Origin: an uncultured Bacteroidales bacterium
Lineage (GTDB): Bacteria; Bacteroidota; Bacteroidia; Bacteroidales; WCHB1-69
Assembly: GCA_900315705.1 (NCBI GenBank)
Contig: ONAB01000008.1
Span: 1 to 64,000 of the forward strand
DNA length: 64,000 nucleotides
Reading direction: 5' to 3'
Both the position numbers and the translations under genes were made by a program. The notes under the pieces are model-generated. The model had not been told where the DNA came from, made no database searches, and was given only the letters and a program-made list of their open reading frames with translations. This document shows positions 1 to 64,000 of this stretch, one piece after another. Positions within the stretch are counted from its first letter, which is position 1. Each line of letters begins with the position of its first letter.

Positions 1-1
1 G

Positions 2-376
2 TATGGGATTCCATTGATACTGGCCATACAAATTGCCATTCTGATTCTGGTGTCGTGCAAGACTGAACAAGTGGTTGAAACAGCCGAGCCACTATCGGAA
101 AATCGATATGTTCCCGAGCACTCGCCGGATGTGTTCCTGATATCGTATGATGCGGAAAACGGGAAGGATCTCGTTTTGAAAGCCATCAAAAAATACAGGT
201 GTGAGATTGTTTATGATTACCATACCTTCAATGGAATGGCACTGAAGAAACCCGAGGATAAAACGTTGGAGGAGACTATGCAGTATTTCAGAAGGGTGAA
301 GGGAGTGTTGACGGTGGAGTATGACTATATCACACGCCTCGACGATCCTATCAAGCCGAAATTGGAAGAGCGATAG
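2..376 (+). CDS. Putative lipoprotein with I9-inhibitor-like fold, 5' end outside window
   Basis: The frame is open from the first base of the window, so the true start probably lies upstream; the first in-window start would be a TTG at 14. The N-terminus is a hydrophobic run ending in ILVSC, which looks like a lipobox, suggesting an exported lipoprotein. The remaining roughly 90 residues alternate short strands and helices, with 'YDYHTFNGMAL' followed by a helix and 'VKGVLTVEYDY'. This resembles the propeptide/inhibitor I9 fold of subtilisin-type proteases, but that is a by-eye inference. No protease gene lies beside it in the window. The next gene starts 36 bp downstream on the same strand. 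Confidence 0.55.
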   Translation, partial: YGIPLILAIQIAILILVSCKTEQVVETAEPLSENRYVPEHSPDVFLISYDAENGKDLVLKAIKKYRCEIVYDYHTFNGMALKKPEDKTLEETMQYFRRVKGVLTVEYDYITRLDDPIKPKLEER

Positions 377-412
377 GGCAGAGCTGCAAAAGAAAATAAA
401 ACCCCAAAAAAT

Positions 413-868
413 ATGGACGCAACCGAATATATCCAGAAATTGGGCCTCGTTCCGCATCCGGAAGGGGGCTACTACCGCCAGCTGTTTGGCAACGACGAGA
501 CGGGAGACAAATCCATCTCCACCATCTATTATATGCTGACAGCCAACGATATGTCGACATTCCATCGTCTGCACAATATGGTGGAAATCTGGTATTTCCA
601 CGCCGGAGAGCCGCTCAATATCTACGTCATTGATATAGACGGCACGCTGACCGTCCACCATCTTTCCGAACAAAACGAGATGCAAGTGGTCATCCAGCCG
701 GAGCAATGGTTCGCCGCCGACATCCCTTCCAAGCGTGGTTACTCTCTCGTAGGATGTGCCGTCGGTCCGGCTTTCCGTTTCGAGAACTTTGAATTGGCGA
801 AGAAGCACGAGTTGCTGAAACTTTACCCGCAGCACGGAGAGTTGATAGAACGAATGTGTAAGGAATAA
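413..868 (+). CDS. DUF985 (cupin_5) family protein
   Basis: A 151-residue protein beginning MDATEYIQKLGLVPHPEGGYY, the hallmark N-terminus of the DUF985/cupin_5 family: the family motif L-x-PHPEGG-Y/F is intact. The cupin core follows, with 'STIYYML', 'FHRLHNMVEIWYFHAGEPL' (metal-ligand-type His and Glu) and 'AVGPAFRFENFEL' near the C-terminus. Members are small single-domain beta-barrels, mostly of unknown function, and full length is about 140-170 residues, so this one is complete. No signal peptide, so cytosolic. It may share a transcript with the lipoprotein upstream and the membrane protein 39 bp downstream. Confidence 0.9.
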   Translation: MDATEYIQKLGLVPHPEGGYYRQLFGNDETGDKSISTIYYMLTANDMSTFHRLHNMVEIWYFHAGEPLNIYVIDIDGTLTVHHLSEQNEMQVVIQPEQWFAADIPSKRGYSLVGCAVGPAFRFENFELAKKHELLKLYPQHGELIERMCKE

Positions 869-907
869 GAAGACCGCAAGAAAAATCACAAAAAAGACAC
901 AATCTCT

Positions 908-1723
908 ATGACAGAGCAAGTCCGCACAACGCTCTTAGGAATTCTAAAACTGATTCCTTTCGCCATTGTCACAGCGATAATTGTTCTATTATGGGTGGAC
1001 GATTTCCTCTGTTTTATTATGTCATTCTTCTGCTTTTGGATTACACTGCCAGCGATTGTGCTTTCGATAGTGTTCTTTATTAAGGGGTTGCGTTGGCGGG
1101 AGAAATGGCAGCGGATAGCTGTTGTTTGGGGCGGACTTAACCTGCTGATGCTCATCCTCTACTTTCTTGTACAAGGACCCAACCAACGGTGTAATCCGGA
1201 CATAATGGCTGCACATTATGAGGAACATCACACCGAAATGGAAGCGCTTCACCGATACGTCCAATCCGCCATCGCCGACAGTTGTGAGATCACATTAGAA
1301 TTCAAAGGAAATAGAGTTGAGATGTTTCATGTGAGAGATAGTAACGGTAATTATTCATCACATTGGGACAAAGAAGCGCGTCAACAGAGAGATTCGCTTA
1401 TGGCGGTGGTGGGTTTGTCTCAAGAGGAATACAAAAACATCCGCAAACAGTTGAAAGATATGGGTTGCATAGGCATCGAATATTCACAGTCTTCCCCCGA
1501 ATGGCTGACGATATGGTTTCGACGTGTTGGATTTGGGCTCTATAGTTACTACATCCTCAACCGTCCGGCGACCGATGAAGAGAAGTCCTCAGCAATGGAA
1601 GATTGGTTGCCCATCCCATATAATGATCATTGCTTTTTCAGATATGAAGGGGGCGCCGTCGGACCAATTTCATTTCCTAAAGAAGTAAGAGAAGATTTCC
1701 TGAAGAAACACAAGCCGTGGTAA
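908..1723 (+). CDS. Uncharacterised membrane protein
   Basis: A 271-residue protein I do not recognise. Residues about 8-30, 36-58 and 72-93 are hydrophobic and look like three membrane helices, with a short Arg/Lys loop ('RWREKW') between helices 2 and 3. The C-terminal two thirds is soluble, with a helical stretch 'EEHHTEMEALHRYVQSAI' and several Trp/Tyr-rich segments; it carries no catalytic motif I can name. The C-terminal part could be periplasmic or cytoplasmic. The start is the ATG that opens the frame, 39 bp after the cupin gene on the same strand. The 166 bp after it hold the promoter and operator of the next module. Confidence 0.6.
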   Translation: MTEQVRTTLLGILKLIPFAIVTAIIVLLWVDDFLCFIMSFFCFWITLPAIVLSIVFFIKGLRWREKWQRIAVVWGGLNLLMLILYFLVQGPNQRCNPDIMAAHYEEHHTEMEALHRYVQSAIADSCEITLEFKGNRVEMFHVRDSNGNYSSHWDKEARQQRDSLMAVVGLSQEEYKNIRKQLKDMGCIGIEYSQSSPEWLTIWFRRVGFGLYSYYILNRPATDEEKSSAMEDWLPIPYNDHCFFRYEGGAVGPISFPKEVREDFLKKHKPW

Positions 1724-1831
1724 TTTTTTTCCATTGTATAGTGCTCATTGCACTGCGTGCGTGTCGCCTCTCAGAGACTATGCGCCACACAATCTATAAA
1801 CAGTTCACAAGACAAAAAAAATTTGATTATT

Positions 1832-1851
1832 TGTCAACCAATCCGTTGACA
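1832..1851. promoter_or_regulatory. Perfect inverted repeat, probable operator of the toxin-antitoxin module
   Basis: TGTCAAC and GTTGACA form a perfect 7-bp inverted repeat with a 6-bp spacer. It ends 8 bp upstream of the TAnnTTTG promoter element of the XRE antitoxin gene. That position suits autorepression by the antitoxin; the binding itself is inference. Confidence 0.55.
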
Positions 1852-1859
1852 TTTTTTTG

Positions 1860-1867
1860 TATTTTTG
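1860..1867 (+). promoter_or_regulatory. Bacteroidota -7 promoter element (TATTTTTG)
   Basis: It matches TAnnTTTG and lies 22 bp upstream of the ATG at 1890. It directly follows the inverted repeat at 1832-1851. Confidence 0.65.
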
Positions 1868-1889
1868 TGCGGTCGTTTTTCGATGAATT

Positions 1890-2447
1890 ATGAAAGAGCG
1901 TTTAGGGCAATATATCAACAAGCTGATGGTGCGGGACCATTACAATCAATCCGCACTGGCGAGGGAATTAGGCATTTCCCGCCAGATGTTGAGCAACATT
2001 GTGCTTGACCAAAAGGAGGTGTCGCTTCCGCTTTCACTGAAGATTGAATCGCTGTTTTCGCTTCCCGAAGGCACTATCCTGAGAATCCAGAATGATTACA
2101 AAATTCATCAATACAAAGAACAACTCCGTAAGGATTTGTTTGAGAAACTCATGCAAGCACACGCTTTTTGGTCATACAGTGAGGTGACTCTGAAAACACT
2201 TCCTGACGAATTGCTGATTGAGAAGGTTTTTGTACATCTCGACATGGCCGACATTGACAAACTGTTCGAACTGTATCCAAAGAAATTCGTTCAAAGGGTT
2301 TGGCGAGAAAACATGGCCGTTCAAGGGGAATATCTCTTTGACCTGAACGTGATGATTGCGCTTTACATTTTCCATATCCGGAAACCCGAAGCATATCTCC
2401 ATCGTCAGGAGACGTTACATCTAAATAAAATAACTCGTTATGCATAA
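1890..2447 (+). CDS. XRE-type antitoxin with DUF6922-like C-terminal domain
   Basis: A 185-residue protein with a Cro/C1 helix-turn-helix at about residues 15-62 ('QSALARELGISRQMLSNIV'). A second domain at about 85-165 has the pattern 'HAFWSYSEVTLKTLPDELLIEKV' then 'DMADIDKLFELYPKKFVQRVWRE', which resembles DUF6922, a small domain I associate with genes next to AbiEii-type nucleotidyltransferases in Bacteroidota. The next gene starts inside this one (8-bp overlap), so the two are translationally coupled in the usual antitoxin-then-toxin order. The HTH probably represses its own promoter through the inverted repeat at 1832-1851. The canonical AbiEi antitoxin is a winged-helix protein, so this partner differs. 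The DUF6922 assignment is by eye. Confidence 0.75.
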   Translation: MKERLGQYINKLMVRDHYNQSALARELGISRQMLSNIVLDQKEVSLPLSLKIESLFSLPEGTILRIQNDYKIHQYKEQLRKDLFEKLMQAHAFWSYSEVTLKTLPDELLIEKVFVHLDMADIDKLFELYPKKFVQRVWRENMAVQGEYLFDLNVMIALYIFHIRKPEAYLHRQETLHLNKITRYA

Positions 2448-3225
2448 AGGAATTACCCCAAATATTGAAGCCATTATTGATGATGTGGCACAATTGGATT
2501 GCATTAAGCCTTACACGCTTTGTGGCGGCACGGCTTTGGCCTTACAGCTTGGCCACCGGATGAGCGAAGACTTGGACTTTATGATGTGGAGAATCTCCAA
2601 AAACGAAAAACCCGAAGTGGATTGGCCGACTATAGAAAAGGAGATACAGGGGAAAATCGGAGAAATAGAGCACCGCGACATTCTCGGATTCGACCAGGTC
2701 GCCTTTGTGGTAAGAGGAGTGAAACTTTCTTTTTTCGTCAGCGACAACCTATCTCCCATCAGCGAAAAAGTTCCGTACAAAGGCAATATTTTTATGGCCG
2801 ATGTACCCGCTATTTTGGCGATGAAAATGGAAGTAATGCTCCGCCGGCTCAAATACAGAGACTATTACGACATCTACTCCATCGTCAAAGCCGGATATTC
2901 TTTACAGGAGGGGATGGATGCTGCCATCAAGTATTCTGGTCACAGACTCTCTACAAAATCCTTAATGATTATGCTTTCAAGCAGCAGAATTCCTGTAGAT
3001 GCGAACTTTGCGCAAATGAGCCCGGTGTATGATGTCACCATTGAGACGATGCGGGATTTTCTTGTGAAGCATTTGAATGGATTAATTATGCCCACCCTCA
3101 CCATCCGACATAAACGACACTGGTTCGAGCCGAAGTTGCCGCCGATTTACAAGATTCTGTCGGATGCGTTTTTTGCCATCTGGCTGGTGCTGTTAGAGTT
3201 GCAGAAACGCTTGGTGGAAAATTAG
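2440..3225 (+). CDS. AbiEii/AbiGii-type nucleotidyltransferase toxin
   Basis: A 261-residue protein of the MNT-like nucleotidyltransferase fold. The N-terminal signature is 'CGGTALALQLGHRMSEDLDFM' (about residues 28-48), combining the GG-T/S motif with the metal-binding D-x-D. The downstream helix 'KMEVMLRRLKYRDYYDIYSI' (about 128-147) carries the conserved Lys, Arg and RD-YD residues of AbiEii toxins. In the family, such enzymes transfer nucleotides to tRNA or other targets and halt growth until the antitoxin acts. The C-terminus is longer and more hydrophobic ('FFAIWLVLLEL') than I would expect. The coding end runs into a heptamer repeat array; the stop codon TAG is inside its first unit. 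Confidence 0.85.
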   Translation: MHKGITPNIEAIIDDVAQLDCIKPYTLCGGTALALQLGHRMSEDLDFMMWRISKNEKPEVDWPTIEKEIQGKIGEIEHRDILGFDQVAFVVRGVKLSFFVSDNLSPISEKVPYKGNIFMADVPAILAMKMEVMLRRLKYRDYYDIYSIVKAGYSLQEGMDAAIKYSGHRLSTKSLMIMLSSSRIPVDANFAQMSPVYDVTIETMRDFLVKHLNGLIMPTLTIRHKRHWFEPKLPPIYKILSDAFFAIWLVLLELQKRLVEN

Positions 3226-3256
3226 AATTAAGAATGAAGAATTAAGAATTAAGAAT
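3222..3256. repeat. Heptamer array 1 (TAAGAAT family, 5 units)
   Basis: Five in-phase 7-bp units: TTAGAAT, TAAGAAT, GAAGAAT, TAAGAAT, TAAGAAT. The array starts at the toxin stop codon and ends 1 bp before the ATG of the next gene, so it is the whole intergenic leader of the VanX-like gene. Confidence 0.8.
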
Positions 3257-3257
3257 T

Positions 3258-4031
3258 ATGAAAAATTGTAAGAGATTGATTTTGAGTATTTTGTTTTTGA
3301 TGTGTATGGGTTGGTTGCCGTTGGTGAACGGGCAGGAGTTGAAGGAGGCCGTTTTGCCTGAGAAGGATGCCAGCCAGTTTGTGAACATCACCGACGTGGT
3401 GCCGGACGTGATTCTGGAAATCCGCTATTTCGGGACCTATAACTTTGTGGGCAAGCGTATTGCCGGTTATCTGCAGCCCACCGCTTTGTTGACGAAACGT
3501 GCCGCCGACAGTCTGAGGGCCGTCAGCGACGATGTGATGAAGATGGGCTACCGGCTGAAAATTTACGACGCCTACCGTCCGCAGATGGCTGTCGATCACT
3601 TTGTGCGCTGGGCCTCCGACATCCCTGATACACTGATGCGGCGGTACTTCTATCCGGAAGTGGATAAGAGCCTGCTGTTCGTGCAAGACTACATCGCGGC
3701 GAAGAGCGGCCACACCCGCGGCTCCACTGTCGATCTCACCCTCTTCGATATGACCACCGAGAAGGAGGTCGATATGGGCGGCACTTTCGACTGGTTTGGC
3801 GTGGAGAGCCATCCTGACTTTGGCGGCAACCCCGAGACGGGGAAGTACACGGGGAAAGCCTCTCCGGCGGGCCGTACCATCACGGAAGAGCAGTTCCGCA
3901 ACCGTATGATCTTGCGGGCGGCGATGATGCGCCACGGCTTCAAGCCCATCGACAGCGAGTGGTGGCACTTCACCCTCAAGGACGAACCTTTCCCCAGCAC
4001 CTACTTTGAGTTCCCCGTGAAGGAACTGTAA
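3258..4031 (+). CDS. Secreted D-Ala-D-Ala dipeptidase, VanX-type (M15D)
   Basis: A 257-residue peptidase with an N-terminal signal peptide (residues 1-25, ending 'PLVNG-Q'). Zinc-peptidase motifs are intact: 'SGHTRGSTVDLTL' with His152 and Asp159, and 'EWWHFTL' with Glu234 and His237; Arg107 in 'DAYRPQ' matches the substrate arginine. VanX-type enzymes split the free dipeptide D-Ala-D-Ala; outside resistance clusters they are thought to recycle or scavenge wall dipeptide, and the signal peptide places this one in the periplasm or outer membrane. There is no vanHA or vanRS nearby, so a glycopeptide-resistance role is not indicated. The last 222 residues are nearly identical to the C-terminal domain of the fusion gene at 8800-10527. 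The stop overlaps the next ATG (TAATG). Confidence 0.9.
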   Translation: MKNCKRLILSILFLMCMGWLPLVNGQELKEAVLPEKDASQFVNITDVVPDVILEIRYFGTYNFVGKRIAGYLQPTALLTKRAADSLRAVSDDVMKMGYRLKIYDAYRPQMAVDHFVRWASDIPDTLMRRYFYPEVDKSLLFVQDYIAAKSGHTRGSTVDLTLFDMTTEKEVDMGGTFDWFGVESHPDFGGNPETGKYTGKASPAGRTITEEQFRNRMILRAAMMRHGFKPIDSEWWHFTLKDEPFPSTYFEFPVKEL

Positions 4032-5692
4032 TGGTTATGCACTATCACCGACATACACATCTGGCTTTTTTCGTCGCCGCTGCATTGCTTCTGCTGGCGG
4101 CCTGCTCCAAGCAGCCAGAACAACAATTCTCGGTGGTTCAGGACACGCTCCACATTAACGCGCCAGATTATTTCACTCCATACACCAGAATTGAGTTGGA
4201 TAGGTTTGTCCCATATCAAGACTGGTATTTCTGCATTTTTGAGGAAAATGATATCTACGAACCTTGGAGAGAACAATGCGTCTTTTTGGCCCTTTCCAAA
4301 GACGGGAAAACCATACAGAAGGTAGATTGCCCGGAAGAAATCAGAAATCATTTCTATGGTGATCTGTATGTGCGGCAAGACACGCTTTTCCTTTATATCT
4401 ATTACGCTCCCCTTGAACCACGTTATTACTTTTTTGATCTGAAACAATGGAAATGGAAACCTGCCAAGGGTGAATCCAATCTCCTTTATGAAGATGATAT
4501 TTATCAAATTGTTGCCGTGAATCTGGGCGAATGGGGCCGTTACACCTGGTTTATAGATAAACAGCGCAATAATGACGAATTGCCCCAAAAAACATACTGC
4601 CAATATGTTAGGCCTTATGTGGTATCCGAAAGGATAATCCGTTTGGACAGCATCTACTACTTTGTGCATCCGTATGGCATTTACACCACTTCTGTCAAGG
4701 GCCCTAAAGGTGTGCTTTGCGACGACTCCACCTCTTATCGGATTGGGGAGGCAAGGGACTATCGGTTTATCGGCAAATTGTTTTATTGTCCTATATTCAA
4801 TGAAACAGGCACCAAAGTGGATTCATTTCCCTCATATTTCCATTTTACTGGTAAAAAGGTTGTTGGAAACGATTTTTGGAAGGAGGGTGCGGTGACAAAA
4901 TATGATTCGATAACGCAATATGACACCGTTATCAATCAGGCATTCCTTTGCAACAATCAACTTTACTGTATTGTAACTACGCCAAAGAGCACTTTTCTTT
5001 CACAAATCAGGGATGGGAAGATGATTTCTGAATTGGATTTGGGCGAACGATATGACTTTTTCCGTCATCGAGGGTCGTTCCGTAGTGTGAATCTGGCCGA
5101 TAACAAATGTTTTCTCCAATTTGAAGAAGATTTTTCCACGTATGGCCTGATGGATGTGGAGGATCGAACAATCCGTATCCGCCATTTGGTTATCCACCAA
5201 GACACGTTGCCCTTTGTGGGGACGGACAATGTAAAACCGTTGTTGGAGTTTCTGTTGATGCGCTTGGGTAATCTGTCCTTGGATGAATTGCGCCGCTATG
5301 AAACACAATTAGGCGGAATATGCTATCAGAAATATCGCTACACCAACGGTTATTTTTCGGATGATTATCAAGATAAAGACCAATATTTCATTCCGACATT
5401 TTACAAAAGAGTCAATGGCCAGCAGACTTTTGTCACCGAATATTGTGTCTTTATGTCCGACTCAATGGTCAAAAAGGTCTTTATGGAATGGGTGAAGACG
5501 AATTTCTTCAACTCTCACCTGTATGGATATGAAATTTGTGACAACTTAGCTGCCAAATGTGAGGAAGTTTCCGGAATCGTTACTCAGATTACCGGCACAA
5601 AACCCAAACGGGAAAAGAATTACTTGAAATGGACTTCCAGGGGCCTTACTATCAAGCTGTACGAAAAGGATGGCCGTGTGGTGATCTATTGA
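4031..5692 (+). CDS. Uncharacterised lipoprotein, tandem paralogue A
   Basis: A 553-residue protein with a signal peptide and lipobox (LLLLAAC, Cys at about residue 25), so a predicted lipoprotein. The rest shows repeated beta-rich blocks of about 50-80 residues with motifs such as 'YYFFDLKQWKW', 'DTLFLYIYYA' and 'FLCNNQLYCIV', hinting at a beta-propeller-like fold; no domain name comes to mind. It overlaps the upstream peptidase stop as TAATG. The paralogue at 5803-7401 aligns from the second ATG at 4037, and the first 27 bases from that ATG are identical in both genes, so 4037 is an alternative start. Function unknown; its position suggests linkage to the wall peptidases around it. Confidence 0.75.
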   Translation: MVMHYHRHTHLAFFVAAALLLLAACSKQPEQQFSVVQDTLHINAPDYFTPYTRIELDRFVPYQDWYFCIFEENDIYEPWREQCVFLALSKDGKTIQKVDCPEEIRNHFYGDLYVRQDTLFLYIYYAPLEPRYYFFDLKQWKWKPAKGESNLLYEDDIYQIVAVNLGEWGRYTWFIDKQRNNDELPQKTYCQYVRPYVVSERIIRLDSIYYFVHPYGIYTTSVKGPKGVLCDDSTSYRIGEARDYRFIGKLFYCPIFNETGTKVDSFPSYFHFTGKKVVGNDFWKEGAVTKYDSITQYDTVINQAFLCNNQLYCIVTTPKSTFLSQIRDGKMISELDLGERYDFFRHRGSFRSVNLADNKCFLQFEEDFSTYGLMDVEDRTIRIRHLVIHQDTLPFVGTDNVKPLLEFLLMRLGNLSLDELRRYETQLGGICYQKYRYTNGYFSDDYQDKDQYFIPTFYKRVNGQQTFVTEYCVFMSDSMVKKVFMEWVKTNFFNSHLYGYEICDNLAAKCEEVSGIVTQITGTKPKREKNYLKWTSRGLTIKLYEKDGRVVIY

Positions 5693-5774
5693 GTTTTGTC
5701 TCCCGCAGAAGGCGCAGATTGACGCAGAAATTATTAGGCGCATATACGCACAACACGCGGAGATAAAAAAATCG
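5681..5774. repeat. Direct repeat copy 1, 3' flank of paralogue A
   Basis: From the last codons (gtgatctattgag) onward the sequence runs through 'gcagaaggcgcagattgacgcagaaa' to 'acgcggagataaa'. The same blocks, diverged, follow paralogue B at 7390-7462. The motif CGCAGA recurs at 9-10 bp spacing. It marks the end of a duplicated unit. Confidence 0.65.
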
Positions 5775-5802
5775 TATTTTCGCACCTGCAAAAAATACCG
5801 CT

Positions 5803-7401
5803 ATGCACTATCACCGACATACACATCTGATCATGATTTTCGCGGCTGCATTGTTGCTGTTGGTGGCACGGTCTGTGCGAGCGCAACAGCGGTTTGTGGT
5901 AAAATATGATACGGTGTCTCTAAATGGTATTTCCCCTGCAAGTGGTTTATCCGTGTCGTGTTCCTTAGGACAAATCCGGAAATATCGCGACTACTATTTC
6001 GGCATTTATACTGAACAAAAAAGATTTGGACTCTCGGAGAAAACACTGCTGGCCATTTCTATACGGGATGGGATTTCAAGGCCGATTGAGTATCCTGAAG
6101 ATATAGAAGATAATTGGAGCTACGGCTTGTTCGTACGGAATGACGTTTTGTATCTTGGATCCTCTTCCGATAACAAAAGCTATTGTTTCGATTATGATAA
6201 TTGGCAATGGCGTAGGGCTCCGTATGTTTCAGTTTATTGGTATGAAGATGAAAACTATTATGTAGTTCCTCGTTATAAAGGCGGCAGCGATATGCTTTTT
6301 GTAGAAAAAAACACCACTTGGTATCCGGAAACGAAAAACGGATGGTTGCAGATGGAACCTGTCAACCGGCCCTATTTGAATCATTTTGGGCGGAGTAGGA
6401 TCATAAAAGGTGCCAGCCAATACTATTTCATCCGGAATAATGGCAGAATTGACAGTCTGCCCCTTAATCGGCCGGGGGAGATTGGCTATATGGATGTTTT
6501 AGGCGATGTCTTCGGTTGTGAAACTAAGAACTCCTTTAGCCCCAGGGAAAAATGGGTGTTTGAAAGCGATATGGATCTTTCGTTAAGGCGTTTATATTAT
6601 TCGTATGGTTCCTGCCGTATTGGCTATCGGGAACCCATACAAGATTATATATGCCGTACTGCTTTTTGCGTCAACAATCAACTGTATCTTGTTGTCAGTG
6701 GGCGGGATAAAACCTTTATCGCCCAAATGGTCAATGGTGAAATTCGGGAAATAGAGCCGCTGATATTTGGATTTCGCCATTTCAGGGATTTGAGTGGGGA
6801 ATGGTTTTTTAATTCGGCGCCGAATTCTTGCCACCTTGAATTTACAGAAGAGCACAGCACGGTTTCCGTTGACGTGGAAGACACAAATGTCTATATCCGC
6901 TATTTCACTTTTGATTGTCATCCGGATTCGCTGCCGATTGCTTCGGAAAAATCCACAGAGCATATCCTAGACTTCTTATTAAAAAACCTGCCTGATATCC
7001 CGTTATCAAATGTGGACAGCTGCGAGCGGAATTGGGGAGGATTAGGGCTTAGTCGTTTTTCCTCTCTTAATAACGGATTTTTTCCAGCACGATATCAAAA
7101 TCCGAACAAATATGGGAAACTGTCCTATTACAAGTTTTACAATGATGGATGGAGAAGTGAATTCGAATATTGTGTGCAAAAACGGGATTCAATGGTTAAA
7201 GCTGTGTTTATAGATTGGTTTCCAGCCAAATATGAATATAGGACTTGGGGCATGGAAAGTTCTGCCAAGTGCAAGGAAGTCAAGGATATTGTCTCCCGCA
7301 TCACGTGTGTACAACCCCAGCAGGAAAAGTTTTTTTTGAAATGGGAATATAACAATCTTGTTATTGAACTGTATGACAATACTCGTATGGTGATCTATTG
7401 A
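5803..7401 (+). CDS. Uncharacterised secreted protein, tandem paralogue B
   Basis: A 532-residue paralogue of the protein encoded at 4031-5692. They share the first nine residues (MHYHRHTHL), the block 'AFCVNNQLYLVVSG' matching 'AFLCNNQLYCIVTT', the 'EFEYCVQKRDSMVKAVF' segment matching 'TEYCVFMSDSMVKKVF', and the last residues ('VVIY' versus 'MVIY'). The lipobox cysteine is lost: LAACS has become VARSV, and the sequence now ends in a signal-peptidase-I-like 'VRA-QQ'. This copy is therefore probably secreted and not lipid-anchored. A weak promoter-like TATTTTCG lies near 5779. Function unknown. Confidence 0.75.
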   Translation: MHYHRHTHLIMIFAAALLLLVARSVRAQQRFVVKYDTVSLNGISPASGLSVSCSLGQIRKYRDYYFGIYTEQKRFGLSEKTLLAISIRDGISRPIEYPEDIEDNWSYGLFVRNDVLYLGSSSDNKSYCFDYDNWQWRRAPYVSVYWYEDENYYVVPRYKGGSDMLFVEKNTTWYPETKNGWLQMEPVNRPYLNHFGRSRIIKGASQYYFIRNNGRIDSLPLNRPGEIGYMDVLGDVFGCETKNSFSPREKWVFESDMDLSLRRLYYSYGSCRIGYREPIQDYICRTAFCVNNQLYLVVSGRDKTFIAQMVNGEIREIEPLIFGFRHFRDLSGEWFFNSAPNSCHLEFTEEHSTVSVDVEDTNVYIRYFTFDCHPDSLPIASEKSTEHILDFLLKNLPDIPLSNVDSCERNWGGLGLSRFSSLNNGFFPARYQNPNKYGKLSYYKFYNDGWRSEFEYCVQKRDSMVKAVFIDWFPAKYEYRTWGMESSAKCKEVKDIVSRITCVQPQQEKFFLKWEYNNLVIELYDNTRMVIY

Positions 7402-7462
7402 GTTTTGACTCCTGCAGAACGCGCAGATTGGTGCAGAAAAAATACGCGGAGATAAAGAATCG
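7390..7462. repeat. Direct repeat copy 2, 3' flank of paralogue B
   Basis: Diverged copy of 5681-5774: same stop region, then 'gcagaacgcgcagattggtgcagaaa' and 'acgcggagataaag'. It is shorter because about 20 bp in the middle are missing. Confidence 0.65.
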
Positions 7463-7474
7463 AAATATTTATGC

Positions 7475-7513
7475 TACTAGCATAATGTTATTAGCATAAT
7501 TTTTTTATTTTTG
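7475..7513 (+). promoter_or_regulatory. Tandem 14-bp repeat abutting a -7 element
   Basis: TACTAGCATAATGT (7475-7488) is followed directly by TATTAGCATAATTT (7489-7502), then by TATTTTTG at 7506-7513, 28 bp before the ATPase ATG. The first copy also sits in a palindrome, ATGCTA-c-TAGCAT (7471-7483). Paired sites touching the promoter look like an operator. The regulator is unknown. Confidence 0.55.
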
Positions 7514-7540
7514 CCGCGTTATTAAAATAGTGTACTGTAA

Positions 7541-8707
7541 ATGAGTAGAATAAAGAATCCGTTTATCGTCAAGGGACGCATCCCGTCAGAATACTTTTGC
7601 GACAGGGTGGAAGAAACGAAGAAATTGACACACGAACTGCTTGCCGGGAATGATGTGGTTATTATGTCCTCTCGCCGTCTCGGTAAAACTGGGCTGGTGC
7701 AACACTGCTTTGACCAACCTGTTTTCGAAGAAGATTACTACACCTTTTTCATAGATATATTGGAAACCAGCTCTTTGCGTGACTTTACATATGCTTTTGG
7801 CAAGTGTGTATTTGAAACGCTGAAACCGATGGGAAGGAAGTTCGTCGATTCCTTTGTGCAGACCTTGAAGTCGCTCCAGGCGGGTTGGGGTTATGACCCG
7901 ATTTCTGGAATGCCGAAATTCACCTTCTCCATCGGTGCCATCATAAACCCGCAAGTGACGATGAATGAGATTTTTACCTTGATAGAAAATGCAGACAGGC
8001 GCTGCATCGTGGCCATTAACGAGTTCCAACAGATTACGAAATACCCAGAGAAGAACGTGGAGGCGGTTTTGCGCGGGTTTATCCAGCATTTGTCCAACTG
8101 CGATTTCATTTTCGCTGGTTCGGAGCGGCATCTGTTGACAGAAATGTTCAGCACGTATGGCCGGCCTTTTTACAACAGCACATCGTCATTGCACCTCGAC
8201 CCCATCCTAAAGGAACTCTATGTGGAGTTTGTCACCACCAATTTTCAACGTTTCCAAAAACAGATTGGTGCAGAAATTGTAGAACGTACGTACGATTTGT
8301 TCGAGGGCAATACATTCTGCCTGCAAAAAACATTCAATCTGGCATTTGATAGAACAGGTTTACGACACAAATGTACAGAACAGGATGTTTGCCAAACGAT
8401 TGATGAGATACTTTCGGACAAAGAGCGTGATTTCCAGAGCATTCTTTCCAACGTCGCCTCCCGTCCGAAGGAGTTGCTGATTGCTATAGCCGTGGACAAT
8501 CACGTGGACAAACCCACATCCGCTGCCTTCATCCGCAATCACCAACTGCAGTCAGCCAGTTCTGTGCAGTCGGCCATTAAGCAATTGCTTCAAGATGACC
8601 TTATCACATTCCAAGTGAATGAAGAAGGTAAAAAGGTTTACCAAGTGTCGGACCCGCTCCTGAAATTGTGGCTCCAGCAGTCGTTCAACGGTGGTTTTGA
8701 ATTCTGA
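7541..8707 (+). CDS. AAA-type ATPase (ATPase_2/archaeal ATPase family)
   Basis: A 388-residue P-loop ATPase. Walker A is 'SSRRLGKTGL' (residues 43-52), the GxRRxGKTxL variant typical of the archaeal-ATPase/ATPase_2 family that is abundant in Bacteroidota. A Walker B-like strand 'CIVAINEFQQI' follows near residues 151-161 and a sensor-like 'FIFAGSERHL' near 190. The C-terminal 80 residues ('SAIKQLLQDDLITFQ...YQVSDPLLKLWLQQ') look like a winged helix. The family is often linked to defence or DNA transactions but rarely characterised, so the role is unknown. It is a single-gene unit with its own promoter and a tandem-repeat operator. Confidence 0.8.
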   Translation: MSRIKNPFIVKGRIPSEYFCDRVEETKKLTHELLAGNDVVIMSSRRLGKTGLVQHCFDQPVFEEDYYTFFIDILETSSLRDFTYAFGKCVFETLKPMGRKFVDSFVQTLKSLQAGWGYDPISGMPKFTFSIGAIINPQVTMNEIFTLIENADRRCIVAINEFQQITKYPEKNVEAVLRGFIQHLSNCDFIFAGSERHLLTEMFSTYGRPFYNSTSSLHLDPILKELYVEFVTTNFQRFQKQIGAEIVERTYDLFEGNTFCLQKTFNLAFDRTGLRHKCTEQDVCQTIDEILSDKERDFQSILSNVASRPKELLIAIAVDNHVDKPTSAAFIRNHQLQSASSVQSAIKQLLQDDLITFQVNEEGKKVYQVSDPLLKLWLQQSFNGGFEF

Positions 8708-8733
8708 ACAAATAAGTGATTTTTCAACCAAAA

Positions 8734-8754
8734 CTGTTCACTTCTCACTGCTCA
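8734..8754. repeat. Heptamer array 2 (CTGTTCA family, 3 units)
   Basis: CTGTTCA, CTTCTCA, CTGCTCA in phase. On the other strand this is the GTGAACA family of the arrays at 11186 and 23855. Confidence 0.65.
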
Positions 8755-8765
8755 CTAAAAAAACG

Positions 8766-8773
8766 TACCTTTG
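8766..8773 (+). promoter_or_regulatory. -7 promoter element (TACCTTTG)
   Basis: Exact TAnnTTTG match 26 bp upstream of the ATG at 8800. It argues against the longer open frame that begins at 8716, because that start would lie upstream of the promoter. Confidence 0.7.
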
Positions 8774-8799
8774 CAGCCGTTTATTTAAGCCCGATATTT

Positions 8800-10527
8800 A
8801 TGAGTAGATTTCCCATCGCTCTCATAGCGCTATGCATCATTCTTCTACAACCTGTGGCCACCCAAGCGCAAGCTTCAAAGAGCCCCCTCAAATGCACGGC
8901 ACCTGCCTGTTTGAAGTCCGGTGACAAGGTGGCGCTCATCACGCCGTCCTATTTTGGTGCGGAAGGATCGACAAAAAAAGCGGCCAAGGTGCTGCGCAGC
9001 TGGGGATTCAAACCCGTCGTCGGACCGAATGTCGGCAGCAAGTACCTGAGTCGATATGCGGGCACTGCTGACGAACGCCTTGCGGACTTGCGCTGGGCGC
9101 TCCAAAACCCTGATATCAAAGCCATCGTCTGTATGCGCGGCGGCTACGGAACCCTGCAACTCGTGGAGGGACTACCCCTGCAGGAGATGACTGCAAATCC
9201 CAAATGGATAGTCGGTTACAGTGACATCACCACATTGCTTGGACTGGAAAACTGCGCCGGCGTGATGGGCATCCACGGGGTGATGGGCTGCAACATCGCC
9301 GGACGCGGTGGCGCCGACCTCTCCTGCACACTCCTGCGCGACTTGCTCAAGGGCCAGGTGCCTCGCTATGAGCTGCCCGCCAACGCACTGAATATCCCCG
9401 GACACGCCTCCGGCACCCTCGTGGGCGGCAATCTCGCCACCTTTGTTCCGCTGCTCTCCACAATGACCGACGCCATTGGCAACTCCGACATCATCCTCTT
9501 TTTGGAAGAGGTAGATGAAACCTATCACAACATTGACAGACTTTTCAACATATTGAAAATAAACGGAGTGCTTGCCCGTTGTAAAGGCATCATCCTGGGC
9601 GGCTTCACCGACTGTAAAAACGATGTCGGCTACGACAACGTGGAGACGATGCTGCGCCAATATATCGAACCCTACCATATTCCCTTGCTCTGCGTTTTTC
9701 CGGCCGGGCACGACAAGGTGAACCTGCCGCTCGTGATGGGCGCGCCCGTGACTTTGGATGTGCGCACTGACGGTGCCACACTGACTTTTGATATGCCCGG
9801 CACGCCGAAAACGGTGCGCACAGAAGGACTTCTCATACCCGAAAACAGACCCGAAGAGGATGCCAGCCAGTTTGTGAACATCACCGATATAGTGCCCGAC
9901 GCCATCCTCGAAATCCGCTACTTCGGCACCTACAATTTCGTGGGGGAAAATATTGACGGCTACTTGCAGCCCATCGCCCTGATGACCAAACGTGCAGCCG
10001 ACAGTCTGAAGGCTGTCAGCGACGACGTGAAGCGCCTGGGATATAGACTGAAGATTTACGACGCCTACCGTCCGCAGATGGCGGTTGACCACTTCGTGCG
10101 CTGGGCCTCCGACATTCCCGACACGCTGATGCGGCGCTACTTCTATCCTGAGGTGGATAAGAGCCGGTTGTTCGAATTGGACTACATTGCCGCGAAAAGC
10201 GGTCACACGCGCGGCTCCACCGTTGACCTCACGCTCTTCGATATGACCACAGAAAAGGAACTCGATATGGGCGGCACATTCGACTGGTTTGGCAAAGAGA
10301 GCCACCCTGACTTTGGCGGCAACCCCGAAACGGGCGAGTTCAACGGGAAACCGTCGCCCGCCGGCTGCACCATCACCGAGGAGCAGTTCCGCAACCGTAT
10401 GATTCTGCGGGCTGCAATGCTGCGCCACGGCTTCAGGCCCATCGACAGCGAGTGGTGGCACTTTACCCTCAAGGACGAACCCTTCCCGGAGACCTATTTC
10501 GAGTTCCCGGTGAAAGCAATCGAGTAG
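8800..10527 (+). CDS. Secreted LdcA-VanX fusion: murein L,D-carboxypeptidase (S66) plus D-Ala-D-Ala dipeptidase (M15D)
   Basis: A 575-residue fusion. Residues 1-24 are a signal peptide. Residues about 35-345 are an S66 LD-carboxypeptidase: nucleophile Ser141 in 'VGYSDITT', Glu236 in 'LFLEEVDE' and His304 in 'AGHDKVNLPL' match the Ser-Glu-His triad of LdcA. Residues about 352-575 are a VanX-type dipeptidase with 'SGHTRGSTVDLTL' and 'EWWHFTL' intact. LdcA removes the terminal D-Ala from tetrapeptides, and VanX splits D-Ala-D-Ala, so the fusion joins two steps of wall-peptide breakdown. LdcA is normally cytoplasmic; the signal peptide here implies action outside the inner membrane. The VanX half differs from the free copy at 3258-4031 at only about 25-30 positions by eye. 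Start chosen from the promoter at 8766. Confidence 0.9.
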   Translation: MSRFPIALIALCIILLQPVATQAQASKSPLKCTAPACLKSGDKVALITPSYFGAEGSTKKAAKVLRSWGFKPVVGPNVGSKYLSRYAGTADERLADLRWALQNPDIKAIVCMRGGYGTLQLVEGLPLQEMTANPKWIVGYSDITTLLGLENCAGVMGIHGVMGCNIAGRGGADLSCTLLRDLLKGQVPRYELPANALNIPGHASGTLVGGNLATFVPLLSTMTDAIGNSDIILFLEEVDETYHNIDRLFNILKINGVLARCKGIILGGFTDCKNDVGYDNVETMLRQYIEPYHIPLLCVFPAGHDKVNLPLVMGAPVTLDVRTDGATLTFDMPGTPKTVRTEGLLIPENRPEEDASQFVNITDIVPDAILEIRYFGTYNFVGENIDGYLQPIALMTKRAADSLKAVSDDVKRLGYRLKIYDAYRPQMAVDHFVRWASDIPDTLMRRYFYPEVDKSRLFELDYIAAKSGHTRGSTVDLTLFDMTTEKELDMGGTFDWFGKESHPDFGGNPETGEFNGKPSPAGCTITEEQFRNRMILRAAMLRHGFRPIDSEWWHFTLKDEPFPETYFEFPVKAIE

Positions 10528-10581
10528 TATTTGCGAATGTGCTGACAATAGGAATCAAAAACAAACGATAATTCATAGCTG

Positions 10582-11103
10582 ATGAATACAAAAACGAAAG
10601 AGATTTACCTCGCAGGAGGCTGCTTCTGGGGGACAGAGCATTTCTTCAAGCAAGTGGGAGGCGTGGTGGAAACAGAGGTGGGGTTTGCCAACGGACATAC
10701 GGAAAACCCGACCTACAAGGAGGTCTATACCGACGAGACGGGCTATGCGGAGACTGTCCGCGTGCGCTACAATCCCGATGTGGTGAGCCTGAAATTCCTG
10801 CTGCAGATGTTCTTCAAGGCCATCGACCCTCTGAGTCTGAACAAGCAGGGACACGACGAGGGAACACGCTACCGCACGGGCATCTATTACACAGATGCAG
10901 AAGACTTGACTGTAATCGACAAGGTATATGCCGAGGAGCAACAGCAGTACGACCAACCGTTGGCCGTTGAGAAGCAGCCGCTGGAACGATTCTACACCGC
11001 GGAGGAGTACCACCAGGATTATCTTGACAAGAATCCCAACGGATATTGTCACTTGCCCAAATCCCTTTTTGAATTTGCAAGAAAGGCGAAAGAAAAAAGA
11101 TGA
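10582..11103 (+). CDS. msrA: Peptide-methionine (S)-S-oxide reductase MsrA
   Basis: A 173-residue MsrA of standard length. The active-site motif GGCFWG places the catalytic cysteine at residue 14; 'GHDEGTRYRTGIYY' and 'EYHQDYL' are the other conserved blocks, and Cys156 in 'NGYCHL' is the likely resolving cysteine. The enzyme reduces methionine-S-sulfoxide in oxidised proteins using thioredoxin. There is no fused or adjacent MsrB. With no signal peptide it should be cytosolic. It follows the LdcA-VanX gene by 54 bp, and a heptamer array separates it from the symporter gene. Confidence 0.95.
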   Translation: MNTKTKEIYLAGGCFWGTEHFFKQVGGVVETEVGFANGHTENPTYKEVYTDETGYAETVRVRYNPDVVSLKFLLQMFFKAIDPLSLNKQGHDEGTRYRTGIYYTDAEDLTVIDKVYAEEQQQYDQPLAVEKQPLERFYTAEEYHQDYLDKNPNGYCHLPKSLFEFARKAKEKR

Positions 11104-11185
11104 CAGGCGACGAGGCCTGGGCACAAAGTATGCTCAGTCGCATACGCGCCTCAAACCGCTGCGGAATTGTAATCACAAAGACATC

Positions 11186-11241
11186 CTCTAACCTTTAACC
11201 CTTAACCTCTGTTCACTGTTCACTATTCACCGTTCACTGAT
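11186..11241. repeat. Heptamer array 3 (composite TAACCTT / CACTGTT, 8 units)
   Basis: Eight in-phase units: CTCTAAC, CTTTAAC, CCTTAAC, CTCTGTT, CACTGTT, CACTATT, CACCGTT, CACTGAT. Two sequence families are joined without a phase break. The reverse complement has the same order of families as array 4 at 23855-23952. Confidence 0.8.
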
Positions 11242-11252
11242 TACTAAAAAAT

Positions 11253-12896
11253 ATGAACCCCGCATTCCACACCATTGACATCATCATTTTCGCCGCTTAT
11301 CTGGCTCTCATCGTCGGCCTGGGCATCTGGATTTCTCACCGTAAAAAGAACAAGGACAAGACCGCCGAGGACTATTTCCTCGCGGGCAAGTCGCTGCCGT
11401 GGTGGACGATAGGAGCCTCGCTGATTGCCGCCAACATCTCTGCGGAGCAGTTCATCGGGATGTCGGGGTCGGGCTTCGCGGGCGGCTTTGCAGTGGCCTC
11501 CTACGAGTTTATGGCCGCTCTCACGCTGATTATTGTGGCCAAGTACTTTATGCCCGTTTTCGTGCAGCAAGGCATCTACACCATTCCGCAGTTTGTGGAA
11601 CAACGCTATTCGAAGAATCTCAAGACCATCCTCGCCGTCTTCTGGTTGGGCCTGTTCATCTTCGTGAACCTCACCTCCGTGCTTTTCCTCGGCGCGAAGG
11701 CCATCGACACCATCATCGGCACTGGCGACGGGACACTCATTATGCCCGCTATCCTCGGGCTGGGCTTCATCGCAGCCCTTTATTCCATCACCGGCGGACT
11801 CTCCTCGGTGGCCTGGACCGATATCCTGCAGGTGGTGCTGCTCGTGATTGGCGGCCTCATCACCACCGTGGTCGCCCTGCAGGTCATCAGCCCAGACGGC
11901 ACCATCACCCACGGCATCCGCCATCTCAGCGAGGCCGCAGGCGACCGGCTCCATCTGATATTGCCCAAAGACGACCCCGAATACCATAATCTGCCCGGCA
12001 TTCTGATGCTTATCGGCGGACTATGGGTGGCCAACCTCTACTACTGGGGCTTCAACCAGTATATTATCCAGCGCGCATTTGCTGCCAAATCGCTGAGAGA
12101 GGCCCAAAAAGGTCTGGCATTTGCCGCTTTTCTCAAGTTGCTCATCCCCTTTATTGTGGTCATCCCCGGCATCATCGCTTACGTGATGTACACTGAAGGC
12201 AGTTTTGGCGCCGTGGAGGCGCTTACCAAGGCCAACGGTGCGCTCAACAACGACAACGCCTACCCGTGGCTTATCAGCAGCTTCATCCCGACAGGGCTTA
12301 AAGGTCTGGTGCTCGCAGCCTTGGCCGCCGCCATTATCTCCTCGTTGGCCTCTATGCTCAATTCCGCCTCCACCATCTACACGATGGACATCTATCGCCC
12401 CTATATCGCGCCTGTCGTGAAGAAAAAGACGGGGAAGGATGTGAGTTTGGTGCTGGTGGGACAGATTTCCGCCGGCCTCTTCCTCATCATTGCCTGCCTG
12501 ATTGCCCCGATGTTAGGTAGCGTGGGGCAGATGTTCCAATATATCCAGGAATACACCGGCCTGGTGAGTCCGGGCATCTTGGCGCTGTTCCTGTTAGGCC
12601 TGTTCTGGAAGAAGACCACCAACAAGGGCGCCATCACGGGTGTGGTGCTCTCCATCCCTATAGCCCTGGCGCTCAAGTTTATGCCCATTGAGATGCCCTT
12701 CCTCGACCAGATGTTCTACACCTGTCTGCTCACGATGGCCATCATCGTGATGGTCAGCCTGCCGACTTGTCCCGGCGAAGACGATGAGAAGGGGATTCCG
12801 CTCACGGGCAATATGTTCCACACGCAGCGCGACTTCCATATCGCGGCGTATGCCATTTGCGTGCTGTTAGTGGTGATTTACGCGGTTTTCTGGTAA
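11253..12896 (+). CDS. Sodium/sugar symporter, SGLT type (SSS family)
   Basis: A 547-residue membrane transporter with about 14 hydrophobic helices. It closely resembles the Vibrio Na+/galactose symporter vSGLT in length and sequence: 'AANISAEQFIGMSGSG' and 'ASYEFMAALTL' carry Asn61, Gln66 and Glu85 at positions equivalent to the sugar-contacting Asn64, Gln69 and Glu88 of vSGLT, and 'GIYTIPQFVEQRY' and 'ILAVFWLGLFIFVNLTSVLFLGA' are matching blocks. It should import a hexose with Na+ across the inner membrane; which sugar cannot be read from sequence. No sugar-metabolism gene is adjacent. It converges with ansA, with only 5 bp between the stops. Confidence 0.9.
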   Translation: MNPAFHTIDIIIFAAYLALIVGLGIWISHRKKNKDKTAEDYFLAGKSLPWWTIGASLIAANISAEQFIGMSGSGFAGGFAVASYEFMAALTLIIVAKYFMPVFVQQGIYTIPQFVEQRYSKNLKTILAVFWLGLFIFVNLTSVLFLGAKAIDTIIGTGDGTLIMPAILGLGFIAALYSITGGLSSVAWTDILQVVLLVIGGLITTVVALQVISPDGTITHGIRHLSEAAGDRLHLILPKDDPEYHNLPGILMLIGGLWVANLYYWGFNQYIIQRAFAAKSLREAQKGLAFAAFLKLLIPFIVVIPGIIAYVMYTEGSFGAVEALTKANGALNNDNAYPWLISSFIPTGLKGLVLAALAAAIISSLASMLNSASTIYTMDIYRPYIAPVVKKKTGKDVSLVLVGQISAGLFLIIACLIAPMLGSVGQMFQYIQEYTGLVSPGILALFLLGLFWKKTTNKGAITGVVLSIPIALALKFMPIEMPFLDQMFYTCLLTMAIIVMVSLPTCPGEDDEKGIPLTGNMFHTQRDFHIAAYAICVLLVVIYAVFW

Positions 12897-12901
12897 GAAG
12901 A

Positions 12902-13939
12902 CTATTCTCTGGTCAGTTCCCCGCGCAGCGGGACTTCAATGTAGTGCTTGACCTCGTCCAGTGTGAGGTCCTGTCCGAGCAGGTACATCACCTTGGTCAC
13001 GGCGGCCTCGGTGGTCATATCGTAGCCGCTGATGACGCCCACATCGGCGAGATGCTTGCCGGTTAGGTAACGTCCCATCTCCACGCCGCCGCCGCCCTTG
13101 CATTGGGTGACGTTCACAATGATGATGTCGCGCTCCACGGCCCGTTTCAAGACGTTGATGAACGCCGCATTGGTGGGGGCGTTGCCCACGCCGAAGGTCT
13201 CCATCACCACCGCCTTCAATCCCGGAGTGCTGAACACTGACTCCAGGAATTCGTTGCGGATGCCCGGATATATTTTCACAATGGCCACGTTGTCGTCCAT
13301 ACGGGTATGGAAACAGAGTTTCTCATCCAGCTGAGGCCTGAAGAGGTTGGCCTTGTGGTATTCCACGTGCGTGTTCACCTCCGCGAGAATAGGGTAGTTG
13401 GGCGAGTAAAAGGCGTTGAACCGCGACGCATTGTCCTTGTAGGTGCGGTTGCCGCGGTAGAGGTTGTTCTGGAAATAGATGCACACCTCTTGCACCAAGG
13501 GGGTGTCGTTGATATAGTACTCAGCTGCTATGGCAATGGCATTCAGAATGTTGCGCCGGCCATCGGTGCGAATGACCCCCAAGGGGAGCTGCGAGCCCGT
13601 GAGGATGACGGGCTTGGCCAAGTTCTCCAGCAGGAAACTCATCGCAGAGGCCGTGTAGGCCATCGTGTCGGTGCCGTGCAGGATGACAAATCCGTCATAA
13701 TGGTCATACTCGGTCTTCACCATCCTCGCCAGCCGCACCCAGAATTCGGGATTGGTGTCGGAGGAGTCAATCAGCGGCAACAGCGACTGGAAGGTGACGT
13801 CCGCTTCGATAAGATGCAACATCGGCAACTGTTCGTGGATGTGTTTGAACTCGAAGGGCACAAGAGCCTTGCTGTCGGGGTCCATCATCATTCCGATGGT
13901 GCCGCCGGTATAGATAACCAGAATTTTACGTTTACGCAT
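12902..13939 (-). CDS. ansA: Type I (cytoplasmic) L-asparaginase
   Basis: A 345-residue asparaginase. The first catalytic motif 'YTGGTIGM' contains Thr14, and the second, 'LHGTDTMAYTASAMSF', contains the Thr-Asp pair; both are intact. The length and lack of a signal peptide fit the type I, low-affinity cytoplasmic enzyme (AnsA) that converts asparagine to aspartate and ammonia. The gene lies 22 bp downstream of nth on the same strand, and the two probably share a transcript starting at the LytTR gene. Confidence 0.93.
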   Translation of the reverse strand: MRKRKILVIYTGGTIGMMMDPDSKALVPFEFKHIHEQLPMLHLIEADVTFQSLLPLIDSSDTNPEFWVRLARMVKTEYDHYDGFVILHGTDTMAYTASAMSFLLENLAKPVILTGSQLPLGVIRTDGRRNILNAIAIAAEYYINDTPLVQEVCIYFQNNLYRGNRTYKDNASRFNAFYSPNYPILAEVNTHVEYHKANLFRPQLDEKLCFHTRMDDNVAIVKIYPGIRNEFLESVFSTPGLKAVVMETFGVGNAPTNAAFINVLKRAVERDIIIVNVTQCKGGGGVEMGRYLTGKHLADVGVISGYDMTTEAAVTKVMYLLGQDLTLDEVKHYIEVPLRGELTRE

Positions 13940-13961
13940 AGCGATGAGAGTTTTTTGGGGA

Positions 13962-14600
13962 TTATGGTTTGACGTATGAATCGCAGATTTCAGTCAGGGG
14001 ACAGGCCTCGCAGTGGGGCTTGCGGGCGGTGCAGACGTAGCGCCCGTGCAGCAGCAGCCAATGATGCGCCTTGGAGATGAACGCTTTCGAGAAATGTGCC
14101 ACCAACTGCTTTTCCACAGCCTCCGGGGTGGGGGCGTCTTTCACCAGCCCGAGGCGGTGCGACACGCGGAACACGTGCGTGTCAACGGGCATCGCGGCCT
14201 GGCCGAAGGCAAAGGCCAACACTACGTTGGCGGTCTTGCGGCCCACACCGGGCAGCCGGGTGAGGCCCTCCATCGTGGCAGGCACCTCGCCGCCGAACTC
14301 CGCCACCAGCATCTTCGACATCGCCGACAGATGGGCGGCCTTGCTGTTGGGATAGGACACCGACTTCACAAAGGACAAAATCTCCTCCACCGAGGCCTGT
14401 GACATAGCCAGCGGGGTGGGGTAGGCTTCAAACAGGGCGGGCGTCACCATATTCACGCGCTTGTCGGTGCACTGCGCTGCCAACATCGTGGCCACCAGCA
14501 GCTGGTATGCGTTGGTGTACTGCAACTCCGACTGCACGTCGGGCTGCTGCGCCTCGAAATAATCGACTATGAAACGGAATTTGTCCTTGCGCTTGCTCAT
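13962..14600 (-). CDS. nth: Endonuclease III (DNA glycosylase/AP lyase)
   Basis: A 212-residue Nth of standard length. The helix-hairpin-helix 'LPGVGRKTANVVL' supplies the catalytic lysine, 'PVDTHVFRV' the catalytic aspartate, and the C-terminal C-x6-C-x2-C-x5-C ('CTARKPHCEACPLTEIC') binds the 4Fe-4S cluster. It removes oxidised pyrimidines in base excision repair. Its ATG overlaps the stop of the upstream LytTR gene by 4 bp, implying translational coupling to a membrane-bound regulator, an unusual partner. Confidence 0.95.
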   Translation of the reverse strand: MSKRKDKFRFIVDYFEAQQPDVQSELQYTNAYQLLVATMLAAQCTDKRVNMVTPALFEAYPTPLAMSQASVEEILSFVKSVSYPNSKAAHLSAMSKMLVAEFGGEVPATMEGLTRLPGVGRKTANVVLAFAFGQAAMPVDTHVFRVSHRLGLVKDAPTPEAVEKQLVAHFSKAFISKAHHWLLLHGRYVCTARKPHCEACPLTEICDSYVKP

Positions 14601-15472
14601 CTCGGATAGGTAAAATGCGACGCAACCGCGTCAAGATAGGTTTTGGAGACGGGAATCTGCCGTATGTCCTTGTTGCCCAGATCCAAATAGGGACCATCCT
14701 TGTCCTTGCGCAACAACGCCACTTTCGCGAAGTTGACGATGAAGGAGCGGTGACAACGCACGAAGCCGTGGGATTCCAGCATTTTTTCCTGCTTTTTCAT
14801 ACTGCTGCGCAGCATAAAGCGCGTCACCTCGTCGGTGGTCTGATAATAGATGTTCACGTAATTGTCGAAGGCCTCCACATAATAGATGTACTCAGATTTC
14901 ACAGAAAGCTTCAACTCGCCCTTCTCATCGAAAAAGTTGACGATGTCGCCATTGTCGGCATCTGCGGATGACTCCTCCTTCATTTCCAGTCCGTTATCGG
15001 CGGCCGAGGTCAAGGCTTTAATGGTCTTGTCACGCTCTTTAATGCCGAAATAGAGGTAGGAGATGAGTGTGGGAATGGACAGTATCAGAGGTACATACAT
15101 AATAGCGCGGCTGAACACCAGGGAAAAACTGCGGGTGTCCTGCCGGCTGAGGAAACAGCCAAACGTGTAAATAGTGGCAATAAGGGTGATTTCAAGAATG
15201 AGCCAGGTGATGAACTGTATGACAGTAATCGTGTACTTTTTATGTATATAATACATTAATATCCGACTCAAGGCCATCACCACCACACCGCCCAGAACGA
15301 TAAGCACCGAGAACAAAAAAAGGTCGGCACGGCTGGCACTCGTCTCGTTGTACCACGCCCCTTGAAAGGGCGTAAAGACGTTGACAAAGAGTATCGAAAA
15401 GAAAGCCACAAATATCAAATAGGAGATGATATTGTTTCTATCTATCAGATAATCAGGTATATGTTTATTCAT
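14597..15472 (-). CDS. Membrane-anchored LytTR-family transcription regulator
   Basis: A 291-residue protein. Residues about 15-155 hold four hydrophobic helices ('LIFVAFFSILFVNVF', 'FLFSVLIVLGGVVVMAL', 'FITWLILEITLIATIYTF', 'YVPLILSIPTLISYLYF'). Residues about 190-290 form a LytTR DNA-binding domain ('YIYYVEAFDNYVNIYY', 'RSSMKKQEKML', 'RCHRSFIVNF', 'IPVSKTYLDAV'). It has no receiver domain, so the membrane part is the likely sensor. Such membrane LytTR proteins are known in Bacteroidota but their signals are mostly unknown. A TAnnTTTG promoter lies 24 bp upstream. Confidence 0.85.
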   Translation of the reverse strand: MNKHIPDYLIDRNNIISYLIFVAFFSILFVNVFTPFQGAWYNETSASRADLFLFSVLIVLGGVVVMALSRILMYYIHKKYTITVIQFITWLILEITLIATIYTFGCFLSRQDTRSFSLVFSRAIMYVPLILSIPTLISYLYFGIKERDKTIKALTSAADNGLEMKEESSADADNGDIVNFFDEKGELKLSVKSEYIYYVEAFDNYVNIYYQTTDEVTRFMLRSSMKKQEKMLESHGFVRCHRSFIVNFAKVALLRKDKDGPYLDLGNKDIRQIPVSKTYLDAVASHFTYPR

Positions 15473-15495
15473 TACAGGTTTTCAAAAAAAGTCTG

Positions 15496-15503
15496 CAAAA
15501 GTA
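15496..15503 (-). promoter_or_regulatory. -7 promoter element for the LytTR gene
   Basis: TACTTTTG on the minus strand, 24 bp before the ATG at 15472. It is divergent from the element at 15557. Confidence 0.65.
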
Positions 15504-15556
15504 TAAAAAAAACCATATCTCACCCCTTTGCATTGAAAATTTCACCCCAGATATCG

Positions 15557-15564
15557 TATTTTTG
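15557..15564 (+). promoter_or_regulatory. -7 promoter element, likely for the acyl-CoA ligase gene
   Basis: TATTTTTG on the plus strand. If used, the leader before the ATG at 15681 would be about 110 nt. I see no riboswitch or hairpin I can name in that leader. Confidence 0.5.
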
Positions 15565-15680
15565 TCCCTAAACAACGTTTTACGCGGCTTTTCCGTGACA
15601 GTAATCACATTTTTCGGACGAACAATTTTAATTTGTGTTTTTTTGCAGCCTCAAACCAAAAAAATCATTTATTTATTTTT

Positions 15681-17453
15681 ATGGAACAAGTAAAACGCAT
15701 CTTTGACATTATGCTTCAGTATGAAGCACGTCACCCTGAACAAGAAAAGGCTCTCTCCTGCAAGATGGATGGAGAATGGAAATTCTATTCACCTAAAGAA
15801 TATAAAGATACGGCTATTACCTTAAGTTATGCTTTATTGCATAAGGGTATCCGTCCCGGCGACAGGGTCGGCATCATATCCACCAACCGTCCCGAATGGA
15901 CCATCACGCAGATGGCCGTCACCCAAATCGGCGCCATACTCGTGCCGGTGTATCCCACCATCTCCGCCGACGACTACTTATATATACTTAACCACAGTGG
16001 CATCAAACTGTTGATTATGGAGGGTGCCGAGGTGATGCGCAAAATCCAGCAAGTGCGCGGCAAGGTGCCCGAGCTGCTGGACCTCTACACGTTCATCGAC
16101 CGGAAGGAGTTCCCTTATTGGGACCAGTTGTTGGACCTCGGGCGCCAGAATCCGAACCCCGAGCTGCTGAAACAGTGTCGTGACGCCGTGGACGAGAAGC
16201 AGTGCGCAATGATGATCTACACCTCCGGCACCACGGGCACGCCCAAGGGTGTGATGCTTTCCCACTACAACCTGATGCAGCAGTTGGAGCACCTCAAGCA
16301 CATCCCGGCCAAATGGTCCAAGAAAGCGCTTAGCTTCCTGCCCCTCTGCCACGCCTACGAGAATATGCTGGTGCTTCTGTACCAATATTTGGGTATGACA
16401 GTCTATTACGTGCAAAATCTCGCGGCCATCCAGAGTTCTATCAAGGAGGTGCATCCCACAATGATGTCTGCCGTGCCCCGTGTGTTCGAGAAGTTCTACG
16501 ACGGCATCATCAAGAACGGCAAGAACCAGAAGGGCCTGGCACAGAAGATTTTCTTCTGGTCCGTCAAGCTCGCCCGTGAATATGTCATTGAGGACAGCGA
16601 GCGCACCGCCTGGTACAACTTCAAGCACAGAATCGCTGACAAACTGATATACAGTAAGATCAGACAGGGATTGGGTATTGAGAAGTTCGACATCTTCGTT
16701 TCCGGTGCCGCCTCTCTGCAGCCGCAGCTGTGCTCCTTCTTCTCCGCCATCGGTATGCCCGTCTTCGAGGGCTACGGTATGACGGAGACCTCTCCCGTGA
16801 TTGCTGTTTCGTGTCGCGAGAAATACGGGCGCGAGGCCAACACGGTCGGTTTCCCCCTGGGCGGCGTCGAAATCGCCATCACCCCGGAAGGCGAGGTGAT
16901 CTGCCGTGGCCACAACATTATGATGGGCTACTACAAGGAGGAGGCCCTGACCAAAGAGATCATCGACAGCGAGGGATGGCTGCATACCGGCGACCTGGGT
17001 CGTTTCACCACCAAGGGACAGCTTGTGCTTACCGGACGCAAGAAGAATCTCTTCAAGACCTCTATGGGCAAATACGTCAACCCGCAAGTGATTGAGGATA
17101 TGCTGGTTCGTTCCCGCTTCATCGAGCAGATCGTGGTCGTGGGCGAGAACCAAAAGTTCGCTTCAGCCCTCATCGTGCCCGACTACGAGTTCCTCAAATG
17201 CTGGTGCTCCCGCCACGATGTGGAATACACCACCAAGGAGGAGATGGCCCATCACCCGCGGATACTCGAACGCATCAAGAAGGAAATCGACAAGTACAAC
17301 CAAGAACTGGGCAAGGCCGAGAACGTGGTCAAGTTCGTACTCATCACCGACGAATGGACACAGGCCAACGGCTTCCTCACCCCGACCTTGAAAATCAAGC
17401 GAAACAAGGTCTTGAAAGACTATGCCGACACGATAAATCACATTTACGAATAA
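15681..17453 (+). CDS. AMP-dependent long-chain acyl-CoA ligase, copy 1
   Basis: A 590-residue ANL-superfamily enzyme. The P-loop 'MIYTSGTTGTPKGVMLSH' is at about residue 180, the 'GYGMTETSPVIAV' A5 motif at about 365, 'GWLHTGDLGRF' (A7) at about 435, and 'TLKIKRNKV' near the C-terminus carries the acyl-adenylate lysine. It activates fatty acids to acyl-CoA through an acyl-AMP. There is no signal peptide. The start at 15681 gives the usual N-terminus (MEQVKRIFDIM); the open frame extends 16 codons further upstream but without an ATG. Two more paralogues lie at 46058 and 56201. A bidirectional terminator follows. Confidence 0.92.
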   Translation: MEQVKRIFDIMLQYEARHPEQEKALSCKMDGEWKFYSPKEYKDTAITLSYALLHKGIRPGDRVGIISTNRPEWTITQMAVTQIGAILVPVYPTISADDYLYILNHSGIKLLIMEGAEVMRKIQQVRGKVPELLDLYTFIDRKEFPYWDQLLDLGRQNPNPELLKQCRDAVDEKQCAMMIYTSGTTGTPKGVMLSHYNLMQQLEHLKHIPAKWSKKALSFLPLCHAYENMLVLLYQYLGMTVYYVQNLAAIQSSIKEVHPTMMSAVPRVFEKFYDGIIKNGKNQKGLAQKIFFWSVKLAREYVIEDSERTAWYNFKHRIADKLIYSKIRQGLGIEKFDIFVSGAASLQPQLCSFFSAIGMPVFEGYGMTETSPVIAVSCREKYGREANTVGFPLGGVEIAITPEGEVICRGHNIMMGYYKEEALTKEIIDSEGWLHTGDLGRFTTKGQLVLTGRKKNLFKTSMGKYVNPQVIEDMLVRSRFIEQIVVVGENQKFASALIVPDYEFLKCWCSRHDVEYTTKEEMAHHPRILERIKKEIDKYNQELGKAENVVKFVLITDEWTQANGFLTPTLKIKRNKVLKDYADTINHIYE

Positions 17454-17460
17454 TCATAAA

Positions 17461-17490
17461 AAAAACACGGTTTCAAGCCGTGTTTTTTTT
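17461..17490. terminator. Bidirectional intrinsic terminator
   Basis: AAAACACGG - TTTCAAG - CCGTGTTTT hairpin with A and T runs on both sides. It serves the ligase gene on the plus strand and the EFR1 gene on the minus strand. Confidence 0.85.
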
Positions 17491-18379
17491 ATTCTCCAAA
17501 CAATTCGTTGTAACGATTGTTGATATAGGCGTAAGTATCGACATAGCAACGGAAAAAACCTTGCGTGTCTGGTGTGATATAGGGCTCGTCCAAAGTCATT
17601 TCGCGGATGGCCTTGAAGTTGTAACGGCCATTCACACGCCACCCTTGCAAGATGCCGATGTGAATGGCATTGGTGGGGCAGAAGAAGGAACAGCGCATAC
17701 ACATCAGGCAGTGATGGCCGAACCGTACGGTTCCGGATTCGTCCTTGCGGATGTTGTGCATCGGGCACTGCCGGATGCACAGGCCGCAGCCGCTGCACTT
17801 TTCCATATCTGTTTTGTAGAAAAACGAGTTCACATCGCCACCGGCAAACTGGATGGAAACCGCGCGGGTCACAATCCGATGCCAGAGCTTGTAACGCTTG
17901 ATGTTGGGAATATGATGCGTAATCTCATAGATCAGAATGTCATAGAGCTTGTCATCCATATCCAGAATCTCCTTGACCAGTCGCTCGTCAAAACGGAAAT
18001 GGATGTTATAGGGCATCATAAAATGATATTCGTTCTCGATGACAGCCTTGCTGCGCTTGAGCTTGCGCCAGACGAACAGCGAGGAGGCGTCGTTGACCTT
18101 CTCGGTCTCGCCGGAGTTCTTGTAGATGAACGTCCGGATGCCTTTGGGGAATTTCTGCTTCCGTATGAATTTGAGAAACGGCCAGGGCGCATTGTATCCG
18201 TAAATAGGGTAGCCCAGCCCAATCAAGTCATACCCCGACAGGTCAAGACGTTCCGTGTTCAAAGGGTCGATTTCATACAAATCCACGTCGTAGCCGACCA
18301 ATTCCAGCTTCTGTTTGAGCTGCTGGGAGACATATCGGGTGTTGAAAGTCCCCGTAAAATAGATGAGCAGGCATCGCAT
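17489..18379 (-). CDS. EFR1-family flavodoxin/ferredoxin fusion
   Basis: A 296-residue redox protein. Residues 1-150 are a flavodoxin-like domain ('IYFTGTFNTRYVSQQL' as the phosphate loop, 'GLGYPIYGYNAPWPFLKFI'). Residues about 190-245 hold two 4Fe-4S motifs, 'CSGCGLCIRQCP' and 'CLMCMRCSFFCP'. This is the EFR1 arrangement (flavodoxin plus bacterial ferredoxin), an electron carrier whose partners are usually unknown. It lies 7 bp downstream of the SnoaL-like gene and should be co-transcribed with it and the GT2. Confidence 0.88.
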   Translation of the reverse strand: MRCLLIYFTGTFNTRYVSQQLKQKLELVGYDVDLYEIDPLNTERLDLSGYDLIGLGYPIYGYNAPWPFLKFIRKQKFPKGIRTFIYKNSGETEKVNDASSLFVWRKLKRSKAVIENEYHFMMPYNIHFRFDERLVKEILDMDDKLYDILIYEITHHIPNIKRYKLWHRIVTRAVSIQFAGGDVNSFFYKTDMEKCSGCGLCIRQCPMHNIRKDESGTVRFGHHCLMCMRCSFFCPTNAIHIGILQGWRVNGRYNFKAIREMTLDEPYITPDTQGFFRCYVDTYAYINNRYNELFGE

Positions 18380-18385
18380 AGTCGG

Positions 18386-18943
18386 CTATTTCTTTTTTTT
18401 CAAGATATTGTACTGAAAATATTGTCCGTATCGGCCGAGTTTGGCGGGGTCGCACTTCTTGACCCGCTTGAGGAACGTCTTTTTCCGGAGCGAAAGGATG
18501 TTCAACAAACCTCTGGCCTCCACATACTCGTAACAACGCTCGTAGCCGATCTCCTTTATGCGCCAACCCTCCTCTGTCTTGAGATATTGCACGGTGTAGA
18601 TGGCGGCGCCGTGCAGCTTGACCAGGAACTTTTCGTGAAGGAGATGGTCCTCCAAATACCATTTTGCCGTGGCCGTGTCCGGACTAAGGATGTCGATTTC
18701 GCCCCCGTGGATAAGATGGGTAGAGGGCATATCCAGTTTCATCACGCTGCACAGGAATCCCATCACGGCCTCTTTGCCCTGATAGGACATCGAGCCATTG
18801 CCGTAGGAGGAAACCACGTCGTCGGTGAAACACTCGGCCAGACCATCAAAGTCACGGGTGTCGAGACATCGTTGATATTTGGCCTGTAAATAACGGATGG
18901 ATTCAATGCTCTCCAAACGGGAGATTCTTTCTTCTAAAGTCAT
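18386..18943 (-). CDS. SnoaL-like (NTF2-fold) protein, similar to bile-acid dehydratase BaiE
   Basis: A 185-residue protein with the NTF2/SnoaL_4 fold. From memory of BaiE, the bile acid 7-alpha-dehydratase of clostridia, the N-termini line up: both start MTLEER, followed by 'KYFRCLD' in BaiE and 'KYQRCLD' here, then 'SYSNGK' versus 'SYGNGS', and 'GRWYLEDRL' versus 'AKWYLEDHL'. The BaiE catalytic residues Tyr30, Asp35 and His83 would correspond to Tyr23, Asp28 and His79 (or His76) here. The family also includes cyclases and other dehydratases, so the substrate is open. There are about 40 extra basic residues at the C-terminus. The partner EFR1 redox protein is next to it. Confidence 0.75.
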   Translation of the reverse strand: MTLEERISRLESIESIRYLQAKYQRCLDTRDFDGLAECFTDDVVSSYGNGSMSYQGKEAVMGFLCSVMKLDMPSTHLIHGGEIDILSPDTATAKWYLEDHLLHEKFLVKLHGAAIYTVQYLKTEEGWRIKEIGYERCYEYVEARGLLNILSLRKKTFLKRVKKCDPAKLGRYGQYFQYNILKKKK

Positions 18944-18987
18944 ACGAGCTGGGGAGATTAATGAGTCGTGGCAGTTACCGCTTTAAG

Positions 18988-19722
18988 TTATTTCCGGTAT
19001 TTTCTGGAGAAACAATTGTACTTGATGATGCAATAAAGGGTCCTGACACCGTCCTTCCAGCCGATTTTCTTCCCTTCGGCGTAGGTGCGACCATAGTAGG
19101 AGATGGGCACCTCGTAGATGCGGATGGCCTCCTTCTTGGCCATACGGGCCAGTTTGGCGGTCACTTCCGGTTCAAAGCCAAAACGGTTCTCCTGCAAATA
19201 AAGGGACTTGAAGATGTCGGCACGCGCCATTTTGTAGCAGGTCTCCATATCGGTAAGGTTCAGGTTGCTGAACCAGTTGGAGATGCGCGTGAGCAGCTGG
19301 TTGCCCTTCGTGTGCCAGTAGAAGAGTATGCGGTGGGGGGTTCCGCCCAGATAACGGGAGCCATAGACCACGTCGGCAAAGCCCGACAACACCGGCTTGA
19401 GCATCACATTATACTCCTCGGGGTCATATTCCAGGTCGGCGTCTTGGATGATGATGTAGTCGCCAGTGCTCTCCGCAATGCCCCGGTGCAGCGCCGCTCC
19501 CTTGCCCATATTGCAGGGCTGGTCATAGTAGCGTATCTCTGCATCCTGATGGGCCGCGGCATATTCGGCAATCACTTCCCGGGAACGGTCCTTGGAACCG
19601 TCGTTCACCAGCACCAGCTCCTTCGTGAAGCCCCCCGCCAGGTTGACAGCAAGCACCTTGTCCAAAATGGCCGTGATCGTATTTGCCTCGTTATAAACAG
19701 GTATTATAATCGATAGTTTCAT
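18988..19722 (-). CDS. Family 2 glycosyltransferase, Dpm1-like
   Basis: A 244-residue GT2 with '[10 protein letters not shown]' at the N-terminus, '[10 protein letters not shown]' (metal/nucleotide loop) and '[12 protein letters not shown]' (DxD). The block '[16 protein letters not shown]' is typical of Dpm1-like enzymes that move a sugar to a polyprenyl phosphate at the inner membrane. It lacks C-terminal membrane helices. The ATG at 19722 starts directly before the conserved first strand; a longer frame would run into the tRNA terminator. The first gene of a probable three-gene unit with the SnoaL-like and EFR1 genes. Confidence 0.88.
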
Positions 19723-19752
19723 ACTTTGCAGTAAGAAGGGTAAAGCAGTTAT

Positions 19753-19781
19753 AAAAAAAGGGCGAAACAAAATCGCCCTTT
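19753..19781 (-). terminator. Intrinsic terminator after tRNA-Val
   Basis: Perfect 9-bp stem AAAGGGCGA/TCGCCCTTT with a 7-nt loop and, on the minus strand, a T run. Confidence 0.85.
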
Positions 19782-19792
19782 GTATTTACGAG

Positions 19793-19867
19793 TGGGAACT
19801 ACTAGGTTCGAACTAGTGACCCCCTGCTTGTAAGGCAGGTGCTCTGAACCAACTGAGCTAAGCTCCC
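19793..19867 (-). tRNA. tRNA-Val (anticodon TAC)
   Basis: The minus strand folds as a cloverleaf: acceptor GGGAGCT/AGTTCCC with one G-T pair, a D arm with 'AGCTCAGTTGGTTCAGAGC', an anticodon stem CCTGC/GCAGG enclosing CTTACAA (anticodon TAC, valine), and a T arm with GTTCGAA. The 3' CCA is not encoded. Length is 75 nt. Confidence 0.95.
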
Positions 19868-19884
19868 ATTGCCATAAAGCGCGG

Positions 19885-19892
19885 CAAAGATA
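19885..19892 (-). promoter_or_regulatory. -7 promoter element of tRNA-Val
   Basis: TATCTTTG on the minus strand, 17 bp before the mature tRNA 5' end. Confidence 0.65.
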
Positions 19893-19953
19893 GTATTTTT
19901 TTCGTTATGAAATACAGCTTCTTTAAAATTGTTATAAATTGATTATCAATTAT

Positions 19954-20532
19954 TTAAAATTGGAAACCCGCGCAGATGTTGATGTATTGGAAGTGCGCAC
20001 CATCCAATTCCCTGAAAAATGGCTTGAAACTGTAACGGTAATTCGTCCCCAACACTATAGGCCCGAACTTGAAGTCAAAGCCCACAGCGAGCAGGGTCTG
20101 GTTGGTGTTTATGGTTTTCTTGTTGTAATTGATGTTGTTGTCTGTGACTTTCAGAATTGGCTGGTAGATGATGCCCACAGCGGGCAGGAACGTGACGGAT
20201 TTCCCCAATTTGATGTTGGCGACGGCCTTGACAGGCAGCAGCAGATGCCGGGTTTCCACGCGCACATTCGAGAATCCGATGTTGGCGTTGGAGTAGTCGC
20301 CTTTATAGAAAGCGTAGCCCAGACCAACTTCCCCATAAATGACCTTGCCGGCTCTGAAAAACACGTTGAACTCGCCATCCAGGATACTGGAGAGGCGGTC
20401 GCCCGCCACCGAATAGTTGCGGTTGAGCGGGAAGGAGGTGCCAATCTTGAATCCGACCTGATACCATTTTTGGGCGGAGAGGCTGGCGCAGCCAATCCAT
20501 AACAGCATTATGGCTAAGATAATCTTTTTCAT
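19954..20532 (-). CDS. Outer-membrane beta-barrel protein (porin-like)
   Basis: A 192-residue protein with a clear signal peptide (residues 1-20, cut after 'SLSA'). The mature part alternates short beta strands ('VGFKIGTSFPLNRNYS', 'GEFNVFFRAGKVIYGEVGLGYAFYKG') and ends in an aromatic residue (F at the end of 'ICAGFQF'), the outer-membrane barrel signature. It is a small 8-10 strand barrel of unknown function. It follows pth by 3 bp. Confidence 0.8.
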   Translation of the reverse strand: MKKIILAIMLLWIGCASLSAQKWYQVGFKIGTSFPLNRNYSVAGDRLSSILDGEFNVFFRAGKVIYGEVGLGYAFYKGDYSNANIGFSNVRVETRHLLLPVKAVANIKLGKSVTFLPAVGIIYQPILKVTDNNINYNKKTINTNQTLLAVGFDFKFGPIVLGTNYRYSFKPFFRELDGAHFQYINICAGFQF

Positions 20533-20535
20533 ATT

Positions 20536-21150
20536 CTAGGATTGAGAGGGGGTTGTTTTGTCGGGTTCTGGGGCGGGCGCCGGGTTATTGAACTTATTCA
20601 TCGTAAGTTGCAATCCGGCGGTGGCGAACGACTTCACCGCTTCGGCGGCACGCTGGATGCAGGGTTCCACCAGCTTCAGCTCCTCGCTGGAGAAGCGTCC
20701 CAGCACATAGTCCACCTGGTAGCCTTGGGCAAAATCCTTGCCGATACCGCAGCGCAGCCGAGGGAAGTTGGAGTGGCCCAGCATCTCAATGATGTTGTTG
20801 AGTCCGTTGTGGGAGCCGCCGCCGCCCTTGGGCTTGATCTTGAAACTGCCCACGGGCAGGTCGAGGTCATCGCAAATCACCAGGCAGTGGTCGGGCTCAA
20901 TCTCCTCGGCATTCAGCCAATGCTTCACGGCCTTGCCGCTCAGGTTCATATAGGTGGTGGGCATCACCAGCACCAGAGTGCGCCCTTTGTAGGTGGCGCG
21001 CGCCACGTAGGCGAGACGGTCCACCTTGAAGGTGGCGCCCAGATTCTGGGCCACGGCGTTCACGACCTCAAAGCCGTAGTTGTGGCGGGTGCCGGCATAC
21101 TGCTGCTCAGCATTGCCCAAACCCACGATCAGATATTTCTTGTCATTCAT
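20536..21150 (-). CDS. pth: Peptidyl-tRNA hydrolase
   Basis: A 204-residue Pth. Family motifs are intact: 'IVGLGN', 'GTRHNYGFEVV' with the catalytic His, 'TYMNLSGKAV' with the substrate Asn, 'VICDDLDLP' with the catalytic Asp, and 'GGGGSHNGLNNI'. It frees tRNA from peptidyl-tRNA dropped by stalled ribosomes. It overlaps the end of rsmD by 8 bp, so the two are translationally coupled. Confidence 0.96.
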   Translation of the reverse strand: MNDKKYLIVGLGNAEQQYAGTRHNYGFEVVNAVAQNLGATFKVDRLAYVARATYKGRTLVLVMPTTYMNLSGKAVKHWLNAEEIEPDHCLVICDDLDLPVGSFKIKPKGGGGSHNGLNNIIEMLGHSNFPRLRCGIGKDFAQGYQVDYVLGRFSSEELKLVEPCIQRAAEAVKSFATAGLQLTMNKFNNPAPAPEPDKTTPSQS

Positions 21151-21718
21151 CTTCTTTAGTATCTTCAGGTTCTTCCTCTTCCGTCATATTGACGAAGAAA
21201 GTGAAATTGAGTTTCCCATACACCCGATGCTGGAAGAATTGGGGATGCCCGGAGAAATCGTGCTCCTTGGAGTGCTCCAGCACCAGCCAGCCGTCGGGGA
21301 GCAGCAGGTTGTGCTCGAACACATTCTCGACAATCTTCTCGATCCCCTCCAATTGGTAGGGCGGGTCGGCGAAGATGATGTCGAACTGCTGGCGGCAGCG
21401 CTCGGTGTAGGCGAATGCGTCCTGCCGGATGACGGCCGCGTTGTGATAGTCAAGCTGCTCCAGCGTGCGCTGGATGAAACGGGTGCACCGCTGGTCGATG
21501 TCCACGGCGATGACGGACTGCGCCCCGCGGGAGGCGAACTCGTATGTAAGGTTGCCCGTGCCCGCAAACAGGTCGAGCACCCGCACACGGTCAAAATAGA
21601 AGTAGTTGTTCAGGATGTTGAACAGACTCTCCTTGCCCAAGTCGGTGGTGGGGCGTACCGGCAGGTTGTCGGGGGCCACGATATGCCGGCCTCTGTTCTT
21701 GCCGCTGATGATTCTCAT
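21143..21718 (-). CDS. rsmD: 16S rRNA (guanine966-N2)-methyltransferase RsmD
   Basis: A 191-residue SAM methyltransferase. 'MRIISGKNRGRHI' and 'RPTTDLGKESLFNIL' are the RsmD N-terminal blocks, 'VLDLFAGTGNLTYE' is the SAM motif and 'IIFADPPY' the catalytic NPPY-type motif. The start overlaps the DUF3822 stop as TAATG. The acidic C-terminal tail (EEEEPEDTKEDE) is longer than in E. coli. Confidence 0.95.
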   Translation of the reverse strand: MRIISGKNRGRHIVAPDNLPVRPTTDLGKESLFNILNNYFYFDRVRVLDLFAGTGNLTYEFASRGAQSVIAVDIDQRCTRFIQRTLEQLDYHNAAVIRQDAFAYTERCRQQFDIIFADPPYQLEGIEKIVENVFEHNLLLPDGWLVLEHSKEHDFSGHPQFFQHRVYGKLNFTFFVNMTEEEEPEDTKEDE

Positions 21719-22410
21719 TACAGTAGGGTGATATGGTCTATATAACGCGCCAACAGGTCGTTGAGTTTCCTGTTGGGCTTGGTGAAATAGTGCACGAGAA
21801 GGGTGGGGGCGGCCATACCGAGCTGCTGCACACTGTTGAGGGTGTGATACAACAGGTCCACATTCTCCACGTGCGTGGTGCGGTTGACCAGCAGGGGCTC
21901 CCCGTTCTGCACGGCGAGGATGTCGGCGAAGGTGTCGTTGACCGACAGCAGCACGGCGTCAGGCTGGCCCTGCGACTGCAGGAACTGGTACAGCAGGGTG
22001 GCCTCACTCTTGTATTGGAGCTTGCAGGGCAGTCCCGACAGGGAGGTGAGCTCGTTCTGGGTCAGGAAATAGAGCGAGCGGTAGTGCCCCAGCGTGTCGC
22101 TGAAATGCTCGCCGATCTGGGAAATGTCGAACTGCATCCGCAGGTAGTCGCGCACCTTGCTCTCGTCGAAAATCACATCCGGCACGAGCAGGGGCGGGCG
22201 GGTGGCGACAATGACGTCCAGAGTGGTCTCCCCATTGTCAGACAACTGGAAGAAATCCGGGGCCTTGAGGGTGAGCAGGGCGTTTTCGGAGTTGGCGTGG
22301 AAGGCGTGGCGCAGGGTGTCACCTTGCGCTTCGCCATATAGCGAAAATCCATCCGGGGTTAGCCGGATGGATTTCGTATATTGATGAATCAATAAAGAGT
22401 TCATAGGCAA
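21718..22410 (-). CDS. DUF3822 family protein
   Basis: A 230-residue protein that sits directly upstream of rsmD and overlaps it by 1 bp, the arrangement known for DUF3822 in Bacteroidota. Its sequence suggests an actin-like ATPase-related fold ('LLSVNDTFADILAVQNGEPLLVNRT', 'LLYHTLNSVQQLGM'), but no ATP-binding motif is evident. Two ATGs (22410 and 22404) are possible starts; the first touches the stop of the upstream gene. Function unknown. Confidence 0.8.
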   Translation of the reverse strand: MPMNSLLIHQYTKSIRLTPDGFSLYGEAQGDTLRHAFHANSENALLTLKAPDFFQLSDNGETTLDVIVATRPPLLVPDVIFDESKVRDYLRMQFDISQIGEHFSDTLGHYRSLYFLTQNELTSLSGLPCKLQYKSEATLLYQFLQSQGQPDAVLLSVNDTFADILAVQNGEPLLVNRTTHVENVDLLYHTLNSVQQLGMAAPTLLVHYFTKPNRKLNDLLARYIDHITLL

Positions 22411-23088
22411 TTATTCCCAACTGCCGGCAGTGCTGGCCTCGGTGAGCGAGCCCATATACATATCGGCGTATTGGCTTTTGTATTGGTTTTCTTCGGAAAG
22501 GTTATTGTAGAAAATTTTGTTCCAGAGACGGCTCAGCACATTGGCGTTCTCGGGATTGATGCTGCGGTCCATATTCACCAGGATGTCATCCAAGGGAACC
22601 TCGATCATATAGACAGGAATCTCGTATGTCTTGGAGGCGATGGAGCCCGTCTGGATTTCGTACTGTTTCTTGTCGCTGAACGGGATGTACTGGAAGTTCT
22701 TGAAATTGTCGGGGGTGAGTTTGTTGTCGAGTTCGAGCATTTTCTCGAGGGCGGGCACTTCAACGACCTCCTTGTGGATGAGCCCCAGCTTGAAGGCCTG
22801 GGCCTCACTCATCGTGTCGGGGAAGCTACCGACGTTCTTCTCGATCTTGACGGTGCCGTTTTTGACAAAATCCACGAGGCTGTCCATCGAAGAAGCGTAC
22901 TTCTTGTACACGTTCTTGTAGATGGCCTGTGCACTCCTGATGGTGGTCAGGTTGGTGACGTTGGCGGACTTGCGCAGTTCATACACTTGTCTGAACTTCT
23001 CGGGACGCATAATGCTACGGGCAGCGAAGATGGCTAACACCACCACTACCACAATCAATAAGATGCTTAATAATTTACGAGTCTTCAT
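22411..23088 (-). CDS. Uncharacterised membrane-anchored protein
   Basis: A 225-residue protein with one N-terminal membrane helix (residues about 6-25, 'LLSILLIVVVVVLAIFA') and a mostly polar remainder. The segment 'ELRKSANVTNLTTIRSAQAIYKNVYKKYASSMDSLVDFV' is strongly helical and recalls pilin-like or coiled-coil segments, but I do not recognise a family. The anchor puts the body in the periplasm. It abuts the DUF3822 gene with no spacer, so it heads this operon. A TAnnTTTG promoter lies about 40 bp upstream. Confidence 0.65.
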   Translation of the reverse strand: MKTRKLLSILLIVVVVVLAIFAARSIMRPEKFRQVYELRKSANVTNLTTIRSAQAIYKNVYKKYASSMDSLVDFVKNGTVKIEKNVGSFPDTMSEAQAFKLGLIHKEVVEVPALEKMLELDNKLTPDNFKNFQYIPFSDKKQYEIQTGSIASKTYEIPVYMIEVPLDDILVNMDRSINPENANVLSRLWNKIFYNNLSEENQYKSQYADMYMGSLTEASTAGSWE

Positions 23089-23130
23089 AACTATTTTATT
23101 GTGATTATTATCGGAATTATAAATTGCGGG

Positions 23131-23138
23131 CAAAAGTA
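23131..23138 (-). promoter_or_regulatory. -7 promoter element of the 22411-23088 gene
   Basis: TACTTTTG on the minus strand, 43 bp before the ATG at 23088. It separates this operon from the kinase gene. Confidence 0.65.
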
Positions 23139-23202
23139 GTAAAAAAACCTCTATGTTCCCTTATATCTTGAAAAAAAAATTTGAAACGCCCAATGTGAAT
23201 TC

Positions 23203-23838
23203 TCAGAAGGTGATGCGATGAATGCCGACAGGGTACGTTTTCTCTATCAATTGTTTGATTTTAAGGTAGTCCGACGGGTTGAGCACAAAGTCCAGCTGGG
23301 CGGTTTCCACCAGCAGCACGGGCATCGTGGCGTGCTGGGTGAAATAGGTGAGGTAGCTGTCCTGGATGTCCTGCAGGTATTCGGCCGTGATCTCCTTTTC
23401 ATATTCCCGTCCGCGCCGGGCGATGTTTCTCAACAGTTGCTGAGGGTCGTTGTACAGATAAAGGATGATTTCCGGCTTGGGCAGGAATGAGGAAATGGTG
23501 TCGAACACGTTCCGATAGAGGTTGTACTCGTCAGGCAGCAAGTTGTTCTTGGAGAAGATAATGCACTTGTCGATGAAGTAGTCGCCGATGACCGCATCCG
23601 TGAAAAGGTCGCGGGCGGTCAGCAGGTTTTTCAACTGCTGGTAACGGTCCATCAGGAAGGTCATCTCCACGGGGAAGGCGTAATGGACGGGGTCTTTGTA
23701 GAACTTGGGCAGGAAGGGGTTGTCGGCGAACCGCTCGAGCACGAGCTCCGCGTTGAAGTCGGCCGCCAGCATCTTCGACAGGGTGGTTTTCCCTGCGCCA
23801 ATGCAACCTTCTATGACTATATAATTATATGGTATCAT
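23203..23838 (-). CDS. Deoxynucleoside kinase (dNK/dGK family)
   Basis: A 211-residue kinase with the P-loop 'GCIGAGKTTLSKML' at residues 11-24, 'LERFADNPFLPKFY' (the ERF-type substrate motif), and the lid 'RNIARRGREYEKEI'. It phosphorylates a deoxynucleoside such as deoxyadenosine or deoxyguanosine for salvage. In Bacteroidota this enzyme is often encoded beside or fused to FolK, and here folK is the next gene upstream on the same strand, 104 bp away across a heptamer array. Confidence 0.9.
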   Translation of the reverse strand: MIPYNYIVIEGCIGAGKTTLSKMLAADFNAELVLERFADNPFLPKFYKDPVHYAFPVEMTFLMDRYQQLKNLLTARDLFTDAVIGDYFIDKCIIFSKNNLLPDEYNLYRNVFDTISSFLPKPEIILYLYNDPQQLLRNIARRGREYEKEITAEYLQDIQDSYLTYFTQHATMPVLLVETAQLDFVLNPSDYLKIKQLIEKTYPVGIHRITF

Positions 23839-23854
23839 TCGATGTTGGTGAGTG

Positions 23855-23952
23855 GTGAACAGTGAACAGTGAACAGTTATTAGGGGTTAGAGGTTAAAAG
23901 TTAAAGGTTAAAGGTTAGAGGTTAATGGCTAATGGCTAATGGCTAGCAGTTA
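23855..23952. repeat. Heptamer array 4 (composite GTGAACA / AAGGTTA / ATGGCTA, 14 units)
   Basis: Fourteen consecutive in-phase 7-bp units: three GTGAACA, GTTATTA, GGGGTTA, GAGGTTA, AAAGTTA, two AAGGTTA, GAGGTTA, three ATGGCTA, and GCAGTTA. It fills the gap between the kinase and folK, and its last unit overlaps the final codons of folK. Confidence 0.85.
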
Positions 23953-24413
23953 GGGTATTCGAGATGGAAGGTGCCGTCGGGAGTGTCTTCGACGATGCGG
24001 ATGCCCAGCTCGTTGAGTTCGTCGCGCACAAAGTCGCGGTGCGGGATGTGCGGGTGGGGGAGCGAGAGCCGCCCATCGCGGTAAGCGAGCCCGTCATAGT
24101 CCAGGATATCGAGGTCGATGGTACGGCTGCTATACACGGGGCGCCCGTTTTCGTAACGGGTCTTCTCCGTGCGCCCCAACTCGCGCTCTATTTGCTGCAG
24201 CTCGTCCAGCAACTCCAAGGGGCTAAGATAGGTGCGCAGCACGACCGCCTGGTTCAGGAAGGGCGGGGCGTCGAAACCCCACGCGGGCGTCTCCGCCACA
24301 CGCGTGCAGCGCTCAATGGCACCCACACGCTCAGCCATCCTGAGGATAGCCTCCGCCAGGTGCGCGGCACGGTCGCCGACATTGCTGCCCATTCCGATGA
24401 TCACACGTTTCAT
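23943..24413 (-). CDS. folK: 2-amino-4-hydroxy-6-hydroxymethyldihydropteridine pyrophosphokinase
   Basis: A 156-residue FolK. 'IGMGSNVGDRAAHL' at the N-terminus, 'VVLRTYLSPLELLDELQQIERELGR' and 'SSRTIDLDILDYDG' (the R-T-I-D-L-D signature) are intact. It transfers pyrophosphate to the pterin in folate synthesis. The last two residues are encoded within the heptamer array. The promoter element at 24422 leaves almost no leader. Confidence 0.95.
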   Translation of the reverse strand: MKRVIIGMGSNVGDRAAHLAEAILRMAERVGAIERCTRVAETPAWGFDAPPFLNQAVVLRTYLSPLELLDELQQIERELGRTEKTRYENGRPVYSSRTIDLDILDYDGLAYRDGRLSLPHPHIPHRDFVRDELNELGIRIVEDTPDGTFHLEYPNC

Positions 24414-24421
24414 ATCGGCGG

Positions 24422-24429
24422 CAAAGATA
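24422..24429 (-). promoter_or_regulatory. -7 promoter element of folK, giving a near-leaderless start
   Basis: TATCTTTG on the minus strand ends 8 bp before the folK ATG. With the usual 5-8 bp to the start site, the transcript would be leaderless or nearly so. Confidence 0.55.
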
Positions 24430-24431
24430 AG

Positions 24432-24454
24432 AAAAATGCCCGCAACGCGGGCAT
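24432..24454 (-). terminator. Intrinsic terminator of the 49-residue gene
   Basis: 8-bp stem ATGCCCGC/GCGGGCAT with a 3-nt loop, followed on the minus strand by TTTTTCTT. It lies 11 bp after the small gene's stop. Confidence 0.75.
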
Positions 24455-24464
24455 CTCTATGGGG

Positions 24465-24614
24465 TTAATTGTTGATGAGCAAAACCGCCTGTCCGTAAGT
24501 GTTCGGAACCATCACCAGCGAACGCGAGTATTTCAGGATGTTGTCGATGATGCGCCGCGACGGCTTTTCAAGTTTGACGGTCTTCTTTTTCAAAGGGGTA
24601 GAGGTTATCTCCAT
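24465..24614 (-). CDS. Small basic protein, 49 residues
   Basis: An ATG-to-TAA frame encoding 49 residues: a Lys-rich start (MEITSTPLKKKTVKL), a helix 'RRIIDNILKYSRSL' and a hydrophobic end 'QAVLLINN'. Support comes from a T-rich hairpin terminator just after its stop and its isolation as a separate unit between folK and the DUF486 gene. No signal peptide or metal motif. I recall no function. It could be a ribosome- or nucleic-acid-associated small protein, judged only by charge. Confidence 0.6.
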   Translation of the reverse strand: MEITSTPLKKKTVKLEKPSRRIIDNILKYSRSLVMVPNTYGQAVLLINN

Positions 24615-24758
24615 AAGCAATGAATTAGTTTTTTTTGCAATTTACCCTACATTAACGAAGACTCGTCCGAAATATTATATCCCCTGCCTCTTTTTTCTCA
24701 AAAAAACAAAAACGAGAATCAATATTTTGATTATGAGTCAGATACAATGTGTTGACTT

Positions 24759-25127
24759 TTACGATTTGAAGATGAAATAGACGGCCAACACCAGAAACAC
24801 GAAGCCTATCAGATGGTTGAGGCGCATTGGCTCCGACCGGAACAGCACCACCGTGAAGATGGTGAACACAAACAGCGATATGGCCTCCTGGATCACCTTC
24901 AGCTGCCAGAGCGTGAACGGGCCGCCCGTGCCGGTGAACCCCGTGCGGTTGGCCGGAATCATAAAACTGTATTCAACGCCCGCCACCAACCAACTCAACA
25001 GGATGATCACTGGTAGCGACAGTTTCGAGAACCAAGGGTAGGCCTGCAATTTCAAGTTCCCGTACCAGGCACACGTCATAAAGACATTCGAGCACAACAA
25101 TAATAAGATGCAGTATAATCCTCTCAT
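24759..25127 (-). CDS. DUF486 family small membrane protein
   Basis: A 122-residue protein with four hydrophobic helices, the DUF486 size and pattern: 'LYCILLLLCSNVFMTCAWYGNLK' first, then 'ILLSWLVAGVEYSFMIPANR' with the conserved polar 'EYSFMIPANR', and a C-terminal 'IGFVFLVLAVYFIF'. The family is related to small drug/metabolite transporters but unassigned. The ATG at 25127 gives the family N-terminus; the frame extends upstream without a good start. A TATTTTTG lies 36 bp upstream. Confidence 0.85.
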   Translation of the reverse strand: MRGLYCILLLLCSNVFMTCAWYGNLKLQAYPWFSKLSLPVIILLSWLVAGVEYSFMIPANRTGFTGTGGPFTLWQLKVIQEAISLFVFTIFTVVLFRSEPMRLNHLIGFVFLVLAVYFIFKS

Positions 25128-25163
25128 ATAAATATGTAATAAAAGGGTGGAACAATCGGGCGG

Positions 25164-25171
25164 CAAAAATA
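25164..25171 (-). promoter_or_regulatory. -7 promoter element of the DUF486 gene
   Basis: TATTTTTG on the minus strand, 36 bp before the ATG at 25127. Confidence 0.65.
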
Positions 25172-25834
25172 TAAAAAATCAGATTTTGGCCGCCCGACAA
25201 TCAAAATGCATCTTCGCGCTGAGAATTGAATATTTGTCACAAGCCGACCCTCGACAAGGGAAAATCATATTTTCACAATCGCCACACTATTCCTATAAAA
25301 CCCCGAAACAGTGTTGTTACATTTGTAAATATGCACCAACGAAAGGATGTTATACAAATGTACCACAACCTGCAATATATTGACAATTGTATTCACAATT
25401 GTAACTTACGGCCTAATCCCACAACAACACATTTTATACAATTGTATCTACATATATTTTGCGGCCGACGATCCACCACAGGTTTTGCCCCAAGATCTAT
25501 CAGATGCGTTCTGTTGATATTCTTCTATTTTTACGAAACAACTAATTTACTCATTATCAATATAATTAACACCATAATCTAAAGTGCTATATTATATATA
25601 TTGCAATCTTTACTAACAATAGTTAAAATTAGCGATTGTATATGCTTAATTATTTTATTTATAGTAATTTATCTATTTTATTTAAAGTAATAAACTTGTT
25701 GTTTATCAACAATTTTGAAAAATACGATTTTCACAGATGGATTTGTAACTTTGTAAACACTTCTGCGTATTATCGTTTATTATAATACTACTACGCTTTG
25801 CAATATTAATTTCCAATTGTAAAAACAATCTGAT
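25172..25834. other. AT-rich intergenic island without a supported gene
   Basis: About 660 bp between two divergent genes. The left part has the palindrome cluster at 25318-25446. The right part (about 25540-25740) is very A+T-rich, with runs such as 'attatatatattg' and one DnaA-box-like TTATCAACA at 25703-25711. A 118-codon frame at 25226-25582 looks non-coding (no domain, biased composition). Confidence 0.5.
25318..25446. promoter_or_regulatory. Cluster of five TACAwwTGTA-type palindromes
   Basis: TACATTTGTA (25318-25327), TACAAATGTA (25353-25362), ACAATTGT (25383-25390), ACAATTGT (25395-25402) and TACAATTGTA (25437-25446). Three have the full pattern TACA-2-TGTA; two keep its 8-bp core. 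A related ATTGT-aaaa-ACAAT lies at 25816-25829, just before the regulator's ATG. They look like binding sites of a dimeric regulator, most simply the XRE protein encoded at 25835. Confidence 0.5.
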
Positions 25835-26437
25835 ATGGTAGATAGAATTAAAGAGGTAATGGAGTATGCACAAATGTCAACTTCGACATTTGCAGACAAG
25901 ATTAACATCAGCAGGTCGAGTCTGACCCACATCTTTTCAGGTCGTAATCAGCCCAGTTTGGATATCGCCAAGAAGATACTTTCGGCGTTTCCGGAAATAT
26001 CCACCGAGTGGCTCATTATGGGTATGGGCAATATGTTGCAGGAGGTGAAACCAACTCCGGCACCGCAACCCGGTCCCGCTGCTTCGTCTCAGCCTCACCC
26101 GCAGATTGAATTGTTTGCCGATGAGGATGACACCTCCGAACCGCCACAAGCTACCCCTGTTGAAACTCCTGCGCCGCAACCGCCAGTGGAGGTCATCGAA
26201 CCCGAAAAAGAGACTCCCGTAGAACAGCCGATGCCGGAACCTAAGGCGGAAACATTTGCTGAAACGCCCGTCAGACGGCCGATTGGCACTGTTTCGCGCG
26301 GTCGCGGGCGCGCTTCAGAATCGTACAACCCGCCCAGAGACCGAATATCCAATTCTCAGGGCGATAAGAAAATCGTGCAGATTCTCTTCATTTACGACGA
26401 CAAGAGCTTCGATGTCTATACACCGAACAACGGATAA
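25835..26437 (+). CDS. XRE-family transcription regulator with Pro-rich linker
   Basis: A 200-residue protein. The helix-turn-helix at residues about 8-65 ('MSTSTFADKINISRSSLTHIFSGRNQPSLDIAKKIL', ending 'TEWLIMGMGNML') has the phage-repressor form common in Bacteroidales. Residues about 70-145 are low-complexity, rich in Pro, Glu and Gln. A short conserved-looking C-terminal strand pair, 'KKIVQILFIYDDKSFDVYTP', ends the protein. There is no phage nearby. It may act on the palindromes in its long upstream region. A strong hairpin follows. Confidence 0.82.
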   Translation: MVDRIKEVMEYAQMSTSTFADKINISRSSLTHIFSGRNQPSLDIAKKILSAFPEISTEWLIMGMGNMLQEVKPTPAPQPGPAASSQPHPQIELFADEDDTSEPPQATPVETPAPQPPVEVIEPEKETPVEQPMPEPKAETFAETPVRRPIGTVSRGRGRASESYNPPRDRISNSQGDKKIVQILFIYDDKSFDVYTPNNG

Positions 26438-26470
26438 AAAAAACGGGGTGGCCGAAAGCCATCCCGTTTT
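26438..26470. terminator. Bidirectional intrinsic terminator
   Basis: AAAACGGGGTGGC / GCCATCCCGTTTT stem (one G-T pair) with loop CGAAA, between the converging XRE and hbd genes. Confidence 0.85.
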
Positions 26471-26494
26471 GGTTTTCCTTGGGAAAGATTCCTA

Positions 26495-27331
26495 TTAGTA
26501 TTTGTAGAATCCTTCGCCAGTCTTGCGGCCGAGCAGTCCGGCGCGCACCATCTTGCGAAGCAGCGGATGCGGGCGGTACTTCGGGTCGCCGAATTCTTTG
26601 TACAGGACCTCCATAATGGCGAGGTTCACATCGTTGCCAATCAGGTCGGCCAGGGCGAGCGGGCCCATCGGATGGTTGGCACCAAGCATCATACACTTGT
26701 CGATGTCTTCGGCGGAAGCGATGCCGTCGGCGAGGATGCCGACTGCTTCGTTGATCATCGGGATGAGGATGCGGTTCACGACAAAGCCGGGGGCTTCGTT
26801 CACCGGCACCGGGGTCTTGCCAATCTCGGTGGTCAGGTCGATGATGGTCTGGCTCACAGCCTCAGAGGTCAGCTGGCCCTTGATGACCTCCACCAGGGCC
26901 ATACGGTCGGCGGGGTTGAAGAAGTGGCAGCCGATGAACTGGCTGGGACGGCTCGTGCAAGCCGCGATTTCCGTGATGGAAAGTGACGAGGAGTTGGTGG
27001 CGAAGATGGTCTCCGGCTTGCAAATCTTGTCGAGTTCCATAAACACATCCTTCTTGAGCTGCATATCCTCGACAGCCGCTTCAATGACGAGGTCGGCGTC
27101 GGCGAAGGTGGCGTAGTCGGTCGTGGTGGTGATGTTCTTCAAGATGGCGTCCATAGCCTCTTGGGAGATCTTGCCTTTCTCGACGAGTTTGCCATAAGAT
27201 TTAGAGATGGAGCCCATAGCCTTGTCCAAGCTGGCCTGGGTTCTGCTTTTCATAACCACGGGCATCTTGGCGGCGAATGCCTTGACGATGCCTTTGGCCA
27301 TTGTTCCAGTGCCTATAACGCAAATTTTCAT
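26495..27331 (-). CDS. 3-hydroxybutyryl-CoA dehydrogenase
   Basis: A 278-residue enzyme with a Rossmann start '[12 protein letters not shown]', the catalytic '[18 protein letters not shown]' (His and Asn), '[16 protein letters not shown]' and a C-terminal '[11 protein letters not shown]'. It interconverts acetoacetyl-CoA and 3-hydroxybutyryl-CoA with NAD(P). Length fits the single-domain Hbd/PaaH type. It lies 33 bp downstream of the crotonase, so together they cover two steps of C4 acyl-CoA metabolism; thiolase and butyryl-CoA dehydrogenase are not in the window. Confidence 0.93.
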
Positions 27332-27364
27332 AATAATAGGGTTTATAAAAAGGTTTGTAAATGA

Positions 27365-28141
27365 TTATTCGTTGGTGAAATGGGCTTCGCTCTTGGTCAG
27401 GAAGGCGGTCATTCCGGCCTTCTGGTCCTTGGTGGCGAAGCATTTGCCGAACATTGTGTTCTCGTAGGCGATGGCCTCGTCGGCGGGAAGGTCATACTCC
27501 TCGTTGATGCACTGCTTGGCGTAGCGCACGGCGATAGGGGCGTTCTTGAGGATGCGGGCCGCCAGACTCCGGGCCTCCTCCATCAGCTGTTCGGGTTCAT
27601 AGACGGCGTTGACCAGTCCGATGCGCAGGGCCTCGTCGGCCTTGATGGCGCGTCCCGTGTAGATCATCTCCTTGGCGTTGCCCATCCCCACGATCTTGGT
27701 GAGACGGTAGGTGCCGGAGAAGCCGGGGATGATGCCCAGCCCCACCTCGGGTTGGCCGAACTTGGCACGGTTGGAGGCGATGCGGATGTCGCAGGCCAGG
27801 GCCAGCTCGCAGCCGCCGCCGAGGGCGAAACCGTTCACGGCCGCAATGACCGGGATGGGAAGGGTCTCGATCTTGCGGAACACCTGTGCGCCCAACTTGC
27901 CGAAGGCGACACCCTCCGGCTCGGTGAGGTTCTGCATCTCGGAGATGTCGGCGCCGGCCACGAAAGCCTTCTCGCCATCGCCCGTGATGATGAGCACCCG
28001 AGTGCCCGCATCAAGATGGTCGAGGAAATCGTCCAACTCCTTTAAGAGGTTGGAATTTAATGCATTCAAGGATTTGGGAGCGGAGATAGTCAACGTACAC
28101 ACCGCATCTGAACAGTTGGTCTTCAAAAAATTGTATTCCAT
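27365..28141 (-). CDS. Enoyl-CoA hydratase / crotonase
   Basis: A 258-residue crotonase-fold protein. Both catalytic glutamates are present, in 'ALGGGCELALACDIRIA' and 'KFGQPEVGLGIIPGFSGTYRL', with the oxyanion loop 'AFVAGADISEM'. This pattern fits hydration of crotonyl-CoA, consistent with the hbd gene beside it. The ATG at 28141 is preferred over one 15 bp upstream by family length. Its promoter is divergent from that of the GH20 gene. Confidence 0.92.
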   Translation of the reverse strand: MEYNFLKTNCSDAVCTLTISAPKSLNALNSNLLKELDDFLDHLDAGTRVLIITGDGEKAFVAGADISEMQNLTEPEGVAFGKLGAQVFRKIETLPIPVIAAVNGFALGGGCELALACDIRIASNRAKFGQPEVGLGIIPGFSGTYRLTKIVGMGNAKEMIYTGRAIKADEALRIGLVNAVYEPEQLMEEARSLAARILKNAPIAVRYAKQCINEEYDLPADEAIAYENTMFGKCFATKDQKAGMTAFLTKSEAHFTNE

Positions 28142-28167
28142 ATTCTGCTTATTCAAAATAACGCTGG

Positions 28168-28208
28168 CAAAAGTACAAAAAAAAGTAAATGTAAAAATGT
28201 TATTTTTG
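28168..28208. promoter_or_regulatory. Divergent promoter pair (crotonase / GH20)
   Basis: TACTTTTG on the minus strand (28168-28175) faces the crotonase, and TATTTTTG on the plus strand (28201-28208) faces the hexosaminidase, with start codons 27 and 25 bp away. Confidence 0.7.
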
Positions 28209-28233
28209 CACTCTCAATTACAATATTATATAT

Positions 28234-30747
28234 ATGTACAAAAATCGACTTCTCGCTTTGATACTCCTCGGCTTGTGGTGCCTGACCGCTGCCGGCCAAA
28301 CCACGGGCATCATCCCCGAACCGCAACACGTGGAATACTTGTCAGGAGTCAGGGCTTTGGATGACAATACTCCCGTAGAGCGCAAACTCGTGGCCGCCCT
28401 GCCCATCGACACCAATATGGAGCAGGGTTATATCCTGGAAATCCTGCCCGACCGGGTGGTGATGACCGCCACCACCGAGACGGGACTCTACTATGCGGGG
28501 CTCAGTCTGGACCAGCTGCGCCGCCATTTCCACAATCAGGTGCCTTGTATGAAGATCACGGACTATCCGGCCTTGAAATACCGCGGATGGATGGACGACA
28601 TCAGTCGCGGCCCCGTGCCCACAATGGAGTTCCTCAAGCGCGAGATCGCCACGCTGGCGCAGTACAAGATGAACTTCTTCAACCTCTACACCGAGCATCT
28701 GTTCAAGTTGGACCGCTTGCCCGACATCGCGCCTGCCGACGGGCTGACCGCCGAGCAGGTCAAGGAGTTGGAGGAGTACGCCGCCCAGTTCCACATCGAG
28801 TTTTTCGGCAACCAGCAATGCCTTGCCCACGCCGAGAAGACGCTCCGCATCCCGTTTTATCAAGAGATGGCCGACACCAAGTTCAATGTGAATCCCGGCG
28901 CCGACAAAACCCAGGAATTCCTGCAATACCAGCTGGAAACCGTGGCGAAAGCCTATAAATCCCCCTTCTTCAACATCAACTGCGACGAAACCGAGGCGTT
29001 GGGCAACGGCAAGGCGCGTGGCTATGTGGAAACCCACGGCGGCGCCTCACAAGTGTATGTGGACCACATCCGTTGGGTATATGACATATTGCGCAAGCAG
29101 GGCAAGCGGGTGATGATGTGGGGCGACATAGCCGCCAAGGACCCGGCCATCGTCGCCCAACTGCCCAAGGATATGATGCTGATTGTGTGGATGTACGCCC
29201 CATCCGACAGCTATGAGGATATGTTCGAGCCCTTCACCAAGGCAGGCTTCGACTTTATGGTGGCGCCGGGGATGAGTATGTGGGGCACCGTCTTTCCCAG
29301 TTACGACACCTACACCAAGAACATCGCCAACTTGGTGCGCGACGGCCACCGGCACGGCACCGTCGGGATGATGAACACCGCCTGGGATGACTCCGGCGAA
29401 TCGCTCTTTAACACCACTTGGCACGGTATGCTCTGGGCCGCCGAGATGGCCTGGAAACCCTTGAAGGAAACCGTGCTTGCCAAGGCGGACCAGGAGCGCG
29501 CCGCCCGTCTCGAGGACTTCAACCGCCGCTTCCAGCAAGACTTCTTCTATCCGGAAGAGGTGCGCGAGCTGATGCGAATCTACGAAAGTTGCGACATTCC
29601 CCTGTTTTTCCAGAACGGTTCGCTGTATGAAAGCATCTGGGACAATTACGCCTCCAAGGTGAGTTTGGAGTATTTTGAAAAAAACGAAAAACTTTTGGAG
29701 CAAAGTCATCAGCTTTTCGGCAAAATCCCCCATAAATGGGATATGGACCCTGTCCACAACGCCGTGGCGCGCTTCTTGCCCTACGTATTCTATCGGCAGG
29801 ATTATGTGATGCGGCGCAACATATTCCGTTATGACCTCCATCGCTATTTGTCAGGCGACAGCAGCATTTCCGCCAGTGAGTTATTCTTTAGAAGAGACGA
29901 ACTGATAAGTCAACTGCACCAGATCAAACGCGCCTATTTGCAGCTTTGGAACGAAGAGTGCCGGCAATATAGCCGTGACATTGTGGAGGCCCGTTTCGAC
30001 CGCGTGGCGCAGGAGTTGCTCGATTTGCCGAACCACGTCCTCATCCAGTCGGAACTGAACGACCAGGGAGAGGCCGTGATTTCAATGCGGACCCTCACTA
30101 ACGGTTCAGCGATATACTACACCTTGGACGGGCGCGCCCCGCAGCAGGGGGAGAACCTGTACCAGGGGCCTTTCACCATCGACCATTCCGCCACCATAAA
30201 GGCGATGACGCGCAATGCGATGGGGGAGGACGTGGTCACCGAAAAGTATGTGCTGCTGCATAAAGGGCTGGGCAAGATTGCCCGTCTGAACACCTCATAC
30301 GCCACCTATCGCCCTCAATATGAGGCCTCAGGCACACAGGCGCTGGCCGACGGGCTCATCGGCGGCGACACCTACGACGACGGCCACTGGCAGGGCTACT
30401 GGGGCACCGACATCGACGTGGAGTTCGATTTCGGGAAAAGCGTGCGCCTTGACCATCTCAAGTCCCGTTTCTTCCAAAACATCCACGACTGGATAATGGC
30501 CCCGACGACCGTGGAGCTGTATGTCTCCAAAAACGGCCGCGACTACACGCTGTATCGCACCCTGGAGGTGCCGGGCGTGGACCATCACGCCACAGGGAGC
30601 GGCATATACACGCTTCAAGCCGACGGCCTTGGACTGAAAGCCCGCTATGTGCGCGTGGTGGTCAAGAACGCAGGAACACTGCCTGCCTGGCACCAGGCCC
30701 CCGGACAGCCTTCCTACCTGTTTTGCGACGAAATGATTTGGCAATAA
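28234..30747 (+). CDS. GH20 beta-N-acetylhexosaminidase with C-terminal F5/8-type domain
   Basis: An 837-residue exported glycosidase. Signal peptide (residues 1-21), a GH20b-like N-terminal domain to about 105, then the catalytic barrel ('KYRGWMDDISRGPVPT', 'MNFFNLYTEHLF'). The acid/base pair is Asp-Glu in 'FFNINCDETEAL', where most GH20 enzymes have GGDE, so the loop is slightly unusual. A chitobiase-type C-terminal segment ('IYYTLDGRAPQ', about 625-680) and a discoidin/F5/8-type domain (about 700-837) follow. It likely trims terminal GlcNAc or GalNAc from host or wall glycans. It is not in a polysaccharide utilisation locus here: no SusC/SusD is adjacent. Confidence 0.9.
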   Translation: MYKNRLLALILLGLWCLTAAGQTTGIIPEPQHVEYLSGVRALDDNTPVERKLVAALPIDTNMEQGYILEILPDRVVMTATTETGLYYAGLSLDQLRRHFHNQVPCMKITDYPALKYRGWMDDISRGPVPTMEFLKREIATLAQYKMNFFNLYTEHLFKLDRLPDIAPADGLTAEQVKELEEYAAQFHIEFFGNQQCLAHAEKTLRIPFYQEMADTKFNVNPGADKTQEFLQYQLETVAKAYKSPFFNINCDETEALGNGKARGYVETHGGASQVYVDHIRWVYDILRKQGKRVMMWGDIAAKDPAIVAQLPKDMMLIVWMYAPSDSYEDMFEPFTKAGFDFMVAPGMSMWGTVFPSYDTYTKNIANLVRDGHRHGTVGMMNTAWDDSGESLFNTTWHGMLWAAEMAWKPLKETVLAKADQERAARLEDFNRRFQQDFFYPEEVRELMRIYESCDIPLFFQNGSLYESIWDNYASKVSLEYFEKNEKLLEQSHQLFGKIPHKWDMDPVHNAVARFLPYVFYRQDYVMRRNIFRYDLHRYLSGDSSISASELFFRRDELISQLHQIKRAYLQLWNEECRQYSRDIVEARFDRVAQELLDLPNHVLIQSELNDQGEAVISMRTLTNGSAIYYTLDGRAPQQGENLYQGPFTIDHSATIKAMTRNAMGEDVVTEKYVLLHKGLGKIARLNTSYATYRPQYEASGTQALADGLIGGDTYDDGHWQGYWGTDIDVEFDFGKSVRLDHLKSRFFQNIHDWIMAPTTVELYVSKNGRDYTLYRTLEVPGVDHHATGSGIYTLQADGLGLKARYVRVVVKNAGTLPAWHQAPGQPSYLFCDEMIWQ

Positions 30748-30765
30748 TTTAATATACAACACTAT

Positions 30766-31500
30766 ATGAAAAATATTACTTTCATTATGATTATGATGGC
30801 CGTGATGGGCGCAACCATAGCTCAAACCGACTGCGGCACGGTCACAGACTATGACGGCAACGTCTATCAGACAGTGCAGCTCGGCAAGCAGTGCTGGATG
30901 CGCGAAAACCTGAGAGTCAGGCATTTTCCTGACGGCACGCCACTGGCATTAGGCAAGGAGACTTCCGACAAGGCTCTTTACTATTACTATCCCAACGGCG
31001 ACTCCACCCAAGTGGCGCGCTACGGTCTGCTCTACAGCTGGAACACCTGCCTGCGGGGTGTCAAGCCCACAGAGGCGGTGCCCAGCGGCATCCAGAGTCT
31101 CTGTCCCAATGGGTGGCACCTGCCCTCCAACTTCGAGTGGATGAACCTGGAGGACTTTCTGGGTTACAAGGACGAATATCGCTGTGGCAGCGACGTCAAC
31201 CAAGTAGCCAAGGCAATGGCTTCGCGCGATGGATGGCGCAACACCAGCTTCGCGCCCGCCCCCGAGTGCAGCATCCTTGACAACCTGCAGCGCAACAACA
31301 CCTCCGGGATGGAGGTGTTTCCGGCTGGCAACTTCTTCAACACCTTCGACGGGTTCGGCTATGACGCGGGCTTCTGGACCGCCTCCGAAGGCAGCGACGT
31401 GACGTCGCCCATCCACCATTTCTACTGCACCAACGCCACGGTCGAAATCAACTGCACACCGAAGGAAGCGGCCTATTCCGTCAGGTGTTTGAAAGACTGA
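30766..31500 (+). CDS. Fib_succ_major (Fibrobacter major paralogous) domain protein
   Basis: A 244-residue secreted protein with signal peptide (about 1-19). The rest is one Fib_succ_major domain: 'TDYDGNVYQTVQLGKQCWMRENLRV', 'YGLLYSWNTC', 'CPNGWHLPSNFEWMNLEDFLG' and 'FWTASEGS...YSVRCLKD' are its diagnostic blocks. These proteins are common in Bacteroidota and Fibrobacter and are surface or secreted; their role is not established. It follows the GH20 gene by 18 bp, probably in one transcript. Confidence 0.88.
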   Translation: MKNITFIMIMMAVMGATIAQTDCGTVTDYDGNVYQTVQLGKQCWMRENLRVRHFPDGTPLALGKETSDKALYYYYPNGDSTQVARYGLLYSWNTCLRGVKPTEAVPSGIQSLCPNGWHLPSNFEWMNLEDFLGYKDEYRCGSDVNQVAKAMASRDGWRNTSFAPAPECSILDNLQRNNTSGMEVFPAGNFFNTFDGFGYDAGFWTASEGSDVTSPIHHFYCTNATVEINCTPKEAAYSVRCLKD

Positions 31501-31520
31501 AAACCTATCGCTTTTTTTCG

Positions 31521-31528
31521 TACTTTTG
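31521..31528 (+). promoter_or_regulatory. -7 promoter element of the S41 protease gene
   Basis: TACTTTTG, 17 bp before the ATG at 31546. Confidence 0.68.
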
Positions 31529-31545
31529 CCGCCCTTTAAAAGAAT

Positions 31546-33186
31546 ATGATGAAAAAACTGATGATAACCGTGGCCGCCCTGTTTTGTGTGGCGGCGCCCT
31601 TGAATGCCCAGAACGACTTCGAGATTGCCAAGAATGTGGACATCTTCGTCTCCATCCTCAAAGAGTTGAACGACAAGTATGCCGATGAGATTTCGCCCGG
31701 CAAGCTTACGGAAACCGCCATCGACGCTATGCTCAACTCGTTGGACCCCTACACGGTCTATTACCCCGAATCCGAAATCGAGGACTTCCGGATGATGACC
31801 ACCGGCCAGTACGGTGGGGTAGGAGCCCTCATCCAGCAGCACGGCAAGGATGTGGTCATCTCAGAGCCCTACGAGGGCACACCTTCCCAAAAGGCGGGAC
31901 TGCGGGCCGGCGACATCGTGCGCAAGGTGAACGGCCAGTCGCTGGAGGGCAAGAGTTCCTCCGACGTGAGCACCGCGATGAAGGGACAGCCCGGCTCCAC
32001 GCTGGTGCTGGAAGTGTTCCGCCCTTCGGAAAACAAAACCCTCACATTCAACATCGTGCGCGAAGAGATCAAGATGCCCAACATTCCCTATTCCGGAATG
32101 CTGGACAAGGAGGTGGGCTATGTCAAGCTGGACCAGTTCACCGAAAAGGCCGGCACCGAGGTGCGCGAAGCCTTCCTCAAACTTAAAGAACAGGGAATGA
32201 AATACTTCATCCTCGACTTGCGCGACAACGGTGGCGGCCTGCTCAGCGAAGCCGTCAACATTATGAATATCTTCGTGGACCGTGGCGTGCAGATTGTGGA
32301 AACCAAGGGTAAAATCCCTGAGCAACAGCGCGTTCACAGAACACTGGCACCCGTCACCGACAAGGATATCCCCGTGGTGGTGCTCATCAACGAGCACAGC
32401 GCCTCTGCCTCCGAGATTGTCTCCGGCGCGTTCCAGGATCTCGACCGTGGCGTCATTGTGGGCAAGAAGAGTTTCGGCAAGGGACTCGTGCAGAACGTGT
32501 TGCCCATTGACTACAACACCTCCCTGAAAATCACCGTGGCCAAATACTACATCCCTTCCGGCCGCTGCGTTCAGAACATCGAGTACTTCGACAAGGACAC
32601 CACCTCCGGCGCATTCAAGATTCCCGACTCCTTGGCTGTGGCATTCAAGACCAAAAACGGCCGCACCGTCTATGACAAGGGCGGCGTGGAACCCGACGTG
32701 CTCACCGAAGACAGCCTCCTGAGCGAGATTCTCGTCTCTCTGGTCACCCACAACCTCATATTCGACTTCTGCAACGAATACCGTTCCAAACACGAGTCCA
32801 TCCCGCCCGCCGACCAGTTCGTGGTGGACGACAAACTCTACCAAGAGTTTGTCAACTTCTTGAAAGACAAGGATTACTCTTACAAAACCCAGACAGAGGA
32901 ACTGCTTGAAAAACTGAAAAAAGCGGCAGAAGAAGACCGTGTCTTCAAAGATATCGAACCTATTTACAACCAGTTAAAGCAGAAATTGGACCAGGAGAAG
33001 TTAGAGGATCTCACCCGCTACCAAAAGGAAATCAGCCAGTTTTTGGCCTCCGAAATCGCGGTGCGCTACTACTATCAGAAAGGGCGCATTATGAATATGC
33101 TGAGCGAAGACAACGACATTGCAGTCGCGAAAGCCATATTGAAAGACCAGAACCGCTACCAATCCATTCTCTCGCCCAAAAAATAG
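31546..33186 (+). CDS. C-terminal processing protease, S41 family
   Basis: A 546-residue exported protease. Signal peptide (about 1-20), PDZ domain at about 90-170 ('GGVGALIQQ', 'AGLRAGDIVRKVNGQ'), then the S41 core: 'LRDNGGGLLSEAV', the catalytic Ser in 'NEHSASASEIVSGA' and the catalytic Lys in 'KKSFGKGLVQ'. The 150-residue C-terminal extension is helical. It trims C-termini of periplasmic substrates. The next gene begins 6 bp after its stop. Confidence 0.93.
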   Translation: MMKKLMITVAALFCVAAPLNAQNDFEIAKNVDIFVSILKELNDKYADEISPGKLTETAIDAMLNSLDPYTVYYPESEIEDFRMMTTGQYGGVGALIQQHGKDVVISEPYEGTPSQKAGLRAGDIVRKVNGQSLEGKSSSDVSTAMKGQPGSTLVLEVFRPSENKTLTFNIVREEIKMPNIPYSGMLDKEVGYVKLDQFTEKAGTEVREAFLKLKEQGMKYFILDLRDNGGGLLSEAVNIMNIFVDRGVQIVETKGKIPEQQRVHRTLAPVTDKDIPVVVLINEHSASASEIVSGAFQDLDRGVIVGKKSFGKGLVQNVLPIDYNTSLKITVAKYYIPSGRCVQNIEYFDKDTTSGAFKIPDSLAVAFKTKNGRTVYDKGGVEPDVLTEDSLLSEILVSLVTHNLIFDFCNEYRSKHESIPPADQFVVDDKLYQEFVNFLKDKDYSYKTQTEELLEKLKKAAEEDRVFKDIEPIYNQLKQKLDQEKLEDLTRYQKEISQFLASEIAVRYYYQKGRIMNMLSEDNDIAVAKAILKDQNRYQSILSPKK

Positions 33187-33192
33187 GTCGTT

Positions 33193-34764
33193 TTGACTCG
33201 GGAGCAGTTTCACCATATCATCTACCTGTTAGGGACCATCGCCCTGGTGGTGTCCCTGCCCTTGTCCCATTTCGCGATGGGATTGGTTGCCTTTATCCTG
33301 TTGCTCAACTGGATAGCCGAGTGGAACTGGAAAGAGAAGTGGCAGAATCTGCGCACCCACAAGGAGCTTCTCGTTTTCTCGGGACTCTTCGTGGCGTGCC
33401 TTCTCGGACTCATCAAGACCGAGAACTGGGCGTTTGCCTCCCATAATGTCCTCTCCAAACTGCCGCTGCTGATGGCGCCCATTGTGGTGGCCACATCCCG
33501 TCCCTTCACACACAAGGAGATGCGGTATATCCTCCACGCTTTCATCGCCAGCACCATCTTCTGCTGTGTCTGTTCCACCATCTACTGGGCCACCCACACC
33601 GTCGGCAACATCCGGGAAATCTCCATCTTTATCGACCACATACGCTTCAGCCTGTGCATCGACCTCTCCATCTCCTTCTGTCTTTTCTTCCTCCTGAAAG
33701 AGGAGACCAAGTCCAGTTGGCAGGTCTGGACCTACATTGCGCTGATAGTCGGCCAGATATTCTATCTCCTCTTGGCACAAACACTTACAGGCATTGTCAT
33801 ATTGGGCGCTTTGATTCTCTTCTATCTCCTGTATGCCCTTTTCACAATGCAGAAGGGCAGAACTCGCACCATTTTGCTGACGATGGCGGCACTGGCCATC
33901 GTGCTTGGGACAGCCTACACCACACACGTCTGCATATCCTATTTCAAGGATAAGGACAAGAACATCACGGCCACGCAGACGGCTATGGGCAACGACTACG
34001 AGTTCAATGCCGACACACCACTGGAGAACGGCCATCGCATCGGCTATTATGTGTGCCGTTCGGAAATGCAGTCCGCCTGGAGTCTCCGTTCCGACACGCT
34101 TTATGACGAGTATCTGGAGCAGACGCTGATTCGGTATCTGAACTCGAAAGGATTGCACAAGGACTATGCCGGCGTGATGGCGCTGGAGGAGCAGGACATC
34201 CGCAACGTGGAACGCCACATCGCCAACTACGACTACACGCGCCCGCTCGGCCTGCGTCGGGCCCTGTATCCCAACTTCTTCAGCTACTCGATGTTCAAAC
34301 ACTATCACTACATCGACAACTCCACGCTCCTGCAGCGCTTTGAACTGTGGCAAGCCTCCTGGGCCGTCATCAAGGACAACTGGTTCCTGGGAGTGGGCAT
34401 CGGCGACTTCAAGACTGCGATGGACGAGCAGCTGGCAGCGCAAAATTCTCCCATCGCTTACAAACTCAACCGCGGCAGCCACAACCAATGGCTTACCTAC
34501 TGGCTGATGGGCGGCATCCTGCTGGCCTTGTATTTCCTGTTCACGCTGGTGTATCCCTTCTTCAAGATGAGAGACCGCATCACGATGATTTACATCGCCC
34601 TGATTATCATTCTCTTCATCTCTGCCTTGACGGAAGACACCTTAGAGACGCAAACCGGACGGTTGTTGTTCTGTGTCTTCGTGCCGCTGTTGCTGCACGC
34701 GAATATTACGCCAGAAAAGAAATCTGAAGAACAGGGGAGCGCTTCCCCTGAAAAATCCTGTTAA
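33193..34764 (+). CDS. O-antigen-ligase-like membrane protein (Wzy_C type)
   Basis: A 523-residue polytopic protein with about ten hydrophobic helices and a long periplasmic loop (about 255-390). The loop and next helices contain 'WQASWAVIKDNWFLGVGIGDFKTAM' and 'SHNQWLTYWLMGG', the usual Wzy_C/O-antigen ligase blocks. It would join polysaccharide to a lipid carrier or core, but the substrate is unclear. No ATG is available at the N-terminus: the stop of the protease is in frame just upstream, and the next Met lies inside the first helix, so TTG at 33193 is the likely start. Its stop overlaps that of the converging YrdC gene by 4 bp. Confidence 0.82.
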   Translation: MTREQFHHIIYLLGTIALVVSLPLSHFAMGLVAFILLLNWIAEWNWKEKWQNLRTHKELLVFSGLFVACLLGLIKTENWAFASHNVLSKLPLLMAPIVVATSRPFTHKEMRYILHAFIASTIFCCVCSTIYWATHTVGNIREISIFIDHIRFSLCIDLSISFCLFFLLKEETKSSWQVWTYIALIVGQIFYLLLAQTLTGIVILGALILFYLLYALFTMQKGRTRTILLTMAALAIVLGTAYTTHVCISYFKDKDKNITATQTAMGNDYEFNADTPLENGHRIGYYVCRSEMQSAWSLRSDTLYDEYLEQTLIRYLNSKGLHKDYAGVMALEEQDIRNVERHIANYDYTRPLGLRRALYPNFFSYSMFKHYHYIDNSTLLQRFELWQASWAVIKDNWFLGVGIGDFKTAMDEQLAAQNSPIAYKLNRGSHNQWLTYWLMGGILLALYFLFTLVYPFFKMRDRITMIYIALIIILFISALTEDTLETQTGRLLFCVFVPLLLHANITPEKKSEEQGSASPEKSC

Positions 34765-35381
34765 AACAAGTCGTTGACATCACCCTTGCCCTCGCGGACA
34801 ACTTCCGCCTCGTCGCCGGTGCAGTCCACTACCGTGGAGGGCACGTTGTCGCCGTAGCCGCCGTCAATCACAATGTCCACGTCATCGCCATAACGCTCGT
34901 AGATGAGTTCGGGGTCAGTGGTGTACTCCACCACCTCGTCATCGTCCTTCACGGAAGTGGAGAGGATGGGATGGCCCAGTTGTCGCACAATCTCACGCAC
35001 GATATTGTTGTCGGGCACACGGATGCCCACGGTCTTCTTGTTGCTCTGAAGCAGTTTGGGCACATTGTTGTTGGCGTTCAGGATAAAGGTGAAGGGGCCG
35101 GGCAGCACCTTCTTCATTATCTTGAAGATATGGTTGGGAATGGGGCGGGTGTAGTCGGAAAGATTGCTCAAGTCGTGGCTGATGAAAGTCATCGAACTCT
35201 TCTTCTTCCGGTCGCCGAGCAGGGTAGTGATGCGCTCGATGGACTTGGGCTTGAAGATGTCGCACCCGATGCCATAGATGGTGTCGGTCGGATAGATGAT
35301 GATGCCTCCGTCCTGAAGGCACTTCACGACCTGATCAATGGCGCGCTGGTTTGGATTCTCGGGATAGATTTTCAGTAACAC
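34761..35381 (-). CDS. L-threonylcarbamoyladenylate synthase family (Sua5/YciO/YrdC)
   Basis: A 206-residue YrdC-fold protein. 'GGIIIYPTDTIYGIGCDI' and the basic pocket 'RKKKSSMTFISHDLSNL' are the nucleotide/threonine-binding blocks; 'LPGPFTFIL' and 'VGIRVPDN' are also conserved. It makes threonylcarbamoyl-AMP for t6A37 in tRNAs, although the YciO subgroup looks similar and its role is less sure. The SRP RNA gene lies upstream on the same strand. Confidence 0.85.
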   Translation of the reverse strand: MLLKIYPENPNQRAIDQVVKCLQDGGIIIYPTDTIYGIGCDIFKPKSIERITTLLGDRKKKSSMTFISHDLSNLSDYTRPIPNHIFKIMKKVLPGPFTFILNANNNVPKLLQSNKKTVGIRVPDNNIVREIVRQLGHPILSTSVKDDDEVVEYTTDPELIYERYGDDVDIVIDGGYGDNVPSTVVDCTGDEAEVVREGKGDVNDLF

Positions 35382-35438
35382 CCTGCGTTGGATTTGAATA
35401 TGGATAATAGGTTTCCCAAAGTGATGGTCACAAAAAAA

Positions 35439-35538
35439 GGGTAAGCTACTTATATCGCATCGCTACAACCGACGTACCCTTGCTGTATTCCTACCCTGGG
35501 GGAGTTAGAAGGGAGCAGATCGTACAAGACTTACCCGC
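35439..35538 (-). ncRNA. ffs: Signal recognition particle RNA (small bacterial type, 4.5S-like)
   Basis: About 100 nt on the minus strand. The ends pair (GGGTAAG at the 5' side, CTTACCC at the 3' side, followed by TTTTTTT). Near the middle is the SRP domain IV signature: a GTA-GGAA-TAC stem-loop with the GGAA tetraloop, then AGCA on the 3' side of the asymmetric loop and an outer CCC/GGG stem. A perfect TACTTTTG promoter lies directly upstream. Recognised from structure and motif, not from a covariance search. Confidence 0.85.
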
Positions 35539-35540
35539 GG

Positions 35541-35548
35541 CAAAAGTA
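35541..35548 (-). promoter_or_regulatory. -7 promoter element of the SRP RNA gene
   Basis: TACTTTTG on the minus strand, a few bases before the predicted RNA 5' end. Confidence 0.75.
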
Positions 35549-35569
35549 GAAAAAAAAACGATTCGTTTC

Positions 35570-36991
35570 CTAATATCCTAAAATTTTCAGCATCGACTTG
35601 TAACTCTGCTCTTTAGCAAACAATTTGGTACATAATTCACCCTCTTCGTCGCGATAGATGATGATGTGTTTCGGCGCCGGAGTCATACAATGCTGTATTC
35701 CGCCGTAGCCGCCGAGGGCATCCTGATAGGCCCCGGTGTTGAACAAACCGATGTACTGGATGTCTTCCGGACTGTCGCCTTCCGGGTAGTTGGCCGAGTC
35801 GATGTTCGGCAGGAAAACGGCGTTCAGGTGCGACTCCGAGTTGTAGTAGTCGTGGCTGTCGCAGGTCAGGCCGCCAAGGAAGACGCGCTCGTAGGCCTTA
35901 TCCCAATTGTTGATGGCCAGGATGATGAACTGTTGGTTGATGGCCCAAGTGTCGGGCAGCGTGGTCATAAAGGAACTGTCGATCATATTCCACAACTCTC
36001 TGTCGTTCTGTCTTTTCTGCTGAAGCACGGAGAATAGCACGGCGCTGGCCTCGCCAACCGTGAACGAACCGAACTCCGTGAAGATGTCCGGCTCCTGCAC
36101 GCCTTCGCGTTCGCAGATGATCTTGATTTGTGCCACAATCTCCTCGGCCATATACTCGTAATCGTAATCGAAGGAGAGCGAATTCTTGATGGGGAAGCCG
36201 CCGCCAATATTGAGGGAGTCGAGTTCCGGACAGAGCTTCTTCAAATCGCAGTACAGGTTCACACACTTGGTGAGCTCATTCCAATAGTAAGCCGTGTCCT
36301 GGATACCCGTGTTGATGAAGAAATGCAGCATCTTCAACTCGAAGTTCGGGTTGTTCTTGATTTTTTCCCGATAGAAGGGAATCACATCATTGTAGCGAAT
36401 GCCCAGGCGCGAGGTGTAGAACTCAAATCGCGGTTCCTCCTCAGAAGCGATGCGGATGCCGACCTTGCATTTCGACGGGATCTCCTTCTTCAACAACATA
36501 TCGAACTCCTTTTTGCTGTCGAGCACCGGAATGGTGTTCACATAGCCTTGTCCCAGAAGTTCAACGATGTTGTCAATGTAAATCTGACGCTTGAATCCGT
36601 TACATATAATATAGTTCTCCTTGTCGAAAAGGCCGGACTCGTGAAGGGTCTGAATCAAGTTGATGTCAAACGCGGAAGAGGTTTCAATATGCACATCGTT
36701 CTTCAGCACCTCCGACATCACAAACTCGAAATGATTGCTCTTTGTGCAATAACAATAGTGATAACTGCCCTTGTAATCGGACTTTGCGATAGCCACATTG
36801 AACCATCTTTTGGCCTTCTGGATATTCTGGGATATCTTGGGCAGATAGGTGATTTTCAAAGGCGTTCCATACTGTTTGATGATATCCATCAATGGTACGT
36901 CATTGAATAACAGGTTGTTGTCTTCCACCTTAAACTCCTCTTGCGGAAATTCATAGGTTTGCGAAATCAGGTCGATGTACTTGGTTTTCAT
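35570..36991 (-). CDS. PLP-dependent fold-III decarboxylase (arginine decarboxylase-like)
   Basis: A 473-residue alanine-racemase-fold decarboxylase. The PLP lysine is in 'YHYCYCTKSNHFEFV', with 'HIETSSAFDINLI', 'SLNIGGGFPIKN' (phosphate-binding Gly-rich loop) and 'GGLTCDSHDYY' (active-site Cys-Asp) downstream. It is shorter than E. coli SpeA (about 630-660 residues) and matches the ~460-480-residue enzymes annotated as arginine decarboxylase in Bacteroidota. Product would be agmatine, for polyamines. No agmatinase or spermidine gene is adjacent, so substrate identity rests on the family. Confidence 0.83.
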   Translation of the reverse strand: MKTKYIDLISQTYEFPQEEFKVEDNNLLFNDVPLMDIIKQYGTPLKITYLPKISQNIQKAKRWFNVAIAKSDYKGSYHYCYCTKSNHFEFVMSEVLKNDVHIETSSAFDINLIQTLHESGLFDKENYIICNGFKRQIYIDNIVELLGQGYVNTIPVLDSKKEFDMLLKKEIPSKCKVGIRIASEEEPRFEFYTSRLGIRYNDVIPFYREKIKNNPNFELKMLHFFINTGIQDTAYYWNELTKCVNLYCDLKKLCPELDSLNIGGGFPIKNSLSFDYDYEYMAEEIVAQIKIICEREGVQEPDIFTEFGSFTVGEASAVLFSVLQQKRQNDRELWNMIDSSFMTTLPDTWAINQQFIILAINNWDKAYERVFLGGLTCDSHDYYNSESHLNAVFLPNIDSANYPEGDSPEDIQYIGLFNTGAYQDALGGYGGIQHCMTPAPKHIIIYRDEEGELCTKLFAKEQSYKSMLKILGY

Positions 36992-37020
36992 AACAAAATC
37001 CGATTAAGTTAACAATGCCG

Positions 37021-37028
37021 CAAAAATA
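37021..37028 (-). promoter_or_regulatory. -7 promoter element of the decarboxylase gene
   Basis: TATTTTTG on the minus strand, 30 bp before the ATG at 36991. Confidence 0.65.
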
Positions 37029-37103
37029 TAAAAAAAGTAATACGGATTGATAAAAAAATACCAATCCGACTAATTTGGATTAAATAAAGATTCTTGATTT
37101 GGA

Positions 37104-37766
37104 TTAGTTGTGGTCGCGACGATTCTCGCATTCACAAATGTCCGTGAAGAGTATTTTAGTTTCAGGAAGAAGGTATTCCATCTCTTCATACTCCCATTTT
37201 GTCAAGGGAATTTGACGCAAATCGAGGGTTTTCAGCGTACTCTTCAGCGCTTTGATGCTTGCAGGCAGCACATACAAGGGGTTATCCCAAGCGTCAATGG
37301 CGGTGAGTTGTTTCAGTTTGGCGATGGAGTCGGGCAGCGTCTCTATCATATTGCGGCTGATGACCAGCGTGCGTAATTCGGTCAGTCTTCCGATGGCATT
37401 GGGCAGGCGCAAAAGTTTGTTATGGTCGAGATTCAGGTATTGCAGATGGCGCAACTCGCCGATGCGTTGGTTGACAATGCACAAGCGGCAACCTTTGACG
37501 GTCAGCTCGCGCAGTTGGGTCAACCGGAACAGATCCTCGGGCAACGAATCGCGTTTGGGCAGCTTGGTAAGTTTAAGGCGGTACACGGGACTTGAAGCGC
37601 TCAAGGCCTCCTCCAGAGAGGTGTAGGTGCGCCCGTCATCATCGGGAGCATACCGCACAATGGTGTCTTCTATGGCCGTTTGCCGGGGAACAAATGCTTC
37701 GCTGGCCATCCCTGCAAAAGGAATGGCCAGTGCAAAGCAGATGATAAGTAACAATGTTTTGCCCAT
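37104..37766 (-). CDS. Leucine-rich repeat protein, exported
   Basis: A 220-residue protein with a signal peptide (about 1-21). Residues about 65-190 form five or six LRRs of about 23 residues with the pattern L-x-x-L-x-L-x-x-N-x-L-x-x-L-P ('LQYLNLDHNKLLRLPNAIGRL', 'LRTLVISRNMIETLPDSIAKL'). This is the type of LRR used for protein binding at the cell surface. No catalytic domain. It lies 3 bp downstream of the beta-barrel gene and is probably co-transcribed. Confidence 0.82.
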   Translation of the reverse strand: MGKTLLLIICFALAIPFAGMASEAFVPRQTAIEDTIVRYAPDDDGRTYTSLEEALSASSPVYRLKLTKLPKRDSLPEDLFRLTQLRELTVKGCRLCIVNQRIGELRHLQYLNLDHNKLLRLPNAIGRLTELRTLVISRNMIETLPDSIAKLKQLTAIDAWDNPLYVLPASIKALKSTLKTLDLRQIPLTKWEYEEMEYLLPETKILFTDICECENRRDHN

Positions 37767-37769
37767 TCA

Positions 37770-38321
37770 CTAAAAGGTATAACGGACTCCGAGATTCACG
37801 CTCCAGTCGAAATAGTGGAAGTCGTAATTTTCGGCAAAGAGGCAGCCGTAGCCGGGTCTGAAGTCGAACTGCAACGCCACCGGGGCATTGAACTTGTACT
37901 CCAACCCGAAGATACCGTTGGCACCGCATTTGCCAAAGTCGGAACGCGAGTGCCAGACTCCGAAGAACCCTTGGTAGCTAAGGGTATTCCAGCTATAGCC
38001 GATACTGCCGCCAATACCTACCAGGCCATACAGACCTTTCGCGAAGTGTCCTTCAAAGATGAAATTCGGGTTCAGTTCCAGGGCCCAAACATCAACACCT
38101 GAGAGGTTCAGATTCCTGAAACGCCCGTTTGTAGTGATGAACTTGGTGCCCAAATCCAACTGGAAGGCAAAATGGTTGCCAGCGAAGGTCTTGAAAGTCA
38201 ACGCCTGCATATTGCCGACCGATGCGCCGATACCGTTTTTGTACGGAGCCTGAGCATTAGAGGTGAACACGACACCCATTACGAGTGTCAAAGCAATGAG
38301 TAATTTCCGAATGTTTTTCAT
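37770..38321 (-). CDS. Outer-membrane beta-barrel protein
   Basis: A 183-residue protein with a signal peptide ('MKNIRKLLIALTLVMGVVFTSNA-Q'). Alternating strands ('HFAFQLDLGTKFITTNGRF', 'FHYFDWSVNLGVRYTF') and a C-terminal Phe fit an 8-strand outer-membrane barrel. The open frame extends upstream to 38507, but the signal peptide fixes the start at 38321. Co-transcribed with the LRR protein. Function unknown. Confidence 0.8.
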   Translation of the reverse strand: MKNIRKLLIALTLVMGVVFTSNAQAPYKNGIGASVGNMQALTFKTFAGNHFAFQLDLGTKFITTNGRFRNLNLSGVDVWALELNPNFIFEGHFAKGLYGLVGIGGSIGYSWNTLSYQGFFGVWHSRSDFGKCGANGIFGLEYKFNAPVALQFDFRPGYGCLFAENYDFHYFDWSVNLGVRYTF

Positions 38322-38370
38322 ACGATTTATATTTTTTATATAACAATAATTCAGTGATATAGCAGCCGCA

Positions 38371-39810
38371 TCAGATTTTATAGGTCTTGGCGGGCTTTGA
38401 CTTCTTCTCTGAATTATCGGAAGGAGAAGTCGGCTCGCGCGCGGGCCCCACTTCAATCTGGTAGTCCTGTGAGGTAATCGTCTTGTAACTCCCTGAATCG
38501 TAGTCATAATATTGGTATGACGCGCCAGGAATCCGGAATGTGCCCTCCGAACGCGGTATTATCGTGTACTTGAAGGTCTTGGACCCTGACACAATATCAC
38601 CCTTGGCAGAGATGTTGCCCGTGACCTTCGGGTAGGTGACATCGCAGTCGGCCGGGAAATCAATGTTCAAGTCATCGGCGCCGATGCGATGCAGATTGCC
38701 CGTGCCGGAAAGTGTAACCGTCAACACAACCGCCTCATTGACACGGATTTCACTCTTGTTCAGCGAGGATGTGACGGTGAAATTACCCACCACGTCGGTC
38801 TCCGCAGAACGACTGTTCGGCATCGGTTTGGCCTTGATGGCTATGTCATTGGACACCAACGAGACATCCTGGCTCTTGTAGGTGGAGTAGGTGCCCCAGA
38901 ACGGGTCTCTGACTGTGGCCGGCACGCGCACCCGCAATGTGAGATTCAACTTCGGAATAGTGACCTTGCCGGTCTTGGTAGGATAGAAAGCCGTCTTTTT
39001 AATGGTATAGACCGTATAAGTCTTGCCGTTGACGGTCTCCGTGGACTCGTCGCGCTGATTCAAATCCAGAGCTCCGGTCCAGAAGGCATCCGTCGGGTCA
39101 AAAACGGCCCTTTCAATGCTATAACCCCTGTTTTGAGTCTTGATATACAGTTTGTGCGTCACCACAACGGCCTCGCCCTGATAGGCCTCCAATTTGGAGG
39201 AGAGGGCCTTGATGAAGATGTCATCCTTGCTGATATGATCGTCAATCTGCGCTTTGTCGGACTTGGATTTGGACTTGGCATTATCCTGCTGGGGCTCCGC
39301 GCCGGAACGAGGCTGGAAGAAATCCGACCATTGCGGAAAGTCTTCCATTTGCGGGAAATCAAAGTCAAAGTGGAACCAGTCAGCCTGCTCTTGCGGCTCT
39401 TCCTGCGCTTTGGGGGCCTTGACCACGCTGACTACCACGGGGTTGCTCTTGACCACGCGCCCGTCGATGGAGATGCTGATGCCGGGGATGGTGAAGGTTC
39501 CCTCTTTATGGGCCACCAAATAATAGTTGTAGGTGTAGGTGGTGGACTGGTCCATTGTGCCATTCACGAAGGAGATGGAGGTACTGGTGCCGATGCTGGG
39601 ACCGCTCACCATCTCAAACTTTCCGAAGTCAGAGGAGAGCACCTCGCCTTGTTCAGAGGTGGTGACGGTGTATTTGAACTGCCGGTCAACAGCTACCTCC
39701 GAAGGGGCCTTGGCCATACAATCGCTTTCCTGCGCCATCAGGTTGGCAGAAAACAACAACACGCTAAAAAACAGAATGATAACAGATAATGAGTTCTTTT
39801 TCACATTCAT
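38371..39810 (-). CDS. BatD-like protein without membrane anchor
   Basis: A 479-residue exported protein with a signal peptide (about 1-23) and three Ig-like beta domains of the BatD/oxygen-tolerance type ('KEGTFTIPGISISIDGRVVKSNPVVVSVV', 'GKVTIPKLNLTLRVRVP', 'FRIPGASYQYYDYDSGSYKTI'). BatD normally belongs to a bat operon with VWA proteins and has a C-terminal membrane helix. Here there are no bat genes nearby and the C-terminus is a short Lys-rich tail, so it is likely a free periplasmic protein. The start is the ATG at 39810; an earlier one gives seven extra residues. Confidence 0.78.
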   Translation of the reverse strand: MNVKKNSLSVIILFFSVLLFSANLMAQESDCMAKAPSEVAVDRQFKYTVTTSEQGEVLSSDFGKFEMVSGPSIGTSTSISFVNGTMDQSTTYTYNYYLVAHKEGTFTIPGISISIDGRVVKSNPVVVSVVKAPKAQEEPQEQADWFHFDFDFPQMEDFPQWSDFFQPRSGAEPQQDNAKSKSKSDKAQIDDHISKDDIFIKALSSKLEAYQGEAVVVTHKLYIKTQNRGYSIERAVFDPTDAFWTGALDLNQRDESTETVNGKTYTVYTIKKTAFYPTKTGKVTIPKLNLTLRVRVPATVRDPFWGTYSTYKSQDVSLVSNDIAIKAKPMPNSRSAETDVVGNFTVTSSLNKSEIRVNEAVVLTVTLSGTGNLHRIGADDLNIDFPADCDVTYPKVTGNISAKGDIVSGSKTFKYTIIPRSEGTFRIPGASYQYYDYDSGSYKTITSQDYQIEVGPAREPTSPSDNSEKKSKPAKTYKI

Positions 39811-39870
39811 AATCAATTTCTCCTTTCTCAAAAGCGGTTAAGTAACGATTATCACGTCAATTTATTGTAT

Positions 39871-39895
39871 AAAAAAAGCGGACAAAACTGTCCGC
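39871..39895 (-). terminator. Intrinsic terminator of argS
   Basis: GCGGACA/TGTCCGC stem with a 4-nt loop; the minus strand continues with a run of seven T. It lies 15 bp after the argS stop. Confidence 0.85.
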
Positions 39896-39909
39896 GTGAT
39901 TTTCGGTCA

Positions 39910-41700
39910 TTACATCCTTTCCGGGACATCTATGCCCAGCAGTTTCATACCGTTGCGCAATGTGTTGGCCACCCATTGGGAAATCTGCAGTCGGAGCAGC
40001 CGTTTGGCGGCGTCGGTCTCGCGCATAATGGGCGTTTCTTGGTAAAAATGGTTGAACTGTTTGGCGAGGTCGTACACATAGTTGGCAATCAAGGCCGGAC
40101 TGAGGTTCTCACCGGCTGCCAGAACCACTTGGGGATATTGGTACAACTTCTTGACAATCAACTTCTCTTCACCTTCCGGCGACAATCCGTCGGGCAGCGC
40201 GTCAGCCACGTTCACCGACTGTTCAGCAGCCTTGCGCAACAGCGAGCGGATACGGGCGTGCGTATATTGGATGAACGGGGCCGTGTTGCCGTTGAAGTCG
40301 ATAGACTCAGCGGGGTTGAAGAGCATATTCTTAGCCGGGTCCACCTTGAGGATGAAGTACTTGAGTGCGCCGAGGCCGACCATCTCATAGAGGGCGGCCG
40401 CCTCGTCAGGCTGGAAGTCGAACTTGCCCAGCGACTCTGTACTCTGCTTGGCCTCCTCGAACATATCGTCCATCAGATCGTCGGCATCCACCACCGTGCC
40501 TTCACGGGATTTCATCTTGCCGGAGGGCAACTCCACCATACCGTAGGAGAGATGATAGATGCTGTCGCCAAAGGGCTTGCCGAGTTTCTTGCCCAAGACC
40601 AGCTTGAGCACGTCGAAATGGTAGTTCTGCTCGTTGCCCACCACATAGATCATCTTGCCGGGATGGAACTCCTCGTAGCGCAACTGCGCAGTGCCAAGAT
40701 CCTGCGTCATATAGACCGAAGTGCCATCCTTGCGCAGGAGCACCTTCTCGTCCAATCCCTCATCGGTGAGGTTGACGCGGACAGAGCCGTCCTCGTGGCG
40801 CTGAAACACCCCTTTGTCGAGCCCCTCCTGCACCAATGATTTGCCCAGGAGGTAGGTGTTGGACTCGTAATAGGTCTTGTCGAAGTGGATGCCGAGACGG
40901 GCATACGTTGCATCAAAGCCCGCGTACACCCACTGGTTCATTTTTTCCCAGAGGGCACGCACCTCGGGGTCGCCGGCCTCCCAGCGACGGAGCATCTCTC
41001 TGGCTTCCAGCATAATGGGCGCTTGCTGTGCCGCTTCCTCTTCACTGAGTCCTTTGGCTATCAGTTCAGCCTGCTCCTCTTTATAGTGCTTGTCGAAGAC
41101 TACATAGTAGTTGCCCACCAGGTGGTCGCCTTTGATATTGGCGCTCTCGGGGGTCTCGCCGTTGCCGTAGCGCAGCCAGGCCACCATCGACTTGCAGATG
41201 TGAATGCCGCGGTCGTTGACGAGGTTGACCTGTACCACGGGATGTCCGCACGCCATCAGGATCTGCGAGACAGAATGGCCCAGCAGGTTGTTGCGCACGT
41301 GCCCGAGGTGGAGCGGCTTGTTGGTGTTGGGGGAGGAGTACTCGATGAGCACCGGGGCCTCTTCACGCTGAGCGAAAAGCCCGTAACGCTCGTCGGCAAA
41401 GCCCTCACGCAAGCGTTCAAGCCAATAGCCATCAGCCACCGACAGGTTCAGGTAGCCCTTTACGACGTTATAGCCGGTGAGCGCATCCATCCGTTCGCAA
41501 AGGCGGTCGCCAATCTCTTTGGCCACCATATCCGGGGCCTTGCGGGCCAGCTTCACGTAGGGGAACACCACAATCGTCAAATCCCCTTCAAACTCTTTCC
41601 GTGTGGGCTGCACCAACGAAGCATCCGCTTGGATGTCAATCTGATACAACTCGTGGAGTACATTTTTCAGTTCTTCTGCAAGAGCAAGTTCTATATTCAT
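39910..41700 (-). CDS. argS: Arginyl-tRNA synthetase
   Basis: A 596-residue class I synthetase of normal length. An N-terminal additional domain is followed by 'YSSPNTNKPLHLGHVRNNLLG' (HIGH motif as HLGH) at about 122-142, a KMSKS-like 'GKMKSREGT' near 395, and a DALR anticodon domain ending 'MKLLGIDVPERM'. It charges tRNA-Arg. It has its own terminator. No promoter is evident in the 32-bp gap to the gene upstream, so it may be co-transcribed with the 41733-42479 gene. Confidence 0.96.
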   Translation of the reverse strand: MNIELALAEELKNVLHELYQIDIQADASLVQPTRKEFEGDLTIVVFPYVKLARKAPDMVAKEIGDRLCERMDALTGYNVVKGYLNLSVADGYWLERLREGFADERYGLFAQREEAPVLIEYSSPNTNKPLHLGHVRNNLLGHSVSQILMACGHPVVQVNLVNDRGIHICKSMVAWLRYGNGETPESANIKGDHLVGNYYVVFDKHYKEEQAELIAKGLSEEEAAQQAPIMLEAREMLRRWEAGDPEVRALWEKMNQWVYAGFDATYARLGIHFDKTYYESNTYLLGKSLVQEGLDKGVFQRHEDGSVRVNLTDEGLDEKVLLRKDGTSVYMTQDLGTAQLRYEEFHPGKMIYVVGNEQNYHFDVLKLVLGKKLGKPFGDSIYHLSYGMVELPSGKMKSREGTVVDADDLMDDMFEEAKQSTESLGKFDFQPDEAAALYEMVGLGALKYFILKVDPAKNMLFNPAESIDFNGNTAPFIQYTHARIRSLLRKAAEQSVNVADALPDGLSPEGEEKLIVKKLYQYPQVVLAAGENLSPALIANYVYDLAKQFNHFYQETPIMRETDAAKRLLRLQISQWVANTLRNGMKLLGIDVPERM

Positions 41701-41732
41701 CTAAAAAACAGTTTGTACAATTATATAATATA

Positions 41733-42479
41733 TCAAGCCTTTCCTTGGTTTTTCTTTCCCTTGAAGAGGGTTTTCCAATAGTTCATATGCCAGAAAATAT
41801 GAAGTATCGCAATGATGGTCATCGCGATGCCGAACTCCACGTGCAGCACCTTCAGGGTCCAGAACCACTCCATCTTTATATTATAGTTGACTTGGAAAAC
41901 CAGGAATAGGCCAATCAGGCACGACATCAGGGCGGTGATGAGCAAGACCACATTCCAGATTTTGCGATGGGTGGCGAGTTTGATCACATTGGTGGCCACG
42001 AGAATTCTGGTCAGCACGAAAAGCCCGATGGTGAGCAGAGAGACAAGGATGAGATGGTAGGGCGAACCTCCGCTGGCGGGCGCTGTTTCCTCTTCCTGCA
42101 CGGGTTCAACAGGTTGTGGTTGTGGCTGCGGCTCCTCCAACTGGGTGGCACCGGTATGGGCATCCTCTGTGGCAATATCATTATGCGAGGGTGCCTCCTC
42201 ATTATGAACCCGCTTGGCCGGCGTTGCCGTCGCCGGTTGCTTTTGGGCTTGCGTCTCCGGCTCGCTTTTTTCTGCTTTCTGAGGCTCTGCCGTTGTTACG
42301 GTCGCGGCGGGCTTGGCGGCCTCCGACAGGCGTCCACGGTCGCAGAAGCCGTCGCCGTTCTCGTCGATGAAGCGTCCGCAACGGCCCGGACAGTCGATGG
42401 CACCGCAGTCCTGCTGCACTTGGGCGAACATCGGAAGAGCGATGAAGGCAAGAAGCAAAGTGATTAACAGTCTTTTCAT
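41733..42479 (-). CDS. Uncharacterised exported/membrane protein with Cys-rich motif and C-terminal helices
   Basis: A 248-residue protein. After a signal peptide (1-20) there is a Cys-rich calcium-loop-like motif 'DCPGRCGRFIDENGDGFCD' (about 29-47) with the D-x-N-x-D-x spacing of an EF-hand loop. A Pro/Glu/Gln/Ala-rich linker follows (about 55-135). Three C-terminal helices (about 142-232) include His residues ('LKVLHVEFGIAMTIIAILHIFWHMNYW') arranged like heme ligands in DUF4405-type membrane domains. It may be a membrane redox protein; this is inference. Confidence 0.65.
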   Translation of the reverse strand: MKRLLITLLLAFIALPMFAQVQQDCGAIDCPGRCGRFIDENGDGFCDRGRLSEAAKPAATVTTAEPQKAEKSEPETQAQKQPATATPAKRVHNEEAPSHNDIATEDAHTGATQLEEPQPQPQPVEPVQEEETAPASGGSPYHLILVSLLTIGLFVLTRILVATNVIKLATHRKIWNVVLLITALMSCLIGLFLVFQVNYNIKMEWFWTLKVLHVEFGIAMTIIAILHIFWHMNYWKTLFKGKKNQGKA

Positions 42480-42501
42480 AGCATCGAAAGGAGTTTATCA
42501 A

Positions 42502-42528
42502 AAGGGGCGAGTGTTGAACCCGCCCCTT
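42502..42528 (-). terminator. Probable terminator of the FKBP gene
   Basis: AAGGGGCG/CGCCCCTT 8-bp stem with an 11-nt loop, 8 bp after the FKBP stop on the minus strand. The T run is short. Confidence 0.6.
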
Positions 42529-42535
42529 CTACATA

Positions 42536-43210
42536 TTATTCAAAAGAGAGCAATTCGATTTCAAAAATCAGCGTGGCACCGCCAGGGATGACACCGCCTG
42601 CACCTTGGTCGCCGTATGCGAGTTCAGAGGGGATGTAGAAGATGAACTTGGAGCCGGTGGGCATCAGCTGCAGACCCTCGGTCCAGCCGCGAATCACCTG
42701 GTTCAGGCCGAAGGAGATGGGCTCGCCGCCCTGCTTCTCGGTAGAGTCGAAGACCGTGCCGTCAAGAAGGGTACCTTTGTATTTCACCGTCACTTTGCTG
42801 GTGGCCGTCGGTTTTGGACCAGTGCCCAAAGTCACGACTTTGTACTGGAGACCGGACTCGGTGACCTTCACGTCAGGGTTCTTCTTGTTCTCCTCAAGGA
42901 ACTTTTTGCCTTTGATCTTCTCTTCATTGGCCACATTGTCGCGCTTGGCCTGCATCTCCTGTTGGAGTTGCATAAAAGCTTCCTGCATCTGTTCGTCGGA
43001 GAATTGGTTCTGACCGGCCATAGCGTCACGCACACCTTGCGTCAGGGCGTCCAGGTCAAGTTCTATGCCATCGTGAGACACCTGAGTGCCCAGATTGGCG
43101 CCAATAGCGTAGCTGATTTTCTGTTTAAATGTCATTTCTTCTTGGGATTTTACGGACATCGTCACGCTTGCAAAAAGAAGCACGAGTCCAAAGGTGAGTA
43201 ATTTTTTCAT
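42536..43210 (-). CDS. FKBP-type peptidyl-prolyl isomerase, FkpA/Mip-like
   Basis: A 224-residue exported isomerase. Signal peptide (about 1-22), a helical N-terminal dimerisation region (about 25-125: 'QKISYAIGANLGTQVSHDGIELDLDALTQGVRDAMAG'), and a FKBP domain (about 130-224: 'VKYKGTLLDGTVFDSTEKQGGEP', 'VIRGWTEGLQLMPTGSKFIFYIP', 'IPGGATLIFEIELL'). This is the Mip/FkpA arrangement used for folding periplasmic and outer-membrane proteins. The signal peptide sets the start at 43210. Confidence 0.92.
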   Translation of the reverse strand: MKKLLTFGLVLLFASVTMSVKSQEEMTFKQKISYAIGANLGTQVSHDGIELDLDALTQGVRDAMAGQNQFSDEQMQEAFMQLQQEMQAKRDNVANEEKIKGKKFLEENKKNPDVKVTESGLQYKVVTLGTGPKPTATSKVTVKYKGTLLDGTVFDSTEKQGGEPISFGLNQVIRGWTEGLQLMPTGSKFIFYIPSELAYGDQGAGGVIPGGATLIFEIELLSFE

Positions 43211-43257
43211 TGCGATATGTTTTTTAGTTATTAATGACATTGTGTATTTTTAGGCGG

Positions 43258-43265
43258 CAAAAATA
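43258..43265 (-). promoter_or_regulatory. -7 promoter element of the FKBP gene
   Basis: TATTTTTG on the minus strand, 48 bp before the ATG at 43210. Confidence 0.62.
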
Positions 43266-43306
43266 CAAAAAAAACGCGGCAATGGACTTAAGAGAAACTA
43301 AAAGGT

Positions 43307-44404
43307 TTAACTTCTCACATCCATCGCGTTTCGCAGGGCGTTGCCGATGAGCATAAAGGAGAGCACCAGCAGCATAATGGCAATGCCGGGCACAATGGCC
43401 AAATAGGCCTTGTCGAGCACGATGTAAGCGTAGTTTTCCTTCATCATCATACCCCAAGAGGGCATCGGGGGCTGCACGCCCAGACCGAGGAAACTGAGTC
43501 CCGCTTCCATCAGGATGGCCGATGAGAAGTTGGAGGCGGCAATGACGATGATGGTGCCGGTGATATTCGGGAGTATATGCTTGAAGATGATTCTTCCATT
43601 GCTGTATCCCAACGCACGCCCCGACTCCACGAAGTCTTGCTCCCTCAGGCTGATGAACTGCCCGCGCACCACACGCGCAATATCGACCCACATTGTAAGG
43701 CCGATGGCGATGAATATCTGCCAGAAACCTTTGCCCAGGGCAAAACTGATGGCGATGACCAGCAGCAGGGTAGGGATGGACCACACCACATTAATGATAA
43801 AGGTCAGCACATCATCCACCTTGCCTCGGTAGTAGCCGGCAATGGCGCCCACGGCGATGCCGATGACCAGGGCGATGAAGATGGAGAGGAATCCCACCGC
43901 CAAGCTGACCCGCGTGCCCATCATCAGCTGGCTGAGCACGTCACGGCCGTAGCGGTCGGTGCCCAGCAGGAACTTGCGGCTTACCACGGGCTGGTCGGCC
44001 AGATCGCTAAGTGGATAGGCCACCCAGTCGGACTGTTCGAAGAGGCAGGCGTGCAGTGTGTCGCCCCGCACCTCATATTCGCGGATAGGGATGGTCTGAT
44101 ACGGCTCTGGCTGGCCGAAGAGCATCTTGCGCAGCGGCCCGACCTTGGGCACATCGTGCCCGGGATTCACCTGCAGCAGCTGGACGGAGAAGCCCGGCGA
44201 CCGCAGGGCGATTTCCAGTTGCTGGTGATTGCAATAGGGGGAATGGTCGGGTGTGATGAGATAGCCCAATATGGCGACCACGATAACAAACAGAATGAAG
44301 CCGAGGGAAATCATCCCCTCCTTTTCCTTCTTGAAACGCTGCCAGGTCAACTCCGACAGCGAGGTGGCACGATATTCCTTGGGCTTTCTCTTGAAGAACT
44401 TCAT
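43307..44404 (-). CDS. ABC transporter permease, OppC/DppC type
   Basis: A 365-residue inner-membrane permease. The N-terminal segment 'LTWQRFKKEKEGMISLGFILFVIVVAILG' fits the OppC_N domain; six helices follow. The permease signature is 'VESGRALGYSNGRIIFKHILPNITGTIIV' (EAA loop) and the C-terminal 'EAGLSFLGLGVQPPMPSWGMMM' is typical of OppC/DppC. It should be half of a peptide or nickel importer or exporter, yet no second permease, ATPase or binding protein lies nearby. It follows cysS by 18 bp. Confidence 0.9.
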   Translation of the reverse strand: MKFFKRKPKEYRATSLSELTWQRFKKEKEGMISLGFILFVIVVAILGYLITPDHSPYCNHQQLEIALRSPGFSVQLLQVNPGHDVPKVGPLRKMLFGQPEPYQTIPIREYEVRGDTLHACLFEQSDWVAYPLSDLADQPVVSRKFLLGTDRYGRDVLSQLMMGTRVSLAVGFLSIFIALVIGIAVGAIAGYYRGKVDDVLTFIINVVWSIPTLLLVIAISFALGKGFWQIFIAIGLTMWVDIARVVRGQFISLREQDFVESGRALGYSNGRIIFKHILPNITGTIIVIAASNFSSAILMEAGLSFLGLGVQPPMPSWGMMMKENYAYIVLDKAYLAIVPGIAIMLLVLSFMLIGNALRNAMDVRS

Positions 44405-44422
44405 CCTATTGGTTCAATCCGG

Positions 44423-45910
44423 TTATAGGGACCACTCGGCGCCGTCCTTGGTATCCTTGACGGTGATGCCGGCGGCGTTGAGTTCGTCACGAATCTTGTC
44501 AGAGATGGCCCAGTTCTTGTTGGCCTTGGCGTCTTGGCGGATGGAGAGCACAAGGTCCATCACCTTGTTCATCGCCTCGCTGTACTTGTCGGCTACATTG
44601 GCTGTCTCGGGCTTCATACCGAGGATGTCAAAGAAAAACACACGGTAATAGTGTTTCAGCGTCTCTACATCTTCAGCGGTCAGGGTGGCGTGGCCGTCCT
44701 TCACGGCGTTGATGATGCGGGATGCCTCGAAGAGCTCGGCGATGACCTTGGGACTGTTGAAGTCATCGTTCATCGCCTCGTAGCAGCGTTCCACCCAAGC
44801 GTTGATGTCCTCGGTGGACTGCGCACCGGCCTTGAGTTTGTCAAGATGGCGTTCTGCGGCGTAAAGTTTCTCCATACCTTTCTCGGCGGAGATCAGAGCC
44901 TCGTTACTGAAATCAACGGTGCCACGGTAGTGGGCCTGCAGCACGAAGAAGCGGATGGTCATCGGGGAGTAGGCCTGCGTGAGCATCTTATGCGAGCCCG
45001 TGAAGAACTCATTGAGGGTGATGAAGTTGCCCAGCGACTTGCCCATCTTCTGTCCGTTAATGGTAATCATATTGTTGTGCATCCAGTAGCGCACGGAGCT
45101 TTTGCCGTTGGCCACGGTGCTCTGGCAAACCTCCGACTCGTGGTGCGGGAAGAGCAGGTCCATACCGCCGCCGTGGATGTCGAACTGTTCACCCAGATAC
45201 TTGGTGCTCATAGCGGTGCATTCGATGTGCCAGCCCGGGAAACCCACGCTCCAGGGCGAGTTCCAGCGCATAATGTGTTCGGGAGCGGCTTTCTTCCAAA
45301 GGGCGAAATCGGCGGGATTGCGTTTCTCGCTCTGGCCGTCGAGCTCGCGGGTGTTGGCGATGAGTTCGGAGAGCACGCGGCCCGACAGCTTGCCGTAGCC
45401 GAACGTCTTGTCGAACTTCTCCACGTCGAAATAGACGGAGCCGTCGGAGACGTAGGCAAAGCCCTTGTCGAGGATTTTCTGCACCATCTCGATCTGTTCG
45501 ATGATATGGCCGGAGGCGCGGGGCTCGATGGAGGGGTTCTTCACGTTGAGGGCGTCCATTGCCTTGTGGTAGCTGTCCATATAGTACTGGGCGACCTCCA
45601 TCGGCTCGAGTTGCTCGAGGCGGGCCTTCTTGGCAATCTTGTCCTCGCCCTCGTCGGCGTCGTGTTCCAGATGGCCCACGTCGGTGATGTTACGCACGTA
45701 GCGCACCTTGTAGCCGATATGGGTGAGGTAGCGGAACACCAGGTCGAAGGTCACGGCCGGACGGGCGTGTCCGAGATGGGGTTCACCATAGACGGTCGGG
45801 CCGCAGACATAGAGGCCCACGTGGTCGGGCACGATAGGGGAGAGGAGCTCTTTTCTCTTCGATAAAGTATTGAATAATAAAACTTTGCCTTTGTTGTCGG
45901 TAGGATTCAT
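44423..45910 (-). CDS. cysS: Cysteinyl-tRNA synthetase
   Basis: A 495-residue class I synthetase. The zinc/HIGH region '[20 protein letters not shown]' lies at about 33-52, '[10 protein letters not shown]' with zinc Cys/His and '[10 protein letters not shown]' follow, and KMSKS is '[10 protein letters not shown]'. It charges tRNA-Cys. The ATG at 45910 fits family length. The TACCTTTG promoter is 33 bp upstream. A lone OppC-type permease follows in the same transcript. Confidence 0.95.
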
Positions 45911-45943
45911 ATTCGTGTCGGTTAGGTTTCTGAAAATCGGGTG

Positions 45944-45951
45944 CAAAGGTA
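45944..45951 (-). promoter_or_regulatory. -7 promoter element of cysS
   Basis: TACCTTTG on the minus strand, 33 bp before the ATG at 45910, between cysS and heptamer array 5. Confidence 0.66.
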
Positions 45952-45959
45952 CGGAAAAA

Positions 45960-45994
45960 AATGGAGAATTGAGAATGGAGAATTAAGAATGTAG
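45960..45994. repeat. Heptamer array 5 (AATGGAG/AATTAAG family, 5 units)
   Basis: AATGGAG, AATTGAG, AATGGAG, AATTAAG, AATGTAG in phase. It shares its family with array 1 at 3222. The last unit runs into the left arm of the inverted repeat. Confidence 0.8.
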
Positions 45995-46024
45995 AGACGC
46001 GGCGCGCCACGTCTCTACATTCTT
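45985..46024. repeat. 15-bp perfect inverted repeat with GGCGCGCC in the loop
   Basis: AAGAATGTAGAGACG and CGTCTCTACATTCTT are perfect reverse complements, separated by 10 bp (CGGCGCGCCA), which hold an 8-bp palindrome. No T run follows either side, so it looks like a mobile palindromic repeat unit and not a simple terminator. Confidence 0.8.
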
Positions 46025-46052
46025 CGCAAGTCGCAAATCGCAAATCGCAAGT
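46025..46052. repeat. Heptamer array 6 (CGCAAAT family, 4 units)
   Basis: CGCAAGT, CGCAAAT, CGCAAAT, CGCAAGT, starting 1 bp after the inverted repeat and ending 5 bp before the ligase stop codon. Confidence 0.8.
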
Positions 46053-46057
46053 CGCGC

Positions 46058-47821
46058 CTAACTGAACAGCTTCTCTATCTGCGCCTCGTACTTCTTCATC
46101 AGCATATTGCGCTTCAGTTTGAGGGTGGGGGTAAGCTCGCCAGTGGCCACAGACCACTCATAACCTATGAGGTCGAAGCGTTTCACCTTCTCGGTGTCAC
46201 CCAAGAACTGGTTGAAATGGTCCACAATCTTCTTGTATTTCTTCACCACTTCGGGATGCTTGATCATCTCCTCGTTGGTGGTGTAGTCGATGCCTTTGTT
46301 CACGCACCAGGAGCGCAGGTCGGGGAAATTGGGCACGATGAGGGCGGCGGCGAACTGCTTGTTCTCGCCCACCACCATTATGTTGTCAATCAGCGACTCC
46401 TCCGCAAACATATTCTCAATGATGGTCGGCACCACATACTTGCCAAAGGCGGTCTTGAACATCTCCTTCTTGCGGCCCGTGATGCTGAGCCGGCCTTCCG
46501 GGGAGAGCTTGCCCAGGTCGCCGGTGTGAAGCCAGCCGTCCTTGTCGATGGCCTCTGCGGTGAGGTCGTCGGCCTTGTAGTAACCCTTCATCACGTGGTT
46601 GCCCTTGGCGAGGATCTCGCCGTCGTCGGCAATCTTCACGAGCGTGCCGGGCAGCACGGGACCCGCCGTGCCGAACTCCAAGCCGTTCTTGAAGAAGTTG
46701 CTCACCGATATCACCGGGGAGGTCTCGGAAGTGCCGTAGCCCTCCAGCACCTTGACACCGATGGCCCAGAACACCCGTGAGATACGGGGCTGGATGGCCG
46801 CACCGCCCGTCACGATGACGCGCAGATTGTTGCCCGTGACGGCCTTCCACTTGTTGAGCACCAGCTTGCGGTAACGGTTGAGCTTGCGGAAATAGGAGGG
46901 CTTCTGGTTGAAGTCAAACTCCAGCGCCAATTCATTGGCCCGGAAGAACAACTTTTGCTTGATGCCGGAGAGTTTGCGCCCCTGGGCAAGTATCTTATCG
47001 TAAATCTTCTCCAAAAGCCGCGGCACCGTGGTGAATATGGTGGGGTTGATTTCCTGCATATTGTCGGCAATCTTGGCCAGGCTCTCCGCATAATAAACGG
47101 GGATGCCGAGATATTGCCACGAGTAGTTCATCATACGCTCATAGACGTGACAGAGCGGCAGATAGCTGAGCACGCGGTTGTAGTCGTCGGGCGTCGGGAT
47201 GATGGGCAGGATGCCCACGATGTTGGTCAGGAAATTGCGGTGGGTGAGCATCACCCCCTTGGGATTGCCCGTGGTACCGGAGGTATAGACGATGGAGACC
47301 ACATCGTCAGGCGAGATGCTCTCCTTGATTTCCTTCAGGTACTGGGGGGCAGGATTGACACGGCCCATCTCCACCACCTCGTTCAAGTGCCTGTATCCTC
47401 GCAGGTTGCGGAAGGTATAGACCTTCTCCTCCAACCCCGGAATGTTCTTGATGATGTCGGTGATCTTGCGCAACATCTCCCAACCGGAGACGAAGATAAG
47501 CTTCACATCCGCGTGGTGCAGGATGTAATCGTAGTCGCTTTCGCTGATGGTGGGGTAGATGGCCACGTGGATGGCGCCGACCTGCATAATGGCCATATCC
47601 AGGAAATTCCATTCCGGACGGTTCGGGGTGATGGTCGCGATGCAGTCGCCCTTCTTGATGCCCAGCTGCAAGAAGCCGTATGAGATGTTGTTGACGATGT
47701 TCTGATAGTCTTTGGAACTATATTTGACCCAAATGCCGTTTTCTTTGCCACAAAGCGCGTCTTCGTGAGGGAATTCCACGACATTACGCTCAAGCATATC
47801 AAAAAGTCTGGTTACTTCCAT
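46058..47821 (-). CDS. AMP-dependent long-chain acyl-CoA ligase, copy 2
   Basis: A 587-residue acyl-CoA ligase. P-loop 'SIVYTSGTTGNPKGVMLTH' (about 180), 'EGYGTSETSPVISV' (about 365), 'GWLHTGDLGKL' (about 430), 'GRKKEMFKTAFGKYV' and the C-terminal lysine segment 'PTLKLKRNML'. All catalytic blocks are intact. It is closely related in layout to the ligases at 15681 and 56201 but is a separate paralogue. A TATTTTTG lies 21 bp upstream. Heptamer arrays and a palindrome follow its stop. Confidence 0.92.
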   Translation of the reverse strand: MEVTRLFDMLERNVVEFPHEDALCGKENGIWVKYSSKDYQNIVNNISYGFLQLGIKKGDCIATITPNRPEWNFLDMAIMQVGAIHVAIYPTISESDYDYILHHADVKLIFVSGWEMLRKITDIIKNIPGLEEKVYTFRNLRGYRHLNEVVEMGRVNPAPQYLKEIKESISPDDVVSIVYTSGTTGNPKGVMLTHRNFLTNIVGILPIIPTPDDYNRVLSYLPLCHVYERMMNYSWQYLGIPVYYAESLAKIADNMQEINPTIFTTVPRLLEKIYDKILAQGRKLSGIKQKLFFRANELALEFDFNQKPSYFRKLNRYRKLVLNKWKAVTGNNLRVIVTGGAAIQPRISRVFWAIGVKVLEGYGTSETSPVISVSNFFKNGLEFGTAGPVLPGTLVKIADDGEILAKGNHVMKGYYKADDLTAEAIDKDGWLHTGDLGKLSPEGRLSITGRKKEMFKTAFGKYVVPTIIENMFAEESLIDNIMVVGENKQFAAALIVPNFPDLRSWCVNKGIDYTTNEEMIKHPEVVKKYKKIVDHFNQFLGDTEKVKRFDLIGYEWSVATGELTPTLKLKRNMLMKKYEAQIEKLFS

Positions 47822-47841
47822 TTTCTGTAATATTAAAAGCG

Positions 47842-47849
47842 CAAAAATA
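47842..47849 (-). promoter_or_regulatory. -7 promoter element of acyl-CoA ligase copy 2
   Basis: TATTTTTG on the minus strand, 21 bp before the ATG at 47821. Confidence 0.66.
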
Positions 47850-47954
47850 CATTTTTTTCAATAGTAACAAACAAGACTTGCCGCCAGTCGCATAGACAGC
47901 TGCAAGTCAATAAATTATGATTCACAAAAGAGAATTATAGGGTAGGGGAGCGGG

Positions 47955-48557
47955 TTAAATGGCATTGCGTACATTAACCATAATCTCGGAGAGCATATTC
48001 TTCGCCCGCATCAATTGAATCTTGACGTTGGACAGGGAGAGTCCGAGTTCCTGAGCGATTTCGTCATAGGAAAGCTCCTGATAGTAGCGCAGTTCAACCA
48101 CTTTGCGGTACTTTTCGGGCAACTGTTCCACCGCCAGCTGGAGCATCCTCACACGCTGCTTGTCCATAACCTCCTGTTCCGGTGTCGGTGTGGTAGTGGA
48201 GGGCGAGCGGTCGATGAGCATCGGAGTGCTGGAAAGGTCCTCCTCAATGCATTGCGGGGAGTTGTTCTTGTGGCGGATATAGTCGATGCTGTTGTTCACG
48301 GCAATACGGAAGAGCCAGGTGGAGAAGGCGTATTGCGGCGTGTATTTGTCCAGATAGCGGAATGCCTTGCCGAACGTCTCGAGGGTGAGGTCTTCCGCAT
48401 CGTCGCTGTTCTTCACGATTTTCATCAGCATAATGTAGATGCTGTCGCGATACAGGCTCATCAGTTCGGCGTATGCCTTCTGGTCATTCTGGTCGAGGGC
48501 TTTGCGCAACAAGACGTAATCACGTCTGGCTTTTTCGGTGGTGCAGGGGTTTTCCAT
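47955..48557 (-). CDS. ECF-type RNA polymerase sigma factor
   Basis: A 200-residue sigma-70 family protein. Region 2 is 'YRDSIYIMLMKIVKNSDDAEDLTLETFGKAFRYLDKYTPQYAFSTWLFRIAVNNSIDYIR' (about 30-90) and region 4 is 'LPEKYRKVVELRYYQELSYDEIAQELGLSLSNVKIQLMRAKNML' (about 140-185). There is no region 3 or 1. There is no anti-sigma gene downstream, where one would expect it. Its start codon overlaps the stop of the upstream glycosyltransferase (TAATG). Confidence 0.92.
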   Translation of the reverse strand: MENPCTTEKARRDYVLLRKALDQNDQKAYAELMSLYRDSIYIMLMKIVKNSDDAEDLTLETFGKAFRYLDKYTPQYAFSTWLFRIAVNNSIDYIRHKNNSPQCIEEDLSSTPMLIDRSPSTTTPTPEQEVMDKQRVRMLQLAVEQLPEKYRKVVELRYYQELSYDEIAQELGLSLSNVKIQLMRAKNMLSEIMVNVRNAI

Positions 48558-49687
48558 TATAAAAATCTATCGTGACGAATTAATGCATCAAAGTAATAGA
48601 GCGGATTGAGTACCGCGAAGAGCAGGTCATAGAGGAGCAGAGCGGGGATGACCTGTTTCTCGTTCAGTTTCTTGGCCGCGAAGCCGAAGACGAGGTACTG
48701 GCTGAGAATTCTTAGAGCGGCGATGCCAGCCGTGACAGAGAGCAGCAGCACATTTCCGATGCTGAACAGGATGGCAAATACCAATCCCACGTAGAAGAGC
48801 AGGTTGACCAGCGCGTAAATTCCCAGCAGAAGTCTGTTCTTGAGGGAGTTGAAACGTCTTGTGTAGTAGAGGCCCTGCTTGTGGTCGAGCCATTGGGAGA
48901 AGCGGGCGTCGCGTTGCAGCACGGTGACGGCATCCTGGGAGAACTCGATGGCCGTGTTCTTGCCGTTGGCGGCCTTGGAGATGAAGATGTCCTCCTCGCC
49001 GTAGCGGATGTGGTTGTGGGAGGCGAAACCGCGTTGCTGTGCGAAAATCTGCTGGGTGATGCCCAGATTCTTGACATCGCCGCGATAAGTGGAGCGGACT
49101 TGCGCCAAGGAGAAATACTGCACGGCGTTCAGCAGGTTGTCGAAATGGAGCATCCGGTTGAACGGGGATTTCTTCTTCTCAAAGGTGCTGTATCCCAAAA
49201 CAATCTGGCGGTCGTTCTCGAAATTGCCGGCCATTTTCTCCAGCCAATGGGTGGAAGTGGGGGCATATTCGGGATTGGTGAGGACAAGATAAGGGTGCGA
49301 GGCGCAGCGGATGCCCATCGAGAGAGCGAATTTCTCGCCACGGATGGTAGTGACGGCCGTGTCAAGCTCCACCAACTTGAGGTTGCTATATTGCTGCTGG
49401 TACTCTTTCACCAGCAACTCGGTGTCGTCCTGCGAGTTGTCGTTCACCACCACCACTTCAAAATCGCCGTATTGCTGGTTGAGGAACCTGGGAAGGGTCT
49501 TCAGCAGCACGCCGGCGGCGTCTTTGGCCACCATCACGATGGATACCGGCGGTTGGTACAAATACTTCTGCGCTTTTTTCTTGGTGAAGGAGAATCGGGC
49601 ATACATCAAATAATAGTACAGGAGTTCTATGAACGTGATAGCTCCAAATACAATTACGATGAGGCTCGGAAGAGACACTTCGAACAT
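48557..49687 (-). CDS. Membrane family 2 glycosyltransferase
   Basis: A 376-residue protein with one N-terminal helix (about 8-27) and two or three near the C-terminus (about 283-360). Between them is a GT2 domain: 'PVSIVMVAKDAAGVLLKTL', 'VVVNDNSQDDT', 'VLTNPEYAPTS' and 'YRGDVKNLGITQQIFAQQRGF', with the acceptor loop 'RFSQWLDHKQG'. It probably builds a surface or exported polysaccharide. Translationally coupled to the ECF sigma factor, which may therefore respond to the envelope. Confidence 0.83.
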   Translation of the reverse strand: MFEVSLPSLIVIVFGAITFIELLYYYLMYARFSFTKKKAQKYLYQPPVSIVMVAKDAAGVLLKTLPRFLNQQYGDFEVVVVNDNSQDDTELLVKEYQQQYSNLKLVELDTAVTTIRGEKFALSMGIRCASHPYLVLTNPEYAPTSTHWLEKMAGNFENDRQIVLGYSTFEKKKSPFNRMLHFDNLLNAVQYFSLAQVRSTYRGDVKNLGITQQIFAQQRGFASHNHIRYGEEDIFISKAANGKNTAIEFSQDAVTVLQRDARFSQWLDHKQGLYYTRRFNSLKNRLLLGIYALVNLLFYVGLVFAILFSIGNVLLLSVTAGIAALRILSQYLVFGFAAKKLNEKQVIPALLLYDLLFAVLNPLYYFDALIRHDRFL

Positions 49688-49713
49688 AGGTTAATAGGTT
49701 GGTTTTGGTTTTG

Positions 49714-49752
49714 CAAAAATAGTTTTTTGCTTTAAATAAATTAGTATTTTTG
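49714..49752. promoter_or_regulatory. Divergent promoter pair (GT / tgt)
   Basis: TATTTTTG on the minus strand (49714-49721) faces the GT gene, and TATTTTTG on the plus strand (49745-49752) faces tgt. Start codons are 27 and 19 bp away. Confidence 0.7.
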
Positions 49753-49771
49753 CGCGCAATTTACTAACAAG

Positions 49772-50905
49772 ATGAAGTTTATAATAAACAGCAAAGATCC
49801 CAAGAGCAATGCCCGTGCCGGTGTCATCACCACCGCCCACGGCGAGATTGAAACCCCCATCTTTATGCCCGTAGGCACCTTGGGGGCTGTCAAAGCGTTG
49901 CACATCAGAGACTTGAAAGACGATGTAAAGGCCCAAATCATACTCGGCAACACCTATCACCTCTACCTGAGGCCCGGCACCGACGTGCTGGAAGAGGCCG
50001 GCGGACTGCACAAGTTCAACGGCTGGTCGCGGCCCATTCTCACCGACAGCGGCGGCTTCCAGGTGTTCTCGCTCAGCCACCGGCGCAAGATCAACCCCGA
50101 GGAGGGCGTCTGGTTCCAGTCGCACATCGACGGCTCGCGCCACCTTTTCAGCCCTGAGAAGGTAATGGACATCGAGCGCTCCATCGGCGCCGACATCATT
50201 ATGCAGTTCGACGAGTGCATCCCTTATCCCTGCGAGTACGATTATGCCAAGAAATCGACGGAGACCACCTACAAGTGGCTGAAACGCTGCATCAAGCGCC
50301 TTGACGAGAAGCCGCCGCTGTACGGCTATGAGCAGAGCCTTTTCCCAATCGTGCAGGGCGGCGTGTTCCGCGACCTGCGCGCCAAATCCGCCGAATATGT
50401 CGCCTCGGCCGGCTGCGACGGCAACGCCATCGGGGGAGTGTCGGTAGGGGAGCCCACCGAGAAAATCTACGAGATTACCGACTACTGCTGCCAGATACTG
50501 CCCGAAGACAAGCCCCGCTACCTAATGGGCGTTGGCACACCAGCTAACATATTGGAAAACATTGCATTAGGTATTGATATGTTCGATTGCGTGATGCCCA
50601 CGCGCAACGGCCGCAACGGGATGATTTTCACCTGGGACGGCATTCTTAATATGCGCAACGAGAAATGGAAATACGACTTCACGCCGATAGACGCACAGAG
50701 CGACTTGTTCGCCGACCGTGAGTACACACGCGCATATCTGCGCCATCTGTACGTCGCCGACGAGATTCTCGGCCCGATGATCGGCAGCATCCATAATCTG
50801 CATTTTTACCTGGATCTCGTAACAACCGCCAGAAAGAAAATTCTCGAAGGAACGTTCGCGTCCTGGAAAAACGAGATTGTCCCGAAGATATCGCAACGGT
50901 TATAA
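49772..50905 (+). CDS. tgt: tRNA-guanine transglycosylase lacking the zinc cysteines
   Basis: A 377-residue Tgt with normal length and core: 'GTLGAVKALHIRDLK', 'LTDSGGFQVFSL' with the first catalytic Asp, 'QFDECIPYPCEYDYAKKSTETT', 'GIDMFDCVMPTRNGRNG' and 'IHNLHFYLDLV'. It exchanges guanine-34 for a queuine precursor in tRNA. In the well-studied enzymes a CxCxxC-plus-His motif binds zinc just before 'Y-S/T-R-A-Y-L'. Here this stretch reads 'DAQSDLFADREYTRAYL', so all three cysteines are replaced while the His remains. Confidence 0.93.
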   Translation: MKFIINSKDPKSNARAGVITTAHGEIETPIFMPVGTLGAVKALHIRDLKDDVKAQIILGNTYHLYLRPGTDVLEEAGGLHKFNGWSRPILTDSGGFQVFSLSHRRKINPEEGVWFQSHIDGSRHLFSPEKVMDIERSIGADIIMQFDECIPYPCEYDYAKKSTETTYKWLKRCIKRLDEKPPLYGYEQSLFPIVQGGVFRDLRAKSAEYVASAGCDGNAIGGVSVGEPTEKIYEITDYCCQILPEDKPRYLMGVGTPANILENIALGIDMFDCVMPTRNGRNGMIFTWDGILNMRNEKWKYDFTPIDAQSDLFADREYTRAYLRHLYVADEILGPMIGSIHNLHFYLDLVTTARKKILEGTFASWKNEIVPKISQRL

Positions 50906-51000
50906 TTCACATATTGGTGCGAATTAAAAAATACGGTGGGGTGCCACCGAAATATTTCTATTTAACATAATATAAATTATAGGACAAATAATCCGCGCAA

Positions 51001-51025
51001 AAAAGGGGGCGTTTTGCCCGCCCCC
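51001..51025 (-). terminator. Intrinsic terminator of the Dpm1-like gene
   Basis: GGGGGCG/CGCCCCC stem with a 7-nt loop; the minus strand ends in a T run. It lies 9 bp after the stop at 51035. Confidence 0.78.
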
Positions 51026-51034
51026 CAAGACATA

Positions 51035-51775
51035 TTATTTGCGTATGTTCTTTTTCCAACGGCTGGTCATACTTCTGAATTTCAGACCGATGACGCCGAA
51101 GATGGCTTCCTTGAAAATGCCGCCGCTCATCTTGGACGTTCCCATCGTGCGGTCCCTGAAAATAATCGGAACCTCCACAATCTTGAATCCCAGCTTGTAC
51201 GTGGTATATTTCATCTCAATCTGGAAACCATAACCCACGTGCTTGATCTCGTCGAAATTGATGGATTTCAGCACGTTCGACCGGTAGCACTTGAATCCGG
51301 CCGTGGTATCGTTCACAGGAATGCCCAAAATGGTGCGCACGTACATCGATCCGAAATAGGACATCAGCAGACGGCCGAGCGGCCAGTTGACGACGCTGAT
51401 ACCCTGGCAATAACGGGAACCAATGGCCAAATCGGCATTCTGCTCGACACAGGCCTCATACAGGCGCTGCAGGTCGTGCGGATCGTGCGAAAAGTCGGCA
51501 TCCATCTCGAAAAAGAAGTCGTAATCCCGCTCCAAACCCCATCTGAAGCCGTGGATGTAAGCGGTGCCCAAGCCCAGCTTGCCCGCACGCTGCTCCAGGA
51601 AGAGCCGTCCCTCGAATTCACTCATCAGGCCCTTGACAATGTCAGCAGTGCCGTCGGGCGAATTGTCGTCAATAATGAGAATGTGGACATCAATAAGGCC
51701 GAAGATGGCGCGGATGATGTTCTCGATGTTTTCCTTTTCCTTGTAGGTCGGAATGATAACCAGTCTTTTATCCAT
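51035..51775 (-). CDS. Polyprenol monophosphomannose synthase-like GT2
   Basis: A 246-residue single-domain GT2. 'VIIPTYKEKENIENII', 'IIDDNSPDGTADIV', 'FFEMDADFSHDPHDL' and the late block 'GTSKMSGGIFKEAIFGVIGLKFRS' match the polyprenyl-phosphate mannosyltransferase (Dpm1) group. It transfers a sugar to a lipid carrier at the cytoplasmic face. No membrane helices. It lies 11 bp after the phosphatase-like gene and shares its transcript. Confidence 0.88.
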   Translation of the reverse strand: MDKRLVIIPTYKEKENIENIIRAIFGLIDVHILIIDDNSPDGTADIVKGLMSEFEGRLFLEQRAGKLGLGTAYIHGFRWGLERDYDFFFEMDADFSHDPHDLQRLYEACVEQNADLAIGSRYCQGISVVNWPLGRLLMSYFGSMYVRTILGIPVNDTTAGFKCYRSNVLKSINFDEIKHVGYGFQIEMKYTTYKLGFKIVEVPIIFRDRTMGTSKMSGGIFKEAIFGVIGLKFRSMTSRWKKNIRK

Positions 51776-51786
51776 ATTTCTTGTTT

Positions 51787-52809
51787 TTATTTCGAAAGAA
51801 TGATATAAACGGGCAGATGGTCGCTATAGCCACCCTGATAGTTGCCGCCGGCGAAGGTGCGGAACGGATATCCTCTGTAGGATCCGGTCTTGGTGAACAT
51901 AAAGTCCTTGCGGAACACGTGGGCGGAAACGAATCTGTAGGTGTTTGCGCGTGGAAATACAAGGCCTCCGGATACGACCATATTGTCGAGCATCTCCCAA
52001 GAGTCGCGGTATGCGTAAGAGCCGATGCCGTCGTGGAACATTTTCCACATAGGATTGTATAAATCGTAGATTGTCAGATTCTTAGTATTGGTTTTGGTAC
52101 CCAGGCACTCCATAATAGCCTTGGAATTGGGGTTATCGTTCAGGTCGCCCATCAGGATGAACTTGGCGCCGGGATGGTTCTTCAGTATGTTGTCTGCAAT
52201 CGTGTGCGAAAGCGTGCCGGCCGCGAGACGTCCGGGCAAACTTCTGCGCTCGCCGCCGGATTTCGACGGCCAGTGATTGACCAGAATATACAGCGTGTCA
52301 GTATTGTCCAGAATGCCGGTCATCAGCCATTGGTCACGGGAGATGAATTCCGGTTCGTTGGGCACCACCAACGGGAAAGACGCCGTGTCGATGATGCGGA
52401 AACGGGCGGGGTCGTAGAAAAAGGAGACGTCCACTCCCCTTCTGTCCGGCGATTCGTGATGACACACCTTCAATCCGTAGGGTTTCAACTTCTCGGTGGC
52501 GGCCAAGTCAAGCAGCACCTTCTCGTTCTCCACTTCGGAGACGCCCAGCACCACCAAACCGCCCTCTATCTTGGCCATCTCTGAGATGACAGTTGACAGA
52601 GCCTCCAATTTGGCCTTGTAACGATCAGAATTCCACCGATAGTCGCCATCCGGAAGAAACTGCTCGTCATTCTTATTGGGGTCATTGATGGTATCAAAAA
52701 GATTTTCAAGATTATAGAAGGCAACAACCGCTTTCTTGCCGGGTTGCGCCCAACTTGTGACACTGCAAAGCAGAGAGACCAGTATAAAGAGTATGGCTGC
52801 TTTTTTCAT
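51787..52809 (-). CDS. Exported endonuclease/exonuclease/phosphatase-family protein
   Basis: A 340-residue protein with a signal peptide (about 1-21). EEP motifs: 'VVAFYNLENLFDT' (metal Asn), 'VLGVSEVENEKVL' (metal Glu), 'LVNHWPSKSGGE' (catalytic His), 'LMGDLNDNPNS' (Asp/Asn) and 'GYSDHLPVYI' (Asp-His pair). This set is complete. Such exported EEP proteins in Bacteroidota are usually nucleases or phosphodiesterases; the substrate is unknown. The start is fixed by the signal peptide. Confidence 0.9.
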   Translation of the reverse strand: MKKAAILFILVSLLCSVTSWAQPGKKAVVAFYNLENLFDTINDPNKNDEQFLPDGDYRWNSDRYKAKLEALSTVISEMAKIEGGLVVLGVSEVENEKVLLDLAATEKLKPYGLKVCHHESPDRRGVDVSFFYDPARFRIIDTASFPLVVPNEPEFISRDQWLMTGILDNTDTLYILVNHWPSKSGGERRSLPGRLAAGTLSHTIADNILKNHPGAKFILMGDLNDNPNSKAIMECLGTKTNTKNLTIYDLYNPMWKMFHDGIGSYAYRDSWEMLDNMVVSGGLVFPRANTYRFVSAHVFRKDFMFTKTGSYRGYPFRTFAGGNYQGGYSDHLPVYIILSK

Positions 52810-52827
52810 TGATGTGAATTTTAGGTG

Positions 52828-52835
52828 CAAAAATA
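52828..52835 (-). promoter_or_regulatory. -7 promoter element of the EEP gene
   Basis: TATTTTTG on the minus strand, 19 bp before the ATG at 52809. Confidence 0.66.
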
Positions 52836-52871
52836 CAAAAAAAGCAATAGTCACCAAAAAAAATACAGCAT

Positions 52872-52900
52872 AAAAAAAACCGTCGCAAAAGACGGTTTTT
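52872..52900. terminator. Intrinsic terminator after the HMA repeat gene
   Basis: AAACCGTC/GACGGTTT stem with a 6-nt loop and A/T runs on both sides, 26 bp after the HMA gene stop. Confidence 0.85.
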
Positions 52901-52923
52901 CTTTTATTCGTGCAAATAATCGA

Positions 52924-53655
52924 TTATTTGTGGCCTTGGCACTTGTGCTCGCCGTTAGCTTGACCCTGGCATTTGTGCTCGCCATTGGCTTGGCCCTGAC
53001 ATTTGTGCTCACCATTGGCGTGGCCCTGGCACTTGTGCTCGCCGTTAGCTTGGCCTTGGCACTTGTGCTCGCCGTTAGCTTGGCCTTGGCACTTGTGCTC
53101 GCCATTAGCCTGGCCTTGGCACTTGTGCTCACCATTAGCGTGGCCCTGGCACTTGTGCTCGCCGTTAGCTTGGCCTTGGCACTTGTGCTCAGCATTGGCT
53201 TGGCCTTGGCACTTATGCGCAGCAGGCGTTTGGCTCTGGCCTTTCAGTTCACTGCTGGCCTGGCCCTGACACTTATGCTCTCCTTCAGCGTGACCTTGGC
53301 AAGTCTTGCTGGCGGAACTGCAGGATGATTTGCCTTTGCAGCAGGCGGGAAGCGCCTCACGGGCAGCCTTGTCGGCAGGAACATTGTCGGCGTTGTAACC
53401 CAGTTTGCTGATTTGTTTGCGCAACTGGTCGGGATCAGTCTTGCTGGCATCGTAGTTGATGGTCAGCTTGGCCGTTTTCATATCGTAGGAATAGGTCTTC
53501 ACGCCCTTGAAGAACGGGACGTTTTCACTGAACTTGTCGGCACATTTCTGACAGACGCCGTTGGTTTGGATCACCACCGTCTGGATGTTGGACTTTTGAG
53601 CGAAGGCGCTCAAGCTGAATACAGCCATAATGGCTAAAATAAGAGCTCTTTTCAT
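52924..53655 (-). CDS. Exported HMA-domain protein with a His/Cys 10-residue tandem repeat
   Basis: A 243-residue exported protein. Signal peptide 1-19/20. Residues about 23-92 form a heavy-metal-associated (HMA/CopZ-like) domain with its metal motif as Cys35-Q-K-Cys38. Then 'ACCKGKSSC' and, from residue 121 to the end, twelve 10-residue blocks plus a stub, consensus G-[QH]-A-N-G-E-H-K-C-Q; nine blocks are near-perfect. By count, residues 101-243 hold 15 Cys and 15 His, so it looks like a periplasmic metal (perhaps copper) sink or chaperone. It follows the TonB-dependent receptor gene by 100 bp on the same strand, probably in one transcript. Metal specificity cannot be read. Confidence 0.88.
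   Translation of the reverse strand: MKRALILAIMAVFSLSAFAQKSNIQTVVIQTNGVCQKCADKFSENVPFFKGVKTYSYDMKTAKLTINYDASKTDPDQLRKQISKLGYNADNVPADKAAREALPACCKGKSSCSSASKTCQGHAEGEHKCQGQASSELKGQSQTPAAHKCQGQANAEHKCQGQANGEHKCQGHANGEHKCQGQANGEHKCQGQANGEHKCQGQANGEHKCQGHANGEHKCQGQANGEHKCQGQANGEHKCQGHK
52927..53295 (-). repeat. 30-bp tandem repeat within the HMA gene
   Basis: Each unit encodes G-Q/H-A-N-G-E-H-K-C-Q. The last nine units are almost identical at DNA level, differing mainly at the Q/H codon; the first three are diverged. The Q/H order suggests larger units were copied. Several other frames stay open across the array, a by-product of the repeat. Confidence 0.92.
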
Positions 53656-53755
53656 TTTGATAATTGTTTTATTTATTGATTAATCTATTTCTTCTTTGAT
53701 TGAAAAAACAAGTCGCTGACTGCAAAGAGAGACTTAGGTTTAAAATTGTGAAAAA

Positions 53756-56071
53756 TTATTTTAAGGTAAAACGAACGCCCAGATAGCCCATTATGCCCGA
53801 AATGGGGGCGTATATGACGGTGGCGTCGAAGTTTTCGCCGAAGGGGTCGTCGGAGGCAATGATGGGATTCTTCTGCTTGTAGTTGGTCAGGTTCTCGCCG
53901 CCGGCATAGATTTCCCATCTGCGGAACTTCTTCGTGATCTGGGCATTCAGCAGGCAGTAAGCCGGGGATTTCTCCGGAAGGTGCGCCTCGGGATTCAGGC
54001 TCATATCCGGCAGACGCTGCGGACCGCACACCTGCAGGTTGACGTTAAATTTCCAACGGTCATAGCGGGTGCTGTAGTTCACGTTGACAATGCCCTTGTG
54101 CGGACTCATCAAGGCCTTCTCGCGCATCACGCCTCCTGTCATATAGCGCACGTCGTTGTAACGGTAGGCCAGCAGCAACTCAAAGCGCGTGAAGGGGCGC
54201 AGGGTCAGCTCGGCCTGCAAAGAATGCGAACGCGAGCGGTTGCCCGTGCCGTTGAACGAACCGTTCAAGTTATATACATATATATAATGTATGTCCTGGT
54301 CCAGATCGATGATGGTCTGGTTGACGAAGGTGGTGTAGAAATAGTCGAGGGAGAACGACGACTTGCCACCCGGCAAGTTGAACTGCTGCACCATACTGAC
54401 TCCGAAATTGTATGCCTCCTCCGGCCGCTGCATCTCCGTCCCCTGATACAGGAACTGGCGGTTGGAGGTCAGCAGCGACATATTCTCGGCGGTCCAGTGG
54501 GCGGTACGGTAACCCTTGCCGGCAGAGGCTCGGAAAGACAAATTATCGGTGGCCTGCCACTTGAGGTGCACGCGGGGTGTCCAGTAAAGCTGATTATAGT
54601 AAAAATTGTAGTCCAATCGCATACCTGCCATCAGTACCAACTTGGGGTCGATGATATAGCAATACTCGGCGAAGACGCCGGGCACCAGTTCGTCGGTCCG
54701 ACTGAGCATCGGTTGCTGGGGATTCTGATACACCTGACGCCAGTCGAAGAAGTCGTACTGAAGGCTACCGCCAGCAGTGAGCTTGTGTTGGCTTTTCTTT
54801 CCGAACTTGTTGCTATACAAGATATTCACGTATGCACTTTGCTGATTGGCCTCAAAGTTGCGAGCTCCGAACAGGGCCTTGGTCCAGTTGCCGGTATAGG
54901 CCACAATGGTACCGATGCTCTCGTTTGCGCCCTTCAGCAGAAACCCGTTCTTCGTGATGAAGTCGAATTTCTTGTTATCTATGTGCACGCCGTAATGTTC
55001 CAACGAGGGATTGAACCCGTCGGGCGAATAACCGGTCTGTCCCCCTACCCTATTGTCCCATACAAAATCCAGCATCGTGCGGCCTCTCCACACGCTATTG
55101 GACTTGTAATCCCAGCGGTTCATCACGTTGATCTGCTGGCTGCGGGGCATATCCATAAAGCCGTCCTTGTTCATATCCATCTTGACAAACTGGTCGCCGG
55201 CAAAGAGCATCAGCATCGTCTGCACCTTGTCGTTCTTGTCCACCTTGAAACGGCTGGTGAGGTTCAGTTCGCCCTTGCCCATCGAGTTGCCATAGAGGTT
55301 GATGAAGAGACGTTCGTAATTGGTCTCGGGTTTCTTGTAGTCCACATTAATCTGGCCAGTGATGGCCTCATAGCCGTTAGAGACGGAGGCCACGCCTTTG
55401 GAGACGCTGATAGACTCCATCCACGAGCCGGGCATAAAGCCGAGTCCGAACTGGTGGGAAAGCAGGCGGATAAAGGGCACGTTCTCGAGGAGAATCTGGC
55501 TGTAGATGCCGGCCAGACCAAGCATCGAAATCTGACGTGCGCCGGTGATGGCATCGGCATACTCCATATCCACGGCCACTGTGCTCTCAAAGCTCTCGGC
55601 GAGGTTGCAGCAGGCGGCACGGCGCAGTCCCTCCTGCGAAATCACCGTGGTGAGGATGGGCTGAGTGGAGATGTAAGAGCCGTCGCGGGCCACGATGCTC
55701 ACCTCCGCCAGGGCGTGCGCGTGGGAGAGCAGCACCGTGATATCGTTCTGGGAACGATTCACGACCAGCGTGTCGGGCTGGTAAGTGGGGAATGTGACCA
55801 CCAGCGTGTCGGTCTTGGCCCGTTGCAGGGAAAAGCTGCCGTCGGCACCGGAAAAGGTACCCGTGGAGGTATGGAGCCACTGCAGAGCAGCTGCCCGCAC
55901 GGCCACGGTATCACCGTTCTCATTCAACTCAAGCACACGGCCTTTGAGGTTTTGGGCTGTAAGGGACTCCCCTACCCCAAACATCAGCATACACAAAAAC
56001 AACCGTGACAAAATACGGACCACAAACGGGTGATGGGATTTTGTTTCAATCCTGTTTATAGAAATTCTCAT
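53756..56071 (-). CDS. TonB-dependent outer-membrane receptor, likely metal-related
   Basis: A 771-residue receptor. The N-terminus is a signal peptide after a basic lead, then a carboxypeptidase-regulatory-like domain ('LKGRVLELNENGDTVAVRAAAL'), the plug (about 110-230: 'SISVSKGVASVSNGYEAITGQINVDYKKPE') and a beta barrel ending 'GYLGVRFTLK'. The promoter TACTTTTG at 56099 and the following ATG at 56071 fix the start. There is no SusD partner, so it is not a glycan system. Its probable operon partner is the HMA/His-Cys protein downstream, pointing to metal or metallophore uptake; an alternative ligand cannot be excluded. Confidence 0.9.
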   Translation of the reverse strand: MRISINRIETKSHHPFVVRILSRLFLCMLMFGVGESLTAQNLKGRVLELNENGDTVAVRAAALQWLHTSTGTFSGADGSFSLQRAKTDTLVVTFPTYQPDTLVVNRSQNDITVLLSHAHALAEVSIVARDGSYISTQPILTTVISQEGLRRAACCNLAESFESTVAVDMEYADAITGARQISMLGLAGIYSQILLENVPFIRLLSHQFGLGFMPGSWMESISVSKGVASVSNGYEAITGQINVDYKKPETNYERLFINLYGNSMGKGELNLTSRFKVDKNDKVQTMLMLFAGDQFVKMDMNKDGFMDMPRSQQINVMNRWDYKSNSVWRGRTMLDFVWDNRVGGQTGYSPDGFNPSLEHYGVHIDNKKFDFITKNGFLLKGANESIGTIVAYTGNWTKALFGARNFEANQQSAYVNILYSNKFGKKSQHKLTAGGSLQYDFFDWRQVYQNPQQPMLSRTDELVPGVFAEYCYIIDPKLVLMAGMRLDYNFYYNQLYWTPRVHLKWQATDNLSFRASAGKGYRTAHWTAENMSLLTSNRQFLYQGTEMQRPEEAYNFGVSMVQQFNLPGGKSSFSLDYFYTTFVNQTIIDLDQDIHYIYVYNLNGSFNGTGNRSRSHSLQAELTLRPFTRFELLLAYRYNDVRYMTGGVMREKALMSPHKGIVNVNYSTRYDRWKFNVNLQVCGPQRLPDMSLNPEAHLPEKSPAYCLLNAQITKKFRRWEIYAGGENLTNYKQKNPIIASDDPFGENFDATVIYAPISGIMGYLGVRFTLK

Positions 56072-56098
56072 AAATAATTTTCCAAAAATTAACGGCGG

Positions 56099-56106
56099 CA
56101 AAAGTA
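56099..56106 (-). promoter_or_regulatory. -7 promoter element of the TonB receptor gene
   Basis: TACTTTTG on the minus strand, 28 bp before the ATG at 56071. Confidence 0.68.
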
Positions 56107-56158
56107 GGGAAACTTCTTTGCAACCCAGTTGCAAACCGGACCGCACAACTTATATCAC

Positions 56159-56197
56159 AATAACCGCCCCTCCTTTTTGCAAGACGGGGCGGTTATT
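56159..56197 (-). terminator. Terminator-like hairpin after acyl-CoA ligase copy 3
   Basis: Perfect 12-bp stem AATAACCGCCCC/GGGGCGGTTATT with a 15-nt loop, just after the ligase stop. No long T run follows. Confidence 0.68.
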
Positions 56198-56200
56198 GCA

Positions 56201-58000
56201 TCAGTTCTTGTCGTAATTGTAGATTTCCCGGCAGATGGAGTCGTATTTCTGGTAGATGACCTTGCGTTTCAGCTTGAGCGTCTGCGAAAGCTCGCCGCTT
56301 TCGGTGCTCCAGACGTCACCAATAAGACGGAAACGCTTGATCTGCTCGTGGTCGGCCAAGGTCTTGTTCACCAAATCCACCTCCCGACTGATGAGTTGCA
56401 TAAAGTACGGGTGGTTCATATATTCGGTGCGGTCCTTGGGGATTTCGATACGACGTTTCTTGAAAGCCTCGTCCATCTTATCAAAGAGTGGCACAATCAG
56501 GGCGGAGGCAAACTTCTCGTTCTCACCGATCACCATAGCATTATCGACGAAGGGTGACTCGCGGAGTTTGGTCTCCACCACCTGCGGGGCGATGTACTTG
56601 CCCAAGGAGAGCTTGAAGATCTCCTTCTTGCGGTCGGTGACCTTGAGGAACTTGCCATCGACAATGGTGCCGATATCGCCGGTGTGGAACCAACCCTCCT
56701 CGTCGATGACCTCGCGGGTGTAAGCCTCGTCCTTGTAGTAGCCCTTCATCAGGCAAGGGCCTTTGGTGAGAATTTCGCCGTCGGGGGCAATCTTGCACTC
56801 CACGGTGGGCAGTATCTCACCCACGCAGCCCACGCGAATCATATGCTTGCGGGGCACGTTGACGGCAATGACGGGAGATGTTTCCGTAAGTCCGTAGCCT
56901 TCATAGATGCGCACCTTGGCGGCGGTGAAGAGGCGGATTACCTTCTCGGGGATCGAGGAACCGCCGGAAACGACCGTCATCTCCTTGCCGGAAAGGTTCT
57001 CTCTCCATTTGCTGTACACCAGCTTGTCGGCAATCTCATACTTATATTGGTAGAGTTTGTTGGGATTCTCGTAATCGTAACGAGTGGCAATGCGGAAAGC
57101 CCAATCGAAAATCCATTTTTTCGGGCCTTTGAGGTTCTTGCCTGCGGCCTCGATCTTGTCATACATCATCTCGAACACGCGGGGCACAGCGCAGAACCCG
57201 TCAGCCTTCATATCCTTCATATCCTTGGCGATGGTGGCCAGACTGCCGGCATAATAGTGACTCACCCCCATAAACTGGTAGTGATAGTTCACGGTGCGCT
57301 CATAGACGTGACAGAGCGGTAGGAAACTGAGCATCTTGGCACGATAGTCCAAAAGCTGATATTCCAAGGCAATGGGTAAGAAATTGGAGCAGATGTTCTT
57401 ATGCGTAAGCATCACGCCCTTCGAACGGCCCGTGGTGCCCGAAGTGTAGATGATGGTGGCCACATCGTCGGGAGAGATGGTGCGCTTGTTTTCCTCAATG
57501 ACCGGCATCCACTTCTCCAGATTCTGGCGGCCCTTCTCCAGCAACTCGGCTGAAGGGGTGAGCCCTTCGATGTTGTCGAGGGCATACACCATCGGATGCT
57601 GTTCGATGTCGGGCAGCACCTTCTCCACACGGCGGTAGATGGACTCCATACCAAAGACGATGCACTTGCAGTCGCAGTGGTTGAGGATGTAGCGGTAGTC
57701 CTCGGGATTCAGGGTCGGATAGACGGGCACGTGAATCATTCCGGCCAGCATAATGCCCATATCCAGGAAGTTCCACGCGGGACGGTTTCTCATAATGGTG
57801 ACAATCTTGTCGCCTTTTTGCAGTCCCAGTTCCAGAAAAGCGGCTGCAATCGTGTGTGAGTACTGGACGTAGTCCTGGATACTATAGGTCTTCCACCCGT
57901 TGCCGTCGCGTTTTGCGAAGAAATCGGGTTTATCATACTTGGCAGAGATGACATCCAGGATGTCAAATATGCGAGTAGGGAGTTTTGGTTCTTGTTCCAT
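56201..58000 (-). CDS. AMP-dependent long-chain acyl-CoA ligase, copy 3
   Basis: A 599-residue acyl-CoA ligase. 'TIIYTSGTTGRSKGVMLTH' (P-loop), 'EGYGLTETSPVIAV', 'GWFHTGDIGTI', 'DRKKEIFKLSLGKYI' and 'QTLKLKRKVI' near the C-terminus are all intact. Copies 1 and 2 share this layout; the three are not tandem duplicates but separate loci. Its start is 11 bp downstream of the GT2 gene, so it is the last gene of the run from 61442 to 56201, if that is one transcript. Confidence 0.92.
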   Translation of the reverse strand: MEQEPKLPTRIFDILDVISAKYDKPDFFAKRDGNGWKTYSIQDYVQYSHTIAAAFLELGLQKGDKIVTIMRNRPAWNFLDMGIMLAGMIHVPVYPTLNPEDYRYILNHCDCKCIVFGMESIYRRVEKVLPDIEQHPMVYALDNIEGLTPSAELLEKGRQNLEKWMPVIEENKRTISPDDVATIIYTSGTTGRSKGVMLTHKNICSNFLPIALEYQLLDYRAKMLSFLPLCHVYERTVNYHYQFMGVSHYYAGSLATIAKDMKDMKADGFCAVPRVFEMMYDKIEAAGKNLKGPKKWIFDWAFRIATRYDYENPNKLYQYKYEIADKLVYSKWRENLSGKEMTVVSGGSSIPEKVIRLFTAAKVRIYEGYGLTETSPVIAVNVPRKHMIRVGCVGEILPTVECKIAPDGEILTKGPCLMKGYYKDEAYTREVIDEEGWFHTGDIGTIVDGKFLKVTDRKKEIFKLSLGKYIAPQVVETKLRESPFVDNAMVIGENEKFASALIVPLFDKMDEAFKKRRIEIPKDRTEYMNHPYFMQLISREVDLVNKTLADHEQIKRFRLIGDVWSTESGELSQTLKLKRKVIYQKYDSICREIYNYDKN

Positions 58001-58011
58001 TGATTATCTAG

Positions 58012-58962
58012 TTATATTTTTTTCGCGATTTGATACTTGTTCCTGTCCGGATCGTTGCGGGCAATCATCTCACCGAGGAAGCCGGCCAGGAAGAGCATAA
58101 AGCCGAGCACCATTGCCAACAGGGCAAGGAAGAAAAGCGGCTGGTCGGTCACCTGACGGAAGGGTACACCGTGAGACTGGTGCACCAGCTTGGCCACGAT
58201 GAGCCATACTGCACATACCAAGCCCACCAGGAATGCGATGCTTCCCCAGACGCCAAAGGCGTGCATAGGCTTTTTGCCGAAACGCGTGGTGAACGTGATG
58301 GTGAGCAGGTCGAGATAGCCGTTCACAAAACGGTTCAAGCCGAACTTGGTGACACCGTATTTGCGTTTCTGGTGAACGACCACCTTCTCCCCTATCTTGT
58401 TGAAACCAGCCCATTTGGCGATCAGCGGGATATAGCGGTGCATCTCGCTGTACACCTCAATGGACTTGACCACATCCTTGCGGTAGGCCTTCAGTCCGCA
58501 GTTGAAGTCGTGCAGCTGGATGCCCGACATCTTGCGAGTGGTCCAGTTGAAAAACTTGGAGGGGATGTTCTTGGCCAGTTTGGAATCATAACGCACCTTT
58601 TTCCATCCGGAAACAAGGTCATAGCCATCCTCCTTGATCATACGATAGAGTTCGGGAATCTCGTCGGGACTGTCCTGCAGGTCGGCGTCCATCGTGATGA
58701 CCACGTTGCCCTCACAGGCCTCGAAGCCGGTGTTGAGGGCCGCGGACTTGCCGTAGTTGCGACGGAAGCGGATGCCGCGGATGCAGGGATTGTCATTGTG
58801 GAGGGACTCGACGATGGACCACGACTTGTCGGTCGAACCATCGTCTACCATCAGCACCTCATAGGAGAACTGATGCTCGTCCATCACCTTTTTGATCCAC
58901 GCCGCCAACTCGGGCAGCGACTCTTCTTCATTGTACAGGGGAACAATTACTGATATATCCAT
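58012..58962 (-). CDS. Membrane GT2, ArnC/GtrB-like polyprenyl-phosphate glycosyltransferase
   Basis: A 316-residue GT2 with two C-terminal membrane helices (about 230-255 and 268-292). 'VIVPLYNEEESLPEL', 'MVDDGSTDKSW', 'ITMDADLQDSPDEIPEL' and 'LHDFNCGLKAYR' are the ArnC/GtrB-type blocks. It would load a sugar onto undecaprenyl phosphate. In Bacteroidota a DUF4199 gene often lies just upstream of this gene, as here. Confidence 0.9.
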   Translation of the reverse strand: MDISVIVPLYNEEESLPELAAWIKKVMDEHQFSYEVLMVDDGSTDKSWSIVESLHNDNPCIRGIRFRRNYGKSAALNTGFEACEGNVVITMDADLQDSPDEIPELYRMIKEDGYDLVSGWKKVRYDSKLAKNIPSKFFNWTTRKMSGIQLHDFNCGLKAYRKDVVKSIEVYSEMHRYIPLIAKWAGFNKIGEKVVVHQKRKYGVTKFGLNRFVNGYLDLLTITFTTRFGKKPMHAFGVWGSIAFLVGLVCAVWLIVAKLVHQSHGVPFRQVTDQPLFFLALLAMVLGFMLFLAGFLGEMIARNDPDRNKYQIAKKI

Positions 58963-58971
58963 ACTTTGGGG

Positions 58972-59006
58972 TTTTCGATTTGCGATTTACGATTTTCGAT
59001 TTGCGG
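58972..59006. repeat. Heptamer array 7 (TTTGCGA family, 5 units)
   Basis: TTTTCGA, TTTGCGA, TTTACGA, TTTTCGA, TTTGCGG in phase. It is the reverse complement of the CGCAAAT family (arrays 6 and 9). It starts 9 bp upstream of the GT2 start. Confidence 0.8.
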
Positions 59007-59012
59007 TTTGTC

Positions 59013-59100
59013 TCCTCCTCACGGCTCTACAGGTTCCTCCTCAAGGCACCACGGTATCCTCCTCACGGCTCCACAAGCTCCTCCTCAAGGCACCACACTG
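59013..59100. repeat. 22-bp tandem repeat, four units
   Basis: Four exact-length 22-bp units beginning TCCTCCTCA-C/A-GG, with alternating variants (CGGCTC and AGGCAC). The whole 58963-59275 gap (about 313 bp) has no gene; all short frames in it are products of the repeats. Confidence 0.85.
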
Positions 59101-59208
59101 CGGCTTCGCCTTGTGTGGGGTTACTGGGATTTTGTCCCTTCGGGACTGCTCAAGGTTTATCACCTCCTCACGGCACCACACTGCGGCTTCGCCTTGTGTG
59201 GGGTTACT
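59080..59208. repeat. Two 46-bp direct repeats with hairpin-forming core
   Basis: Copies at 59080-59125 and 59163-59208 differ at one base. Each contains CCACAC and GTGTGG around an inner GGC-TTC-GCC, so it can fold as a hairpin. Between and after them lie small hairpins such as CCCTTCGGG and GCCCCTTCGGGGC. It suggests REP-like sequences. Confidence 0.8.
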
Positions 59209-59249
59209 TGCGCTTCGCGCGTCTTGCCCCTTCGGGGCTGCTTAAGGAA

Positions 59250-59277
59250 AGTCTTAAGTCCTAAGTCCTAAGTCTCT
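59250..59277. repeat. Heptamer array 8 (AGTCCTA family, 4 units)
   Basis: AGTCTTA, AGTCCTA, AGTCCTA, AGTCTCT in phase. It ends inside the stop codon region of the DUF4199 gene. Confidence 0.75.
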
Positions 59278-60184
59278 AAGCCTCCTCTTCCACTTCCTCC
59301 TCTGCCAATTCCTCGGAAGCAGGGCGTTTGGAAGTGTAGTGGTACATTGCGATGAAGAGTCCGAAGAACATTCCATAGAGCAGGTCCATTAAGGCGGCGA
59401 CAGCAGCATAGCGTCCCGGCATATCATAGTGCGGCACGCGGTTCTTGTTTTGGGCGAAACGCACCTCCACAGGGTTGAGGGCGCCCATTTTCGAGCAAGT
59501 GCTCTGCACCATCTGCTGCACATAGAATGTCGAGGGCTGGTTCTCGTTCTGTTCCACATAGAGGGCCAATGTCTCCACCATAGTTCTGCGCGCGTAGGTG
59601 TCGAAATTACCCATCTTGTAGTTGTCGGCAGTATCCACGGCTTTCTTGTCGGTGATTTTCAGCAAGAAGAAATCGTAAATCATACCGACACCCTTCCGGG
59701 CATCTTGCTTGAGCGCGCTGCTGGCGGTATCGGGCCAGGAAAAGGACTCCTGCTCAACCTTCAAGAGAGAATCCACCCTATTAAGATAGGTTTTCATCTC
59801 AACTTGCGTGATGGTGTCTTTTTCAATGACCTTATGGTAATTGTCAAGGGCCACCTCGTATTTCTTCTGCAGTCCGTCGGGTTCGATCACGGCATAGTGC
59901 AGCATATTGTAGCCAAACAGGATGGCGGATCCCACCAAAGAGATGAGCACGCAGCCGAGGAAGGCCTTCGCGAAGGAGAGCCGCTCGGTGTAGAGTTCCT
60001 TGAACTCCTTGATGCCAGCATACAATACAAGCACAAAGCCGATGATGAGGGCCAGGTCAAGCACCTTGGCACCGGCATAGTCCACACGGCGGGCGTACAT
60101 CTTGACCAGCTCGAAAACAGCCAGCATCACGCCGAGAATGGCCCCCCACTTGAGGGTGGAGAGATAGGCTTTTTTCTGTTTCAT
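59276..60184 (-). CDS. DUF4199 family membrane protein
   Basis: A 302-residue protein. Three N-terminal hydrophobic helices (about 13-33, 42-62, 75-95) and one near 265-287, with a polar middle domain rich in Lys/Glu. This matches DUF4199, which in Bacteroidota sits directly upstream of a GT2 gene as it does here. The middle domain has no catalytic motif. The C-terminus is Glu-rich ('EELAEEEVEEEA'). Confidence 0.8.
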   Translation of the reverse strand: MKQKKAYLSTLKWGAILGVMLAVFELVKMYARRVDYAGAKVLDLALIIGFVLVLYAGIKEFKELYTERLSFAKAFLGCVLISLVGSAILFGYNMLHYAVIEPDGLQKKYEVALDNYHKVIEKDTITQVEMKTYLNRVDSLLKVEQESFSWPDTASSALKQDARKGVGMIYDFFLLKITDKKAVDTADNYKMGNFDTYARRTMVETLALYVEQNENQPSTFYVQQMVQSTCSKMGALNPVEVRFAQNKNRVPHYDMPGRYAAVAALMDLLYGMFFGLFIAMYHYTSKRPASEELAEEEVEEEA

Positions 60185-60208
60185 ATCCTCAGGGACAAGA
60201 GGTTAGGA

Positions 60209-60619
60209 TTACTCCTTTCCGGGGCAGCAGAACTCAGTCAGCACGCCATCGGTGGCCTTGGGGTGAGCGAAACCGATCTGGAGGCCTTCGGCGCCGCCGC
60301 GGGGTTCCTTGTCAATCAGACGGACTTCCTTGTCGGCCAGCTCGTGCAGCGTGGTGGCAGTGTCGTCCACGGCATAGGCGATGTGATGGATGCCCTGACC
60401 GCGGTTCTCGAGGAACTTGGCGATGGTGCTCTCGGGGGAAGTGGGCTCCAGCAGCTCGATCTTGGTCTGCCCCACCTTGAAAAAGGCGGTCTTCACCTTC
60501 TGGTCGGCGACCTCTTCAATGTTGTAGCATTTAAGGCCCAGGATGTTTTCATAATAAGGGATAGATTCTTCCAGGCTTTTCACGGCAATGCCGATGTGTT
60601 CGATGTGAGAAATGTTCAT
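60209..60619 (-). CDS. mce: Methylmalonyl-CoA epimerase
   Basis: A 136-residue vicinal-oxygen-chelate protein: 'HIEHIGIAVKSLEESIPYYENILGL' at the start, 'VKTAFFKVGQTKIELLEPTSPES' and 'GIHHIAYAVDDT' with the metal His/Glu residues. It switches (R)- and (S)-methylmalonyl-CoA, a step in the succinate-to-propionate route of Bacteroidota. The mutase and decarboxylase genes are not in the window. It is 24 bp upstream of the DUF4199 gene on the same strand. Confidence 0.93.
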   Translation of the reverse strand: MNISHIEHIGIAVKSLEESIPYYENILGLKCYNIEEVADQKVKTAFFKVGQTKIELLEPTSPESTIAKFLENRGQGIHHIAYAVDDTATTLHELADKEVRLIDKEPRGGAEGLQIGFAHPKATDGVLTEFCCPGKE

Positions 60620-60650
60620 TATTATAAAGCTTTAAGGGTTAATAATCAGG

Positions 60651-61442
60651 TTAATCGCGGGTGACGTCGGCTTCCAACCAGCGGGTGTGGTGCTTAATGA
60701 GGTGGATGGCCACCATCAGCAGGGTGCAGGCGGCCAGCACATAGAGGGAGGGGCGCAGCCACGCGGCGGCGGGCACTGTCCAGCCGTGGAAACGCACGTC
60801 CGTGAGTAGGAAAAACAGGTAGTCCACCACCACATACGAGAAGATGGCGGAATAGATGGTGGCATATTCCCGTCGGATAAAGGTCTTGAAAGAGAAGGAC
60901 ATCTCCCCTTTCTGGAAAAGAGACCAGTTGGGGATGAACGGGGGCACTGTATCGGCCCACGCCTCGAAGACGTCGCCGAACTGCTGGCGCAGGTAGGCCT
61001 CCTCGGCGAACATAATGCGTTCGTAGTAGAGCCAGTAGAGCAGGGAAACTATGATAAAGGCCCAGATGTTCATCGCAAAGATGAGGATGCCGGCCCAGAT
61101 GAGATAGTTGGCCAGATAGAGGGGATGGCGCACCACGGAATAGATGCCAGTGGTGTTGAGCTGCTTGGCCACCTGCTTGTCGGTATTACGGCCGGAGGTG
61201 CCCTTGGGTGTGGTGCACACAGTGTATGCGCGCAAGACGAGGCCCGACAGGGTGGTCAGGATCGCCACAACGGTCAGGATGACGCGCAGGGTATGGCGCT
61301 GGCCCACAAAGAGGCGGAGATACAGGTCAGGGTTGCTATATATCAGGATAGGGATAGCCAACAGGAAGATGAGGACGGGAATCTGCCCGCGATGCTTGAA
61401 CAGGAAGTTGCCGGATTGTTCGAAAGATTGCTGTAGTGCCAC
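60651..61442 (-). CDS. ICMT/PEMT-like integral membrane methyltransferase
   Basis: A 263-residue protein with about six hydrophobic helices. The block 'LNTTGIYSVVRHPLYLANYLIWAG' (RHPLY motif) and 'YERIMFAEEAYLRQQFGDVFEAWA' with EE-xxL-xxxFG are the SAM-binding signature shared by isoprenylcysteine and phospholipid methyltransferases. Bacterial relatives methylate lipids, including lipid A phosphate in one spirochaete family, but the substrate here is unknown. A weak TATTTTCG promoter lies near 61464. Confidence 0.82.
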   Translation of the reverse strand: MALQQSFEQSGNFLFKHRGQIPVLIFLLAIPILIYSNPDLYLRLFVGQRHTLRVILTVVAILTTLSGLVLRAYTVCTTPKGTSGRNTDKQVAKQLNTTGIYSVVRHPLYLANYLIWAGILIFAMNIWAFIIVSLLYWLYYERIMFAEEAYLRQQFGDVFEAWADTVPPFIPNWSLFQKGEMSFSFKTFIRREYATIYSAIFSYVVVDYLFFLLTDVRFHGWTVPAAAWLRPSLYVLAACTLLMVAIHLIKHHTRWLEADVTRD

Positions 61443-61471
61443 GTCGTAATAATTTAAGGCTGCGAAAATAC

Positions 61472-61508
61472 AAAAAAAAGCAGTTACTTTCAGAACAAAA
61501 ATAACTGC
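61472..61508 (-). terminator. Intrinsic terminator of rplS
   Basis: GCAGTTA/TAACTGC stem with a T run on the minus strand, 29 bp after the rplS stop. Confidence 0.8.
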
Positions 61509-61537
61509 CTATGATGAAGATGTTAGAATTCAAGATA

Positions 61538-61891
61538 TTAGCCTCTGCGCTCTTTGATACGGGCTTTCTTGCCGGTGAGGTTGCGGAGGTAGAAAATGCG
61601 GGCGCGACGCACAACACCGCGTTTGTTGACCTTGACGTCAGCAATCATCGGGGTGGCGAATGGGAAGATTCTCTCCACACCGATGCCACCGGAGATCTTT
61701 CTCACGGTGAAAGTCTTGGTGGCGCCGGAGCCGTTGATTTGCAGGACCACGCCCTGGAACTGCTGGATACGCTCCTTGGAGCCTTCCACGATTCTATAGG
61801 AAACGGTGATGGTGTCACCGGCTTTGAATTTGGGGAATTCTTGTTTCGTAATGAAATTGTCCTCTACGTACTGAATCAATTCTTGTTTCAT
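61538..61891 (-). CDS. rplS: 50S ribosomal protein L19
   Basis: A 117-residue L19 of normal length: 'FKAGDTITVSYRIVEGSKERIQQFQGVVLQING', 'TFTVRKISGGIGVERIFP' and 'VRRARIFYLRNLTGKKARIKERR' are all diagnostic. The ATG at 61891 gives the family N-terminus (MKQELIQYVE); the longer frame has 18 extra residues overlapping the promoter. It sits at the 30S-50S interface. It has a single-gene terminator and its own promoter. Confidence 0.96.
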   Translation of the reverse strand: MKQELIQYVEDNFITKQEFPKFKAGDTITVSYRIVEGSKERIQQFQGVVLQINGSGATKTFTVRKISGGIGVERIFPFATPMIADVKVNKRGVVRRARIFYLRNLTGKKARIKERRG

Positions 61892-61934
61892 CTCTTTATC
61901 TTTTTTATTTTTTATCGCTTTTATTTCAAGGCTG

Positions 61935-61942
61935 CAAAAATA
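61935..61942 (-). promoter_or_regulatory. -7 promoter element of rplS
   Basis: TATTTTTG on the minus strand, 44 bp before the ATG at 61891. Confidence 0.68.
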
Positions 61943-62155
61943 CATTTTTTTTGTTAATTCAGCCCCTACCCCGCCCCGATTTCTCGAAATTTGTCTTCTT
62001 CACTTTTTTCTATTATTATAATTTATTGACAAACAATAATATAGTTCACTTTTTCAACAATTCAAAAGGAATATTTTTATCATTCAACCATTCCAAAAAA
62101 GTATCATAAAGCACATTGGATTCTCAAAAATTCGGCAGATAACGGGGTATTTTTC

Positions 62156-62204
62156 CGCAAATCGCACATCGCAAATCGTACATCGCGAATTGCATACCGA
62201 AAAT
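62156..62204. repeat. Heptamer array 9 (CGCAAAT family, 7 units)
   Basis: CGCAAAT, CGCACAT, CGCAAAT, CGTACAT, CGCGAAT, TGCATAC, CGAAAAT, in phase; later units are more degenerate. Confidence 0.8.
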
Positions 62205-62260
62205 CCCGGCTGTTAATATTTTTTTCCTCCCATCCGGCCGCAACGAACACCATTATTTAC

Positions 62261-62268
62261 TATTTTTG
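62261..62268 (+). promoter_or_regulatory. -7 promoter element of dnaE
   Basis: TATTTTTG, 38 bp upstream of the dnaE ATG at 62307. Confidence 0.65.
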
Positions 62269-62306
62269 CCCACTTTACTTTTTACCAAACCTGTTAACCT
62301 ATCACT

Positions 62307-64000
62307 ATGACACAATTCACTCATCTTCACGTCCATACACAATATTCCGTTCAAGACGGAATGACCACAATTCCGGGGCTGGTGGACAAATGTCTGGCCA
62401 ACGGGATGAACGCCGTAGCCGTCACCGACCACGGCAATATGTTCGGCATCAAGGAGTTTTTCGATTATGCGGACAAGAAGAACGGCAAGACGCGGGATGA
62501 GATCGCCAAGTTGGAGAAAGAGCTGGCGGCGTTGGAGGACGAGACCGCGCGCGCCGAGCTGGAGGGAAAACTGGCGGAGGCCCGTGCCCACATCTTCAAG
62601 CCCATCTTCGGCTGCGAGGCATACGTGGCGCGGAAGACCCCCTCTAACCCGGATGGCAGCCGTCTGATAAAGGAACAAAAGGAGAACCGGTCGGGCCACC
62701 ACTTGGTGCTGCTGGCCAAGAACGAGACCGGATACCACAACCTCTGCAAGATGATCTCCTTGGCCTGGGTCGAGGGCTTCTACTATACCTCGCGCATCGA
62801 CCACGCCCTGCTGGAGCAATACCACGAGGGCATCATCGCCTCCTCGGCCTGCCTGGCCGGCGAGGTGCCGCGCGCCCTGCTCGCCAGCGACTACGAGAAG
62901 GCCAAGCGCGCCGTCCTCTGGTTCAAGAGCGTCTTCGGCGACGACTTCTACCTTGAACTGCAACGCCACCAGACCGACAAGCCCGGCGGCGACCGCACTG
63001 TTTACGAGCAGCAGCAGATTGTCAACCAAGGCGTCCTGCGACTGGCAGCGGAGACGGGCACCAAAGTCATCGCCACCAATGACGTGCACTTCCTCGACGA
63101 GGGCGACGCCGAGGCCCACGACCACCTGATTTGCCTCTGGAACGGCAAGAAAATATACGAGCAGGACCGCATCCACTACACCAAACAGGAGTGGCTCAAG
63201 ACCCCCGACGAGATGGCCGCCATCTTCGCCGACTTGCCCGAGGCGCTTGCCAACACCCAGGAGATTGTGGACAAGGTGGAGCATTTCAAGCTCAAGCACG
63301 CCCCCATAATGCCCGTGTTCGAGATTCCAGAGTCGTTCGGCACCGTGGAAAGCTACAAGCAGCAGTTCACGCACGAGGACCTGGAACGGGAGTTCGAGGC
63401 CGACGAGGAGGGCAAGGGGCGCATCCAGCGACTCGGCGGCTACGACCGTGTGTACCGCATCAAGCTGGAGTCGGACTACCTGCGCAAGCTGACGATGGAC
63501 GGGGCGCACAGGCGCTACGGGGACCCCGTGCCCGACGACATCCAGGAGCGCATCGACTTCGAGCTCGGCGTGATGCGCAATATGGGCTTCCCGGGCTACT
63601 TCCTCATCGTGCAGGACTTCATCGCCGCCGCCCGCGAGATGGGCATCTCCGTGGGCCCGGGCCGTGGCTCCGCCGCCGGCTCCGTGGTCGCCTACTGCCT
63701 CAAAATCACCGACGTGGACCCGCTCAAGTATGACTTGCTGTTCGAGCGTTTCCTCAACCCCGACCGTATCTCCCTCCCCGATATCGACGTGGACTTCGAT
63801 GACGACGGACGCTACAAGATTCTCGAATGGATCACCAACAAATACGGCAAAGAACGCGTCGCCCACATCATCACCTATGGCTCTATGGCCGCCAAGTCGA
63901 GCATCAAGGACGTGGCCCGCGTGGAGGACCTTGACCTCCAGGAGTCGAACCGCCTCGCCAATATGGTCCCCCAGAAATTCAAAGAGGATCCCAAGACGGG
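62307..64000 (+). CDS. dnaE: DNA polymerase III alpha subunit, 3' end outside window
   Basis: The frame is open from the ATG at 62307 to the window end, about 564 codons of an expected 1,150-1,250. The PHP domain starts at once ('FTHLHVHTQYSVQDG', 'AVAVTDHGNMFG', with HxH metal ligands). Residues about 55-95 hold a charged helical insert ('EIAKLEKELAALEDE') that I expect in Bacteroidota DnaE. The polymerase palm begins near 'GRGSAAGSVVAYCL' and the catalytic aspartates are in 'LPDIDVDFDDDGR'. It is the replicative polymerase. A long minus-strand frame opposite it (62253-63866) is only its shadow. Confidence 0.95.
   Translation, partial: MTQFTHLHVHTQYSVQDGMTTIPGLVDKCLANGMNAVAVTDHGNMFGIKEFFDYADKKNGKTRDEIAKLEKELAALEDETARAELEGKLAEARAHIFKPIFGCEAYVARKTPSNPDGSRLIKEQKENRSGHHLVLLAKNETGYHNLCKMISLAWVEGFYYTSRIDHALLEQYHEGIIASSACLAGEVPRALLASDYEKAKRAVLWFKSVFGDDFYLELQRHQTDKPGGDRTVYEQQQIVNQGVLRLAAETGTKVIATNDVHFLDEGDAEAHDHLICLWNGKKIYEQDRIHYTKQEWLKTPDEMAAIFADLPEALANTQEIVDKVEHFKLKHAPIMPVFEIPESFGTVESYKQQFTHEDLEREFEADEEGKGRIQRLGGYDRVYRIKLESDYLRKLTMDGAHRRYGDPVPDDIQERIDFELGVMRNMGFPGYFLIVQDFIAAAREMGISVGPGRGSAAGSVVAYCLKITDVDPLKYDLLFERFLNPDRISLPDIDVDFDDDGRYKILEWITNKYGKERVAHIITYGSMAAKSSIKDVARVEDLDLQESNRLANMVPQKFKEDPKT

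Follow-up and report, generated by a model that had tools for sequence, protein, structure and literature searches.

Short arrays of 7-bp repeats are oriented at gene ends in a genus of uncultured Bacteroidales

The spacers of this Bacteroidales genome (G000) and of most sampled members of its genus carry short tandem arrays of 7-bp units, and these are oriented relative to the genes that they adjoin. In the sense strand, G exceeds C in 86 of the 97 arrays lying just after stop codons (stop-side), and C exceeds G in 66 of the 75 lying just before starts (start-side). The G>C:C>G ratios are 86:9 and 6:66. Stop-side and start-side arrays are often reverse complements of the same families. Oriented arrays are the new element of this analysis.

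Nine period-7 arrays had been noticed by a first-pass annotation in a 64-kb window (the whole stretch of DNA that it covered). The observation is real, and bigger than first noted: Tandem Repeats Finder (TRF) gives period 7 at all nine places (Table 1), and in the 5.6 kb of noncoding DNA, delimited with a home-made gene caller, it reports 12 rows of period 7 scoring 30 or more, with several rows at certain places. In 60 first-order Markov resamplings of this noncoding DNA the mean was 0.6 such rows and none reached 12; every other period below 14 has at most two rows. Co-oriented genes flank eight of the nine arrays, and the divergent genes rplS (L19) and dnaE flank the ninth. Pfam confirmed the flanking genes. 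The annotation was also right that one gene has its whole leader supplied by an array, that of the M15 peptidase at 3258. Several arrays of the window belong to the same family but run in opposite orientations (CGCAAAT/TTTGCGA; GTGAACA/CTGTTCA; TAACC/GGTTA).

Table 1. Period-7 arrays and an inverted repeat in the 64-kb window.
Position	Strand	Feature	Identified by	Context
3220..3262	+	[AATTAAG/TAAGAAT] x6	TRF	Starts within the final codons of an AbiEii-like gene (2440-3225) and takes in its stop; fills the spacer up to the M15 peptidase ATG (3258)
8733..8756	+	[CTGYTCA] x3.4, degenerate	TRF	Spacer flanked by an ATPase gene (7541-8707) and a gene for an S66/M15 peptidase
11186..11239	+	[TAACCYT] x2.7 then [CTGTTCA] x4.4	TRF	Start-side, C>G in sense; ends 13 bp upstream of SSF transporter ATG (11253); TRF span 11189-11239
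23855..23945	-	sense [TAGCCAT]x3 [TAACCYY]x6 [CTGTTCA]x3	TRF	Starts at the folK stop codon and stops 16 bp short of the dNK ATG, taking up most of the 104-bp spacer between the two genes
45960..45995	-	sense [CTCCATT/CTTAATT] x5	TRF	Start-side, before CysRS start (45946, longest reading)
45987..46022	-	inverted repeat GAATGTAGAGACG...CGTCTCTACATTC	Read directly from sequence	In the acyl-CoA ligase/CysRS spacer, between its two arrays; overlaps the end of the first
46024..46055	-	sense [TTTGCGA] x4.6	TRF	Stop-side, G>C; 2 bp past the acyl-CoA ligase stop codon
58972..59010	-	sense [TCGCAAA/AAATCGN] x5.6	TRF	Start-side, 9 bp before GT2 ATG (58962)
59249..59280	-	sense [GACTTAG] x4.4	TRF	Stop-side, overlaps DUF4199 stop codon (59276-59278)
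62156..62205	.	[CGCAAAT] x7, degenerate	TRF	Spacer of the divergent genes rplS (61538-61945, -) and dnaE (+, ATG near 62307)

Across the 832 kb sampled from G000, noncoding DNA is sharply enriched in tandem repeats of period 7 and less so in those of period 8, with no enrichment at 4, 5 or 6; multiples of 7 (14, 21) are also in excess. Perfect duplications, given as observed/expected with expected values from 10 dinucleotide shuffles, number 26/32 at period 6, 60/7.7 at period 7 (plus 53/1.1 longer), 17/3.2 at period 8 and 3/0.7 at period 9. In the congener G014 they reach 89/6.5 at period 7, plus 58/0.1 longer. The annotation had named a period-7 signal no stronger than that of 6 or 8 as grounds for abandoning the idea; over the 832 kb, period 7 lies far above both. 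TRF gives 126 period-7 rows in 85.7 kb of noncoding DNA against 20 in about 747 kb of coding DNA (81 and 18 nonredundant rows). Like bacterial intergenic heptanucleotide repeats in general, these are several 7-bp units in tandem, mostly intergenic. Among the six genomes of the genus that were sampled, G000 included, period 7 is strong in four (G000, G002, G012 and G014), weaker in G004 and slight in G015. Neither of the last two has a lag-7 excess, and G004 also has a period-6 excess (18/9.3). Array density varies between genomes from 0.2 to 3 per kb of spacer. Four other Bacteroidales families that we sampled show little period-7 signal.

Solitary arrays are polar too (46:13 and 2:22), and array-free spacers have no polarity (123:136 and 112:151). 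Convergent spacers keep the stop-side polarity (12:4 and 2:16). Arrays that fill their spacer have no polarity (7:8 of 16), period-8 arrays are too few to show one, and it is not significant in G002, G004 or G012 taken alone (2:2 on the start side of G012). We rejected the idea that stop-side polarity is seeded from the G of TAG or TGA stops because arrays beginning after a TAA stop still give 16:1 (of 17). Convergent spacers also tell against avoidance of Rho sites after stops as the sole cause. A single orientation per family regardless of position fits G000 (61 of 72) but not G014 (60 of 83, against 59.6 under the null). Start-side arrays lack ATG, GTG and TTG in 68 of 75 cases, compared with 19 of 75 when flipped. 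Stop codons in all three frames are a weak candidate for the purpose of the arrays; they occur in 48 of the 97 stop-side arrays (34 when flipped) and in 27 of the 75 start-side arrays (26 when flipped). The promoter motif TAnnTTTG is found in 12-25% of 72 spacers with gene-end arrays against 49% of 180 array-free spacers (80-160 bp), a contrast that shrinks with a stricter motif and is affected by the smaller room that arrays leave for one. It lies within the array itself in two stop-side cases and in no start-side case. Judging from the motif, gene-end arrays are probably mostly in promoter-poor, intra-operon-like spacers. The shortage of the motif disappears when arrays lie elsewhere in their spacer (present in 60% of 10).

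A limited stock of unit families recurs in G000 and is partly common across the genus. Among the 111 arrays of G000, identical units pair up 273 times, where random spacer heptamers would give 17.9; in G014, 43% of 148 arrays share a unit with G000, against 4% for random heptamers. The units number in the tens and fall into about ten families, with a fixed core and free columns that are the same across arrays and in two species. Unit-to-unit identity is nearly flat with distance (0.84 to 0.82) and, by eye, the order of variants in AAATCGC/T arrays differs from locus to locus. The annotation had taken the period, with sequence left free, as the conserved property. The period is indeed the best-conserved property, being 7 over the sampled part of G000 and in most sampled congeners, where orthologous spacers have different units; the free sequence does not stand, as families recur far above chance. 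That the same families persist implies either that arrays are copied from one another or that their motifs are constrained.

At orthologous spacers, arrays have been gained, lost and replaced, and their units differ between species. Well-aligned gaps within arrays of three close pairs, picked by eye, measure 7 (GGTTATG), 14, 7 (AAGTCTC), 21, 7 (AACTATA) and 14 bp, in alignments whose coding or badly aligned stretches also contain many gaps of other lengths. These whole-unit differences, as judged by eye, fit a process that gains and loses 7 bp at a time. In all-pairs noncoding alignments of four loci, gaps of 7 (14 cases) form no clear peak against 8 (12) and 9 (17), and one AGCTAAN stretch shows gaps of 5 and 6 bp between L233 and L234. 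The MsrA-SSF synteny was seen only in this genome (one of 19 loci), so its spacer stands outside these comparisons.

The cyanobacterial STRR, which the annotation named as the nearest analogue, are tandem degenerate heptamers in spacers, with several families per genome; their units probably differ from ours. Heptamer arrays are known from cyanobacteria, Beggiatoaceae, Xanthomonas and a few Bacteroidetes (PMC4679880, PMC4692102). The absence of any description in Bacteroidota, as first supposed, is contradicted by TAACTGA arrays in five Bacteroidetes and by larger heptamer assemblages in Elizabethkingia (PMC4679880). The TAACTGA repeats (MacGregor 2015, PMC4679880) resemble ours in their five Bacteroidetes hosts and in being short intergenic heptamer arrays, mostly ending a short way upstream of starts and facing them; upstream-gene sets are reversed in Flexibacter litoralis and Cyanothece, some sets lie within ribosomal operons, and 7-nt indels separate Cyanothece strains. 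Start-side arrays here likewise keep one orientation (C>G, 66 of 75). In contrast, one unit was studied there and similar units were rare as repeats, while we find about ten families and, on the stop side, a strong class that faces the other way. Moreover, 13 TAACTGA sets overlap the upstream stop in forward orientation, contrary to the rule here (PMC4679880), and TAACTGA does not appear among the 48 canonical units of the 832 kb sampled from G000. The GGGNATC heptamers of Xanthomonas and Nostoc (PMC4692102) share the period and the intergenic position, and they too vary extensively in length and sequence from one close species to another, but they form a single G-quadruplex-prone family, whereas here there are many, most without G runs. 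Heptanucleotides are the commonest class of long simple sequence repeats in most genomes, and 7-nt polymerase slippage has been proposed for them (Mrazek 2007, summarised in PMC4679880); that summary gives neither orientation nor unit families, while our arrays are degenerate, family-limited and oriented. The arrays thus belong among the known heptamer repeats.

We give roughly even chances to an explanation in two joint layers, in which a fixed-size DNA-copying step makes the repeats and selection sorts them. A replication or repair step in the genus would gain or lose DNA by 7 nt, sometimes 8, most simply by misalignment of the growing strand by 7 nt. Loops of about 7 nt should escape mismatch repair. 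The ruler may be set by the polymerase, and a polymerase-contact idea for 7 nt is cited in PMC4692102. In favour of this layer are the sharp peak at 7, its multiples 14 and 21, whole-unit differences in some close species and the rarity of arrays in genes, whose reading frame a 7-bp change would shift. Strain-level support comes from elsewhere, the spacers of Cyanothece 8801 and 8802 differing mostly by indels in 7-nt increments (PMC4679880). Lost mismatch repair or Ku end joining was rejected as the cause, with a MutS domain in 25 of 25 genomes and Ku in none of the 25. The second layer would sort gene-end arrays by orientation, with a sense strand G-rich and C-poor on the stop side, and C-rich, G-poor and nearly free of ATG, GTG and TTG on the start side. 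The limited family stock would serve both sides as reverse complements. Before starts, the sorting force may be selection on intercistronic mRNA against false starts or structure ahead of the ATG. Polarity, missing start codons and the shared repertoire argue for such a filter. Pure slippage predicts neither the recurrence of families whose fixed and free columns agree nor the nearly flat unit identity. Against the filter stand the lack of polarity in spacer-filling arrays and the stop-side polarity of convergent spacers, which have no downstream gene to protect. The genomes without significant polarity of their own, the missing lag-7 excess of G004 and G015 and the all-pairs gap counts also weigh against the two-layer explanation.

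The simplest rival is neutral 7-nt replication slippage, with random seeds duplicated and drifting and selection limited to removing frameshifts from genes. It accounts for the sharp period and its higher multiples, lineage-specific arrays at orthologous spacers, whole-unit gaps and scarcity in coding DNA. The strong polarity by gene end already weakens it, as do family recurrence (273 against 17.9) and the columns common to arrays and two species, and we regard it as unlikely. If the arrays were instead binding sites in intercistronic mRNA, each heptad being one register of a cold-shock or S1-type OB-fold protein, the period would matter more than the exact sequence. A similar proposal has been made for heptamer repeats, and CspB is cited as binding them with one protein per heptamer (PMC4679880). 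The promoter-poor, intra-operon-like setting of gene-end arrays and the fixed core with free columns agree with this. We nevertheless doubt it, given the great unit diversity and stop- and start-side RNAs that, as reverse complements, are different sequences to an RNA reader. Family sharing within and between genomes, and the same families in both orientations, could also reflect dispersed repeats spread by gene conversion or a mobile process, with selection keeping tolerated orientations. This too seems improbable, the variant order of AAATCGC/T arrays not being constant between loci (by eye).

Pairing of a G-rich stop-side array with the C-rich start-side array of its spacer, as a hairpin or terminator, was rejected as a general explanation and we consider it very unlikely. 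A few spacers are clearly inverted (G002 L253, G012 L258), and inverted same-family pairs make up 7 of 40 within spacers against 7.3% of 3007 between spacers. However, pairing is no stronger inside a spacer (median duplex energy -4.7 against -6.0; n=40, 832; p=0.45), and solitary arrays are polar. The paired transcript arms of REP/BIME elements or terminator hairpins are thus not general here, few spacers being inverted. The multi-contig assemblies and the home-made gene caller might raise the suspicion of an assembly or gene-calling artefact. We give this almost no weight: several independent assemblies carry period-7 arrays, with different arrays, Pfam confirms the flanking genes in the window, and stop-side polarity is independent of start calls.

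A bolder and rather doubtful reading is that the arrays are oriented gene-boundary elements, drawn from a genus-wide heptad stock that dedicated 7-nt copying maintains and acting as two-way insulators of transcription or translation between genes. If so, the G-rich strand would point away from the gene at both ends; polymerases leaving a gene on either side would meet G-rich nascent RNA and those entering it C-rich RNA.

The preference of bacterial tandem repeats for seven bases has been a puzzle since at least the 2007 survey (PMC4679880). In G000 the 7-bp step stands alone, with nothing at 4-6, a minor signal at 8 and then multiples of 7. As this step is common here, differs between close species and leaves little trace in four other families, comparing lineages offers a way to look for its generator. 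The orientation rule adds a second test, one that tells a neutral by-product apart from a selected element, and it can be checked in cyanobacteria and Xanthomonas.

TRF detects a period-7 array at each of the nine intergenic places where the first-pass annotation had claimed one, and direct reading of the sequence shows the heptads in phase. Noncoding DNA of the window holds 12 period-7 rows; 60 Markov resamplings average 0.6, and not one of them gets to 12. At the arrays Rfam has no hit to a known RNA family, and all but one array (at 62156) lie between co-oriented genes.

Gene pairs flanking the window arrays (Pfam) and repeat or RNA features in the window and other stretches
Position	Feature	Basis
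	AbiEii/M15, flanking an array	Pfam
	ATPase/S66-M15, flanking an array	Pfam
	MsrA/SSF, flanking an array	Pfam
	folK/dNK, flanking an array	Pfam
	acyl-CoA ligase/CysRS, flanking arrays	Pfam
	DUF4199/GT2, flanking arrays	Pfam
62156	rplS/dnaE, flanking an array	Pfam
59013-59097	22/44-bp tandem repeats (TCCTCCTCAAGGCACCACGGTA type) between two heptamer arrays, DUF4199-GT2 spacer	TRF
52931-53301	Tandem repeats of 30 and 90 bp within a gene whose product has an HMA (heavy-metal-associated) domain, adjoining a TonB-dependent receptor gene	TRF, Pfam
45987-46022	Inverted repeat flanked by two heptamer arrays; stem arm CATTCTT similar to neighbouring array units (CATTCTY in sense)	
35435-35543 and 19793-19867 (minus strand)	Bacteroidales small SRP RNA and tRNA	Rfam
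L233:2840-3000	Congener (G010) spacer made up of four or more heptamer families, one after another	
L030:428-518, L012:13416-13462, others	Minor 8-bp array class of the source genome (AAACTAAG, AAATTAAG)	

We analysed 832 kb of the source genome (the window and 40 stretches of a 2,995,600-bp assembly in 47 contigs), calling genes with a simple coding-score script that gives approximate starts. The source is an uncultured Bacteroidales bacterium: the nearest titled matches of its GT2 protein are Bacteroidales metagenome assemblies (best 79% identity), and very near records may be missing. Noncoding TRF rows (score of at least 30, overlapping rows at one place counted separately) numbered 126 at period 7, 28 at 8, 12 at 9, 17 at 10, 3 at 6, none at 5, 38 at 14 and 14 at 21; coding rows numbered 20 at period 7, 121 at 9 and 52 at 12. 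With overlaps removed, period 7 gave 81 noncoding and 18 coding rows. The cleanest measure is the count of perfect tandem duplications relative to dinucleotide shuffles (observed/shuffled). These are at chance for periods 4, 5 and 6 (370/351, 103/104, 26/32), reach 60/7.7 at period 7, plus 53/1.1 for longer runs, and stand at 17/3.2 for period 8, few for periods 9-13 and 16/0 for period 14. Hence, the proposed check of period 7 against 6 and 8 comes out for 7. The congener G014 gives 89/6.5 plus 58/0.1 longer runs at period 7, 8/2.3 plus 10/0 at period 8 and 28/23 at period 6. The duplication step is therefore 7, sometimes 8, rather than a general leaning to short duplications. G004 has a more mixed spectrum (14/3.2 at 7, 7/0.9 at 8, 18/9.3 at 6). 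In G002 and G012, 8-bp units make inverted arrays (AAGCTTAG/CTAAGCTA).

Nonredundant period-7 arrays per kb of noncoding DNA amount to 0.95 in the source genome and, among its congeners, to 0.93 (G002), 0.54 (G004), 1.90 (G012), 3.12 (G014) and 0.22 (G015, a small sample with one stretch all N); the lag-7 match profile has no excess in G004 and G015. Four other Bacteroidales families give 0.23, 0, 0.11 and 0.12, with 9/5.2 observed/expected at period 7. The GT2 search supplied another 76 loci (L046-L121), almost all of them with Bacteroidota titles; there the excess is weak (30/11.8 at period 7, 13/4.6 at 8).

Orthologous spacers carry different units. At folK-dNK, compared in the source genome and 11 congeners with both genes, the spacer has 104 bp in the source, mostly [TAGCCAT][TAACCYY][CTGTTCA], and 207 bp with TTAAACC-type units in G002; G007 has CCAATAA, G012 has CCTTGAA, and the remaining eight junctions are short or overlapping and array-free (the script misread the stop at L124, which is short by BLAST coordinates). 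Judged by eye, heptamer or octamer arrays with differing units, often [TAACCNN] immediately 5' of ATG, occupy the DUF4199-GT2 spacer in 10 of 17 genomes, the source included (G003 and G026 had too little of the locus); L246-L251 show none and L255 is ambiguous. Both acyl-CoA ligase and CysRS genes were present at 10 of 20 loci, with [CCTGAAT] in G013, short [TTGAACN] stretches in G006 and G014 and two arrays in the source. Cleanly aligned in-array gaps of close pairs, chosen by eye, are whole units: 7 and 14 bp (G010/G014), 7 bp (G010/G006, perhaps the same event), 7, 21 and 7 bp (G014/G006) and 14 bp at CysRS (G006/G014). An AGCTAAN stretch in G010/G014 has gaps of 5 and 6 bp, not whole units, and the tally of all pairs over four loci has no clear peak at 7.

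Units recur far beyond chance. The 111 source-genome arrays form 273 identical-unit pairs, where random heptamers drawn from spacers give 17.9 (sd 8.3); the 148 of G014 form 180, where random ones give 21.8. A unit in common with the source genome was found for 43% of the G014 arrays (4% of random heptamers), 30% of 23 in G002, 18% of 22 in G012 and 0 of 14 in G004. Given these common families, the arrays are more than random seeds. Fixed and free columns are alike across loci and in two species, as in AAATCG[C/T], TAACC[CT][TCA], AGA[AC][TG][TG]N, GTGA[ATG][CT]A and TT[AG]GCTN; per-array column tests gave p < 0.05 in 9 of 12 family-genome tests, which overlap in families and are not independent (in two of 14 combinations the arrays were too few). 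Unit-to-unit identity is nearly flat over distance (0.84 to 0.82).

The arrays are oriented by gene end. We pooled 250 period-7 arrays from co-oriented spacers of five genomes, dropping those lacking a called gene on either side or with a TRF unit length different from the period. Of the stop-side arrays (≤14 bp from the upstream stop, >40 bp from the start), 86 are G>C on the sense strand, 9 are C>G and 2 are tied; for start-side arrays (≤40 bp from the start, >14 bp from the stop) the counts are 6, 66 and 3. The polarity (G>C:C>G) holds for solitary arrays (46:13 stop-side, 2:22 start-side) and in convergent spacers (12:4 and 2:16), more weakly in divergent ones (13:5 and 6:9), and is significant in the source genome and G014 alone, not singly in the three smaller samples. 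Array-free spacers show no such polarity (123:136 after stops, 112:151 before starts), nor do spacer-filling arrays (7:8 of 16); mid-spacer arrays barely do (22:35 of 62). Start-side families are largely reverse complements of stop-side ones (AAATCGC/GCGATTT, TAACCNN/GGTTANN, CTGTTCA/GTGAACA, TCACTAA/TTAGTGA, CATTCTC/GAGAATG, AAGTCTT/AAGACTT, GCTAACA/TGTTAGC, ATTATCC/GGATAAT), and among 3007 pairs between spacers 7.3% are of the same family inverted and 1.1% direct. In the first sample of 171 arrays, 77 lie within 14 bp of stops (random placement 38.8, sd 4.9), with no enrichment at starts (36, random 38.6).

The Bacteroidota promoter motif TAnnTTTG occurs in 573 spacers 321 times in sense and 48 in antisense (59.8 in shuffles). 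Among spacers of 80-160 bp it is found in 49% of the 180 array-free ones, in 12% with arrays on both sides (n = 17), 25% start-side (n = 24) and 16% stop-side (n = 31); arrays elsewhere show no depletion (60% of 10). Thus, gene-end arrays mostly lie in spacers that look intra-operon, with the reserve that arrays reduce the free sequence for the motif and that a stricter two-part motif is too rare for clear comparison.

Full-text literature searches returned no account of oriented multi-family heptamer arrays in Bacteroidales. Passages of PMC4679880 describe TAACTGA sets that mostly face the start codon and that, in Flexibacter litoralis and Cyanothece, point the other way when close to the end of an upstream gene, like the arrays here; unlike them, 13 sets in Maribeggiatoa overlap the upstream stop in forward orientation.

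The simplest account combines a generator with a filter. The former would add and remove 7 bp, the pattern observed, with a 7-nt ruler presumably set by a polymerase; such an origin of the step was proposed by Mrazek 2007, according to passages of PMC4679880. Loss of MutS and joining by Ku were considered as causes; the MutS domain was found in all 25 genomes searched and Ku in none, so neither explains the 7-bp process. The filter would purge 7-bp changes from genes and sort arrays by orientation. Stop codons, avoidance of Rho and hairpins were weighed as reasons for the stop-side polarity, and each of the three either fails or explains it incompletely. ATG, GTG and TTG are absent from 68 of 75 start-side arrays and would be absent from 19 if these were flipped; avoiding false start codons and G could be sufficient reason for the start-side sorting.
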